Assembly: GCA_001972305.1 (NCBI GenBank)
Contig: BDDD01002909.1
Location: forward strand, 32,927-96,926
DNA: 64,000 nucleotides
Direction of reading: 5' to 3'
DNA from: Cephalotus follicularis
Taxonomy: Eukaryota > Streptophyta > Magnoliopsida > Oxalidales > Cephalotaceae
Shown here: positions 1 through 64,000 of the stretch, in pieces
Position numbering within the stretch: the stretch's first letter is position 1
How the letters are laid out: every line of letters begins with the position of its first letter
Notes under the pieces: model-generated
Told to the model about the DNA's origin: nothing
Seen by the model: only the letters and a program-made list of their open reading frames with translations
Databases searched by the model: none
Made by a program: the position numbers and the translations under genes

Positions 1-59
1 TGGTAGTGGGGAGCTCGGGCATACAATATTCACTTATGTGTGCCATATCTGCCTGCTAG

Positions 60-470
60 GACGCATGGCGTGGTGCCTACGGTACACTACACTGGAGCGT
101 CCTCGGCTTCGTGTCCTCGAACGCAATGGCACTGGTGCGCCCTCGGTGTGTGTCCTCGGACGCAATGACGCTGGTGCGTCCTCGGCGTGTGGCATGGAAC
201 CTCGGGCACATGCATCTCGGGAGCTCTGGCACATGGCAGAGGAAGCCATGGTTGGCTCCTCAGACGTATGGCATATTTACACTACACTAGTGCGTCCTCG
301 GATATGTGCCTTGGTGGTAGGACGCATCCTCGAGCATGCATGGCGGGATGCATGCTCAGCGCATGGATGGTAGAGCGCATCCTCAGCATATGCATGGCAC
401 CTCGGCTCCTTGGGCGCATGGCACCTCGGCACATGGCTCCTTAGGCGTTAGTAGTGGAACATCGGACACA
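60..470. repeat. Field of short interspersed motifs (CGCATGG / CCTCGG)
   Basis: Variants of GGACGCATGGC, GCGTCCTCGG and GGCACCTCGG recur about every 20-40 bases, separated by unrelated spacers. It is not a simple tandem array. The open frames here are by-products of the repeats. The architecture resembles the motif fields in the LTRs further along, so this may be the motif field of another LTR, but I find no LTR ends. Confidence 0.55.
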
Positions 471-961
471 TGGATTCACACTTGAGCGCCATCTCTATTT
501 GGACAGGACGTACGCCTATGATGGAGAGCTTGATGCATCAATAAGCATGTACAGGGCGCATTGTTCACGTAAAAAGAATTATGTTTTAAAATTCACAGCC
601 GCAAGTGCACGGATCATGCAGTAACGGGTCGAACACTAGGAAATCAAGTTAAACTAATTATAATCTATTCAACCTAGGCAAAGTATACAAAAATTAAGAT
701 AAACTATCAAAAACTACTCCTAAATATGCACAAAATAATAAAACAATTGAAAACAGGCAGGAAATAAATAAAATAAAATAACAGACTAAAATAATTGAAA
801 ATAACAGAAAATAACACATCCAAATTAAAACTAATCAAAGCAATAAATAAAACTAAAGAAAATATATAATAAAAAATCGGTTTTAGGGTATAGAAACTCA
901 CCATAGATTGTATTGAACAATTCCATTTAATTGAACGATCATACCTTGATAACCAACGGCA
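471..961. other. Non-coding AT-rich stretch, possible reverse-strand retrotransposon remnant
   Basis: No gene is visible. A GCAAGTGCACGGATC block near 611 resembles, on the reverse strand, sequence I associate with Athila/Tat-type LTR ends, but no primer binding site or partner LTR was found. The rest is A-rich low complexity. Confidence 0.3.
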
Positions 962-1119
962 GCTAGGTCGATACGGAGTGTGGCGGTGATGACAAGACGT
1001 ATGAGTAGACATGCTAGGTCTATACGAAGTGTGGATTTTAATCAGACAAGACGTATGAGTAGTCATGCTAGGTCTATACGAAGTGTGTTCGTTGCGACAA
1101 ATCGTATGAGTAGACTCCG
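962..1119. repeat. Three-copy tandem repeat, unit 51-54 bp
   Basis: Copies begin at 962, 1013 and 1067, each opening with GCTAGGTC.ATACG.AGTGTG and closing with a CGTATGAGTAG block. The middle copy carries a GGATTTTAATCAGACAA segment that recurs outside the array near 1173. Confidence 0.85.
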
Positions 1120-2200
1120 TTGATTGAAACACCATTTATTCACCAACTTTCAGCTTCACCGACAAGATGTTTGTGGATTTTAATCAGACAAACAAAGTGT
1201 GTGTGAAGGCAGAAAAATTGAAGAACAAATAAAATATTCAAGGATTTTTATTGATGGAATTGAAACAATAATAATCTAGGCTTTGTTCTAACCCAAAAAC
1301 CTTAAAAAAACTAGCTACAAAACATTAAGAAAATAAAATTAAAAAGAAAAGAAAAGAGGGAGAAAATCGGGGCTGCCGCTGTGTGTTTTTGTGTCTCTAC
1401 TTCCTGGTTGATTTCGCGTGTACTATGCCTTATATATATACACACAGAGTCGAATCAAGAAATCCTAAAGCAATGCATGAAATAAAACAATTGTCCATAA
1501 TCAAATTGATAAAAGCCGGTAATTAATGTTTTTCCTTTTCTCTTCTGCGGCGCATGTGGAAATGGGCTGATTGGCGTGTTATGGACTCTTGTGCGTATGT
1601 ATGTAGGGCGTGAGATGCTGATTTGATGCTGGGCTTGTGATGGCGCATGAAATGGACTCGTGGCGTGTTGCATGTGGACGTGCTGTGCTGACTTGAGGAA
1701 TGCATGGTTCATGTATGGATGCTGGCTACATGTATGGAGAATGCTGATTGGTTGCTGGGCATTAATTGAAGAATGCATGCGTAAATTGCTTCACAATTTT
1801 GATGAATTTGTTGATGCTGATGTCATGCTGATGCAAAGATGGGCTCCATATGTTTCAACCTTTATTTTCTTGCAATATCTCTTCATCGGAGTTTCAGAAT
1901 GAACCGACCCAAGAACTAAAAGTGCTCCAAATAATTTTATGAACAAAATGAGTCAAATATTCAATATCTTCTGAGTCTTAAATTTTGACTTCTACTCTTA
2001 AGCGGGTGCACTCTTTAACCGGGTTTTGACTTTAAACCACTTTAACTCAAAAAAATAGCATTTTAGCTTCATTTTCTCCTATTCCGCAACAATAAGTATA
2101 ATACCTGAAAATCAAATAAAAACAACCACAGTAGTCTATTCCAAGCATAAAAATATAACAAATAGATCATTAAAAATAACATATTTTTATGCTAAACAGC
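1120..2200. other. Non-coding, no gene recognised
   Basis: AT-rich with a TATATATATA run near 1432. A field at 1545-1790 repeats GCGCATG, GGCGTG and GATGCTG-like words, reminiscent of 60-470. Open frames here lack any recognisable domain. Confidence 0.5.
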
Positions 2201-3048
2201 TCCAAGGTTGAGACGAGCTCAGTCTTGAGATAGAAGAAAGATCGGTCAAAGGGTAGTCCAGGGTCTATCCTTGGGGCTACTCTCCAATGATTAAGTTATC
2301 TCTCATAATGTCAGAGAATATATTGCCTAGGGATTTGTTAAAAGATGGAATCTTGGAGAATTGGTCCAAAAAAGTACCGTGAGGTCAGTTGGAATGTCAG
2401 ACGGTTTCATCCCTGCTTGTGAGGGGCAAAGGGTAATTTCATTTGAGGCGGTTATGACTTGTCCCCAAAAGTTGGAAATGCGCAAGCCCTGTTGACATGG
2501 GCTCTCATGGGCGCTTCCTGGTTCTCCTGATTGGGTCTTCAACTTTAAGGCCTTTTGGGATAGACCACCATCAAAAGCCCCCCACTTCTAGAATGTACCG
2601 GTAAGTGCTTTTTTGAAGTGTAGAATTTTGCAGGGTTGGTTAGTGTATCTTAGAGTAGCCAAGCATTGGTCACTTGGTGAATTGTCCCGATAAGTACCGT
2701 GGTTTGTTGCTCGACACCCGAGTTCTTCCTGACTTGTTCAGATAAAGACAGTCTAGAGAAGAAGGGGGTGTGATTCGATCATTGGAAAGGTATCAGAGTT
2801 CTCCTATCTCTTCGAGGGACATTTTTTGATCCATTGGCTGATAGTTTGCACCGCAGGTGTTTTATTCGATTGCTAGTGTCTACTGACCATTAGGAATCCA
2901 ACAATAGGCATCGGTATTTGTCGGGGCTATCTTGGACTTTTGTGTGATTCTTGGCCGATCATTGGGAATTCTGCTGTAAGCCCCAGTAGCTACTGTAATC
3001 TTCCACTTTGGCGGGTAAACTTCTAGGAGGTTGTTTGTGTGTGTTTTT
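2201..3048. other. Unassigned non-coding region
   Basis: Mixed-composition DNA without a recognised domain, LTR end or RNA gene. It does not resemble the F-type LTR sequence lying just past the 3' end of element A, so it is not an obvious continuation of A's insertion target. Confidence 0.45.
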
Positions 3049-3161
3049 GTAATGCCCGGAATTTCCATCCATTGTATTTCGCGTTATAATTGATATATGA
3101 GTTAATAAAATGATGGTTTTCCAATTTATAATGTTGATTTTGGACAGGAGGTGTACATACA

Positions 3162-3403
3162 AATGAATTGTGCATGTGAATGTTTTGGCCCCCATCAAGA
3201 TTCACATTCATTGATTCATTGTGTGTTGGATGGTAGGTTAAACTTGACTAGAATGCATATGACGTTTTGGCCCCCGTCAAGGTCATGTGTAGACTAGAGG
3301 CAAAAGCAATGATCGGGAATCATGCTATTGTATGGTTGGCAAAAGTTTGCCTAACTACAAGATTCAGTATAGCGTTTTGGCCCCCGTCAAAGTTATATTG
3401 AAT
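3162..3403 (+). repeat. Three stem-loops sharing one loop sequence in copia leader
   Basis: The block TTTTGGCCCCC[G/A]TCAA occurs at about 3183, 3265 and 3375. Each copy is flanked by its own inverted repeat. Arms are 3162-3181 with 3200-3220, 3254-3263 with 3282-3291, and 3362-3373 with 3392-3403. The last pairs over 12 positions including two G-U. The arm sequences differ between the three, yet each is self-complementary. A further hairpin, GTTGGCAAA against TTTGCCTAAC, lies at 3335-3355. The block is 220-460 bases ahead of gag. Confidence 0.7.
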
Positions 3404-3624
3404 ATGTTGTAGGACATTGATCCCCACTCAAAAATGAGATCCATGAGACTTGAATTGTTATTTCTCGCCTCCCATAATATTTTAGGGTTATGGGATTCAC
3501 GTAAAACAGTGGGAGCCTGAGAGGAAAAACACCTAAAAGATTAAAGACCAAATCTTTATGGTTATAAACATTTAAATTGAATTTATTTGAATATTGTCTT
3601 TATTTTATATCTGCAGAAATCGCG
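3404..3624 (+). other. Rest of copia element A leader
   Basis: Non-coding stretch between the stem-loops and gag. It contains GTGGGAGCCTGAGAGG, a purine-rich block near 3510, and no primer binding site. Confidence 0.4.
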
Positions 3625-6439
3625 ATGACAAACCCCCACACTGTAATTCTTAAGAAGAATCAATTGACAGGTCCAAATTATGTGGACTGGCTCTGGAATG
3701 CCAAAATAGTTTTGAATTCCGAGGACATAGAGTATGTCCTAAAGGCCCCAATGCCAGCACTGCCTGCTGAAGATGCCTCAACCGAAGATCGTGCCATTTA
3801 TAAGAAATGGGTGGCCACATAATGGCATTGATGAGCAATGCCCTACAAATTCAGCATGAATCGATACGAGATTCTAAGGAAATTCTCTTACATCTCCGTG
3901 AGTTATATGGAGAGACTAGTAGGAATGCTCGGTTCTAGCTCACTGGTGAGCTGTATAGCACTAAAATGGCTGAAGGATCTTCTGTTAATGATCATGTGCT
4001 TAAGATGATCAATGCGATTGAACGTCTTGTTGCTCTTGGCATCATTCAGGATGCTGAATTAAGCACAGATATGATCCTTCACTAGCTTCCACCTTCCTTC
4101 TCTGGTTTCATCACTAATTTTAACATGAATAGGATATCAGCTACTCTAACTGATCTTCTAAAATGCTGAGGGAAGCCGAAGTGAACTTGAATAAGGGAAA
4201 GGCGCCAGTCATGATGGTAAGATTGTCTCGTAGGCCCAAGAGGAAGGGCAAGTCCAACCTTGAGAAGGGGAAGACTAAACATGGGACAATACCACCACGA
4301 TAGGCATCTTTCAAACCAGCAAAAGCCAGACCACATAATCAGACAAACCAGCAAGCTGTTGCTGCGTTGGACACTATCGCAAGAGTTGCACCTGTTGAGG
4401 CGTCTGCCTCAGAAGCTCCTGCTAAGGGACCGTGCTTCCACAGTGGGAAGCCAGGACATTGGAAAAGGAATTGTGTGACATTCCATAGATCAACTGGCAA
4501 AGGTATGCCCTATTTGTCCTCTATAGAGGTGAATATGAATATTACTGATTAATCTTCCTGGATATTAGACAGCGGATGTGGTACTCACATATGTTCTAAT
4601 TTATAGGGCCTCACGGACAGAAGAAACCTTCAGAAAGGTGAGGGAGATCTACGGCTTGCGGATGGTTCAATAGTTGAAGCCATAGCCATAGGATCAATTT
4701 ATATTTTGTTGCCTTTGGGCCAGAGTTTAGAACTCGAACATTGTGTTTATTCGCCTCACATTTTGCGAAATATTATTTCTATTCCAGTATTAGATGCTGA
4801 ATGTTTTCATATTGTTTTTAAAGACAAGTGTTGTTCTATTTTATTTAATAATATGATTTATGCAAAATGTTTCCTTTATAATGGATTATATATATTGAGT
4901 AAACATGAGACTGTTTTCAATATGCAAAAAGACAATAAAAGAAAGAGAGATGAAGTTAATGAATCCTACCTATGGCATTGAAGACTTGGTCATATAAGTG
5001 AGAAAAGAGTCCGCTGGTTGATCTTGGATTGATACTTTGATTTTTCAACGTATCAACCGCTTCCAACTAGTAAACCCTGTCTTAAAGGTAAAATGACGAA
5101 ATCTCCCTTCACAAGGAAAGGGGAAAGGACCCTAGAACTACTAGGTCTAGTACATACTGATGTATGTGGAAAAATGACAGTTGATGCCAGAGGTGGATAT
5201 TCCTACTTCATAACCTTTACGAATGATCATTCTCGTTTTGGTTATTTGTACCTTATGCAGCACAAATCTGAAGCCTTTGAAAAGTTCAAAGAATTCATAC
5301 ATGAAGTAGAAAAACGGACTGGTAAAAATCTGAAGACTCTTCGATCAGATCGAGGTGGTGAGTATCTCTCCACCTAGTTTTTAACTTATCTCAGAGATAA
5401 TGGGATTATCTCTCAGTGGATCCCTCCGGGAACACCACAGCATAATGGTGTGTCAGAAAGGAGAAATCGTACCTTTCTTGACATGGTGCGTAGCATGATG
5501 AGTGATGCTGGACTTCCACTGTCTTTCTGGGGTTATGCTTTAGAGACTGTTGTTCTCTTATTGAACAGGATTCCAACGAAATCTACTCTCAAGTCCCCAT
5601 ATGAGATATAGAATGGGAAGAAACCCAATCTTAATTACCTAAGGGTATGGGGCTGCCCTGCATATGTTAAGCAGGCAGCAGTAGATAAATTGGAATCTAG
5701 GTCCATAAAATGTAAACTTGTGAAATATCCTAAAGAAACACAAGGATATTACTTCTATTATCCACCTGACAACAAAGTGTTTGTAGTCAGGCATGCTACT
5801 TTTCTTGAGAATGACTTCCTGTTGGAAGACAGTGGTGGGAGTATGATAGAATTAGATAAATGATCTAAAGAACCACAAGTTGAGGGCCTATACAATCGTG
5901 TTCAAATTGATGTTCCTGAAACGACAGCTACCACAGATACATCACCTCTGCGTAGAACTGCCAGATTACCCAGGGAACCTGAGAGATACTATGGTAGTTT
6001 TCTCATTGAAGGTTCCCAAGAGGTAAATTTCATGAATGATGATCCGGTAAACTATAAAGAAGCCATATGCGATATGGACTCGGAGAAATGGCTTAAAGCC
6101 ATGAATTCTGAAATGGAATCCATGTACTCCAATAAAGTTTGGGATTTAGTGGATACACCCGAAGGGGTTAGACCCTTAGGTTGCAAATGGATTTTCAAAA
6201 GGAAACTTGGGGATGATGGAAAGGTGAAGACCTTCAAAGCTAGGCTCGTAGCCAAAGGTTACAACCAACGGGAAGGGATTGATTATGAGGAAACTTTCTC
6301 TCCCGTAGCCATGCTTAAATCCATTCAGATTTTACTTGCTATAGCTGCACATTTTGACTATGAGATATGGCAAATGGATGTGAAAACTGCTTTTCTCAAT
6401 GGAAAAATTGATGAAGATATTTATATGACTCAACATGAG
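3625..6439 (+). pseudogene. Copia A gag-integrase-RT, 5' part (interrupted)
   Basis: Gag starts at the ATG at 3625, giving the copia-type opening MTNPHTVILKKNQLTG. A zinc knuckle near 4434 reads CFHSGKPGHWKRNC, so the second cysteine of CX2CX4HX4C is lost. The protease-like DSG lies near 4570. Integrase spans about 4975-5560, with the catalytic Asp in VHTDVCG, Asp in LRSDRGGEY and Glu in GVSERRNRT all present. The reverse transcriptase begins near 6090 (WLKAMNSEMESM, GCKWIFKRK) and stops at AFLNGKIDEDIYMTQ, where element B is inserted. At least five TAG, three TGA and one TAA codons plus two or more frameshifts make it non-functional. The rest of the enzyme resumes at 20560. Confidence 0.9.
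6435..6439 (+). repeat. Left target-site duplication of element B (ATGAG)
   Basis: ATGAG precedes the LTR, and CTGAG at 20560-20564 follows the other LTR, a 4 of 5 match. The copia reading frame at this point normally encodes Pro-Glu-Gly, which fits CTGAG as the original. Confidence 0.8.
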
Positions 6440-6598
6440 TGTAAAGCCCGGGGTTTTCACATATTGTAATAATTTAATTACTGATGTAACCTTATCAAGG
6501 AATTAATGAGAATAATGAAATTCCCGTCTTTGATGGTGTTTTCTCTTTTAAAAATTTCACTGGAGTTCTTTGATTTAAGTATTGAAATTTCAGGCTAA

Positions 6599-6755
6599 AA
6601 CGTCGACGCCGTTGGAAAGCGTCGACGCTTACGCAGCAAAGATGCGCACGTAACCCATACACATGCAAGTCTACGCCTGTTGATGACGTCGATGCTCTTT
6701 AGGTAAAACGCTATAAGCGTCGACGCCTGCATGCAAACATCGACGCTTTGTGTCG
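6599..6755. repeat. GTCGAC palindrome field 1 in B 5' LTR
   Basis: Units such as CGTCGACGCC, GCGTCGACGC, CGTCGATGC and CATCGACGC recur with irregular spacers of 10-40 bases. Confidence 0.8.
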
Positions 6756-7530
6756 TGTTCCTGATAAGCACCGACAGCAAATAGACGTGTCACATGGAGG
6801 CCATTTCATGCCACTCTTCAGGCACCTTCACATGCATTTTATGACGTGTTGAGATGGCATTGAGATTCCCTGAAGTACCAACAACAAAATAGGCAGATAG
6901 GAGTGGGGTTCTGAGCATGCATTAACTGGAAGAAGGAAGAAATGGACACTTGTTCCACCAGGTTGCACAAGGGAGAGAGGAGAAGAAATCGTGAATGCAT
7001 GCAGAGAAAACAAAATAACAACTGCATAAAGTCAACTCCTCTCATCCCTCCCGTCTGTTACTGAAAGAGAAGACCAAAAGAGTTAAGAGAGACACAAAGA
7101 GGGAAATGAAGTAGAAAAGATAGAGAGAGAGAGAAGCTCAAACTCTATTGTTGAGCAAGGGAGAGCTTGAAGGCTGGACAACAACTGCTAGAGCGAACCA
7201 GGGAGCATCCAAACCAGACCTGGGAGCTCGAAGTGACTGGACTAAATACTAAAAGAAGTGGACTTTCGGCTTCTAACTTGAAGCCAGAGGTAGGGGAAGC
7301 CATAATTGTATTTTGTGTTCAATATTTGGTGTTTGATTATTGATGTATATGCATGGATTGCATGACTTTTGATCTGTTTGTAATCACTGAATTGATGCCA
7401 TGTTTTATTGGATGTGTAATCTACTATTGCATGTCGGTTTCCTGGTTTTATTACATGTCTTTGTGCATGTATCTGGATTTAATTTGTACTGGGCTGAAAT
7501 GTTGTGAGGAAGAAGACGACCTGTGCGCAA

Positions 7531-7735
7531 GACCGTCGACGCTCTGGTAAAAGAGTCGACGCTTTGGGCTGTGAGAGGCGATAGTTTTATTGAATGCCTG
7601 TTAAGACGTCAACGCCTATGGGAGAAGACATAGACGCCTAAGGTACAGAAACCGCTGATGCTAAGGATCGAGCGTCGGCGTTTAGAGGACTAAGCGTCGA
7701 CGCCCAAGGGAAAGACATCGACGCTTTAGAGGCTG
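7531..7735. repeat. GTCGAC palindrome field 2 in B 5' LTR
   Basis: About nine units (CCGTCGACGC, GAGTCGACGC, GCGTCGACGCC, GACATCGACGC and relatives) with unlike spacers. Confidence 0.8.
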
Positions 7736-9025
7736 TTTGGGCCAAATTCGCTTAAATGACGTAGTTCGATCTCGATTTCAGTTTAGATGCATTAGAACAT
7801 ATGTTTGCATTGCATATGTACTGTTTTTGACTGTTTATTGACTGCGTTTAGTTTCTAAAATTGTTTCAATATTTTAGAAATGCTTACGTGATTTCGAAAA
7901 TCATTATTTAAGTACGAAAATATATATTGGACAAATACATATTTTCAAACAAACTAGGGAGTGAATGCCATTACTGTTACTATTTAAAGTATTTTCTATG
8001 AGATGGAAATGCATGATTTCAAGTAATTTTAAGTGACTTGAAGTAAACTGATATATTTTTGATCAAGTAATTATTTTATAAAATTGCTTGAACCGTACTA
8101 TTACTGTGACTATTTTCGGTGTTTGCACTGTGACTATGCTGTGTTTGGGTTGTGCTTGTGTTTGCGTCATACTAGTTGCATGGCGGAGATTGCCAACGAT
8201 GACTAGTTGCAGGGTTGACCTAGGAACTAGGAGTTGGTTGGGTAACTCACTGTACTGTACTGTGGCCTACTTCATGTCGTCCAGAGGCGGGGCCGAAGTT
8301 AGGAGTGAGACGTGGGGTCAGGAGTTGGCGACGTTGTTCGTACTGACTGACTGCTTGTTAGTCCCTTTGTGGACATATTGTATACTGTTTACTGGTCCTC
8401 ACGGACACTACTATTACTGTTGACGTAGCCCTGGAGGGGTTACTACTGTACTGTTGAAACATATATATTTTCAATTTTATATATATATATATATATACAT
8501 ACATACTGTTACCTTACTATACTGCATCATCTATGCATACATTACATGACATGCATTTCATGTTGATCTCAAATAGCTCTTATGCTTAGCCGAGTGAGGA
8601 TAAAGGCTAACCCCCTACTTTATAAATTGATGCAGTGGACCGGCTTTGGGAACCAGCATGGATGAAGAACAAGTTTTAATAATGTTTTTACTTGGGGTTA
8701 TGTCCTTTCAGGTTTTGTTAAGCTGGTTATGTATTTAATGGGTGTTGTGTACTGTACTTCCGGTTTACTTGTTTTATGATGTTGATGGATAATGTATTTT
8801 GATCATGCTCCGTTTTGTGGGCTTTTAACTATGACAGACATGTATTTGGTAACGTGTAGTATGGGATGCACGTTACGTGCTTTTCAGCTTATGGGTTTTA
8901 ATGCTTCCGCAACCGATATCATGTTTGAAAAGTTTAAATTTTTATGGTATTTTGCATCAGCTGAATCTTATATGTTAATTGCCTTCACCATATCTCCTGT
9001 TTATGGAAATCGGGGTGTGACAGCA

Positions 9026-9037
9026 TGGTATCAGAGC
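9026..9037 (+). other. Primer binding site of element B (initiator tRNA-Met)
   Basis: TGGTATCAGAGC lies three bases after the 5' LTR and is complementary to the 3' end of plant initiator tRNA-Met, the usual primer of Tekay-type elements. Confidence 0.93.
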
Positions 9038-9181
9038 ATATTCCATATATGCTTAGCTAGGATATTATCCTCGACAATTAACTGATTAGATAAGGAACTT
9101 ATTCAGGCTAATGAATTCCTTGGCAATTGACTAATGTTCCTTGAGATGATTACTGATGACATCTTTTCCATATAGGAACAA

Positions 9182-10352
9182 ATGGACAGAAGGAGAACAC
9201 GTGCTAGAGCTAGAGCTGCTGGAGCAAATGCCCCTAAGGAAGCGAATGTTCCGCAAGGGGTGAATGTTCCCCAAGATGAGAGAGATCCGATGACCCTATT
9301 GCGGATTACTTTCAGCAGCAGATGGCCTTTAACATGGCTAATGCAAAGGAGATGCGCCAATACTATGCGCAAGCTCGTCCACGACATAGAGCTCCTGACC
9401 ATTGTCCGGGAGAGGATGGTGATCAGTTTGGAAGGAACCTTGAAAGGTTTATGCGGCAGAATCCACCCAGTTTCCGGGGGGAACTTGATGCCACCATTGC
9501 TGAGAAATGGATGCAAGATTTGGAGAAAATATTTGAAGTGATGGACTATACGGATGATCAAAAACTGAAGTTTGCTGTATACCGTCTATGGGGTGAGGCC
9601 ACTCATTGGTGGGAGATGGTCAAAGCAAAGTGGGAATCTCAGAGGCTTGACAGCACTTGGGACAGATTCCAAACAAAGTTCTTCGAGACCTATGTTCCAC
9701 GGATTGAGCAAGAGCGATGGGAGACAGAGCTCTTGAAGTTGCGACAGGGGGAGATGATGGCGACAGAGTATCAAGCAAGGTTCATAGAGCTAGCCAGACA
9801 TTCACCCTATCTGGTGGCTGATGATGGGAAAAAGATACGAAGATTTTTGAGGGGTCTGCGGCCTGATCTTCAGTCAAGAATCAGGGCTATGGAACTGGGG
9901 ACTTTTGTGGAGGTCGCTCAGAAAGTAAGACTACTGGAGAGCAGATCCAGTGAAGACCGAGCGGAGAGGGCTCGCGCACAGTAGAATAAACATAGTCCTA
10001 CGCAATCCAGGCCAGCATCGTCGAAATGGCAAGAGGTGGTTCTCCGATGAAATCGTCCAAGAACAAATCTTAGCAGACAGCTTCGCAGGGTTCTCCCAAC
10101 CAAGGGAGTAATGCTAGATCTGAAGGTTGTTTCCATTATGATCGTGTGGGCCACCAACAGAAAGATTGCTGGAGGTACAATGGCTGGTGCTTGAGGTGTG
10201 GGGCACCTAGCCATTCGGTGAAAGATTGTCCGAAGAGTTCAGCGATAGTACCTACTGGGCCAGGGAGTAGTAGTGGTGCGGCAGTGAGACCGTCACAGAG
10301 GAGAGACACCGGCAAGGGAATCGCAAAAGTTAGAGTCTTTGTACTTGCTTAG
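9182..10352 (+). pseudogene. Element B gag (capsid and zinc knuckles), broken
   Basis: Gag opens at the ATG at 9182 and changes frame near 9290. From 9322 the capsid domain is clear: NPPSFRGELDATIAEKWMQD, then FAVYRLWGEATHWWEMVKAKW and the WDRFQTKFFETYVP segment typical of plant retrotransposon gag. A TAG at 9982 and another near 10068 break it. Two zinc knuckles follow near 10129 and 10188: the first is CFHYDRVGHQQKDC, where the second Cys is Tyr; the second, CLRCGAPSHSVKDC, is intact. The role in the family is assembly of virus-like particles and RNA binding in the cytoplasm. Confidence 0.9.
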
Positions 10353-13300
10353 ATAGAGGTTCCAGAGTCAACTTCAGTTGTTGGAGGTACTCTGTATATC
10401 TATGGTTTTTTTGCTAGGGTATTGATGGATTATGGAGTATCGCATTCTTTTATATATGCACATTTTGCATCTTCCTTAGATGTTACCCCTGACTGCATGT
10501 CATATATGCTTGATGTGAGTACACCGACTGGGACCTCTATGTACACTGACTCGGTATATAGGAGTTGTGAGATGTCTATGACAGACATTTCTTTGTATAA
10601 ATATTTGATTGTGCTGCCTATCCGTGACTTCGATGTTATACTGGGGATGGACTGGCTATCAGCACATTATGCTCGCATGGATTGCTATAATAAGACTGTG
10701 GATTTCTGTCTACCTGATGGAACGACTTTTCAGTTCAAGGGAGACAAAGGGTTCTTAACACCAATCATATCCTTTATTCGAGCATCGAGGTATCTAGAGA
10801 AGGGATGCGAAGGATACCCGGCTTATGTAATTGATCGGAGGAAGGAGAAAGGTTTGAGTATGGAGGAGATTCCGGTTGTGCGTGAATTTTCGGACGTATT
10901 TCCTGATGACTTCGGGTCTTTACCACCGAAGAGGAGTATGGAGTTCGTTATTGATCTTGTTCCTGGAACGGCTCCTATCTCCAAAGCACCTTATCGGATG
11001 GCTCCTGCAGAGTTGCGAGAGTTAAAGTTATAGTGGCAAGACCTAATTGATAAAGGTTTTGTTAGACCCAGTGTTTCTCCATAGGGTGCTCCTGTATTAT
11101 TTGTAAAGAAGAAAGATGGGTCGATGAGGCTTTGCATCGATTACCGGATGTTGAACAAGGAAACTATTAAGAACAAAAACCCTCTCCCACACATCGAGGA
11201 TTTGTTCGACTAGTTGCAAGGGTCAAGCGTGTTTTCCAAACTAGATTTGAGATCGGGTTTTCACCAGCTGAGAGTAAGGGAATGAGACATTGAGAAGACT
11301 GCCTTCCGGAGGCGGTATGGTCACTACAAGTTCCTAGTGATGCCGCTTGGTGTTACTAACGTACCAACATCATTCATGTCATTGATGAATGACGTATTTC
11401 GACCATACCTGGACCAGTTTGTTATAGTGTTTATTGATGACATACTGGTATATTCAAGGAGCGAAGAGGAGCATGCGTACCACTTGAGGTTAGTACTATA
11501 GATCCTCAGAGAGCACCGGTTGTACGCCAAGTTTGGCAAGTGTGAATTTTGTCTCGATCATGTGATCTTTCTCGGTCACATCGTATATGGAGAAGGCTTG
11601 ACGGTGGATCCGTCAAAGACCGAAGTTGTGTGGAACTAGTCACAACCAAATAATGTGACGGAGGTACGTAGCTTCCTTGGATTGGCGGGGTATTATCGGA
11701 CGTTCGTTCAGAAATTCTTGAGGATAGGCGTGCCTTTGAGTAGACTGACCCAGAAGAAGACCTTATTTTTCTAGGATGAAGATTGTGAAGCTAGTTTCGG
11801 TGAGCTGAAGGATCGGTTGGTTTCCGCTCCTATTTTGGGAATACCTGATGGTAATGAGGGCTTTGCAATCTATAGTGATGCTTCGGGTAAAGGGTTGGGT
11901 TGTGTACTGATGCAACGAGGCAGAGTGATTGCTTATGCTTCGCGGAAGTTAAAGCCCTATGAGGAGAACTACCGGATGCATGATCTTCAACTGGCAGCGA
12001 TTATTTTTGCTCTTCAAAAATGGAGGCACTAACTGTATGGGACACAATTTGAGATCTTTACGGATCATAAGAGTTTCAAGTACCTGTTCTGCCAGGATAC
12101 ACTGAACATAAGGAAACGAAGGTGGGTAGAGTTCTTTAATGATTATGATTGTAGTGTTCAGTACCACTCGGGGAAAGTGAATGTGGTCGCCGATGCCTTG
12201 AGTCGCGAGGCCATGATTGCCAGTACGATGGTGTCGCAATGGAAGATGTTGGAAGACTTCCAAGAGTGGACTCCGTCCTTATGGTCACCGGGTATTTTTG
12301 TGGCTAGCATCAGAGTACAGCCAGCATTGCTTGACGAAATAAAGAACGCCCAAGCACATGATCCTGAATTGCAGCAGATTCCGAAAAATCTGGACTCGGA
12401 GTCTGATTTTCGGGTACATGCCGATGGTGTTTTGAGATTTCGGGGACAGGTTTGTCTACCGGATAAACACGGATTGAAGAGTGAGTTACTCTATACGGCT
12501 CACAAGTCTCGGTATAGTATCCATCGTGGTAGCACCAAAATGTATCAGGATATGAAGAAGAATTACTGGTGGTTAGGTATGAAACGTGAAATGGCCGAGA
12601 ATGTTGCGAAGTGTCTGACTTGTCAGCAGGTCAAGACCGAACACCAGAGACCGGCAGGATTATTACAGCCATTGCCAGTGGCAGAGTGGAAATGGGAACA
12701 TATAACCATGGATTTTGTCTCATGATTCCCACTGACTAGACATCGTCACAATGCAGTATGGGTTATCGTGGATAGACTCACGAAGTCAGCTCATTTTCTA
12801 CCCACTCATGTCACGGATTCAGCGAGCAAGTTGGCCCGATTTTATGTCAAGGAAATTGTAAGGTTGCACGGTGTTCCCGTGAGTATTGTTTGTGACAGAT
12901 ATTCGATCTTCACTTCCAACTTTTGGAAGAGGTTTCAGACAGCTTTTGTCACCAAGCTGTACCTGAGCACTGCCTTTCATCCACAGACCGATGGGCAGTC
13001 AGAGCTTACCATCCAGACCTTGGAGGATATGCTTCGAGCCTGTGTTATCGACTTTGCAGGTACTTGGGAGGACCATATTTCTCTGATAAAGTTTTCATAT
13101 AACAACAGTTATCACTCCAGTATCTGTATGGCCCCATACTAGGCTCTGTATGGGAGGAAGTGTAGATCACCCGTTTGTTGGGATGAGGTCGGTGAACGAC
13201 CGTTGCTTGGATCTGATCTAGTTGAGGATACTTCGAAGAAAGTTAAGGTGATCAAAGAGAAGCTGCTTGCTGCTCAAAGCCGGAAGAAGAGCTATGTGGA

Positions 13301-13748
13301 CAGTATCAAGAGGAGACCTTTGACTTTCAGTGTTGGTGATCATGTTTTCTTAAAAGTTTCACCATGGAAGGGGGTGTAAAGGTTTGGGAAGAAGGGCAAG
13401 TTAGCTCTGCGCTATATTGGTCCTTTTAAGATTCTGGAGAGAGTTGGGGAGGTAGCCTACCAGCTTGCTTTACCTCCTGTACTGTCAAACGTGCACGACG
13501 TCTTCCATGTGTCTATGCTGAGAAGATATATCCAAGACCTATCACATGTCTTGGATTATGATACGGTTCCTGTGCGAGATGACCTTTCTTGCGAGGAGTC
13601 GCTGGTGCGGATGTTGGACTGGAAGATGCAGGTATTGAGGAACCGAACCATCTCCATGGTGAAGGTTCAATGGCAGTTCCACCGACCGGATGAGGCCACT
13701 TGGGAACGGGAGGATGATATCCGAGAGCGTTACTCACACTTGTTCTAG
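10353..13748 (+). pseudogene. Element B protease-RT-RNase H-integrase-chromodomain, broken
   Basis: Protease is at about 10420-10700; its active site reads VLMDYGVSHSF, so the Thr of Asp-Thr-Gly is Tyr. Reverse transcriptase runs from about 10880 (PPKRSMEFVIDLVPG) through [12 protein letters not shown] near 11420, with the catalytic Asp pair kept. RNase H is near 11860 ([15 protein letters not shown]). Integrase has a zinc domain ending CLTCQQVK near 12610 and catalytic stretches near 12710, 12890 and 12990 (HPQTDGQSE). The C-terminus (VKVQWQF...EATWEREDD, about 13650-13735) is a chromodomain. I count roughly ten TAG, two TGA and two TAA codons across gag-pol, so it makes no full polyprotein. 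Confidence 0.92.
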
Positions 13749-13782
13749 TACTGTTAAAATTTCAAGGACGAAATTCCTTGAA

Positions 13783-13793
13783 TGAGGGGTGGA
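13783..13793 (+). other. Polypurine tract of element B
   Basis: TGAGGGGTGGA lies directly before the 3' LTR start TGTAACGCC, the standard plus-strand priming position. Confidence 0.8.
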
Positions 13794-13970
13794 TGTAACG
13801 CCTGGGGTTTTCACACATTGTAATAATTTAATTTCTGATGTAACCTTATCACGAAATTAATGAAAATAATGAAATTCCTGACTTTGATGGTGTTTTCTCT
13901 TTTAATGGTTGAAATTTGAAAAAGGAACATCAAAGGAGTTCTTTGATTTAAGTATTGAAATTTCGGGCAA

Positions 13971-15100
13971 AAGCGTCGACGCCTTTGGAAAGCGTCGACG
14001 TCTACGCAACAAATATTCGCACGTAACCCATGCACATGCACGTCAACGCCTGTTGATGACGTCGATGCCCTTTGGGTAAAATGCTATAAGTGTCGATGCC
14101 TACATGTAAACATCGAAGCTTTGTGTCGTGTTCCTGATACGCACCGACAGCAAATAGACGTGTTGCATGGAGGCCTTTTCATGCCATTCTTTAGGCACCT
14201 TCACATGCATTTTATGACGTGTTGAGCATGCATTGAGATTCCCTGAAGTACCAGCAACAAAAGAGGCAGATAGGAGTGGGGTTCTGAGCATGCATGAACT
14301 GGGAGAAGGAAGAAATGGACACCTGTTCCACCAAGTTGCACAAGGGAGAGAGGAGAAGAAATCGTGAGTGCATACAAAGAAAACAAAATAACAACTGCAT
14401 AAAGTCCACTCCTCTCATCCCTCTCGTCTGTTACTAAAAGAGAAGACCAAAAGAGTTGAGAGAGGCACAGAGAGGGAAAGGAAGTAGAAAAGATAGAGAG
14501 AGAGAAGCTCAAACTCCATTGTTGAGCAAGGGAGAGCTTGAAGCCTGGACAACAACTGCTAGAGTGAACCTGGGAGCATCCAGACCGGACTTGGGAGCTC
14601 GAAGTGACTGGACTAAGTACAAAAAGAAATGGACTTTCGGCTTCTAACTTAAAGCCAGAGGTAGGGGAAGCCATAATTGTATTTTGTGTTCAATATTTGG
14701 TGTTTGATCAGTGATGTATATGCATGGATTGCATGACTTTTGAACTGTTTTTAATAACTGAATTGATGCCATGTTTTACTGGATGTGTAATCTATTATTG
14801 CATGTCGGTTTCCTAGTTTTATTACATGTCTTTGTGCACGTATCTGGATTGAATTTATTCTGGGTTAAAATTTCATGAGGAAGAAGATGACCTGTGCGCA
14901 AGACCGTCGACGCTCTGGTAAAAGAGTCGACGCTTTGGGCTGTGAGACGCGATAGTTTTACTGAATGCGTGTTAAGACGTCGACGCCTATGGGAGAAGAC
15001 ATCGACGCCTAAGGTACAGAAAGTGCTGACACTATAGATCGAGCGTCAACGCTTAAAGGACATAAGCGTCAACACCTAAAAGAAAGACATCGACGCTTTA
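13971..15100. repeat. GTCGAC palindrome fields in B 3' LTR
   Basis: Two fields, about 13971-14120 and 14901-15100, match those of the 5' LTR. Some units have decayed, for example GTCGACGC to GTCAACGC and GTCGATGCC. Confidence 0.75.
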
Positions 15101-15359
15101 AAGGCTATTTGGGACAAATTCACTTAAATGACGTAGTTCGATCTCGATTTGAATTTAGATGCATTAGAACATATGTTTGCATTGCATATGTACTGTTTTG
15201 ACTGTTTATTGACTACGTTTAGTTTCTAAATTTTTTTCAATTTTTTAGAAATGCTTACGTGATTTCGAAAATCATTATTTAAGTACGAAAATATATATTG
15301 AACAAATACATATTTTCGAACAAACTGGGGAGTGAATCCCACACTACAAAAAAATAGGT

Positions 15360-15785
15360 CTTTTAAAATGGATGGAATCCGTTTCAAAAGGCCTATTTTT
15401 CCATTTCAAAAGCTCAATTGAAACGGTTTTGAAACGGGAAAATGGAATTTCAAAAAAGTGGCGTATCAATAGCCTTTTGAAACGGACAAATCGTTTCAAA
15501 ATGGTACCCTTTTGAAACGGTTGGGATCAGCCGTTTCAAAAGGGTATTCTAAATTTTTTTTTTTTTTTTTAAAAAAACCTTTTGAAACGGTGAGACAAGT
15601 CGTTTCAAAAGGGTACCCTTTTGAAACGGTTTGGACCTAACCGTTTCAAAAGGGTATCCAAAAAAAAAATTATAATACCCTTTTGAAACGGTTTGAGCCT
15701 AACAGTTTCAAAAGGGTATCCAAAAAAAAATAGAATACCCTTTTGAAACGGTTTGGGTCTAACCGTTTCAAAAGGGTATTTTTTT
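15360..15785. repeat. CACTA left subterminal repeats
   Basis: At least a dozen copies of TTTTGAAACGG or its complement CCGTTTCAAAA, arranged as inverted pairs. They are probably transposase binding sites, as in other CACTA elements. Confidence 0.88.
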
Positions 15786-16069
15786 TAAAAAAAAATAATT
15801 TAAAAATAATTTAAATCTTTTATAATCTGATTTTTTTGACGTAAAATAAAGGTCGAACCCACGACAACAATGCATCAACTAAATTAGAAGCGCTACATTT
15901 CGAATTAAATACAATTTATATATATTATTGTACAATATTATAACCAATAAACTATTTTGCTTAAACGTAAATAAACACCGTGAACATAAAATTATCAAAA
16001 ATCAAAATACGATACAATTAATTTATCGTCTGCATATAATGTAGTCAATATAATTACAACTTCCTAAAC
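15786..16069. other. CACTA interior, AT-rich filler
   Basis: Nothing recognisable between the left subterminal repeats and the captured exons. Confidence 0.5.
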
Positions 16070-17616
16070 AACTACAAATATCCACGTACGAGATTCTTCA
16101 AGAAATCCACCTCAACTGACTCTATATAAACCCCAGTAGAATACAACATTTGGTTCTCCTGCCTCTGTATCAACATATTCTGTAGGGTTAGGATCACATA
16201 AACCCTGTACCTCCTCCAGCTGCACAAAACGATACCTTAAAAAATGTCAACAAGAAGAAAACAGCAAAAATCTGAAATTTATAGATAACCAACTGTCCCA
16301 AAGCGATGCTTCTATTGATAATCATCAATGCGTGCTATAATATTTTCCCAACGAAGCTAAAGAACAACTCAGATACGTAAATATTTCACTGCTGAAATTT
16401 GAAACGCAGTGAACAAATGAAGCAGAAGGCAGTTGCAGAAACAAGTTTGTTATCCTTGTAATTGCAGCCCTGAATACCATATAATCAGAAAGAACAGACT
16501 CTTCACAAAGACGCAAGAAATAAGGCAGGTTCTTTGTATCTCATTTCTTTTATAAGTAAATCATGCCCTCACACAGCATACAAACATTTTGTTCACGTAT
16601 GCTCACCAGCATTGCAACCATAATCAGAAAATCATCTAAAGCATAGGAGTTGGTATCATAACATCACTTACCTTGACAAGAAGACAGCGGAAACGTGACC
16701 TCACCCAACCTATCCAATCTCCTAGCTCACTCTTATCAGATGTTGAAAGATAGATTTTGACAAATCGTGCATACTTCTTCAAATATGGAAAAGGCTCAAA
16801 TACACTGTGCCAATCAAAATCTGGACTCAAAATATCCTGTAAAAAAAAAAAACAGAGTTCCACATATTGTTCACCAGGATAAAAGCATATTCTAAAAACA
16901 TATTTCTTTTCAAAAAAAATATCTGCAAAGGTACTACAATAGATATTTGTTCTTTTTTTTTCTTCTTATTTGGGCACCAGTGGCACTTTAATTGTAGTAC
17001 TCACTAAAGGTTCCCTGTGTAAGATTCAGATACTCTTTTTATGAACATTAGAAATAGACATTCATTTTCAAACTGCAACAGAACATACCCTAGTCATATT
17101 ATGTTCCCGAAGAAATTCATCCCTGATTTTGTAGAATGTGCTTCTAGTGATATTGGAGTGGCCATATTCATGTGGACTACATGGCAACCGAATAGGCATT
17201 AAGGACCGTGTCCAGTAGATCTTAGCGCAGCAAACAGTTGCAAGATTTAAACTTGGGATATTTTTTTAAACCAAACATAAAGTCAAACACAAAGTTTCAT
17301 ACTCACCAAAGGGACAGATAATACTCTCAGCTGGGCATATGGAAGGTCAACTGTGATCCCATCAAACTTTAATCGCATAGAGGTACTTTTGCATCCTTCA
17401 CACAGTGGATTTCTGATACTTCTGGTCTACTTTTAAGCATGTTGCGCAGAACAATAAAATAATCCTTCTGCATAAGTTCAAATTAAAAGAATGAGACAAC
17501 ACAAATTCCCCTCCAAACAATGCCAAAATTGAGCAGGCAATAGATAAACTTACTGCCATGGTGGAAAAGGAAGGGCCAACACATAAAGCATCAATATCTG
17601 ATTCTGAGCAATGAGC
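16070..17616 (-). pseudogene. Captured poly(A) polymerase gene fragment (five exons)
   Basis: Reverse-strand exons with canonical splice sites: 17554-17616 (SESDIDALCVGPSFSTMA, the nucleotidyltransferase Asp-X-Asp motif), 17307-17467 (KDYFIVLRNMLKSRPEVSEI, then TVDLPYAQLRVLSVPL), 17089 to about 17240 (MPIRLPCSPHEYGHSNITRS), 16672-16836 (FEPFPYLKKYARFVKIYLS, then DWIGWVRSRF) and about 16070-16219 (DPNPTEYVDTEAGEPNVVF). This order matches plant nuclear poly(A) polymerase, closest in my reading to the short PAPS3-like form. Introns are retained, so genomic DNA was captured. Roughly a hundred residues of the middle are missing between the second and third exons. A one-base deletion near 17388 shifts the second exon, and another shift occurs near 16115. 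It is almost surely not a working enzyme. Confidence 0.85.
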
Positions 17617-18913
17617 CTGTATAAATTGGAAAGAAATTAGGTGGCACACTAAGGGTTCAGGTGACATTTCTCCGCAGTCAATGCACGGCTGCATTTACTA
17701 TTCTCTCGAAAAATTACACAATACACTGCTGTATATACTATTCTCTTGAACAATTACATAAGAGGGAAAAAGCCTCCAAATATTGAGTATAACTTCTAAT
17801 ATAGTTTATAAATTTGAGAAAGTGGGCGTATAAGAAATTTCCATAAAAGTAAGCTAATAACGAAGGTTGTGGACCAGGTGATGAATGATTATAAGACCAG
17901 AACAGCTGTCCCAATGGATTTTTTTTTAAAGACACTGTCTCATTATCATATATATTGAAAGGATACGTCCATAGGAAGTCAAGTTAAAAGAGAGAGAAGG
18001 CTTTTTCCTTCTATCCCTTAAAAACCAAAAACCAATTCCAAGCTCTAAAACTTAAATATGCCTCCCAATCAACATCAAGAATAGAAAGATTCCGAACGCA
18101 TATGATTAATGCTGAAAGGTACACAGCTTTAAAATAAATTCACACTACTTAACAATTCAAATAAACCAACATGAAGGAAAACTTCTAAAGTAGCAACTTT
18201 ACAATACCCCTAGGCCATATGATCCATATGTCAAAATTGTCGCACATGTGGCCACAATTTCTTGTTTTGGAAGCCCACATTGGCAAGCAGCTTTCTTTGC
18301 CAAGCAGTATGTTTGGCATTGCAATCACTTTATACAAGAAATTGACTGAATACATCATCTACAATCTTACAGGTTTAATGTAGAATCTCAACTTGGAAGC
18401 ACCATTAAATTTCTTCAAAGCTTTGCACCAAAGCATTATCATCAACAAAATTGTGTAAACTCTTCAACTCAATGAATGATAAATGTTTTTGTACAAGAAG
18501 GATCACAACAACTAAATCAATAAGTGGAATAGATATGTATACATATACACTATATAACATTCTAGACTAATGAACATTTTCTCCTTCGTCAAATCAAAAT
18601 TATAGCCAAAACCTGTGTCCAATATAATCCGACAATCATGAATAACTGACAGCCCTAAGAGAAATTATAAGCCAGTTAAAAATAATTGACTGCCACAAGA
18701 GAAGCTAACCTCAGATCCAAACCCTAACAGATCAAAAATAAAAAAATCTAGCCACTAACAGATCTAAATTTTAAAAAAAAAAAAGCTAAACAGAAAACCC
18801 TAAACAGAAATCAATAAAAACAATAACACATAAATAAGAAATCTAAATCCTAAACTAGAAATAAATAAAAAAATCCGAAATGCAAAAAAATCCGAAATTA
18901 AAAAAAACATACC

Positions 18914-18948
<35 letters not shown>

Positions 18949-19230
18949 GCAGTGCTTGACTATGATGAGCGAGAGACTGGTGGTGTGGGGGTGCCGCAGA
19001 CAGTGACAGAGAGAGGGAGAGAGTGTGAGAGCGACACATAGAGAGGCTTAGAGACAGAGAGAGCAAGACGGAGAGAAAGAGAGCAAAAGTTTTGTGGTGC
19101 TTATCGTGATGAGCGTTGCTGGTACCGATAACGGTGACGTAGCCAGCGCGTATGGTGGACAGAGAGAGAGAGAGATGAAAGAGATGAGAGAGTAAAAGTA
19201 AGATTGCAGATGGATTTCGATGTATTAAAA
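17617..19230. other. CACTA interior upstream of captured exons
   Basis: AT-rich DNA with no further exon that I recognise; it may be the captured gene's first intron or promoter. It includes a GA microsatellite at about 18915-18944 and more GA-rich tracts to 19180. Long Ser-Leu frames on the reverse strand are products of that repeat. Confidence 0.5.
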
Positions 19231-19500
19231 AGAAATTGACTTTTTGAAATGGATACTAACAACCTTTTCAAAAGGTTATGGCCTTTTGAAACGGAGAAAA
19301 GATAACCGTTTCAAAAGGCCTTATCTTTTGAAACGGTTAACACATAACCGTTTCAAAAGGTCATACCTTTTGAAACGGATAAATATATCAGTTTCAAAAG
19401 GCATGACCTTTTGAAATGGAACAAGCGGCCGTTTCAAAAGGCTACCCTTTTGAAACGGCTGGGTGTTCCGTTTCAAAAGGGGGCGTTTCAAATGCCCTTG
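19231..19500. repeat. CACTA right subterminal repeats
   Basis: About ten copies of TTTTGAAACGG and CCGTTTCAAAA as inverted pairs, mirroring the left end. Confidence 0.88.
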
Positions 19501-20559
19501 TTTCTTGTAGTTCCAGTACTGTACTGTTGAAAGTATTTTCTATTAGATGGAAATGCATGATTTCAAGTAATTTTAAATAACTTGAAGTAAACTGATATAT
19601 TTTTTATCAAGTAATTCTTTTATAAAATTGCTTGAACCGTACTATTACTGTGACTATTTTCGGTGTTTGCACTGTGACTATGCTATGTTTGGGCTGTGTT
19701 TGTGTTTGCGCCGCACTAGTTGCGTGGCGGAGATTTTCAGCAATGACTAGTGGCAGGGTTGACCTAGGAGCCAGGAGTTGGCTAGGTAACTCACTATACT
19801 GTACTGTGGCCTACTTCGTGCCGTCCGGAGGCAGGGCCGAAGTTAGGAGTGCGACGTGGGGCCAGGAGTTGGCGATGTTGTTTGTACTGACTGACTGCTT
19901 GTTAGTCCCTTTGTGGACATATTGTATACTGTTTACTGGTCCTCACGGACACTACTATTACTGTTGACGTAGCCCTGGCCAGGTTACTACTGTACTGTTG
20001 AAACATATATATTTTCAATTATTATATATATATATATACATACTGTTACCTTAATGTACAGCATCATCTATGCATACATTACATGACATACATTTAATGT
20101 TGATCCCAAATTGCTCTTATGCTTAGCCGAGTGAGGACAAAGGCTAACCCCCTACTTTATAGATTGATGCAGTGGACCGGCTTTGGGAACCAGCATGGAT
20201 GAAGAACAAGTTTTAATAATGTTTTTACTTGGGATTATGTCCTTTCGGGTTTTGTTAAGCTGGTTATGTATTTAATGGGTGTTGTGTATCGTACTTCCGG
20301 TTTACTTGTTTTATGATATTGATGGATAATGTATTTTGATCACGCTCCATTTTATGGGCTTTTAACTATGACAGACATGTATTTGGTAACGTCTAGTATG
20401 GGATGCACTTTACGTGCTTTTCAGCTTATGGGTTTTAATGCTTCCGTAACTGATATCATGTTTGAAAAGTTTAAATTTTTATGGTATTTTGCATAAGCTG
20501 AATCTTATATCTTAATTGCCTTCACCATATCTCCTGTTTATGGAAATCGAGGTGTGACA

Positions 20560-21576
20560 CTGAGGGTTTCATATCCACTGGTGATGACCAGAAAGTGTGC
20601 AAGCTTCAGAAGTCCATTTATGGACTAAAGCAAGCTTCGAGAAGTTGGAACATCCGATTCGATGAGACAATGAAAGAGTTTGATTTCATTAAGGATCGAG
20701 ATGAACCATGTGTGTATAAAAAGGTTAGTGGGAGCTCCGTGACTTTCCTGGTCTTGTACGTTGATGACATACTCCTTATAGGAAATGATGTGATCATGTT
20801 GTCAAACGTAAAGGCCTGGTTATCTATAGTTTTCTCCATGAAAGACTTGGGAGAAGCTTCCTATATCCTCAGGATAAAGGTCTATAAAGATAGATCTAGC
20901 AGGATGATAGGGTTGTCCCAGTCTTTGTACATTGACAGAGTGCTTAAGCGGTTTAGCATGGAAAATTCCAAAAGAGGTTATCTACCTATATGTCATGGAA
21001 TTTTACTTTCTAAACAGATGCCTCCCAAGACAGCAGAAGAAAGACAATGGATGAGGCACATTCCATATGCTTCAGCAATTGGAAGCGTCATGTATGCTAT
21101 GTTTTGCACTAGAGCAGATATCGCCTATGTTGTAAGTGTTACATGCATATATCAGTCAGATCCAGGTGAGAGTCACTGGAAGGCTGTCAAAGATATCCTC
21201 AAGTACCTTAACAGGACTAAGGATTTATTCTTGATGTATGGAGGAAAAGGTTTGAAGATTGAGGATTTTACTGACTCTAATTTTCAGACATATGTGGATG
21301 ATTCAAAATCAACATCGGGGTTTGTGTTCACCTTAAATGGTGGAGCAGTGAGCTGGAAGAGTTCCAAGAAGCCTACCACTACGAATTCGGTGATTGAAAC
21401 TGAATACATTGCGACTCCACCATATACGTGAGATCGTTGATCGTGGAGATATAAAAGAGGAACGAGTTCCAAGTGAAGACAATATTGCAGACCCGCTTAC
21501 TAAGGCACTTCCAAAGGCGGTCTTTGACAGACACCTTGATGTTATGGGTGTGAAACACTATGGCAACTGGCTTTAG
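20560..21576 (+). pseudogene. Copia A RT-RNase H, 3' part
   Basis: This resumes the reverse transcriptase cut at 6439: KLQKSIYGLKQASRSWN, then the catalytic LVLYVDDILLIGND, both intact. RNase H follows with SNFQTYVDDSKSTSGFVF and ends at IETEYIA near 21410. About fifty residues normally found between that motif and REIVDRGD are deleted, with a frame change at about 21415. The C-terminus (DNIADPLTKALPK) runs to the stop at 21576. Confidence 0.92.
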
Positions 21577-21591
21577 CACTTAGTGGGAGAT
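21577..21591 (+). other. Polypurine tract of copia A
   Basis: CACTTAGTGGGAGAT adjoins the LTR start TGTTAGAG; GTGGGAGATTGTTAG is a usual junction in plant copia elements. Confidence 0.85.
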
Positions 21592-23294
21592 TGTTAGAGA
21601 TGAAGTGCTGCGAGCCAGTGTCGAGCTAGTATGTACTTTATCTTGTATAAACAATTTATAAATCCAATAAATATGTTTATGTTTTATCAATGGCTATGAG
21701 TTCGTTTCATTAATACATGCTTTATTAATTGTAAATGAATGTCCTGGAATAAAGTTAGAGAACCAAGTTCATGATGAGATCGTGATGTAAGAGTTAGAAT
21801 CTCGGTGTACTTTATTTTGAATCTTCCTGGTCATAGGATTGACACTCAGGGCATGATCAATCCGGATAAACCAGCACGTACTGTCGGATCGGTAAGCAGA
21901 GGGTGACTGATCTCACACTCACTTGCATGGATGATGCTATGAAAACTACGTGGGTGCTCATTTAATGAGTTCACTGAAGGTGACTGTATATGGAATATCT
22001 GTATGGAGTTTTACTTACATATCAGACAGAATTCTAGTTTTACAACAGTGCATGTGGTCCTTGGACATGAGCCGTCACTGGATGTCTTGTGCATAGGGTG
22101 CTGTATTTTGATGATGCTTAAATACATATTCTATGAAGTGTATACAGGCATTAGTTGGACATAGTACGCTTATGTATGGAGGCATGTGAACTGGCAACAA
22201 TGAATCCATTGCTTCTAGTAAAAGAAGATTATGCTCAGGATGATTTTTATTAGCGATTAAACGTCTGGCCAGGCTAGCCACGATATCAATAATGTGATAT
22301 CATTGGTTGAATATTAGAGGGGCACCTCTAATATTATTAAGGCTAATGAAAGATAGTCACGAGGCTAAAGATTAAATTATTGGGGTCTGATATAATCCGT
22401 ATCCTAGATTTAATTAGAGCATTGTCAATGGAAGACTATACACGCATGTACCAGTAAATAGTGGTTCACAAATGATTCATATTACATGGGGGTCGTTGTG
22501 CATTGCTAGATGTCGATGTCGATCAGTAGGATGTCCGAGATTAAATTGATAAATTAATTTTGGAAGAAAAAGAATTAAAAGAGTTTTAATTCAATATATT
22601 CAAGAAAATATTTTTATGTGATAATAAATATTTAATTGGATAAATTGTGAACGTCACAATTTTAATCCTACGGCTAGCGTAATAGTGAACCCATAGGGTC
22701 ACACACAATACGGGCTAATATTTCCAACACGTGATGAGAGAAAAATAATTGGGATGTTATTTCCTAATTATATTTAATTAATGAGATTAAGGAAAGTAGA
22801 AGTCAAAAAGGAGGGAAAGACTATTCAAGGAAGAATCATGAATGCATTAGGAAACCCTAAGCATGATAGGATAAGAGTTTGTGTCAGCAATTATATATAG
22901 AACAACCCCCTTGTTGGACGTTGTTTTCTCTCCTCTCTCTTATATACAATCAAGAGTTGAAAGTTTGGGAAACCTGGTATTAGAAATTGAAGCTTGGTGT
23001 GGATACCTTAGAGGCTTTCTATACTTGGAAGCTAGAACCATTTAATCCATTCCAGAAGTAGCTGTTCTTTTGGAAGCAAGAAGATTCATTGGAAGAAGGA
23101 AGGAGTCGCTCCATTCATGTGAGTAATTCCGCCCGCTCCTCCCTATTGTTTTACATCTAACTATATATGTATGCTCAAAAGATCCTAGAAACGAACCATA
23201 TGGCTTGATATTCATGAGATGATCACACAATATATGTTTTAGGGTTTTATGCATATATATATTTTATTGTATAAATCACCATAAGGTTCCAACA
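21592..23294 (+). repeat. Copia A 3' LTR
   Basis: Starts TGTTAGAGATGAAG and ends AAGGTTCCAACA, 1703 bp. It has no GTCGAC motif field, unlike most other LTRs here. A diverged reverse-strand relative lies at 50840-51560. Its 5' partner was not found. Confidence 0.85.
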
Positions 23295-23580
23295 AAAGAT
23301 AGGTAGTCGGTGGCAGTACTATCTCGGGCCGGAAGGGCAGAATAGTACTCAGACCTACGGATTGATTGTCCCTATGGACAGTTATGAATTGATTTATGGA
23401 TTGTATGTAGGCCAATGGCCTTTGATGTGATTAGGACTAGCCAAGTATACCCCGCTTAGGGACGGTTGGTGCATAGAAGTTGTCCATAATTGGCATTCAT
23501 GCATATAACATGCCATGCATATATATATGGTTATACTGTTGCATTACATGGCATACTGTTATATTGTTTCCTCACATGGC
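23295..23580 (+). repeat. F-family gypsy LTR fragment (F1)
   Basis: AAAGATAGGTAGTCGGTGG through CACATGGC matches 47432-47678 plus 50110-50170 of F2. It is bounded left by copia A and right by element D, so both probably inserted into it. Confidence 0.8.
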
Positions 23581-24003
23581 TGATTAGCATAAAAATGTAT
23601 TCTTTTTAATGAGTTATTTATTATATTTTTATGGTTGGAACATATTACTTTGGTGGTATTTGATTGACTTTCAAGTAAGAATCCAAAAGATCAAAATGTA
23701 GAAACATGAGTCAAATTGGCGCAAATTGAGAGAAAATGGACCAAAGATTGAAGAATTGGCAAAATTCTACAAAAAACAGAGCAGGGCGTCAACGCCTAAA
23801 CTTTAAGCGTTGACGCCTACCTCTGAAGCGCTGATGTGACGACCCAAATTCCCTTTTGTACTGTTTATGCATACATTGTACCGTATTGTACTGTATCAAA
23901 TTGTATTGAATTGAGATATTCTTATACCTATTGTTATTGTATTGGTTATATGCATGTATAATCGGGATTTTGGGCTAAGTATCGGAGAGTTGGTCGAATT
24001 GAC

Positions 24004-24010
24004 TATATAA
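24004..24010 (+). promoter_or_regulatory. Element C TATA box (5' LTR)
   Basis: TATATAA, conserved at 30711-30717 in the 3' LTR. A CT-rich leader follows. Confidence 0.7.
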
Positions 24011-24532
24011 GTCAATTTCTCACTCTCATTCTCTCATTCTTTGATTCTTCTCCCTTTCTCTATCCTTCTCCCTCTCTCTCTCTTGCTGGCAGCCTCCCTC
24101 CATCTCCATAGCAACTCCTGATTGCATCTCCTTCAACAAGGATACCGATTGCAAGTGTGGTTTGCCGATTGAGTGACAGAGCAGCTGATTCTTGGGTGAT
24201 TTCAGCCGATTGATCGATCAATAGCTCAACTTTTGAAGCTTTATTGAAGGTAGTACTTCCCTACTGGATTGCCTATTGCTTAATTGCATAATTGATTGAA
24301 TGATTGATTGAATTGAGTGATTGTATAGCATTGAATTGAAAAACTAGGGTTTTATATATTTCCTTGATCTTACTGATCTAGGAGGATTGAAACTAAATTT
24401 TGAAGGTTGTAACAAGTTTTACTAATCCCAAATGATTGATTTTAAACCTTGGTTTTCAAAGAATGGCTTTAAATTGTATTTTGGTATGAGATTGGCTGGT
24501 TTTTCTGCAATAAACTCAACCCTGCCCAACAA

Positions 24533-24903
24533 AGACATCGACCCCTAGCCCATGGACGTCGATGTCTTTCGCTTCAGAGTGTTGTATTTGTGATTCCGTA
24601 GCAAAGACATCGACGTCTTTGAAAGATATTGACGTCTTTACCGCGAGACGTCTTTCCCCAGAAAAGATATCGATGCCGAACATCGATGCGCATTCCTAGG
24701 CTATTTTTATTGAAACGCTTCGACGTCTTTCTCAAAGGACATCGACATCTTTCTGCCAGATCTCTACACAAAAAGAGAAAGACATCGATGTCTTTCAAAG
24801 ACATCGACGTCTTTCAAAGACATCGACGTCTTTCAAGGACATCGACGTCTTTCCCCCATTTTACATATGTGTCAACTTCTTTCACCAAGGACATCGACGC
24901 CTA
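24533..24903. repeat. ATCGACGTC palindrome field in C 5' LTR
   Basis: About sixteen units of AGACATCGACGTCTTT and variants (ACATCGATGTCTTT, ACGTCGATGTCTTT, CATCGACGCC). Four units at 24780-24852 are almost contiguous; the rest have irregular spacers. Confidence 0.88.
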
Positions 24904-26149
24904 ATGGACTGAAAGGAGTTTTTAACTACTTTAAAGCTAGTTTTCAACTTCTTTTCACAAAGCCACTTGACTGGAGCCTCACTTGAGGTGTTCAAGTGTT
25001 TGAAAATGGTTTTAATGATTGTACTGACCGATTGATTGCTTGAGTCATGAGTGATGTGAGTCTAAGTCGGTAAGTTGGACGCACATTCCCAACCCTCCAT
25101 TAGATACCGTCACTCATTGACTTTGCTTATTGACATTGTAATGATATTGTACTGACATGATTGATTATATTGTATGGATCCTATAGAGCGACCTTATGAT
25201 TCGTGTCGGCATGTTAGGTTGTTGACTCTGTCCACCTATTTCGTCGATCGTTTCATTCACTGTATTGTATTGACTCGCTGACAAGCGGTACCGATTGATT
25301 GTCGATTGATGCTCCCTTGAGGCCGTAGCTTCCTAACGGTATCAGTAGCTCCATGAATTGTAGCTCATCGAGACTGTATTGACCCAGCCATAGGCTGGAA
25401 GATCTATGAGTCCTAGACCTGATCAATCTGAGAACCGTAAATAGATCTCCCACCCTTTTTGAAGGACTACCTTCCGTGGGATTGATCACTGCTAACTGAT
25501 TGACATCGTATTGACCCGGGGTCGCATGCTCTATAGGATATTGATTGATTGATTGGTTGGGTCTTTTATATACCACCATTGAGTGTCTGCCATTGATTGA
25601 TTGTTATAGATCCTATCCATATGCTCTGTTATGGGCCATTGTCATACGGGTAGTCTGATCGCCAACTGTACATATGCATTTGTCATGTCATGCATTGATA
25701 TTGTACACTGCACATTATTATTGCATAGATTGTCACCGATATTGCACATTGTACATGCATACATGCTGCATGAGGTTTCTGCTTAGCCAGTGTGGCTAAC
25801 CCCATCCTTCGGGGTGGGGCTGTATTGTACTTTTGTTTGCGGCATAGGTAGGGCAGCAGGTAGCAGCGGACAGAACGACTGAAGACTCGTTTTGATTGCA
25901 CGACTGCTTGGGTATCACGGAGCTGGTTGTGAGATATTGTAGTGAAACATTAAAATGTATTGTATTGTAAAGGATTTGTGTTGTATTGTATTGTATGGAT
26001 GGATTGATATTGTATCTTCCGCTTCATGATATGTACTGCGAAGTTTTAAGTTTTTCCGTATTTTTATATTGTTAGTCCCGACCATTGTATTGTTATTGGA
26101 TTGAGAGTAATGCCACGTGTCCACCCTGCAGGCGCGGGGTGTTACAGAA

Positions 26150-26161
26150 TGGTATCAGAGA
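26150..26161 (+). other. Primer binding site of element C
   Basis: TGGTATCAGAGA lies three bases after the LTR and matches the initiator tRNA-Met site except for its last base. Confidence 0.9.
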
Positions 26162-26253
26162 CATTGGTTTTCCTGCTAGCTAGGTATATTAATGCGTTGA
26201 TTGAGATTGACCGAATGGATTTGCATAGAGATTGATATAGAATTTGAAAGAGA

Positions 26254-27348
26254 TTGTATCTGATCATCCCGTTGTTGAGCCACTTCTTAAAGTTGCAGCC
26301 TCCAGCATTTGTAGGACTCCCTGATCCTACTCTTGCTGAGTCCTGGCTAACCCATTTGGAGAAGATCTTTGAGGTCATGGGATGTGATGATGAACAGAAA
26401 TTAGTATTGGCATTGTATATGTTCCAAGGAGAAGCCGAGCACTGGTGGGCTATAGTTAACACAGATTGGACAAGGAATGGTATAGGTCGCTCTTGGGATG
26501 CCTTCAAAAGAGAATTCAATGCAAGGTATTACCCTCAGGTAGAGACAGACAGAAGAGAGATTGAATTTGCTTACTCGGTACAAGGAAGCATGACAGTTGC
26601 TGAGTACGAGGCGAGATTCATGTAGTTAGCCCGATTTGCCCTATACTTAGTGGAAGGCCAAGAGCGTAGAGCAAAGAAGTTCCTTCGGGGACTGAGATTG
26701 GATTTGAGAAGGCAACTGATTCCCTTGGGTTTGACCTCCATATCGGATATTTCTTCCCGAGCTATGTAGCTTGAGGATATTGCAGCTGAGGCTAAATTGA
26801 TGAGAGATATAGCATGCACCAGGCATACTCCTTCTTCTGGGCAGAGTGGTAGTGACAGTGGCAGTGCTAAATCGCAGAAGACTGATAGTAGCCCCTCACC
26901 TGGTTCTCATGGTAGCAATCAGGATAGCGGAAACTCGTCCCGTTCTCGGAGGAGAGGCAGATCGAGGAACGCACGTCGAGGTGACCGATCTTCAGCACCT
27001 AGTCAGGGTACACCCTCCAGAATCTCTGGGAGTGGTAATCAGAGTGCTACGGTTCCTTGTGTGCATTAGACCAACCATACTTCTGAGAATTGTAGATGGT
27101 TCTTGGGCCATTGCTTGGTTTGTGGTGGTTCCGACCACAATACTAGAGATTGTCCTCGGAGTTCTCGTCCTAGAGGATTTGATCAAACACAGCGGTCACC
27201 GCCCCCACCGGGACCGACAGCCAGTGTACCGTCTTCTTCCTGTGGGACTTCGCAGTCCAGAAGGAAAGGGCCTATGAGTTCTGCTCCACAGTTCAGGCTA
27301 GAGTGTTTGCTATGGAATCAAGTGCTACAGCAGGGTCAGATGTTGTGA
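26254..27348 (+). pseudogene. Element C gag, N-terminally deleted and broken
   Basis: The capsid core is clear: LQPPAFVGLPDPTLAESWLTHLEKIF begins only about 130 bases after the primer binding site, whereas in B the same core lies over 400 bases after it. The gag N-terminus has therefore been lost. ALYMFQGEAEHWWAIVN and WDAFKREFNARYYP follow. TAG codons at 26623, 26767 and 27067 break the frame. After a basic Ser-Arg-rich tract (26930-27000) comes one intact zinc knuckle, CLVCGGSDHNTRDC, at about 27115. A frame change separates gag from pol near 27310. Confidence 0.88.
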
Positions 27349-30300
27349 TTGAGGTATCCACACCTCTTGGTGAGTCAGCGACCACTGATCGACTGTGCAG
27401 AGATTGTATTGTAGAGATTTATGATCGTTGCTTGTTAGCCGATCTTATTGTTTTACCGATGGATGGCCTAGATGTGATTATTGGCATGGATTGGTTGTCT
27501 GCTAGCTCTACTCAGGTGGATTGTCATCGGAAAGTAGTGGTTTTCAGTCCTCCAGGACGACCACCTTTTCGGTTTCTTGGCACCTTAGAGCCATTGTTTG
27601 TTCCAATGATTTCGGCTTTGTATGCGGACAGATTGTTACGACAGGGATGCCAGGGGCTTCTGGCATATGTGCTCGATACAGACAGATGGCGGCCGAAACT
27701 GGAAGATATTCCAGTGGCTTGCGAGTTCGGAGATGTTTTTCCTCGGGATTTTACGTCGTTGCCGCCAGACAGAGAGATAGAGTTTGTGATTGATTTGGTA
27801 CAGGGAACTACACCGATTTCTCGAGCACCGTACAGAATGGCACCGATAGAATTGAAAGAGTTAAAGATACAGTTACAGAATCTTCATGACAAATATTTTA
27901 TAAGACCTAGTGCTTCACCCTGGGGAGCACCTGTTCTTTTTGGCAAGAAGAAAGATGGATCGCTCCGTATGTGTACTGACTACCGACAGCTCAATAAAGT
28001 TACAGTGAAGAATAAGTACTCTCTATCGTACATTGATGAGCTATTCGACCAGCTTAGAGGAGCGACAGTGTTTTCTAAGCTCGACTTGAGATCGGGCTAC
28101 CACCAGTTGAAAGTCAGACCGGAGGATTTTCCAAAGACGGCTTTCAGATCAAGATATGGCCATTATGATTTCTTGGTTATGCCTTTCGGTGTGACTAACG
28201 CTCCCGCGGATTTCATAGACCTGATGATCCGAGTGTTTAGATAGTATCTGGATCAGTTCATTGTAGTGTTCATTGATGAGGAGCATGCCCAGCACCTCTA
28301 CATTGTATTGCAGACATTGAAGGATCATCAATTGTATGCCAAATTCAACAAGTGTGAGTTTTGGTTATCAGAGGTTACTTTTCTTGGGCATATTGTTTCT
28401 GGTAACGGTTTATCAGTGGATCCATCAAAAGTAGAGGCAGTGAAAGATTGGAAACGACCGACGAATGCTTCCAAAGTTCGCAGCTTCTTGGGTTTAGCAG
28501 GGTATTATCGTTGGTTTGTTGAGGGATTTTCCCATATTGCTACACCATTGACCAGATTGACATAGAAGAATGTTGCCTTTGTATGGGATAGTGATTGTGA
28601 AAGAAGTTTTGAAGAGTTGAAAGATAGATTGATTTCCACTCCTGTCCTAGCCTTGCCAGACGGGAACGAAGACTTTGTTGTATACACCGATGCTTCTAGA
28701 AAGGGGCTTGGTTGCGTTCTTATGCAATACAGTAAAGTAATTTCATATGCATCGAGGAAGATCAAACCACACAAAGAAAGTTACCCAGTGCATGACTTGG
28801 AGTTGGCGGCCATTGTCCTTACTCTTGGGAAATGGCGCCACTACCTTTATGGGACCAAGTTCACAGTTTTCACAGATCATGGGAGTTTGAGATATCTCTT
28901 TTCACAGAAGGAATGAACATAAGACAAAGAAGGTGGTTTGAGCTTCTTAATGATTATGATTGTGACATTAAATACCATCCGGGAAAAGCAAATGTCGTTG
29001 CAGATGCATTGAGTCACAAGCTATCTTGTATGACTCTTTCCCATATTCGTGTGCAACCTGCATTACTTGAACGGATTAGAGATGCTCAGATAGTGGACAT
29101 TGAATTGAAGAAAGTGGCTACTACTATTGATGAGGGATTGAAACCCAATTTCTCTCTATCTACAGATGGGTTATTGAGATACCGGAACAGGATTTGCATT
29201 CCAGTCGATAGCGAGTTGAAGGAAGGGCTTATTTCTCAAGCTCATAAATCTATTCTCTCTATCCATCCAGGAAGTACGAAGATGTATCGTGACCTGAAAC
29301 TTAGCTATTAGTGGATTGGCATGAAGAGAGATATCGCGGAATTTGTATCGAGATGCCTCACTTGTCAACAAGTAAAGGCAGAGCACCAGAGACCGGTAGG
29401 CCTTCTTTAGCCTTTACTCATTCCTGAGTGGAAATGGGAGCACATTACCATGGATTTCGTGTCCGGGTTACCTCTGACTCGTGACAGACATGATGGTATA
29501 TGGGTTATTGTCGATCGGCTCACGAAGTCAACCCACTTTCTACCGATTCAGATGACTTATTCTAGAGAAAAGTTGTCCAGTTTGTTCATGAAAGAGATTG
29601 TTAAAGCACATGGAGCTCCTGTCAGCATTGTTTCGAACCGAGACTCTCGCTTCACTTCAGGGTTTTGGAGGAAGTTACAGGCAGCTATGGGTACAGAATT
29701 GAGTTTTAGTACTACTTTTCATCCCCAAACAGATGGTTTGTCCGAAAGGACCATTCAGACATTGGAGGACATGCTTCGTGCATGCGTTCTCGACTTTGGA
29801 GGTAGTTGGGATGACTACTTACATTTGATTGAGTTATCGTATAACAATAGTTATCACGAGAGCTCCCTATGAAGTCCTATATGGTAGGAAGTGTCGATTG
29901 CCAGTTTGTTGGGATCAGGTCGGTGAAAAGAGTATTTTGGGGCCAGAGATTGTACAGATTACTGCAGAGAAAGTGAAATTGATTAAAGACCGATTGATTT
30001 TTGCACAGAGTAGACAGAAAAGCTATGCTGATGTTCATCGCAGAGGCTTGGAGTTTAGTATGGGTGACCATGTTTTCCTCAAAGTGTCGCCCACTAAAGG
30101 AGTCATGAGATTCGGGAAGAAAGGGAAGCTTTCACCTCATTTTATTGGACCTTTTGAGGTATTGGATCAGATTGGATGACTTCTTACAGGCTTGTCTTGC
30201 CTCCAGCATTGTCGGGAGTCCATGATCTGTTCCATGTTTCTCAATTGAGGAGATATGTTCAAGATCCTTCACACATCATTGAGTACTGTCATATTTAGCT

Positions 30301-30478
30301 GGAACCTGACTTATCGTTTATTGAGATTCCTATACAGATTGTTGACAGACATATCAGAGTATTGAGGAACAAGACCATTCCTTTGGTCAGTGTTCTAGGG
30401 CAGTATCATGGTTCAGTGGAGCGCACCTGGGAGTGCGAGGACGATATGAGAGAGACATATCCCTTCCTATTTGACTGA
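27303..30478 (+). pseudogene. Element C protease-RT-RNase H-integrase-chromodomain, broken
   Basis: Protease remains near 27470-27500 (IIGMDWLSA), without its N-terminal active-site part in frame. Reverse transcriptase runs open from 27740 to 28244. Its catalytic stretch reads [10 protein letters not shown], so about ten residues including the second Asp are deleted near 28278. RNase H is near 28680 ([15 protein letters not shown]); a frame change near 28914 follows. Integrase has CLTCQQVK near 29356 and HPQTDGLSERTIQT near 29722, with a frame change near 29865. A chromodomain-like end (ERTWECEDDMRETYPFLF) stops at 30478. The nonsense codons not explained by frame changes are all TAG. Confidence 0.9.
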
Positions 30479-30517
30479 TCAATCGATTGACTGGTGAATC
30501 TGGGGACCAGATTCTTT

Positions 30518-30531
30518 TAAGGAGGGGAGAA
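30518..30531 (+). other. Polypurine tract of element C
   Basis: AAGGAGGGGAGAA precedes the 3' LTR start TGTGATGACCC. Confidence 0.85.
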
Positions 30532-31226
30532 TGTGATGACCCGAATTCCCTTTTGTATTGTTCATGCATACATTGTACCGTATTGTACTATATCGAATTG
30601 TATTGAATTGAGGTATTCTTATACCTATTGTTATTGTATTGGTTCTATGAATGTATAGTCGGGATTTTGGGCTGAGTATCAGAGAGTTGGTCGAATTGAC
30701 TATATAAGTCAATTTCTCACTCTCATTCTCTCATTCTTTCATTCTTCTCCCTCTCTCTATCCTTCTACCTCTCTCTCTCTTGCTGGCAGCCTCCCTCCAT
30801 GTCCATAGCAGCTCCTGATTGCATCTCCTTCAACAAGGATACCGATTGCAAGTGTGGGTTGCCGATTGAGTGACAGAGCAGCTGATTCTTGGGTGATTTC
30901 AGTCGATTGACCGATCGATAGCTCAACTTTTGAAGCTTCCTTGAATGTAGCACTTCCCTACTTGATTGCCTATTGCTTAATTGCATAATTGATTGAATGA
31001 TTGATTGAATTGAGTGATTGCATTGCATTGAATTGAAAAACTAGGGTTTTATTGATTCCCTTGATCTAACTGATCTAGGAGGATTAAAACTGAATTTTGA
31101 ATGTTGTAACAAGTTTTACTAACCTCAAATGATTGGTTTGAAACCTTGATTTTCGAAGAATGGCTTTAAATTGTATTTTGGTATGAGATTGGCTGGTTTT
31201 TCTGCACAAAACTCGACTCTGCCCAG

Positions 31227-31595
31227 CAAAGACATCGACCCCTAGCCCATGGACGTCGATGTCTTTCACTTTAGAGTGTTGTATCTGTGATTCCGCAGCA
31301 AAGACATCGACGTCTTTGTAAGACATCGACATCTTTGCCTCGAGATGTCTTTCCCCAGAAAAGACATCGATGCCGAACATCGACGCGCATTCCCAGGCTA
31401 TTTTTATTAAAACGCGTCGACGTCTTTCTTCACGGGCATCGCCATCTTTCGGCCAGATCTCTACACAAATAGAGAAAGACATCGATGTCTTTTAAAGACA
31501 TCGATGTCTTTTAAAGACATCGACGTCTTTTAAAGACATCGACGTCTTTCCCCCATTTTACAGATGCGTCGACGTCTTTCACCAAGGACATCAAC
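31227..31595. repeat. ATCGACGTC palindrome field in C 3' LTR
   Basis: Same layout as the 5' copy, with four near-contiguous units at about 31475-31550. Substitutions differ from unit to unit between the two LTRs. Confidence 0.88.
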
Positions 31596-32462
31596 GCCTA
31601 ATGGACTGAAAGGAGTTTTTAACTACTTTAAAGCTGGTTTTCAACTTCTTTTCACATTGCCACTAGACTGGAGCCTCACTTGAAGTGTTCAAGTGTTTGA
31701 AAACGGTTTTTATAATTGTACTGACTGATTGATTGCTTGAGTCATGAGTGATGTGAGTCTAAGTCGGTAAGTTGGACGCACATTCCCAACCCACCATTAG
31801 ATACCATCACTCATTGACTTTGCTTATTGACATTGTAATGATTTTGTATTGACATGATTGATTGTATTGTATGGATCTTATAGAGCGACCTTATGATTCG
31901 TGTCGGCATGTTAGGTTGTTGACTCTGTCCACCTATTTCGTCGATCGTTTCATTCACTGTATTGTATTGACCCGCTGATGAGCGGTACCGATTGATTGTC
32001 GATTGATGCTCCCTTGAGGCCGTAGCTCCCTAACGGTATCAGTAGCTCCCTCGGTTGTAGCTCATCGCGACTGTATTGACCCAGCCATAGGCTGGAAGAT
32101 CTATGAGTCCCAGACCTGATCAATCTGAGAACCATAGATAGATCTCCCACCCTTTTTGAAGGACTACCTTCCGTGGGATTGATCACTGCTAACTGATTGA
32201 CATCGTATTGACCTGAGGTCACATGCTCTATAGGATATTGATTGATTGATTGGGTGTTTTATACACCACCATTGAGTGTCTGCCATTGATTGATTGTTAT
32301 AGATCCTATCCGTATGCTCTGTTATGGGTCATTGTTGTTGAGTCACAATCATGGGGAGATTGTTGAGTCTCAATAATATGTTTTAATGATTACAAATTTG
32401 CATTTAACTTTGTTGCTTGATGTGCAAGATATTACAAAGTTCCACAAAAGGAAAAACCAATA

Positions 32463-32900
32463 TGCAAGGAAAAGACATTGACCTTCCAGAAATAACATCG
32501 ACGTCCGTACAGAAGACATCGACGCCTTTCAAGAAGACATCGACGTCTTTAGTGTCAGAAGCTACTGATCAAACTTTAAATGAAGACATCGATCCTTTCT
32601 CACAAAGACATCGACGTCCGTACAAAAGACATCGATCCCTTTCCTAAGACATCGACGTCTTTCAAGACCAATCTGCCAAAACTAGAAAAGACATCGACCC
32701 ATGAAGAAGAAGTCGACGTGATGTTCAAAGATTCAACTGCCTGGACATTTCCCAGAAATGACATCGACGCCTTTAAAAAGACATCGATGTCTTTTTAAAT
32801 GGATTGACCCGGGAATTCAGGAACGGCTACTTGGCGCACTTACAACGGGTAGTAACAGTCAAAGACATCGACGCCTTTATAAAGACATCGACGTCTTTCT
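32463..32900. repeat. ATCGACGTC palindrome field in E 5' LTR
   Basis: About fourteen units: AGACATCGACGTCTTT, AGACATCGACGCCTTT, ACATCGACGTCCGTAC (twice), AGACATCGATCCTTTC and others, with mixed spacers. The same word dominates gypsy element C. Confidence 0.88.
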
Positions 32901-32988
32901 GTCAGCAGAGACAAAAACAGGCTGCATCAACATATTTTTATATCCAAAATGCCCAAGACTTTTGCAACGGCTAGAATCAAGATAAAGC

Positions 32989-32996
32989 TATAAATA
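32989..32996 (+). promoter_or_regulatory. Element E TATA box (5' LTR)
   Basis: TATAAATA, also at 36166-36173 in the 3' LTR. The motif field lies upstream, unlike in element C. Confidence 0.75.
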
Positions 32997-33180
32997 CAAG
33001 CCAATGATGAAGATTCAAGTGACTTGAAACAAGAGAGAAGAAATTTGCTCTAACTCTTATCTCTTTACTTACAATTGCATTATTTGTTCTTGTGTGGATT
33101 GTTTAGTTTCATAATTTAATTTGTTATTTCCGCTAACAAATTTTGCTGTTTAAGGTTGCCATACATACATTACTTTCAGT

Positions 33181-33192
33181 TGGTATCAGAGC
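33181..33192 (+). other. Primer binding site of element E
   Basis: TGGTATCAGAGC, complementary to initiator tRNA-Met, lies two bases after the LTR. Confidence 0.93.
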
Positions 33193-33233
33193 GGTTATCT
33201 CATTTTTCTTAATTGTTAGAGATATAAAGATCC

Positions 33234-34940
33234 ATGGCAAACCACATGAACAGAGGATTAGAAGGTTCCTCCATAACTAGACCTCCGTTCATTGACGGAA
33301 TTAACTATAGTTTTTGGAAGACTGGAATGACCATTTTTCTACAATCCTTAGACTATCTATTGTGGCATATAATTGTAAATGGTCCTAGAATGCCAACAAG
33401 AACAATAGAAGGAGTAGTCTCTCCTAAGCCCGAAAATGAATATAATGATAATGACTTTAGGATGCTCCAATTAAATTCTAAAGCTAAACATGTTTTATTT
33501 TGTGCTGTTGGCCCTAATGAATTTAATCGGATATCTTCTTGTGATTCGGCTAAAGAAATGTGAGATTTATTAGAAATCACATATGAAGGTACCAACCAAG
33601 TAAAGGAATCGAAAATAAGCATGCTTGTACATGAATACGAATTATTTGTGATGCATGATAATGAATGTATTAGTGATATGTTTACTCGCTTTACTACCAT
33701 TATTAATTCTCTTAAGAATCTTGGCAAATCCTATCCTAACCAAGAACTTGTAAGGAAAATCTTAAGGTGCTTGCCAAAGAGTTGGACGCCTAAGGTGACG
33801 GCCGTAGAGGAGGCTAAAGACCTCTCCACTCTCCCACTCGAACAACTCCATGGTTCCTTGATGACACATGAGACAACAATGAAGAATCATGAGAATGTGG
33901 AAGTCAAGAAGAAGAAGGCAATCGCTTTTAAAGCTTCAAAGGAAGATAGTGAAAGTGATGAAGATGGAGATGTTGCACTTATCACTTCCCAATTCAAAAG
34001 GTTTCTCAAAAATCAAAAAGGGAAAAAGACTTTCAAAAAGGAATTCATTCAAGATGAAGAGTCAAGCAAAAGGGAAGAACCAACATGCTACGAATGCAAC
34101 AAGCCCGACCACTTCAAAAACGAGTGTCCAAACCTTAAAAAGAAAGAGCAATTCAGGAAAAAGAATGAATACTTCCAGAAGAAGAAAGCGATGATAGCCA
34201 CATGGTCGGATAGCGATTCCTCAAGCTCCGAAGAGGAAAGCGATGAAGAAGTTGCACACATTGCTTACATGGCAATTGAGGATGAAGAAGAAAATGAGGT
34301 AAATTTTACTTTTGATGAATTGCAAAATGCTTATGAAAATTTATATGTTGAATATGAGAATGTTTGTTTGAAAAACAAGACTCTAAAGAAAAATGCTATA
34401 TCCATGTCTAAAGATATTGATGATTTAAAGAATGAGAATAGCAAGCATATAAATGAAATTGACTCTCTTCAAAGTAGAAATAGCAAATATGTTAATGAAA
34501 TTGAATCTCTAAAGGATAAAAATAGTTTTTATATAAATGAGATTGATGTTTTAAATGTTTCTTCAAAATTATCTATTGATTTTATGGAAGAAAATGAAAA
34601 ACTAAAAGTTGAGATTGATGCTTTGAAGAAATCCTTTTCAACCTTTTCAAATAGTAGCACTAAATTGGATAACTTATTAGGTTTACAAAGATGTGTTTTT
34701 GACAAAGCCGGTCTCGGCTATGAACAAATGAAAAATGTCAAACACTTTAAAAACTTCTTTGTTAAGAAAAGTGAGCCTAAAATTGTTTGCAATTATTGTG
34801 GTAGAATAGGACATATTTCTACTTCTTGCTTTGTTAGAAATAATCTTGGTTTTGGTAAATCTAGAAAGATTTGGGTTCCAAAAGGAACTTTTGTGACTAA
34901 TTTGAAAGGACCCAAGTTCAAATGGGTACCAAAAGCTTAA
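33234..34940 (+). pseudogene. Element E gag (Sirevirus type) with one nonsense codon
   Basis: The frame starts at MANHMNRGLEG and is open for 568 codons except for a TGA at 33561-33563, where the family usually has Trp. The N-terminal half is the copia gag domain (PPFIDGINYSFWKTGMTIFL, then MLVHEYELFVMHDNECISDM). A zinc knuckle CYECNKPDHFKNEC lies near 34089. An acidic Ser-rich segment follows near 34210. A heptad coiled coil at about 34370-34560 has repeats of the form I..L..KN...INEI. A second knuckle, CNYCGRIGHISTSC, is near 34790. Coiled-coil gag is known in Sireviruses. Nothing of pol follows. One point change separates it from an open gag, so this copy is fairly young. Confidence 0.9.
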
Positions 34941-35513
34941 ACTTTGTTTTGTAGGTGTACTTGAAGTCAATTTCAAAATGCTTAAGTACATAAGTTTGAG
35001 GAAAAAAGCTTTTGTTGAAGGGGGGGTATTGATATATTAACATTATAATGATGATGTTTTATCCAACAAATTGATATATCTTTTTTATATAATTTTAATA
35101 TTGTAACTTTCAATTGGTATCTTTCATAATGTATCCCTTTAAAATGGTTTAATTAGTATTTTTTTGACATTATTTTTTTGATGCTCACAAAAAGGGGGAA
35201 AATGCTTATGATTAAGGAAAAATTGATAACATATGCTAAGGGGGAGCTACATACCTATGCTAAGGGGGGGATAGATTTGAAAAATATGCTATTAATGATT
35301 AATATGTTAAGGAGGAGTTTTATGGTAAAGCAATATATGATTTACTTGCATAAATCGTTATTTTTGAAATGAAATTTAGATATCACTGTAAGGGGGAGTA
35401 TATCTAAAGTTCTTATGTTGGTATCTAAATAAAAATCTCTTTGCTTTGAAATGTTGAAATGTCATATTTTTTTTAATGAAGCAAATTTTTGTAATCATCA
35501 AAAAGGGGGAGAT
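34941..35513 (+). repeat. Multiple polypurine-like tracts before E 3' LTR
   Basis: Seven G-rich runs: AAGGGGGGGTA (35018), AAAGGGGGAAA (35191), TAAGGGGGAGC (35229), TAAGGGGGGGA (35261), AAGGAGGAG (35310), TAAGGGGGAG (35389) and the terminal AAAAGGGGGAGA (35501). Repeated polypurine tracts are a known Sirevirus trait. No coding domain remains here. Confidence 0.8.
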
Positions 35514-35646
35514 TGTTGAGTCACAATCATGGGGAGATTGTTGAGTCTCAATAATATGTTTTAATGATTACAAATTTACATTTAACTTTGTTGCTTGATG
35601 TGCAAGATATTACAAAGTTCCACAAAAGGCAAAACTAATCTGCAGG

Positions 35647-36076
35647 GAAAAGACATTGACCTTCCAGAAATAACATCGACGTCCGTACAGAAGACATCAA
35701 CGCCTTTCAAGAAGACATCGACGTCTTTAGTGTCAGAAGCTACTGATCAAACTTTAAATGAAGACATCGATCCTTTCTCACAAAGACATCGACGTCCGTA
35801 CAAAAGACATCGATCCCTTTCCTAAGACATCGACGTCTTTCTAGACCAATCTGCCAAAACCAGAAAAGACATCGACCCATGAAGAAGAAGTCGACGTGAT
35901 GTTAAAGATTCAACTGCCTGGACATTTCCCAGAAATGACATCGACGCCTTTAAAAAGACATCGACGTCTTTTTAAATGGATTGACCCGGGAATTCAGGAA
36001 CGGCTACTTGGTGCACTTACAACGGGTAGTAACAGTCAAAGACATCGACGCCTTTATAAAGACATCGACGTCTTTC
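35647..36076. repeat. ATCGACGTC palindrome field in E 3' LTR
   Basis: Same set of about fourteen units as the 5' LTR with few substitutions. Confidence 0.88.
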
Positions 36077-36364
36077 TGTTAGCAGAGACAAAAACAGGCT
36101 GCATCAACATATTTTTATATCCAAAATGCCCAAGACTTTTGCAACGGCTAGAATCAAGATAAAGCTATAAATACAAGCCAATGATGAAGATTCAAGTGAC
36201 TTGAAACAGGAGAGAAGAAATTTGATCATCTAACATCCAAGCTCAAACTTGCACATCTACATCAAGCTTTTGCTTACACTTTTATATCCAACCTTTGAGA
36301 GGTTATTTGTAAACACAAATTATCTTTACAAATCATTTGTTGTAAAAGAGGGGAGTGAACCCTT

Positions 36365-37055
36365 GTAAGGTGTTTGTTTGATTTGCACCCGGAACCCAAA
36401 ATCAAGTGTAAGGTGTTTGTTTGATTTGCACTCGGAACCCAAAATCAAGTGTAAGGTGTTTGTTTGATTTGCACTCGGAACCCAAAATCAAGTGTAAGGT
36501 GTTTGTTTGATTTGCACTCGGAACCCAAAATCAAGTGTAAGGTGTTTGTTTGATTTGCACTCGGAACCCAAAATCAAGTGTAAGGTGTTTGTTTGATTTG
36601 CACTCGGAACCCAAAATCAAGTGTAAGGTGTTTGTTTGATTTGCACTCGGAACCCAAAATCAAGTGTAAGGTGTTTGTTTGATTTGCACTCGGAACCCAA
36701 AATCAAGTGTAAGGTGTTTGTTTGATTTGCACTCGGAACCCAAAATCAAGTGTAAGGTGTTTGTTTGATTTGCACTCGGAACCCAAAATCAAGTGTAAGG
36801 TGTTTGTTTGATTTGCACTCGGAACCCAAAATCAAGTGTAAGGTGTTTGTTTGATTTGCACTCGGAACCCAAAATCAAGTGTAAGGTGTTTGTTTGATTT
36901 GCACTCGGAACCCAAAATCAAGTGTAAGGTGTTTGTTTGATTTGCACTCGGAACCCAAAATCAAGTGTAAGGTGTTTGTTTGATTTGCACCCGGAACCCA
37001 AAATCAAGTGTAAGGTGGTTTGCTTTGATTTGCACCCGTAAGCCGAAAATCAAAG
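36365..37055. repeat. 43 bp tandem array, fifteen copies plus one degenerate
   Basis: The unit begins GTAAGGTGTTTGTTTGATTT and contains GCACTCGGAACCCAAAATCA. Starts fall every 43 bases from 36365 to 36967. Interior copies look identical. The first and last full copies share a CACCCGG variant, and the sixteenth (from 37010) is degenerate. There are no spacers. It lies about 200 bases after the E TATA box. Confidence 0.97.
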
Positions 37056-37858
37056 GTTGCTAGTGGTAGCTAGTGGAATCTCAAGGGGTTCTTGAGAAAG
37101 TGGACGTAGGCACAGATTTACCGAGCCATTATAAATTCGTTTGCACTCTCTCTAAATCTTATCTCTTTACTTACAATTGCATTATTTGTTCTTGTGTGGA
37201 TTGTTTAGTTTCATAATTTAATTTGTTATTTCCGCTAACAAATTTTGCTGTTTAAGGTTGCCATACATACATTACTTTCAATTGTCATACGGGTAGTCTG
37301 ATCGCCAACTGTACATATGCATTTGCCATGTCATGCTTTGATATTGTACACCGCACATTGTTATTTCATAGATTATCACCGATATTTCACATTGTACATG
37401 CATACATGCTGCATGAGGTTTCTGCTTAGCCAGTATGGCTAACCCCATCCTTCGGGGTAGGGTTGTGTTGTACTTTTGTGTGAGGCCTAGGTAGGGCAGC
37501 AGGTAGCAGCGAACAGAACAACTGAAGACTGGTTTTGATCGCACGACTGCTTGGTTTCACGGAGCTGGTTGTGAGATATTGTAGTGAAAGATTGAAATGT
37601 ATTGTATTGCAAAAGATTGGCATTGTAAAGGATTTGTGTTGTATTGTACTGTATGGATGGATTGATATTGTATCTTCCGCTTCATGATATGAATTGCAAA
37701 GTTTTAAGTTTTTCCGCATTTTTATATTGCTAGTCTCGACCATTGTATTGTTATTGGATTGAGAGTAATGCCACGTGTCCACCCTGCGGGCGCGGGGTGT
37801 TACAGCTGACGGGTTCAAGGAAAGCGTCAACGTTTTGCTCTTCACTGGAACAAAATTT

Positions 37859-37876
37859 TGGCGCCGTTGCCGGGGA
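37859..37876 (+). other. Primer binding site of element D
   Basis: TGGCGCCGTTGCCGGGGA, the site typical of Athila-type elements, six bases after the inferred LTR end. Confidence 0.9.
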
Positions 37877-37996
37877 GTTGAATGAATGTCATAAAAACTT
37901 AATTGCATGTTAGGTCGTCGATCATTAGATTCCGAAGTAGTGACTTGTGACCTAAAGATTGAAAGAACTTTGGCTAGCATTAGAGCGAATAACATA

Positions 37997-39318
37997 ATGG
38001 GTGATAATAATGACGCGCCCCCACGACGGCCCTTAAGTGAACACTTTACTCCATGTGCATATACCACTGCCTCATGTATTAGGGTGCCTGCTATCCAAGC
38101 AGCTCAATATGAGATCAAGTCTAGCATTATATAGATGTTACCATCCTTTTATTGACTTGCCACTCAGGAACCGTATAAGCATTTGGATGAATTCATTGAG
38201 ATTTGTTCCACATTCAAAATTCAGAACTTGTCTGAGGATGCCATTAAGCTGATTTTATTTCCATTCTCATTAAAGGACAGAGCTAAACAATGGCTCCATT
38301 CCTTGGATTCTGTGATTATCACCACATGGGCATAATTACAGCACAAGTTCCTCAAGAAATATTTTCCCATAGGTCGGACCAACCAGATAAGGCGAGCTCT
38401 CACTAACTTTTCATAACAAGATGGTGAGCAGTTACATGAGTCATGGGAAAGATTAAAGGACCTCATCAGAAAATGTCCTCATCATGTCATCTCTAAATGG
38501 CAGTTAGTCCAATGCTTCTATGATGGACTGACCGCACAAAATAGACAGATGGTGCATGCTTCTTGTGGAGGCACATTTATGCACAAAATTGAGGACGAAT
38601 CCTAGAAATTGTTTGAGTCTCTCAGTGAAAACTCTTTGCATCATTTATCATCTAGAGTAGAGTCCTCCGCAATGGGTACTCAGAAGAAATGAGGTATATA
38701 TGAGGTTAGTCAATTTGAGACCATCAAGGCCAAGGTGGACATCCTATCCCAGAACTTAGATAAAGTGCTAACTATAGGGACACTTCCTACGCAATCTACT
38801 CAGACTTCCATTGCACAAGAGGCTTGTGCCTTATGTGCTAGGACAACACATTATATGAGTGATTGTCCGCTTGCTATGCTATATCCAAAATTTATTCAAG
38901 AACAAGCGCAAGCAGTGCAAGGATTCCCTAGACCGGGGAATGATCCATTTTCCAACATGTATAACCAAGGATGGAGGATTCACCCCAACTTCGCATGGAA
39001 GCAGCCCAACACCAGCCACAATCCCCCTTATAGGCAAAACAATTCCCTTCCTTATCAGAATGCCTATAGGGATGTCCAACAATCTAATCTTCCACCACCT
39101 TTAGCGCCTACGACAACTGAAGATAAAATGGATAAGGTACTATTTGCGTTGGATGGGATCAACAAGAATTACTAGAAATATGATCAGATCCTTCACTCCC
39201 ACACCCAATCCATCTCCAAATTCGAAACACAAATAGGACAGCTAGATGATATCATCAGGGAGAGAGAAGAAGGCCACCTACCCAGTCAAGTGGTAAGCAA
39301 TCATAGAAATCAGTCTGG
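37997..39318 (+). pseudogene. Element D gag (Athila type), broken
   Basis: The start MGDNNDAPPRRP is typical of Athila gag. The core from about 38165 reads YKHLDEFIEICSTFKIQNLS, LILFPFSLKDRAKQWLHSL and LHESWERLKDLIRKCPHH. A knuckle-like CALCARTTHYMSDC is near 38827. Stops are TAA near 38334 and 38416, TAG near 38604 and 39174, and TGA near 38690. The frame continues past solo LTR G at 41447. Confidence 0.88.
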
Positions 39319-39323
39319 ACAGT
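39319..39323 (+). repeat. Target-site duplication of solo LTR G (ACAGT)
   Basis: ACAGT precedes the LTR and recurs at 41442-41446, a perfect match. Confidence 0.93.
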
Positions 39324-41441
39324 TGTGACGCCCCGAATTTCATAAATAATTATTATGAAATTGGTGCGTGTACAGTTGCGATAAAATCGATAGAGCCGGA
39401 GTAATAAAAAGGCATTACGCATTTAAGACGTAATTGTGTTGGCCAAGACGGCTAATAAAATCTATTTTTAATGCTCGACAATAAAGCCCGAATGCTCGCA
39501 ATATTATTGCGCTTATTTTGGTGGTCGTTTGGATAATTTATGTCGCGATTTGCGGAAAAATCGGGACCCGTACCTTAGTATTTTACCAGAAAATACTAAA
39601 GAGAAAGCAAATAACAAACAATAAAGGAATGAAGAAGGGGAGACACGGGCGCATAGCGCGCCCGTGCGTTTTGGATCTGCAGATTAGAGGGAGAGAGAGA
39701 CAGGGAGAGAGTGCAAGAGAGATTGGGAGAGAGAACGGCAGAGAGATCGGGAGAGGACACCGGAGGCAGCTACCGGACCGGGAGAGCACGCTGGTCAACC
39801 CAGGGCCTCCAACCGACGGTAACCTCCTCCCCGTTCTTCTCTTTTTCTTCTTTTTCTTCCCTGCTACCGTCACTGTCGCGCCTCTTTCCCGGCGTTTCCC
39901 GACGCCGTTAGCGTCGCGGGTGGCCTGGGTTTTGTTGTAGATGGCTAGCTCTTGCTATCTTGACCACCGGTGAGGCGTGATTCGGCCGGAAACGGCCGGA
40001 ATCAGTTGAATGAGTTGACTCAGCGAGTCGACTCACTGTTGCCTGAGACACGGCGTTTGGCGTCGAGTCTTGGCGAGTCACGGGCAGTGATGTGTAGGAC
40101 GGGTGAATATGTGGCGTTTTTGGGTGGTGATCAGACCTGTGGAGGTCCGGCGAGTTGACTCAGTGAGTCACAACTCACTGCCGGTCGTGGCGCGGCGTTC
40201 GGTGCCGATTCCCGGCGAGTTATGACCGGTTCTGTGTTCACCGTTCAATGTGGAACCCGTTGATGTATGTTTCGTCGCCTGGTTGTGTCGGTCAGAACCC
40301 GGCCGGCGTTTCGGCGACGGAAATGTTTTGTGTGTCGAACATAACGGAAATGTGTTGTATGTGCAATGTGTAAGCGGCAATTGGATTTGGCATCGAGGAA
40401 TTGATCAATTGGCGAGAACCGGCTTCGGTTCCACGGTTATCGGAAAGGTTCGGCAATTGAACCTGCGGCCCGACTGTGCTGCTGTAACAGGTAGGGGAAG
40501 CTATACATGCAAGTTTGAGTTCAATAATATTGTGTTGAATTGATGAAATGCATGGTTTGCGGATTGTGAATTGTGTGACTGTGTTAGGGTTGCTATGAAT
40601 AGTTAACCTGTCTTGTATATTGTGTTTTGTGATGATTGCGAACTGAATGACATATGTTGTATGCTTGAACTCTTTTGGTTTTGAGGCGTGTTGAGGGAAC
40701 CGTGTTTTGGGTTCGCTTAACCGTCGACGCTTAGGAAAGAAGCGTCGACGCTATGGATTGTTATACGGACAATGAGTCATGATTCGCGATAAACGTCGAC
40801 GCCACGATTCATCGTGTGTGAGAACGGATACGTGTGCCGTTGACGCCTGAGGTTCCTACCTCAGAGCATCGACGCCAAAGGGATGAGATGTTGGCGCGTA
40901 AAGTTTCTGGTTGGAAGCATTGACGCTAAGAGTTAAGCGGCGACGCTTAAGTGATTGGGTTGAACATTAACGCCTATATGGTACATGTTGACGCAAATAG
41001 AGCCGTTTGCATTATTGAGCATATGTTTGCATTGCATACAATTGTTGATTGAGCTATCACCTGTTTTCTAAAATGTTCTTCATTTTAGAAGTGTATAAAT
41101 GGTTTATCAAATCATTGTTATATGGAAATGTATGTTTTCCAAAAGGATTGTGAAAGTGGTTTTAAGGGATTGAGAAACTGTTATACGAAAATGAGTATTT
41201 TCGTGTCGGATCACACTCCGTGTACTGTTGTACTTCCTTATGTACAAGGATGTTACTTGGATTGTACCTGCACGTAGTATGGGATGCGTGCGGATGATTT
41301 ATGTATTATAATCCAGTTTTAACTGCTTCCGCTTATGTATTTGAATTGTTAATGAGAATGCTGGATTATTATTATTATGCTTATTCCTGATATCACCATA
41401 TATGCTTGTCTAATGTAAGTTGGGAAAAACGGGGTGTGACA
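39324..41441 (+). repeat. Solo gypsy LTR G
   Basis: TGTGACGCCCCG to CGGGGTGTGACA, 2118 bp, with a perfect duplication and no internal region, so it arose by recombination between two LTRs. Central sequence (about 39990-40220) is related to F2. Homopolymer-rich coding-like frames here have no domain. Confidence 0.92.
39995..40995. repeat. Two palindrome fields in solo LTR G
   Basis: One field at 39995-40200 has GAGTCGACTC, GAGTTGACTC and GTGAGTCACAACTCAC-type units. The other, about 40715-40995, has GCGTCGACGC, CGTCGACGCC, GCATCGACGCC and GCATTGACGC. Confidence 0.8.
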
Positions 41442-41446
41442 ACAGT

Positions 41447-42516
41447 GTTCCCACTTAGAACAAGCCCAAGCGATTACTACTTTGAGCAGTGGGCGGGTAA
41501 TTAGAGAACCGCAAGTAACTGCTCCAAGTCCTAAGCTAATTCATGATAGGAGTCCTGAGGATAGAGTGTCCTCAAAGAGTGGTGAGAAAGAGACCCTTCG
41601 CAAATCTAACTCGGAAGACACAAAAGCCTCCACATCTAAAGAAAGTGAACACAAGGGGAAGGAAAAGGACATTACTCTTGTTTCACCTAAAGCACATTTT
41701 CCTGAGTGTTGGCGATCTCCGTCTTTGGTTCCTCCATTTGTTAAAAAGGTGGGAAGGATGGAAGAGATGATGGAACTATTTAAACAGGTCTAGATCAACC
41801 TTCCTCTCCTAGATGCGATACAGCAAGTGCCAGCCTATGCCAACTTCCTAAAGGACTTATGCACCACAAAGCGTAAGCTGAAAACGCACATTCCAAAAAT
41901 GGTCCATCTAACAGAGCAGGTGAGTGCAGTGCTTTCTAACAAGCTGCCACATAAACTAAAAGACCCCGGAGCTCCTCTGATATCTTACAAAATTGGAAAT
42001 TTACAAATAGAGAGAGCACTCCTGGATTTAGAGGCCAAAGTTAACATCCTCCCTAACTCAGTTTATAACCATTTTGGGTTTGGAGAATTGAAACCCACTG
42101 AGGTGACACTTCAACTTGCTGATAGATCTCTGAAAATTCCTAAGGGATTCATTGAGGATGTGTTAGTGAAAGTGGACGAGCTTTATTTTCTAGTGGATTT
42201 CCTTGTGCTCAATACGGAAACTCCTTCGAATGGGAAGCCGCAATCGATTATCTTAGGTCGTCCTTTTTTAGCCACAACAAATGCTTACATAAACTGTCAA
42301 TCTAGAGCCATGGACATATCCTTTGGTAATAAGAAGTTGAGACTAAACATCTTCAATGCAGCCCTAGGACCTCAAGTTGAGAAGGTTTGTTTTGCTATAG
42401 ATATGATAGATGAGGTGGTATCCGAGTGTGCAACTGAGACACTTGATTTTGATAGAGACTTCATTGAGTGTATGAGAGAATTCGAGGAAATGGAATCTAC
42501 CCAAAGGAAATGTTAA
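41447..42516 (+). pseudogene. Element D gag end and Athila-type protease
   Basis: Continues the D frame after G. A TAG near 41790 interrupts a conserved run that resumes with INLPLLDAIQQVPAYANFLK. The protease segment from about 41985 is strongly Athila-like: ALLDLEAKVNILPNSVYNHF, TEVTLQLADRSLKIPKG, and IILGRPFLATTNAYINCQS. The Gly after the usual Asp-Leu is Glu, so the active site is probably dead. It ends at 42516; no reverse transcriptase follows. Confidence 0.88.
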
Positions 42517-43701
42517 CATGGCTGGAAAATGAGGAAGCGTTAACGTGGCTAGAAAATAAGATCAATGAGCCAACTTCGGATAGTGAATGGGATCATTTAT
42601 CCCATTACACTCACAAAATGGCCGGAATTAGTTACCAAGTCGACTCAGCGAGTTCGACTCGCTATCGTTTGTGACACGGCGTTTGGCACCAAGTCACAGC
42701 AAGTCTCGGGTAGAGATGTGTAGAACGGGTCTTGTGGAGGTCAGTTTGTGAAGTGACCGGAGTTTTTGATGACCGGCGAGTCAACTCAGTGAGTTTGACT
42801 CACTGTCGACCGTGACAGCGTATTATGTGGCGAGTCACGGCAAGTCTCTGGCTGTAATGTGTAGATTATCTAAATTGGAGCCTGTTTATGGCGTGGTCGG
42901 AGCTCCGATGTGTTGGTCGGAATCTGGTCGGAGCTCCAGTGACGACAGTATGTTGCTTTCGGTGTGTAGGTCATAACGAAAGTGTGATATTCATGCAATG
43001 TAAAGGGGCTAGCCCGTGATAGTTATTGCAGCAGTACTAAGAGAGTCGTTGGCACAAGAAGAGCTCTGTTCTCATGACGGCTAGTGGAGCTGAAGGAAGA
43101 ACCAAATTTGGTTCAGCAACAAATGGAAATGAACGGCAGTAGAATATGTAAGTTCAATAATTGAGGTTGGCTATACTATCTACTTGCATTCATGCATTTG
43201 AATGGACTGTATGGACTATTATTGTTATGGATTGATAAGTGTATGGATGGATTGGGTATTGGATATGTGTATAATGGGCTGAATGGGGAATTGAGAGGAG
43301 TTGATCTTCTGCTTTCTCTTAATTCAAGGGTTGTGAAAATGGATTTTAACGGTTTTTGAAATAGGTTTTGAGCTTGACAGATGTTTAAAGCTTACGGATT
43401 TCTAAATCAGACTTTTTATCCAATTCAAATGAGTTTCTGTACTGATTTTCAGTGTTGAGGGAACTACAGGGCATCAACGTGTTCATCCTATGTGTTGACG
43501 TGTTCCTCAGTGCCCAGCACGTCGATGCTTAGCTTATGCGTCGACCCATTAATGTTTTCTTGCGCCTTGTGCATTAATGGAGTGTAGCACGTTGACGTGC
43601 AGCACGTTAGTGCAGTACTTAAGTATCGACGCCTTATCCTTTTAAAACTGCACATATTGACGCCTAGTACACAGCATCAACACATAGACATTAAGTTTCG
43701 A

Positions 43702-46633
43702 TGTAACACCCCCGAACGGTGGGAGCCCTTAGAGGTCATAATACATAACTAAACATAACAGAATATCTAAACAAAACTCGACTTTATTCATTTTATCTAA
43801 ATATAAACTTAACTTTTTTCAAAACGTGGTGGTCTAAGACATTATCCAAAAACATATCATAATCTGAAAACATAAGCCGAAAACTTTAATCCGAAAACAT
43901 AAACCAAAATCATAATCTGAAGTCATAATCTGAAAAGCATAACATTGTTCAAATGACAGGCCCTAACATGACCATGAGACAACAAAAACATAAACGGACC
44001 AAACACCTAGGTGATCCTTCGACATTAGTGGATAACACTCATCACACATTTTCCCCACGATGCTCCTAAAACCTGCCACATGGAAAACAAAATGCAGCTG
44101 AGCAAACCTTAGTACGGATAAAGAACATAAAACATAAAACGATAATTTAAAAGATAGCAAATACCTGAACTTTTAGATATCGAGTAACTCATACAAAACG
44201 AGACAAAAATACTTTCACAAAAAGAAAGACAGAATACTTGTCTAAAACAGTTATAAAACACCAAGATTTCTCAAATTTCATAATCTTTTCAAATATCATA
44301 AAATCATAGCTTTATCCGATTCCATAGTTCCATAACAGAGATCCGATGTTCATATACATATAAATAAATGCAAGGGGTTTGCAAGGCCCACATGCTCCGA
44401 TGGAATAACGTGTATGGCACTACACAATTAATCCCTAAAATCCAAATCCTTAACAAATCCTAGGGTCGACCCATACGCCTCTATCAAAAGGGGGATCCAA
44501 ATCCTATTCACAGGATATCATAACATAGAGAGACGTTGTAGTCTAATCACACCACTACGGAAGTGTCATGTCCCCGTGCCAGGCCTACGACATGCCTATG
44601 GTACCTCCATAGGTAGGAAATATTTCTGTGTGTCATTATTCCAAAAATATTGTTTTATTCCCAAAACAATTTAAGAACATAAGCAGATTTTCTAAACTTT
44701 TTCTGAACATATCATAATCATTAATATACTTCCTAATGTGAAAGTCATGTTCAATATCAAAATCAGTATACTTTCATAAGTGAGAGTCATACTCAATTTA
44801 TAAAACCGGTAATATTAAACTACAGTAATAAAACATATTTTATAAAAAGAATCGAAACAAACATCTGATAACAAAATCCGTACATTTTCATAAAATAAAA
44901 AGCTGTCAAATACAAAAAATCCGTAACAAAAACGATATTCACATAAATCAAGAATAGCCAAAAGAGAAAACATTCGTACAATGGCAAAACTGAAATTTAT
45001 GAAAACCCAAAACAGAAGATGATAATCCAAGACGAAATAAAATCCAATAGGGTATCAAAGAGCAGAATATCCGTACATAATCATTAAATAGTAAAATTGA
45101 CTTTATTCGAATAAAATCGAAGGGAGTATCCAAGAACAAAAGAATTTGTATATCTCATTAAAACAAAATAGATTCAATTCAGATAAAACCGAATGATAAC
45201 CAAAATGAAGAATCCGTATTTTATTCGCAAAATAAAACTGAATTTATACTCTAATAAAATCGATAAGAGTGTATCAAGAAACGAATATTCGTGCCTTAAG
45301 CGATCACATAAATGACTTATGAACTGACCGACAATTTTCTAACTGCCCCTCGGTAGCACAAAATCTATACAATATAATGTCATTCACATAAGGATCTGAG
45401 AATAAATTAAGGACATCAAAACAGAAGTATAACTGTGTTTAAAACAGACCCCGATTCAACAGAAGAACAAACGGAAAATGAAACTTGAAAACATGAATTT
45501 CCTGGACTAACCAGCCGACTGTAGCAGGACTCCAGTTGACTGTTGAAACCTGGCAGTCGACTGCACCACATGGCCAGCCGACTACACAAGCAGGACTGCA
45601 GCCAGTCAACTGGGACAGGGGTCCAATTGACTATGCAAGGCATAGCAGTTGATTGATTGAAGAGGCAGCCGACTACTCAAAGCACAACAGCCGACTGTTC
45701 TGGGTGACATAACAGAAAATCTAACAATCCTATGCCAATTTTCCGTCAAAATCCGAATACCACATTACCAGAAGACCAAAACTATAATAAAAGGACATAA
45801 GTGACACACCAATTGCATAACAACATAAGGAGATAAGAAAATTATGCAAATGGTGATCATACTTTAAAGAGAAGTATGGAATTCTAACTTCTACACATAT
45901 AATCCGATTTTATTAAGGCATTACGACAAGGTCATCATACCAGATTAAACAACTCATATTAGATGACCTAAAGCTGCTATCAGGAATTACAAAACAAAGG
46001 AACGTAAACCAGCAAGATGACCACATTCATATTCAAAGATGGTTCCTAACCAAATACACATAAAACATGGATTGATAACAAAGCAAAATCAAAAGGACAA
46101 ACCTGATTGGGATGACAAAGCTATAAGAATAACGCAAGGAGTCTAGAATTTAAACCAGCCGTGATTTCTCCAAACAAAAGGGTAAGAAATATCATAAAAC
46201 AATGGCAACAACATACATAAATAGAATGGAGAAGAGAAAAACGCGTGAGAGATAAGGAAAGAGGGAACAAAATCTGATAGGATAAGGAAAATAGAGAGAT
46301 TTACGGCATTGAGGGAGAGAATCGGAGAGAGAGAATCGGATTTGGGAGAAAGAGAGAGGGAAAAACGGGATAGGGAGAGAGAAAAAGAAAACAATTTAAG
46401 GAATTTGTTTTAAATAATTATTTTATGATAAAAACCTTTTATAAAATAATTAAAATACACTAAAAATCAATTTTGCTTATTCATATACATTTTCTAACAA
46501 TTACCCAAAAGGTCCAAAGCTGGTATCAGTCAGCCCAAACCACGAAGACCAAAAAAAAAAAAAAAGAACAGACTACTTAACAAAACAGATTAAAAGCCTC
46601 AAAAAAATACACACGAATAAACGGGGTATTACA
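43702..46633 (-). repeat. Solo gypsy LTR I (reverse strand)
   Basis: TGTAACACCCCCG to GGGGTATTACA, 2932 bp. Flanks TTCGA (43697-43701) and GTCGA (46634-46638) match at four of five bases. On the reverse strand it starts TGTAATACCCCG and ends GGGGGTGTTACA, the normal polarity. No internal genes. Confidence 0.88.
45508..45708. repeat. AGTCGACTG palindrome field in solo LTR I
   Basis: About ten units: CAGTCGACTG, CAGCCGACTG, CAGTTGACTG, CAGTCAACTG, CAGTTGATTG, with irregular spacers. Confidence 0.85.
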
Positions 46634-48849
46634 GTCGACGCCTCACACCATAGCATCGACGCCTAATGCCTTGTTTAGCCAAACTTAATTGTTTCTCATT
46701 GTTTTCATTCCCAAAATGGTTTTCTCTCTAAGTGGATTCCATAGGAAGCCTCCCTAAGGCCTTGTAACCTATGAAAATCCTCTTTTGACACATTTAATCT
46801 CCAAATCAATTTTCAAATAGATCTTTAAAAAGAAGTTTAATATAAGGGTTTTCAACATTCAAATGGATCTCGAAATGGTTTTCAATAAATGGTTAGGATA
46901 GCTCGATTGGGACATCTGGACACGGATATCCTAGTTGAACTTCCTCTCCATCGTTTTATAACTCCGATAGGGACAACCAAATGGTTTATAATTATGGAAA
47001 AAATGGTATACGGTTATGAAAAAATGGATTTTAAAATGGTTTTGACAGAGTGGATCCTATGTGATCCTTTATAATAGGTCCGTATCCTTTAAATGGAATA
47101 TGGTTATGAGTTATGGATGTTATTGTTTGAGACCTACGAGATAACCCATCCATAATCTTCGTTTCCGTCACGAGGATTATGGGTTTTAAATTACATCACT
47201 GAAGGGTATGGACATTTCCTTAGGGATGGTCCAGTGGTGCCTATGGGTTAGGACTGTTTGTTACAACTTAGCATTATGCTATGGGTTAGGACCGTTTTTA
47301 CGGCCTAACATTATATTATGGGTTATGACCGTTTTTACGACCTAACATTATGATTATGGGCTATGAGCGTTTTTACGGCCTAGTATGGATGTGATCAGCG
47401 TTATCTCTCCCCTACTCGACTACTACCTTAAAAGATAGGTAATCGGTGGTAGTACTATCTCGGGCCGGAGGAGCAGAGTAGTACTAAGACCCACGGATTG
47501 ATTGTCCCCATGGATGGTTATGGATTGTTTTATGAAGTGTATGTAGGTTTATAGCCTTTGATGTGATTAGAACTAGCCAAGTATACCCCGCTTAGGGAAG
47601 CTGTGCGCAATTGGCATTCATGCATATAACATGCCATGCATATATATATGGTTATACTGTTGCATTACATTGCATGCTTGTCACACCCCACTTCATTAAC
47701 AACATATAAGTCATGGCAATTAACATAAATCCAGCTTATACAAAATACAATAAAATTTAAAAATTTGATTCCAATAAAATCTTGTGGAAGCATTTAATAA
47801 TAAGCTGGATAAGTAAGCAAAATCACGCGTCCCATACCACATGATTCCAACATTTAATAACATTAAGCCATTGTCAATTGCCCTCAAACGGATTGTGATC
47901 AAAAGTCGATCAACATCATTAATACATTAGTATAGTAACCCAAAACAACATATATTACAATACATTGTTTAACATTTATTTAAGTAAATGAACTCAATCC
48001 CCCCCTCTGATTCGGCCACGCACGGTCGAAATCCACATCCCTGCATCAATCTATAATAGTAGGGAGTTAGCCTTTGTCCTCACTCGGCTAAATTATAAGT
48101 GTAATTTAGGGTCAATGATAATGAATGTCATGAAATGAATGCATTCGTGATGCAGTACATAATATATCACAGTACACACACACACACACACACACACACA
48201 TGTGTGTGTGTATGTATGTATCTATGCCAATAGGTGCAACCATGCCAAGTGGCTACAACCATCAAATCACCAATCATGTCTCAAAGTACCAATCAATCCA
48301 ATCAATCGTACGAAGAGCGCCGCCATCTCCTGGCCCTGACGTCGTACTCTCACTCTGGCCCCCGACTTCCGGGTCACGGAGCAAGGCAAATCAATCAACT
48401 CATGATGCTCACACTCTGTGTTCAGCACTCATGGTAACCCGTGTTACTTGCACTCAGTGTTTAGTAATATTGTATTTGGGCATCCCTAGCCATCTTCTGG
48501 CACCTAGGAGAACATCCCGCCACCAGCCATCGGCGACACTCCGTCACCTTGGCCAGTACGCATCAATCACAATCAATCAATCAATTCAAATCAAATCATT
48601 TCCAAGTAATTTATAAATACTGAAAATAATACATTTATTTTAAAATGTATTCCATCTTTGAAACCATGTTTCAATCCGTCGAAAACATACATTTATCAAA
48701 ATACACATTTTCGTATCAAATAATGATTTGTATAAAATCATGTACACATTTCTAAAATGAATAAAACACTTTAGAATCATTCATATTCCAATCATCAATT
48801 CATTTCATATCAAAATGCAATGCAAACATATGTTCAAAGTGCAAATCAG

Positions 48850-49275
48850 TCCTCAACCAGTCGGCTGTCTCCCCTTGATAATCGGCTGTTTTCCTTCAAC
48901 AGTTGGCTGTCCCATATTTGGCAGTCGGCTGCCTGCCTTAACAGTCGGTTGTCTCTTTTTGACAGTCGGCTACTTCATGAACAGTACACGTCTTCTACAT
49001 CGCTATCCACTCCAGCCTTGCCACCTCAGCGAGTCTGAGTGAGGCGACACGTGGATAGTCGACTGTCATCCCAAATAGTCGGCTGTGCCATCTACAGTCG
49101 GCTATCCTCCCTCGACAGTCGACTAGACCACCAGCAGGAGGTGACCTCCATTAAAACGCATGAACAGTCGATTGGCTCCTTAGCACAGCCGGCTGTTTCC
49201 CTCGAGTAGTCAGCTGTTCGCACTGAACAGTCAGCTGGCACCCTCGAACAGTCGGCTGTCCTCCTGGGATAGTCG
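48850..49275. repeat. AGTCGGCTG / AGTCGACTG field 1 in solo LTR J
   Basis: About sixteen units of CAGTCGGCTG, CAGTCGACTG, CAGTCAGCTG and CAGCCGGCTG, with spacers of 5-60 bases. Confidence 0.87.
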
Positions 49276-49825
49276 GCTGCTCTTACGAGCAGTGCACAAA
49301 AACAGTAGAAAATACATGCAATTCTCAACCCAATCCATTCAAAACAGAGCATTCATCAACAGCAAAACACATTCATGCTCATATCTTAGTCTATTGCATG
49401 CATTTCATCTATGAACGTCCATTATAACTGAACATAAACCACGATTATAAAATCCCCTACCTTTGAATTCCAAGTTAGGAATTGCAATCCACCTCTTTAA
49501 GTCCCGGATCTGAGGCGTTCAAAGCTCCCAGGTCAGTCCAGCAGCTCCAACAAGCTTGGTTCTTCCACTGGTTCGAGCCTCCAAGCCCCCAGTTCAAGTA
49601 TGGAGCATTTGGGTCTAACCTCTCTCTCTCTTTTCCTCTCTTTCTTCATCACAGTCTCTTTATTTCTTTTCTCTATTTTCTCTGTGAAATGCCGAATAAT
49701 GGAGGAGAAGAAAAAGTGTTTTTATGGAGAAAACGTGTTTCTCTTTCTCCCTGCCGACACAGACCCCAAAATCACTCTCCCTCTATCTTGCCAGGTCTGG
49801 CAGCACGTTATGTTGTCTGACCGCA

Positions 49826-49955
49826 TGGCAGTTGACTGTCTCATCTTGGCAGTCGACTGTCTCTGCCGACAATTTCCAGTCGACTGTTTTTCCCAGCAGT
49901 CAGCTGGATCCACTTAAGGGAGTCCAGTCGACTATCTCTCTCTGACAGTCGGCTG
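49826..49955. repeat. AGTCGACTG field 2 in solo LTR J
   Basis: Seven units, including three CAGTCGACTGT or CCAGTCGACT copies, close to the LTR start on the reverse strand. Confidence 0.85.
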
Positions 49956-50839
49956 CCCGCCCTGTTTCCATACTTCCCACAATTTCCTTTACCTCTTTTT
50001 ACAAGCTTTAACATCACAAAGTGGGAAAATACATAATTCTCATTAATTCAAAGCATAGATTTCATCGGGAAATACAATATTACATTCAATGAAAATCCCG
50101 GGCGTGACAATACTGTTATACTGTTGCACCACATGGCATACTATTATACTGTCGCATTACATGGCATGAAGTATATCCTACCCGACTATATGTCGTTGAC
50201 CCATTTCATTGTAATGGAATGGGTCAGGCACAGGTGATGGATTGTAGTGAGGTATACTGAGACGGACGGGTTTTTATATCATATTTTGTTAACTATATTG
50301 TATATGGTCTTGCTTATGGTCATGTATATAGATTGTGCTTATACGAGTTGTATAAAAGGGGCCTTATGTTTATAAACTGAACTGTATGGATTTATAAGAC
50401 TTGACATGTGTAAGAGACAATATAGAGACATGTTTTATTTCAGCTATCGATCTGCCGGTTTGTGGCAGTGCTTAAAATATATGTGTGTTGATGTATTGGA
50501 TATGGATGGGTTCATCATTTGAGGTATTAGAATGTATATTTCTGTATTTCCTCCAATGGGAGTGTGGTTTGCTGAGGGCTGAACCTAATATATGAATTGT
50601 GTTTTCTTTTACAGGGGGGCATAGTCCGATAAACGAATACTACATGCCCGATTTTTGTAAAATTATAAGAGTTACAATATAGTCAATTGATTATTCCACT
50701 AACATGATGTGATTCATTAAAGTTTTAAATTTTATAGCACTTTTGGAGTATGATTTATATGAGATTGCCTAGATTGAAGGGATGATGATCACGTGTCAGG
50801 TCGTGGGGGTTTCCCCACGGTTCGGGGTGTGAAATATGG

Positions 50840-51560
50840 ATAGTGTCAAACCCCAATAGCTTAATTAATAGGTACCATGATATATTATCATTAGCCCTAT
50901 CATATTCGAAGTGCCCCTATAATATGAACCAGTGATATTATAACCTTTTTTGCATATCACTGCTCTTACCCTGGCCAGAAATTTTTGCCAATGACTAATC
51001 AATCTGAGCATATCCCTTTTACTGGGAGCGGTGGATTCATTCTCGCTCGCGCACTCACCTATTTCTGCCATAAACCTGCCATACCCAATCAATACTTGTA
51101 TACTCCCCGTGGTTAGAAGACATATGTAAGTATTATTAAAGCACAACATCCTATACACAGGATATCAGTGGTAGCTATGTCTAAGGACCACTACTGCACT
51201 GTTGTTGTCTAGAATGTGTGTTTGACATACAGTAAAAATTCCATACAGTCACTCCTTCTAGCGAGTCAACTTCAGTGAACTCATTCACCCACGTGTATTG
51301 CCCTTGTCTCCACAATATGACATGTGAGATCAGTCACCCTCTAATAGAGCTGGTATACTGTGTGCTGGTCTTATTGGATTAAGTATGCCCTGCGTATTTA
51401 ATCCTACGACCAGGAAGATTCAAGAATAAAGCTTACCGATGTTCCAATTCTCACATGTTGATCTCATCAAGAATTTGGTTTCTCCAACTTTAATCTTAGG
51501 ACATTCAATTATTAATACATACATTAATACAGCAAATGGGGCCTCATGTTCTGCCATGTA
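50840..51560 (-). repeat. Reverse-strand copia LTR fragment related to A
   Basis: The reverse complement aligns by eye with 21700-22430 of the A LTR. Examples are GTGAGATCAGTCACCCTCT, ACCAGGAAGATTCAA and AGTGCCCCTATAATAT against the corresponding A segments. It is clearly diverged and lacks both LTR ends. Confidence 0.78.
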
Positions 51561-52496
51561 GACGTAAAGGACGAGAAAATTGGAACATATGCTGGGCTTG
51601 GTACTCTAGATCTACCTAGGTCTCCGACCGCTCCCTCCGGTGTTCCCCTGTATCATGTGTCTCTGATCCTTCGGCTTTGAGGGTAGGGTCTGGATTGGCC
51701 TGGGATTTCCCCTTGCCTTGGGGTTGAGAACTTGGGCCTTCGCCCCTTGAATGATTTCCTGGGTGACTCCTAATGTGTGGTAGTTTCAGGGTGTCAACGG
51801 CCGACGTCGCTTACTTGGCACACTTTTGTTGCCTGCCATGTGAGAGATGTAAGAAAGACAAAAAAGATGATATGGCTTTTCGTTGCATTTCTCATAGACG
51901 ATGCCAGTATTGTTGATGCAAGAATTAGGCCTAACGATAAATTTATAAATCTCCCCACGTCTGAACGTCCATCCAGGTTGTCAAGGGTCTTGAGTCCTGA
52001 ATCTGAGATGAAAAGCAAGGGTTAGAAAGTAGCCTTGGGTGCTTTCCTCAGGGTTAGAAAGTAGCCTTGAGTGCTTTCCTCTGGGATACTCTCTGACAGT
52101 CAAGGCAGACATCATCAAATAAGAGTATAACCTAAAGGGTGAGGGTGGGTTTCTAGAGAGAGAAATGTACCAAAAATTTAGAGTGAGAGAGTCCAATGAT
52201 GAGTCTAATTATCCCCCTTGATACGACAAGTAAGAATTATTTATAGGCAATGTGAGATGTGTCGAAATGAAAGAGCTTTCTAAAGAAAGTTGCTTACTAT
52301 GAAAATCAAGATACCCTATTTCTCCCATGCCCATGCCATGTGTCCTCCTTCTATGGTCTCAATGGTAACTTCACGTTGACCTCGTCCATTCCCCAAACTT
52401 TATTGGAGATGCCAAGTGTCCTAAAGACGACACTAAGGTTGTACTATAGTAAAATACCTGGTAATGTCACTGGAGTATCTCATGTGTGAAGGGAAG
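51561..52496. other. Unassigned flank of element H
   Basis: No gene is recognised. A direct repeat of about 32 bp (AGGGTTAGAAAGTAGCCTTG...) occupies 52018-52083. TATTTATA near 52240 could belong to an old LTR. Confidence 0.45.
52492..52496. repeat. Target-site duplication of element H (GGAAG)
   Basis: GGAAG precedes the element and recurs at 63949-63953, a perfect match. Confidence 0.93.
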
Positions 52497-53144
52497 TGTT
52501 GATGCGGAAATCTCTCCTACAACAGTACCCCACGTGTAGGGGCTTGATTTGTATTTGGGGAATGTGTGAATCTGTCCGAGAAAAGGGGGTGAAGTAATGG
52601 TGGTTGATGATCCCTGCACAAGCAAGAGAATGAAGAAAGGTCCAGGAGGTTATTCTCCCGGGGGCACTCCGAAGCTCAAGTTAGTTGTAGTACAGAGAAT
52701 AATGGGTTCTTTGTATGCTAGAAGAAGAGAAAAATGGCTGACCTTCGTATTGTGTTTCATTCTTGTATTTATAGGGATCCTTGTGATTGATGAGTGTCCC
52801 ATCAGGAGTGGCTGCCCCTAGGGGGGACGTCGGTGGCCTTGACCTTTCTCTTGGACTCCTGCCCCTTTGGTATGCGTAGCCGCATGCCCATTAATGAATG
52901 GGAGGGCTTTGGTGGCTTGTCTGTCTCTTTTCTTACATTGATGTGATGGGGGAACATCTTATCCGAGTGGCTGCGCGGGCGTGCGGCTTCCTACCCTCTG
53001 TGGCGTGTCAGATTGCCTAGAGGAAACCTTTCCCTTAATTGGTGATAAGACCCTTAGGTCAGACCGTCATTCCTTGGGAGGGCAGCTGGCGTCCTTCTCC
53101 CTGGACACGTGTTATTAGGTTCAAAATGAATTTTTCCCATATCA
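52497..53144 (-). repeat. Element H 3' LTR
   Basis: On the plus strand, TGTTGATGCGG to CATATCA; on the reverse strand it runs TG...CA. It matches 63300-63948 throughout. Confidence 0.94.
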
Positions 53145-53156
53145 TATACCCCCTCT
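53145..53156 (-). other. Polypurine tract of element H
   Basis: On the reverse strand CAGAGGGGGTA directly precedes the 3' LTR. Confidence 0.8.
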
Positions 53157-53280
53157 GGTCCTGCTTCTCTGGTCGTGCTAGAGGAGGGGGAACATAGTCG
53201 AGGGAACGGGACCGGGCTGGTCTCCCAGGGAGATGGTCCCCTGCCTGGGCTGGCCAGGTTAAGGGTAGAGTCTGGGCAAG

Positions 53281-53511
53281 GCCGGGCCGCGGGCTCCTCC
53301 CGGGCTGATGCGCTGAGCGTGCCTGGGCAGACCAGGTGAAGGACAAAGGCCGGGCCGCGGGCTCCTCCCGGGCTGACGCGTTGAGCGTGCCTGGGCAGAC
53401 CAGGTGAAGGGTAGAGGCAGGGCCGAGGGCCCCTCCCAGGCCGACGCGCTGAGCGTACCTGGGCAGACCAGGTGAAGGGTAGAGGTAGGGCCGAGGGCCC
53501 CTCCCTAGGTT
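53281..53511. repeat. 68 bp GC-rich tandem repeat in element H
   Basis: Copies begin at 53281, 53349, 53417 and 53485, each with G[C/T][C/A]GGGCCG[C/A]GGGC[T/C]CCTCCC; the last is partial. It lies about 125 bases from the polypurine tract. Confidence 0.9.
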
Positions 53512-53787
53512 CTTGTGTTGGGTGAACTAGGTCTACGCCTAGCGAACTATCTCAATCGTCAACGTGGTAGGGTGTGACAAGTGTTACCTCGAGCCACCCC
53601 CCATTATCACGCCATAAATTTTCTTTAAACGCCTGACGCTTAGATCCTCGTGCACGTCCTTTCGAGACTTCAAAGCTTTGACATTTCAATGCCCGCGCGT
53701 GTCCCCTCATTATCCACCCCTGAGCTGGCAGGGGGATCTCCACCCTTGATGGATCTTGGAATCTACGGTTCAGATTCGCCCTGGTGG

Positions 53788-53797
53788 CCTTTAAATA
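53788..53797 (+). promoter_or_regulatory. Putative TATA box of the antisense gene in H
   Basis: CTTTAAATAC about 170 bases before the ATG at 53964. A CT-rich leader follows. Inferred from position and sequence. Confidence 0.5.
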
Positions 53798-53963
53798 CCC
53801 CCTTCTTCTCCAAGGGTTCTCTTTACGCATTCTCAATCCCTAAAAGCTCTTAAGAGAAAGAAAAAGCTCCAGATCTCCAAAACTCTCTACCTTCATTCTC
53901 TCTCAAACGCAAGAAACCAGGTGAGCTCATCTCCGTTCATCTTTCCCTCTGTCCAATATACCT

Positions 53964-56420
53964 ATGTCCTCCTCAACGTCCTCGTCCTCTCTATCTGGCA
54001 ACCCAATGGCGAGAACAAAGCAGACGAAGAGGCTCGTCAGAGGCCCTGAAGTGGTTGCCCGTGCGTCTACGGGAGTAACAGTAACGGTCCGCCCCCTAGA
54101 TATGGAGGTGGAGATGGGGGCCTCCGCCGCTGGGAACCCCAACGTTGAGGCCACTGGGGCCGGGGTCCAGGTCTTCCGGGCGGATTTCGAAGACTCCACC
54201 ATGCGCCCACACAAACTGGCGCTGCTGGCCAAGGAGTACGCCATCCCCGGCGGGCTGGATTTGGAGATTCCAGCCTACCCCCGGGATGCCACTGTAAGCC
54301 ATCCGGGGCACGTCGTGGTGTTCCAGGATGCTCTGGAGCATGGACTGAGGCTCCCACTGCACCCGTTCTCTATCTCCGTCCTCAAGCACTACCAAATCCA
54401 CCCCTCCATGCTGCAGGCTCAGTCCTGGGGGTTCATTATGGGCTTCCTCGTGCGGTGCATGGAAGCGGGGGTGGTACCCACCGTCGGTCTGTTCAAGGAA
54501 TTCCACAGTGTGGCCCCTACTCCTAAGAAGCGCGGCTTCCATTTCAAGTCACGTGTGGGCCACCCCCGACTGCTGGCCGAGAATAACAAGTCCATCAAGC
54601 GTTGGAGGGAGAAGTACTTCCTGGTTAAGAACCTTCCTGGCTTCACGCCCTGCCCGTGGCCAGATTCTCAAGACATTGGGCGCCTGAACCAGAGATCATA
54701 TCTGACCAGGGAGGAGGCTGAGGGCTCGAGGAGGCTCTCGACCCTTGGGCCGGAGGACGTGCTGAAGGTCGTGTCCAAGGGCCGCCTGCGGAGGCATGGG
54801 CTGAGCATGTCTGTGGGCCGCAGGGTCAGTCTGGAGTTGGAGGCCGAGGAAGGGCCCCAGGGGGCGCAGGGAGAGAGAGGACAAGGCAGTCAGGGGGGAG
54901 CTGCCCCCTCCGCGGCCCCGCAAGGAGAGAGCCGTACTATGCTTCTCCTAGGACTAGTTTGTTTTTGTGAATGTGCTAACTTTTTCAAGGTCTAACTGTT
55001 TCTCTCTTTGCTTGTGCAGAAATGGCCCGACCGGACTCTGCCTTAGAACTGCTGAGGGCTGGGCACGAGCAGGGCCGCTCAGATGACCCTGAGACGCAAA
55101 GGAGGGACGCCGAGCGGAGGCGGAAGGCCCTGGAGAAAACTCGAAAGGCGTCGGAGAGGAGGGCGGCTCAGCGCGCCGAGGTGAGGGCAAGGCTGCAGGA
55201 GTTGCCCCAGACTCTATCTTCGGAGGCCAGGGAGGCTGATGATGCTGAGGAGAGAGAAGTCAGGGAGGCAAGGGCGGCAGCGGCCAGGCAGGCCAGGGCT
55301 GCGGCGACCTTGGCTGTAAAAGAAAGGGAGGCCAGGGCTGCGAAGGCCCGGGCGGTGGAGGAGGAGTGCGCCACTGAGGTCGCTCGTGATGCTGAGGCCA
55401 GGGCTGCCGAGGGGACCGTGGCTGAGCGAGGGGCCCCGGGCGCCTCTGTCAGGGAGCCTATGTCAGACGGGGAGCTGGACCGCCCCACGAAGAGGCCACG
55501 GACAGATACGGGGAAGGCCCCCGCGGTCGAGGCCGTTGAGCAACGCCTGTGCGACCCCGACCACCCTTACCCTGCCGCGGAGCTTGCACAGGTTAGGGAC
55601 ATTCTGGGGGAGCTTGGACGCGCGGGGGTGTGTCTGAAGACGCCGGGGGTGGCCGCAGAGCTGGGCAGGCGCCCATGTTTCCCTACGAGACAGGGATAAG
55701 GGCGGAGTGGACGGTCGGCTAGCTCTGGACCAACCTCTTCCAATGCTGCGAGCGGGTAAGCCTTCCTATCTTCAACCTTGTCTTTTTGAACTTAAAGTTT
55801 CTTGTACTGCTTGTATTGACATGTTTACCTTTTCATAAGCTATGATCAACGGCCATCTCCTGATGGAGAGGACCGACCAGGAGTCTAGCTTGAATGAGCA
55901 GCTGGGGGCCGAGAACGCTGAGCTGAGCAGGTCCCTGGCCGCAGCTCGCACCCAGTTAGAGGAGGTGATGGGGGTCCAAGAAAGGATGGCGGCCGAGAAG
56001 GAGGAGGCCGTTCAGGAAGCCCAAAGGGAAAGGGGGCTCAAAATTGCAATGATCGAGCGGGCGGTCGGGCTCGACGTCCGGATCGATGCCTTGACCATCC
56101 AGCTGGCTAAGTGTCAAGAGCTTGGGGACGCCCAGGCTAGAGCCGCTGCAGAGAGGGCCGTCCTTGACTTCAAGGCCTCGGCCGAGTACCGGGACGCGAT
56201 GGACCAGACTGTGGAGCTATACAAAGCTTCCGAGGACTTCAACCGCGAGGTCCTGAAGAAATCCTCGGCCAATTTTCACCGGGGGTACTACACCTGCCGA
56301 AACATGGTGGAGTGTTTCCCAGACCTTCCGCTGGAGTCCTTTGTTTGTGGCCCCGCTGTTGCCGAGTATGACTTCATCCCGGATAGTGGATATACCCTCG
56401 GGGGACGAGGCCTAGGCTAG
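53964..56420 (+). CDS. Antisense extra gene of Tat-like element (three exons)
   Basis: Exon 1 is 53964-54933, exon 2 55020-55755, exon 3 about 55840-56420. The first intron (GT at 54934, AG at 55018-55019) joins the frames exactly. Exon 1 encodes a globular domain (LPLHPFSISVLKHYQIHPSM, WGFIMGFLVRCMEAGVVPTV, WREKYFLVKNLPGF) like the putative gypsy-type transposon domain Pfam calls Transposase_28. Exon 2 is an Ala-Glu-Arg-rich coiled coil with a basic PTKRPRT stretch. Exon 3 is a second coiled coil ending in FPDLPLESFVCGP. The 3' end of exon 2 carries a frame change near 55670 and a TAG near 55720, so this copy may be inactive. It runs opposite to gag-pol. No function is known to me. Confidence 0.75.
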
Positions 56421-56481
56421 CTCTTTTTTGTTTTTGCCTTGTAATTTTTCTTTTCTTTAACACTGTAATCTTTGAACTTTC

Positions 56482-56487
56482 AATAAA
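56482..56487 (+). terminator. Poly(A) signal of the antisense gene
   Basis: AATAAA about 65 bases after the stop at 56420. Confidence 0.65.
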
Positions 56488-57620
56488 ATGAAGTGTTATT
56501 TCATTTGACTTGTCTTTTTTTGCTTACATGCTTTAACAATTCTCATAGTACCTGGGGGGCATCGCGCCCCCTGGCCCCCTTAGGGCAGTTGCACATGAAC
56601 TATCGCAACAATCCTATAACTTGATAAACTTAACCACTTAGGTTTTGTAGTTCTCTCGGGTCAATGAAGTATAAACAATATAACAATCTCTGGGCTTGGC
56701 CGCCCAACCCCAATAGTCCCCTTAGGACAAAAAGGCACTTATTGCACAACTGCCTTTGAGTTTCGATCACCCAAGCTTGGTAGTCCCTTTGGGACACCTC
56801 ATTTTAAAGACGCTTAGGTAAAAAGGACCTGGCCCGTGTAGGCTCTATCAGGTCCGTGGGCTAGGCGTCTGGTCACCTCGGGCAAGTTCCTATGGGTTTG
56901 CCGCGCGGGTTGTCGTCTGGCTCAGCGGGTCGCGGGCCAGGTCGTCTAAGCTTGCAGTCCACGTAGGGACACTTGTGATAAAGTGCTCAGTACGATGAAC
57001 TTGATCGTTGCGAGTTCCCATGGGTTCGCCTCTCAGGACACGACTTTAGGTCCGGTCGAACAAGTTCCTGTGGGGTTGCCGACCGGGGGTGCTCCCTAGG
57101 GAGTCTTATATCTTCCTTGGAAGCCTTCGCGTGCTCCCCGGGGGGAGGCTTTTTGCCGGGTCTGTCCCCCTGGGGGCATGTGCCCTACTGGGGATGGGCG
57201 GAGCACCTAGGCCGGCTCGGGGTTCTTGAGGAAGAAGAAGGAGTTTGCCGTAGTTTTGGCCATACTCCCGACCTCGGACCAGCCTGGCCCCTGGGGGGAT
57301 TTTGTCCCTTGCGCCTTGGTGGAACCCTCGGCTACGCAACCGGGGTGAAATGACGCCTCCTTAGCGTAGGTTGATCATTTGGGGGAAGCTGGGGTGGTTC
57401 CCCCTGCTTAACGTTGTTGGGGCTGCCCCCCCGGGGGGGATTTGTATTGTTCCCCTGGTAGGGAGGCTTTGTTTGGTCGGCGGCTGTTCAGAGGTTTAAG
57501 GACATGAACATTGGACCTCCGGCCCCTTGCAAACTTGGAACTATCTTGAATACAATTTTTTGTCGAAAAGAGTGTTTTATTTCCTTTTTGAGTTTGTGTA
57601 CATTTAACTATTGGTAATAT
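56488..57620. repeat. Non-coding spacer of H with dispersed short motifs
   Basis: AGTCCC[C/T]TT[A/G]GGACA-like units occur near 56572, 56714, 56781 and 56955, and AGTTCC[T/C][A/G]TGGG[T/G]TTGCC-like units at 56883, 57012 and 57061. No gene is visible between the antisense gene and the integrase end. Confidence 0.65.
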
Positions 57621-57624
57621 TTTC

Positions 57625-58653
57625 TCAGATGCTCGGCATTCCAAGCTCTGGCAATCTCCCCCCCCCCAGAGTTTCAAGTTTGAATGTTCCGGGTCGGAGT
57701 ACTCTGGGGATCTTGTATGGCCCTTCCCAGGCAGGGGCTAGCTTCCCTCTCGTTCCCGTGGGGTCTGAGATTGCAGAGTTGCGTAGGACCAGGTCTCCCT
57801 GCCTTAGTGGTCTGGGGCTCACCCTCTTGTTGTAATAACGGCTCACCCTTTGTTGGTAAGCTGCAACTCTGATGGCGGCCTTGTCTCTAAGCTCTCCCAC
57901 CAAATCGAGGGGGCATCTGAGTCCTTCTTCATTATTCTACTCTGTGAAGTGCACAACCCTTGGTGACTGGACACCAATCTCCACTGGTATCATGGCCTCC
58001 GCCCCGAAGCAAAGACTGGAAGGGGACTCCCCAGTGGTTGTCCGGGGAGTAGTTCTATATGCCCACAAAACACTTGATAGCTCCTCGGTCCATCTTCCTT
58101 TGCTGTCTTCTAGGCGCTTCTTCAAGCCAGAGATGATTTCTCTGTTTATTACCTCTGCTTGGCCATTGCTTTGAGGGTAGGCCACTGAGGCGAGTCTATG
58201 CTTTATTCTCCATTCTTGGCAAAAGTCGCGGAAAGCCTGGTAGTCAAACTGTTTCCCATTATCTGAAACTATTATCCTGGGGATTCCGAATCTGCAAATG
58301 ATGGACTTCCACACGAAACTTTCCGTGTTTTTCTCTGTGATGGTGGCCAGGGGTTCCGCCTCTACCCACTTAGTGAAATAATCTACTGCCACAATGAGGA
58401 ACTTCCTCTGGTCTGTGGCCATTGGAAGTGGTCCTACGAAATCCATCCCCCATTGTGCGAAGGGCCAGAGGGTCGTTATAGATGTCAGGGGTTGTGAAGG
58501 TCTTCTGCTTATGTTCGCGTTCCTCTGGCACTTGTCACATCTTCTTACTAAATCAACAGCATCTTGGTGAAGAGTAGGCCAATAGTAGCCTTGCCTCACC
58601 AGCTTGTGGGATAACGTCCTGCCCCCTGTGTGGTTGCCACACACTCCTTCGTG
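57625..58653 (-). pseudogene. Element H integrase
   Basis: Integrase follows the RNase H domains in the same frame after a TAG at 58654-58656. The zinc domain ends CDKCQRNANIS. The catalytic core has WGMDFVGPLP (Asp), IIVSDNGKQF (Asp) and YPQSNGQAEVINREI (Glu), all intact. A second TAG at 57934-57936 precedes the C-terminal part, which keeps VSRYYNKRVSPRPLRQGDLV and LAPAWEGPYKI. No chromodomain follows, as expected for Tat. Each stop is a single base change from a sense codon. Confidence 0.92.
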
Positions 58654-58656
58654 AAC

Positions 58657-60738
58657 CTACCTTAGATCATAATCGGCTTCTTGGGGGGCCAGACATCTCA
58701 GCCAGGGAAATGAAAAAGACCTTTTGTAAAGAACCCCCTCACGGAGTTGAAATCTGTTAGCTCTGTACACTAGTTTCCTCGCCTCCGCGGGGTCTTTGGG
58801 CAAGATTCCGTCCCTCAGCCAATAGATGAAGGAGGTCATCCAGTTCGGCTCCTGTGGTATGTCTACGTCCATCACCTCTGCTTCTGAGATGGTTGTCCTG
58901 TCCAAGTAGTGTATCATCACGGTTTGGTTCCTTTCTAGCTCCCCCGTAGTGGCCAATTTGGACAGCTGGTCTGCTCGGGCGTTCTCCGCCCTGGGTATCT
59001 TCGTAACATTGAGGACTTCGAAAGCAGGCTTCAAACTCTGGAAGTGTGATAAGTATTTCACCATCGAATCCTCTCGGGGCTCGTATTCTCCGCAGGCCAG
59101 ACCAACCACTAACTGAGAGTTGCTGGAGACCTCTATCCTCCGCACCTCCAGGTGCTTTGCAATTGTCAGCCCAGCTATAAGGGCTTCCCACTCAGCTTCA
59201 TTGTTCGTGGCCTTGAAGCCAAACCTCAGGGCATACTCCAACGTCCACCCACTTGGACTCACCAGGAGCACCACTGCACCACTGCCCGTGAGGCAGGAGG
59301 AGTCGTCCACAGATAACCTCCAGCTCTCCCTCTCGCTCTCGGAGGGGTTCTCCTCCATACACTCCGTGGGTGTATTATCTCCAACAAAGTCAGCCAGGAC
59401 TTGTGACTTGATCGCCGGTCTGGCTTTGAACTTCACATCATATTCGCCCAGATCGACCGACCACTTAATTAGTCTGCCCGAGGTGTCAGGCTTCGCGAAG
59501 ACTTGCCTGAGCGGCTGGTCAGTCAAAACCTTGATTGCATGAGCTTGAAAGTACGGCCTCAACTTCCGGGCTGCAATGATCAGAGCGTAGGCGAACTTCT
59601 CCACCTCCGGATACCTCCCCTCAGCGTCATTTAACGCCTTGCTCACATAGTACACCGGCCTCTGAACCTGCTCCTCCTCTCTGACCAGCACTGCACTCAC
59701 TGCGCCTGGGGCGGCCGCAAGGTACAAATACAAACTTTCCCCCTCCTTAGGCTTTGAAATCAGGGGCGGGGAAGCCAGGTACTCCTTCAGCTTGTCGAAA
59801 GCTGCTTGACATTCATCTGACCAGGAAAACCCCTTGGGGTCCCTCAGCACCCTAAAGAACGGGAGACATTTCTCTGCTGAGTTCGAGACAAACCGGCTCA
59901 GGGCTGCTATCCTCCCGCTCAGCTTTTGCACATCCCTAATGGTTTGGGGGGGCCTTAGATCTTGGACCGTCGAGATCTTCTCCGGGTTGGCTTCTATCCC
60001 TCTGTCCGAGACCATGAACCCCAGCAACTTTCCCGAGGAGCCCCCAAAAGTGCACTTAGAAGGGTTGAGTTTCATTTGGTATCTTCTTAGCACCTCGAAC
60101 GTCTCCCCCAGGTCTTTGATGTGGGGGCTCCCGCCTGGGGTTTTGACGAGCATGTCATCAACATAAACCTCCATGTTTCTCCCAATCTGGGGCTCAAAAA
60201 TCTTATTGACCAGGCGTTGGTAGGTGGCCCCCGCGTTCTTCAGACCGAAGGGCATGACCTTGTAACAGTACATCCCTCGGTCCGTGATAAAGGTTGTTTT
60301 TTCTTCGTCGGGCTTATGCATAGGGATCTGATTGTACCCTGAGTAAGCATCCAGGAAGCTCAGCGTTCTGTAGCCCAAGGTCGCATCCACCAGCTGGTCC
60401 ATCTTTGGAAGGGGGAAGTGATCCTTAGGGCAAGCCTTGTTGAGGTCTGTGAAATCAATGCACATTCTCCACTTGCCATTCGCCTTTTTGACTAGGACGG
60501 GGTTCGCCAGCCAGTTTGAGTACTGCACCTCTCTGACGAACCCTGCCTGCCTAAGCTTGCTCACCTCATCGGCTATTGCTTGCTGGTGCTCGGGAGTGAA
60601 GTTCCTCTTCTTCTGCCTGGTCGGGGTCCTTGCCGGATCCACACTTAATCTGTGAGTCATTACGCTTGGGCTGATCCCGGGGACCTCCTCCGCCGACCAG
60701 GCGAAAACATCTCTGTTGTCCCGGAGGAATGTTATCAA
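58657..60738 (-). CDS. Element H reverse transcriptase with two RNase H domains
   Basis: 693 codons from the first Met; the frame is open further upstream to the TAG at 60745. Reverse transcriptase: NPVLVKKANGKWRMCIDFTD, SFLDAYSGYNQIPMH and the catalytic VYVDDMLVKT (near 60160). The first RNase H spans about residues 330-450 and includes PVYYVSKALNDAEGRYPEVE. The second, archaeal-type RNase H, diagnostic of Tat, lies near residues 475-600: WRLSVDDSSCLTGSGAV, NNEAEWEALIAGL, and VSSNSQLVVGL, where Asn replaces the usual catalytic Asp. It should convert element RNA to DNA in particles in the cytoplasm. As part of a polyprotein it cannot be made without passing upstream stops. Confidence 0.93.
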   Translation of the reverse strand: MITFLRDNRDVFAWSAEEVPGISPSVMTHRLSVDPARTPTRQKKRNFTPEHQQAIADEVSKLRQAGFVREVQYSNWLANPVLVKKANGKWRMCIDFTDLNKACPKDHFPLPKMDQLVDATLGYRTLSFLDAYSGYNQIPMHKPDEEKTTFITDRGMYCYKVMPFGLKNAGATYQRLVNKIFEPQIGRNMEVYVDDMLVKTPGGSPHIKDLGETFEVLRRYQMKLNPSKCTFGGSSGKLLGFMVSDRGIEANPEKISTVQDLRPPQTIRDVQKLSGRIAALSRFVSNSAEKCLPFFRVLRDPKGFSWSDECQAAFDKLKEYLASPPLISKPKEGESLYLYLAAAPGAVSAVLVREEEQVQRPVYYVSKALNDAEGRYPEVEKFAYALIIAARKLRPYFQAHAIKVLTDQPLRQVFAKPDTSGRLIKWSVDLGEYDVKFKARPAIKSQVLADFVGDNTPTECMEENPSESERESWRLSVDDSSCLTGSGAVVLLVSPSGWTLEYALRFGFKATNNEAEWEALIAGLTIAKHLEVRRIEVSSNSQLVVGLACGEYEPREDSMVKYLSHFQSLKPAFEVLNVTKIPRAENARADQLSKLATTGELERNQTVMIHYLDRTTISEAEVMDVDIPQEPNWMTSFIYWLRDGILPKDPAEARKLVYRANRFQLREGVLYKRSFSFPWLRCLAPQEADYDLR

Positions 60739-60747
60739 TTCCCCCTA

Positions 60748-61548
60748 CTCCGCCTCTCCGAGATGTGATCCGACTTGGAAGACTCTCTTGGAGTTGCCCG
60801 CCTCCAGCGGTGTTTGGACTACGTCTTCAACGGGGAACGGGCGCTCAGGCTCCAGGTCCCCCCTGAGCTCTACGTTGGCGATGAGGAGGACCTTGTCCTT
60901 CCCGCGGTCTTCAATGGCAGTCTTACAACATTGCCTGGCCACCTGCTGGTCCCCTCTGGCTTCTCTCACGCCAAATCTCGTAGGGAACTTCATAAGTAGG
61001 TGTCTCGTGGACACTATTGCCTCCATCATGTTCAGCCCCGAGCACCCAATTATAGCGTTGTACGGGCTGGGCTTGTCAACCACCAGGAAAGTCATTTGCA
61101 CCTGGGTTTGGCGAGGAGCTGTGCCTGCTACCACTGACAGGTCGATGGACCCTAGGGGATTGACCATTTCTCCTGCAAATCCGACCAGGGGGGTCTTTGC
61201 TGGCTTCAGCTGGTCGACCGGTATCCTTAACTGATCAAAGGCGTGTTTGTACAGCATGTCGGCCGAGCTGCCACTGTCAATCAGGATCCTCTTCGTGGTG
61301 AAAAGTTCTACCATGAGAGTCACTACCACGGGATCGTCATGAGGGAGGCGTACTCCCTCGTACTCCACCTCGGAGAAGGATATCGCCTCCTCCTCTCCAC
61401 CCGTCCTTAGCCTCTTGCCATGGTGGACCTGCTGCATCGCCAGGGACTGTCTTCCATAAGCTTTCCGGGCGTTCTTATGATCACCGTCGGATGCGACCCC
61501 CCCAGAGATGGTGTGGATAACACCCTTGGGCTTTTGCTGCAGCTCTTC
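60748..61548 (-). pseudogene. Element H protease region
   Basis: Open frame between TAG codons at 61549-61551 and 60745-60747. It begins with the Tat-conserved GVIHTISGGV and has the aspartic protease site RILIDSGSSADMLYKHAF (Asp-Ser-Gly intact) and PYNAIIGCSGLN. It is in the same frame as RT. In both flanking stops TAG is followed by GGGGAA. Confidence 0.9.
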
Positions 61549-61551
61549 CCC

Positions 61552-61830
61552 CTACCGGGGAGCCTCCTCTCTCCTTTGCTCCCTCCTTTCCTGGGGAGCC
61601 TCTCTATCTACATACTTACGTAAATGCCCCCTTCGGATCAGATCCTCGATCTGATTTTTCAGTTGTCTGCATTCCTCGGTATCGTGTCCATGGTCACGAT
61701 GGTACTGGCAGTATTTCTCTACGTCCCTTCTCTCTGCCGGGGACCTCAACTTCTCAGGCCACTGAATGGGGACCTTGTCTTGCTCCACAACAAGTATCCT
61801 GGTGCGGGTATCCAGGAGGCGGGCAAAGTG
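61552..61830 (-). pseudogene. Element H gag C-terminus (zinc-knuckle-like)
   Basis: In the pol frame: VPIQWPEKL, then YCQYHRDHGHDTEECRQL, the Cys-His knuckle variant of Tat gag, then an Arg-Glu-rich tail to the TAG at 61549. It is out of frame with the main gag; the change falls at the seven-G run 61837-61843. Confidence 0.85.
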
Positions 61831-63254
61831 GTTGTAGGGGGGGCTCCTCCTTGAGTCGCGCCTTCCCTCCTGGAGAGTTTGTGCCGAAGGTTGTCCTTGG
61901 TCAAGTCCGACCTCTCCCCATTCTTTTCCTTCTTCCCGGGGGCATTTCTTGAATACCCCTCTCTCTCCTCCTGATGGTCCGACCAGGGGGTTTTCTGTTT
62001 CCTGGCCACCATTTCCTCCTTGGCATTCACATATCTTTCTGCCTTCTTTAGCAGGTCGGCCATGTCCAAGGCGAGCCTATTCAGAAGGGAAAAAGTGAAT
62101 GAGGAGCTGTTCCTCAGACCGTTGCTCAGTACCGCCATGGCGAAAGATGGCTCCAAGTCTTTCACCGTGAGGGATTCCTTGTTGAACCTGCTCAGATAAT
62201 CCCTCAATGACTCGTCCCTTCCTTGCACTATGTTGATCAAATGGGTAGCATTTCTCCTCTGCGTGGTGCTGTTCAGGAACTTGGTGACGAACAGCTCCGT
62301 AAGTTGATCGAAATCCCCTACTGACTTCTGGGCCAGGGTGGAGAACCAAGACTGGGCGGAACCGGTTAGCGTGGACGGGAACCCCCGACATAGGGTGGCG
62401 TCTGAAGCATGGTGTACCAACATAGTTTGGATATAGGTGCGGACATGCTGGAGGGGGTCCGTAGTCCCGTCATATTTGTCGAGGTTGGGAAGCCGGAATC
62501 CACTAGGGATGCACTCTGCCATGATATCCGTTGTGAACGGATGGGCGGTGAGGCTGCGCACCTCCGCCAGGTATCCCTTCGGCTTTTCGGCTCCTTGGAG
62601 CCATTTCTCCACCTCCGCAAGCCTTCTATTGATTGCTTGCTCCACGTCTTCAATGTTCCTAACCCTGCTAGAAACACGCGACCCCTGGGACACCGCGGCC
62701 GCGTTGTCGTGTCTGTTCCCCTGTTCTGCTCCGGCCCTGCGCGAAGCATTGGTGCGCGCCGGTACCTGATCCACGCTTCTGGCCTCCCCTCGAGGGTCTA
62801 TGTCCATTGCCCGGTGCTCAGGACGCACCCTCCTGGGGCCGTTAGGTTGGTCACGGGAGGTTGAGGACTCCGTCCGCTGAGATGCATTGATCTCGGGTCT
62901 CCTTCCCAGGGGAATATTGTCCCCCGACCGCCTAAGGGGAAGTTCATCTCCCCTTGACGGGTTTCGCCTGGCATCTCGTGGGTGCCGTGCCTCCACCTCT
63001 AGTCTGTTAGGGCCAGAAACTTCTCGGATTGCATGCTGAATACGCCCGACCTGCTGCTGTTGGTTGGCTATAGTCGTAACCAACAGATCGGTGATACGCT
63101 CCACCCCTTGGAAAAGACGGTTGAGCTGCTCACCCGTAACTGGAGCTTGCTCTGCATCCATGGGGACTTGGCTGGTTTGGGCCGGGTTGTTCGCCACCGT
63201 ACGTTGGCTTCCACCTGCTGTGGAGTAATTGTTAGGGTTCTTCCTCGGAGGCAT
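61746..63254 (-). pseudogene. Element H gag, main part, frameshifted at its end
   Basis: 502 codons from MPPRKNPNNYSTAGG, about 45 bases after the primer binding site. The N-terminus is polar and Arg-rich. The capsid domain spans roughly residues 255-420: LPNLDKYDGTTDPLQHVRTY, LTGSAQSWFSTLAQKSVGDF and INIVQGRDESLRDYLSRFNK. The reading frame leaves gag at a run of seven C (reverse strand) and ends in an unrelated tail; the knuckle continues in the other frame. Confidence 0.9.
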
Positions 63255-63279
63255 GATTCTAGATGACCTTTCGCCGCGA

Positions 63280-63299
63280 TTCCCACAGAAAGCGCCAAC
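63280..63299 (-). other. Primer binding site of element H
   Basis: On the reverse strand GTTGGCGCTTTCTGTGGGAA follows the LTR end, resembling the TGGCGCC-type sites of Tat elements. Confidence 0.8.
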
Positions 63300-63948
63300 T
63301 GTTCATGCGGAAATCTCTCCTACAACAGTATCCCACGTGTAGGGGCTTGATTTGTATTTGGGGAATGTGTGAATCTGTCCGAGAAAAAGGGGTGAAGTAA
63401 TGGTGGTTGATGATCCCTGCACAAGCAAGAGAATGGAGAAAGGTCCAGGAGGTTATTCTCCCGGGGGCACTCCGAAGCTCAAGTTAGTTGTAGTACAGAG
63501 AATAATGGGTTATTTGTATGCTAGAAGAAGAGAAAAATGGCTGACCTTCGTATTGTGTTTCATTCTTGTATTTATAGGGATCCTTGTGATTGATGAGTGT
63601 CCCATCAGGAGTGGCTGCCCCTAGGGGGGGACGTTAGTGACCTTGACCTTTCTCTTGGACTCCTGCCCCTTTGGTGTGCGTAGTCGCATGCCCATTAATG
63701 AATGAGAGGGCTTTGGTGGCTTGTCTGTCTCTTTTCTTACATTGATGCGGTGGGGGAACATCTTATCCGAGTGGCTGCGCAGGCGTGCGACTTCCTACCC
63801 CCCGTGGCGTGTCAGATTGCCTAGAGGAGACCTTTCCCTTAATTGGTGATAAGACCCTTAGGTCAGACCGTCATTCCTTGGGAGGGCAGCTGGCGTCCTC
63901 CTCCCTGGACACGTGTTATTAGGTTCAAAACGAATTTTTTCTATATCA
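63300..63948 (-). repeat. Element H 5' LTR
   Basis: 649 bp. On the reverse strand it starts TGATATAG and ends CATGAACA. A TATAAATA box lies at 63569-63576 on the reverse strand, conserved in the other LTR. Confidence 0.94.
63569..63576 (-). promoter_or_regulatory. Element H TATA box (5' LTR)
   Basis: TATAAATA on the reverse strand, about 375 bases into the LTR; it should drive gag-pol RNA. Confidence 0.7.
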
Positions 63949-64000
63949 GGAAGTATTATTCTTTTATTAGTATCTTATAAATTAAAAACCAATAAACCAT

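Follow-up and report, generated by a model that had tools for sequence, protein, structure and literature searches.

TCGA-core palindrome arrays in Ty3/gypsy and Ty1/copia LTRs of Cephalotus follicularis

The window analysed here, a stretch of 64,000 nucleotides from contig BDDD01002909.1, raises the question of why LTRs from two retrotransposon superfamilies should be filled with short near-palindromes built on a TCGA core. A sequence-only reading had described these fields and had offered, among other proposals, a host factor that binds DNA. The elements and fields are listed in Table 1; the fields were more extensive than that reading had noticed.

Enrichment of palindromic units

GTCGAC occurred 31 times in the window, where 6.85 were expected and the highest of 100 shuffles gave 14. 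Units were defined as 12-mers with at most two mismatches from AGCGTCGACGCT, GACATCGATGTC, GACGTCGACGTC or ACAGTCGACTGT, and the count for each LTR was compared with the average over 60 dinucleotide-shuffled versions. There were 9 units in the 5' LTR of B (shuffle mean 0.18), 9 in that of C (0.25), 11 in that of E (0.08), 6 in G (0.13), 4 in I (0.13) and 15 in J (0.28). H had just one (0.15), and its field therefore depends on degenerate units. Eight control regions scanned for units produced two in total. Among the 16 palindromic 4-bp cores, TCGA was the most raised in LTRs (29 against 2.6) and showed no excess elsewhere in the window (6 against 6.5). The fields are real, and the count against shuffled controls suggested with the original description came out in its favour. 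Other cores raised in LTRs were TATA (20 against 3.6), ATAT (16 against 4.6) and TGCA (10 against 2.8). The commonest core in J was TCGG/CCGA, in 10 of 20 units, with TCGA in 6; in G, bare TCGA was not in excess (10 against 9.4), the excess being confined to full units.

Table 1. LTRs and palindrome fields in the window
Feature	Position	Strand	Remarks
B 5' LTR, Del-like chromovirus	6440..9022	+	ends TGTAAAGCCC..GGGGTGTGACA; from self-BLAST, boundaries, domains; pairs by self-BLAST with 13794-15341 and 19513-20559
B field 1	6599..6747	+	5 units of AGCGTCGACGCT type
B field 2	7532..7725	+	7 units; gaps 20, 53, 22, 44, 22, 21 bp
B 3' LTR, fields	13972..15097	+	both fields repeated
F LTR end, Athila-like	23785..23834	+	units GGCGTCAACGCC, AGCGTTGACGCC and a degenerate third, split by the C insertion (target-site duplication GCTGA)
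C 5' LTR	23835..26146	+	Ty3/gypsy domains internal; from self-BLAST, boundaries, domains; candidate TATA box TATATAAG at 24004
C field	24534..24901	+	13 AAAGACATCGATGTCTTT-type units, lying some 530-900 bp past the candidate TATA box
C 3' LTR, field	31231..31598	+	field repeated
E 5' LTR	32336..33180	+	gag-only Sirevirus (by sequence marks) inside C 3' LTR; target-site duplication ATTGT
E field	32494..32895	+	12 units; AAAGACATCGACGTCTTT common to E and C; last unit some 100 bp before candidate TATA box TATAAATA (32989); second TATA-like word TTTATAAA between final two units
E 3' LTR, field	35672..36072	+	field repeated
F fourth unit	37823..37834	+	AGCGTCAACGTT, ahead of Athila-type junction GGCGCCGTTGCCGGGGA
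G solo LTR	39324..41441	+	Del-type ends; target-site duplication ACAGT on both sides
G field	40720..40947	+	7 units of GCGTCGACGC type
H field	43518..43633	+	degenerate GCGTCGACGC-type units; old G-like LTR
I solo LTR	43702..46633	-	within H unit; orientation inferred from ends and composition alone; target-site duplication TTCGA/GTCGA, 4 of 5 matching
I field	45511..45698	-	CAGTCGACTG/CAGCCGACTG units; 5 called and 4 degenerate by eye
H field, remainder	46634..46662	+	past the I insertion
J solo LTR	47679..50109	-	inverted; homologous to B
J field in B field 2 slot	48857..49280	-	15 units, CAGTCGGCTG/CAGTCGACTG
J field in B field 1 slot	49828..49956	-	5 units

The excess extended across the genome. 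Searches of the 1.58-Gb assembly, with each word reversed as its control, returned 73,186 exact sites for GCGTCGACGC (reversed, 121), 197,377 for CAGTCGACTG (939) and 12,263 for AGACATCGATGTCT (15), so that these three TCGA-core palindromes were 210- to 818-fold more frequent than the reversed words. In a random sample of 20 stretches (200 kb in total), GTCGAC was the most over-represented palindromic hexamer, 14 stretches had fields of at least three units, and 217 units were found against 16 when the sequence was reversed.

Spacing and conservation of units

The spacing, earlier called irregular, is not. In the window, 37 of 64 adjacent units lay 19–22 bp apart (random placement: mean 7.8, maximum 20 in 3000 trials), and a second mode at 48–53 bp held 11 of the 23 distances between 26 and 69 bp (binomial p = 8e-5); after 19–22 bp, the next spacings were about 42 and 51 bp. 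The random sample behaved similarly: of its 132 distances no longer than 70 bp, 71 fell at 19–22 bp, or 50 of 94 when redundancy was removed by keeping one field per similarity cluster (43 fields, 28 clusters). Genome-wide, CAGTCGACTG pairs at 21 bp numbered 25,896 (reversed control, 89) and those at 25 bp 47 (control, 0), a difference of about 550-fold with varied spacers, in counts that are raised by copy number and with 25 bp the sole off-phase spacing counted. Gaps of 28 bp, also off phase, occur between CAGTCGACTG sites too. Among the 25,896 pairs at 21 bp, the 50 that were listed carried 36 distinct spacers; by single linkage these formed 15 spacer classes at up to two mismatches, 11 at three and 3 at four. 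As argued in the original description, the spacers are unlike, and simple tandem slippage fails on that account.

Beyond 22 bp, helical phasing was modest (R = 0.36, near-flat over 10.2–11.2 bp with a peak at 11.05, against a null of uniform distances). The 47 distances of 24–80 bp in the clustered sample were phased at 10.2–10.6 bp (p ~0.004, or 0.007 when the period was scanned over 10.0–10.8 bp), and when the window's 23 distances were added the phasing was equalled in none of 5000 nulls. The window alone fell short of significance (p ~0.07–0.09).

Pairwise identity of units was 0.75–0.83 in B, C, E, G and J and 0.77 for the five called units of I, while the flanks in these six elements reached 0.26–0.49, with the highest values in C and E, whose motif is longer. 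The spacers of C and E did not align with each other (p = 0.31). The conservation of units is older than the insertion of the elements.

These patterns bear on a neutral history involving no protein, in which an old palindromic tandem repeat of about 20 bp expanded by slippage, lost the likeness of its spacers through decay and was dispersed by recombination. Tandem arrays of 19–21 bp period do exist, C holding a young one of 19 bp, the 19–22 bp pitch could derive partly from an ancestral tandem duplication of about 20 bp, and one module has moved between LTRs (see below). However, neutral decay would not yield units 75–83% alike beside flanks near background; the core and spacing are common to three arm classes, and 21 bp prevails over 25 bp despite the varied spacers. 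We consider such a history unlikely.

Kinship of the carriers and movement of modules

Fields occur in B and C, which have Ty3/gypsy domains, and in LTRs homologous to B. The internal domains of B were gag, PR, RNaseH, INT, SH3 and a weak chromodomain; after the integrase, the Chromo match (E = 8e-4) was below the cut-off, beside SH3_Tf2-1 (E = 3e-23), while C had SH3_Tf2-1 alone. B, C, G, I and J have a U5 att of type A (GGG at -8 to -10, with -1, -2, -3 and -6 conserved), and Del-type LTR ends are GGGGTGTGACA or GGGGTGTTACA, I and J being read inverted and the B 3' copy having one change. These five are candidate members of the Del/Tekay chromoviruses. F, the start of whose LTR was not located in the window, is Athila-like. 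E, with gag_2 and zinc-knuckle domains only, classifies from its sequence as a Sirevirus (Ty1/copia) by the marks set out in PMC2829016: its terminal PPT AGGGGGAG is followed by AT and then the TG of the 3' LTR (aaaaaGGGGGAGAT/TGTTGAG, at 35514), extra copies of that PPT occur at ~35240 and ~35390, and the 5' junction TTTCA/GTTGG/TATCAGAGC has an exact PBS and departs from the Sirevirus CA/ATTGG at one of the five intervening bases.

The families are not all unrelated, as had been supposed: B, G, H and J are mutually homologous in their LTRs as Del-like chromoviruses, but C and I have no LTR homology beyond the arrays, and E and F stand apart. Descent of the fields from one ancestral LTR, which would have refuted the original description, holds in part. 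B, G and J share a field position, and positions in LTRs of this type look inherited; the fields of C, E, F and I could not be traced there. Related LTRs had different palindromes in identical slots, and an 18-bp palindrome was common to E and C, as the report of identical palindromes in both superfamilies had it. Palindrome type shifts independently of LTR kinship. At a single mosaic LTR (locus L134, as assembled, which also has a 2.1-kb head-to-tail repeat), the palindrome module had been swapped immediately upstream of a 91%-identical tail. The idea of a spreading micro-motif therefore survives insofar as movement was seen in this one case, but what moved was an LTR module with its arrays and not a free motif.

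Unit centres in E lie at LTR positions 165–555, with the candidate TATA box at 654 and the further TATA-like word at 543; in C they lie at 706–1062, with the candidate TATA box at 170. The palindrome is therefore upstream of a candidate TATA box in one element and downstream in the other, as position-tolerant enhancers allow. This also counts against an element acting in RNA, whose transcript hairpins would affect how stable the RNA is, how it is packaged or how small RNAs are made from it, and would be what host silencing is directed at. Folding did beat shuffles somewhat (z = -3.49 for E, -2.62 for J and -1.76 for B field 2), and a precedent argued for maize Sireviruses is cited in PMC10760457; nevertheless, loopless palindromes of 10–12 bp make poor single hairpins and a pitch of about 21 bp with free spacers is no folding constraint, which leaves a role in RNA decidedly unlikely.

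It is quite improbable that the units are targets of a transposon-encoded, VANC-like anti-silencing protein. Related LTRs differ in motif here and unrelated elements share one, as VANC motifs do, but the carriers come from two superfamilies, and inspection of ORFs of at least 150 aa in B, C and E, some of which were searched, found no clear extra gene. That the units are a preferred integration target collecting insertions is very improbable, since, of the six insertions whose target-site duplication could be seen, four (B, E, G, J) lie outside units and the arrays within LTRs and their pitch would go unexplained, even though two lie inside (C into F, I into H) and a weak palindrome preference is reported in PMC6911290.

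Putative binding-site arrays and known systems

A host DNA-binding factor, as first proposed, best fits the enrichment, the 19–22 bp pitch and the conservation of units over spacers. On balance, we find it rather probable that the fields are arrays of putative binding sites for a dimeric host protein, forming enhancer/promoter modules kept by selection and exchanged between LTRs. Of the marks of a host transcription-factor enhancer array, the 19–22 bp preference is strong and units are conserved over spacers, with modest phasing at longer distances. One near-palindrome would be one dimer site; since 19–22 bp is about two helical turns, neighbouring dimers would sit on the same face of the DNA and may cooperate. 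The binder would be one dimeric host protein or a family with differing arm preferences, and the existence of three arm classes may point to more than one protein. Selection on active elements would hold sites and spacing while spacers drift and dead copies decay. Arrays would move between LTR lineages inside exchangeable U3/leader modules, perhaps by template switching, and because they move in this way close relatives could come to have different palindromes and different elements the same one.

A wider version is more tentative: much of the LTR-retrotransposon load, Ty3/gypsy and Ty1/copia together, might have come by convergence to use a single class of dimeric host DNA-binding protein, with more than one million TCGA-core sites (extrapolated), a rule of about two turns, traded modules, and arms that switch an array at a time while position and pitch are kept. 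If true, one recombination step could alter what an LTR retrotransposon responds to, a single host protein may switch many families together, and a huge number of copies of one binding site would be scattered over the genome, able to titrate the protein or to wire neighbouring genes; the arrays would be an enhancer currency common to unrelated genomic parasites.

Palindromic LTR boxes have so far been described as a Sirevirus trait, and the precedent is the RM boxes (Bousios et al. 2010, PMC2829016), described in a study of Ty1/copia only, termed Sirevirus-specific, and having a CGG-CCG core except in Tnd-1; a TCGA centre is given for Vitis CGGTCGACCG and Tnd-1 ACAATCGATTGT. Like RM boxes, the fields are high-copy, CpG-rich LTR palindromes with family-specific arms and unlike flanks, near a TATA box or, here, a candidate one. 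The RM-box mark of at least 8 dyad units per element was reached, counting one LTR of each, by E (12), C (13), B (12) and J (20), with G (7), H (4) and I (5 called, 9 with degenerate units) below it. Unlike RM boxes, the boxes here have mostly TCGA or CCGA/TCGG cores, are not confined to Sireviruses, being present in the Ty3/gypsy LTRs of B and C, and follow the candidate TATA box in C. The excerpted RM description contained no 21-bp spacing rule. Relative to RM boxes, what is new is the presence in chromoviruses, the strict pitch and the trading of modules.

In maize, Sirevirus LTR palindromes attract small RNAs (Bousios et al. 2016, via PMC10760457, PMC5311732), and the top Copia palindrome motif is also the top one in Helitrons; palindrome clusters in an LTR cis-region and recurrence outside the superfamily are common to both systems. 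Maize Ty3/RLG elements generally lack a structure peak (PMC10760457), whereas chromovirus LTRs are the prime carriers here. The fields also resemble the plastic CpG islands of Del LTRs (Cruz et al. 2014, PMC4029996), in Del-like ends and in a CpG-rich, fast-changing 5' region of the LTR with conserved 3' parts; in a 150-bp window test the fields were CpG-rich in B, C and G, and J was not. That survey, whose text does not contain 'palindrom', described eudicot Del as having no CpG island, unlike the eudicot Del-like LTRs here with their palindrome fields.

VANC proteins recognise short motifs within noncoding tandem repeats, and related TEs do not have the same motif; those of VANC6 occur also in the unrelated AT9TSD1 (PMC5735166). 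The fields are likewise short motifs in noncoding arrays, switched among relatives and with an unrelated sharer, but VANDALs are DNA transposons that encode the binding protein themselves, and their motifs are non-palindromic (PMC5735166, PMC10398659). The heat-responsive elements of ONSEN (PMC3907296) are a further likeness, being a case of an LTR that uses host transcription-factor sites, as the fields putatively do; ONSEN is one copia family with an LTR lacking CG sites, whereas the units here bear CG.

Palindrome fields in the window and in the genome

The window was a nest of plant LTR retrotransposons, given letters that may differ from those of the sequence-only reading, and lineage names on the basis of end motifs and domains. 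The ends of G, I and J were of one common type with B and C, agreeing with the published Del type-A U5 att. E carried the Sirevirus marks (AGGGGGAG+AT/TG junction, repeated PPT, PBS TATCAGAGC), and the proteins closest to its gag, among 120 of 759 matches listed, came from Cephalotus follicularis (best 86% over the full length), as did the best of 7 matches for the gag of B (79% over 32%); this points to Cephalotus follicularis or a close relative of it as the host. F is presumably Athila-like, from its junction sequence together with a weak Retrotrans_gag match, and the start of its LTR was not found. The 43-bp repeat in E was probably acquired after insertion, because the 5' LTR lacks it.

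Elements and other features of the window (window coordinates)
Feature	Position	Orientation	Description	Target-site duplication where insertion struck a unit
B	LTRs 6440-9022 and 13794-15341+19513-20559		Ty3/gypsy domains, SH3_Tf2-1, weak chromodomain	
C	LTRs 23835-26146 and 30532-32335+37281-37804		Ty3/gypsy domains	GCTGA (23834/37805)
E			gag-only Sirevirus, nested in 3' LTR of C	
G	39324-41441		solo LTR	
H			old G-like LTR, interrupted by I and J	
I	43702-46633	probably inverted	solo LTR	TTCGA/GTCGA
J	47679-50109	inverted	solo LTR	
Insert in 3' LTR of B	15342-19512		ends CACTACAAAAAAA...TTGTAGT; CCGTTTCAAAAGG-like repeat arrays near each end (15473-15779, 19237-19458); presumably CACTA-type DNA transposon	
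Tandem repeat in 3' LTR of E	36364-37053		43 bp, 16 copies, 98% matches	
Near-palindromes in F internal stretch	42510-42519 and 42535-42547		GTTAAC core, about 27 bp apart	
Gypsy element	52494-63948	gag and RT ORFs on minus strand	GC-rich (mostly 50-62%), 650-bp LTRs; Transposase_28 match 53925-54992 on plus strand	
AGGTAGGGGA word in Del-like LTRs	7289, 40490, 49461 (minus strand)			
GGTAGTACTTC, version of that word in C	24249			

The sequence-only reading had claimed that palindromes with a TCGA core fill the LTRs of many families, and this was borne out: GTCGAC occurred 31 times in the window against 6.85 expected, and for B, C, E, G, I and J the count of units (12-mer near-palindromes within two mismatches of model words) was higher than in any of the 60 shuffles, while control regions were flat. 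The unit count of H did not exceed all 60 shuffles, the field calls for H and F involved few or degenerate units, and no field was found in the gypsy element at the end of the window. TCGA was the most prominent core in the window's LTRs and was not prominent outside them. Across the assembly (1,577,397,061 bases, with the window at G000:C2909:32927-96926), three palindromes exceeded their own reversed words 605-, 210- and 818-fold.

An unbiased view was provided by 20 stretches of 10 kb, all of them used, which were the first of 180 drawn by a seeded script from contigs C1-C2899 (7,379 of 200,000 bases were N). Here GTCGAC ranked top among the 64 palindromic hexamers, with 128 occurrences against 18.2 under a first-order Markov model and 84.8 under the highest-order model, to which its 5-mers are already known. 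Units numbered 217, compared with 16 when the sequence was reversed, and 32 fields of at least three units were spread over 14 of the 20 stretches; at this density of roughly one unit per kb, the assembly would contain more than 1 million by extrapolation. Scans for plant copies in the prokaryote and virus collections were set aside: three patterns matched 4, 1 and 89 stretches of viral_contigs, and one of these patterns matched 26 stretches of genome_contigs with titles of bacteria or archaea. None of these stretches entered the analysis.

The GTTAAC-core pair in F possibly represents further units of like kind, beyond an LTR. A Sirevirus-like element in the random sample (L132; LTRs 1203-2517 and 6937-8236 of that locus) carried a cluster of two units in the 5' LTR and a second cluster inside the element (4659), reminiscent of the RM copies before ENV.

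Conservation and spacing of units

Within each of B, C, E, G and J the units had an identity of 0.75-0.83, and the 5 units of I gave 0.77, while that of the flanks fell to 0.26-0.49, against a background of 0.25-0.27; slippage alone is therefore insufficient, as had been supposed from the sequence. Units decayed after insertion like the remaining LTR, no protection being detected, and their conservation is therefore a property of active lineages. Transitions per CpG site were rarer within units (13 of 158) than elsewhere in the LTR (31 of 198; Fisher p = 0.036), which is a hint only. Palindromy was not above that of arm-shuffled partners in B, C, E and J, and it was slightly higher in the other two, at 4.57 of 6 pairs in G (shuffled partners 4.38) and 4.80 in I (shuffled partners 4.50); arms are therefore not matched unit by unit, and units follow a common, slightly asymmetric word.

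Adjacent units in the window were 19-22 bp apart in 37 of 64 cases (null mean 7.8, maximum 20), and 11 of the 23 longer distances (26-69 bp) measured 48-53 bp. The 19-22 bp pitch recurred in 71 of 132 distances from the random sample, and in 50 of 94 when one field was kept per similarity cluster. The other 47 distances (24-80 bp) showed phasing close to the helical repeat (p about 0.004), with an R of 0.36 that stayed flat from 10.2 to 11.2 bp; for the window by itself, p was about 0.07-0.09. A census of the sample made without unit models returned CAGTCG, AGTCGA, CGTCGA, GTCGAC and CATCGA as the top 6-mers recurring at 19-22 bp. At 21 bp there were 25,896 pairs of CAGTCGACTG genome-wide, and at 25 bp, the one off-phase spacing counted, there were 47; the former figure is raised by copy number, yet 36 distinct spacers were found among 50 listed pairs. 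Two of the six insertions with visible target-site duplications had struck a unit.

Palindrome type and LTR kinship

Palindrome type does not track LTR kinship. The LTRs of B and J could be aligned at both ends and between, and their fields occupied the same two slots, one past the first ~115 bp and the other between the GGTAGGGG anchor and the next conserved block; these slots held GCGTCGACGC in B, and CAGTCGGCTG or CAGTCGACTG in J. Among same-lineage LTRs of the random sample, they held CAGTCGACTG or CAGTCGGCTG (L125, L134) or GACRTCGACGYC-like units (L131, L139, L140). In a tree of LTR tails (7 sequences, two being LTRs of B), L134 clustered with L131 and L139, with 0.91 identity to each, and monophyly of CAGTCGACTG carriers was rejected by a log-likelihood difference of 85 and an AU p near 0, for which IQ-TREE warned of too few replicates.

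Compared by windows, L134 and L131 were 92-94% identical downstream of the second field, 26-57% across it and 36-56% across the first, with similarity returning over the initial ~80 bp and at the GGTAGGGG anchor. L144, which likewise carries CAGTCGACTG, came nearest to the upstream module of L134, at 81% over 181 bp including the field. Since its tail resembles L131 while its fields do not, and its upstream module resembles L144, L134 looks like a mosaic in which a regulatory module was exchanged. This is a single instance, and its locus also contains a 2.1-kb head-to-tail repeat.

C and E have AAAGACATCGAYGTCTTT in common despite belonging to different superfamilies, and their spacers were unalignable. 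Transfer of both fields as one cassette was not supported, as unit-masked spacers did not align (p = 0.31), though an old transfer may have occurred; p was 0.06 for B2-G, 0.045 for B2-C and 0.35-0.98 for five other pairs. A freely spreading micro-motif, also proposed from the sequence, is not needed, because the apparent mosaic shifts the entire module.

Putative function and known systems

The conserved core, free spacers and two-turn pitch suggest that a dimeric DNA-binding protein would bind the near-palindromes cooperatively, and the fields are more probably than not host-protein enhancer arrays; the analysis covered one genome, 200 kb of sample and one mosaic, at the level of sequence. 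CBF/DREB (YCGAC), W-box and bZIP sites are at most conceivable readings of the core. The field of E lay upstream of a candidate TATAAATA, and in C a candidate TATATAAG preceded the field by ~530-900 bp; position-tolerant enhancers would permit both placements. RNA folding of fields was only mildly above shuffles.

The AGGTAGGGGA/GGTAGTACTTC word preceded the second field (the sole field in C and G) by 190-290 bp, and a CTAAC...GATGCAG block lay further down the LTRs of B and J. Together, these resemble the splice signals (donor, branch point and acceptor) of an intron within the LTR.

Among the titles and abstract openings listed, from a library with a minority of subscription papers, none dealt with TCGA palindromes in Cephalotus or in the LTRs of Ty3/gypsy elements. 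In the accessible parts of the sources, maize Ty3 elements generally lack a structure peak (PMC10760457) and eudicot Del LTRs are without CpG islands (PMC4029996). The nearest known kind is the Sirevirus RM box, described as Sirevirus-specific in the available text of a Ty1/copia-only study, where two RMs have TCGA centres (PMC2829016); E conforms to it except for the CGG-CCG core. Carriage by chromoviruses, the pitch and the apparent module exchange seen here go beyond the RM-box account as far as that text extends (PMC2829016), while VANC motif arrays, as described in the accessible part of PMC5735166, offer a functional analogy to the fields.
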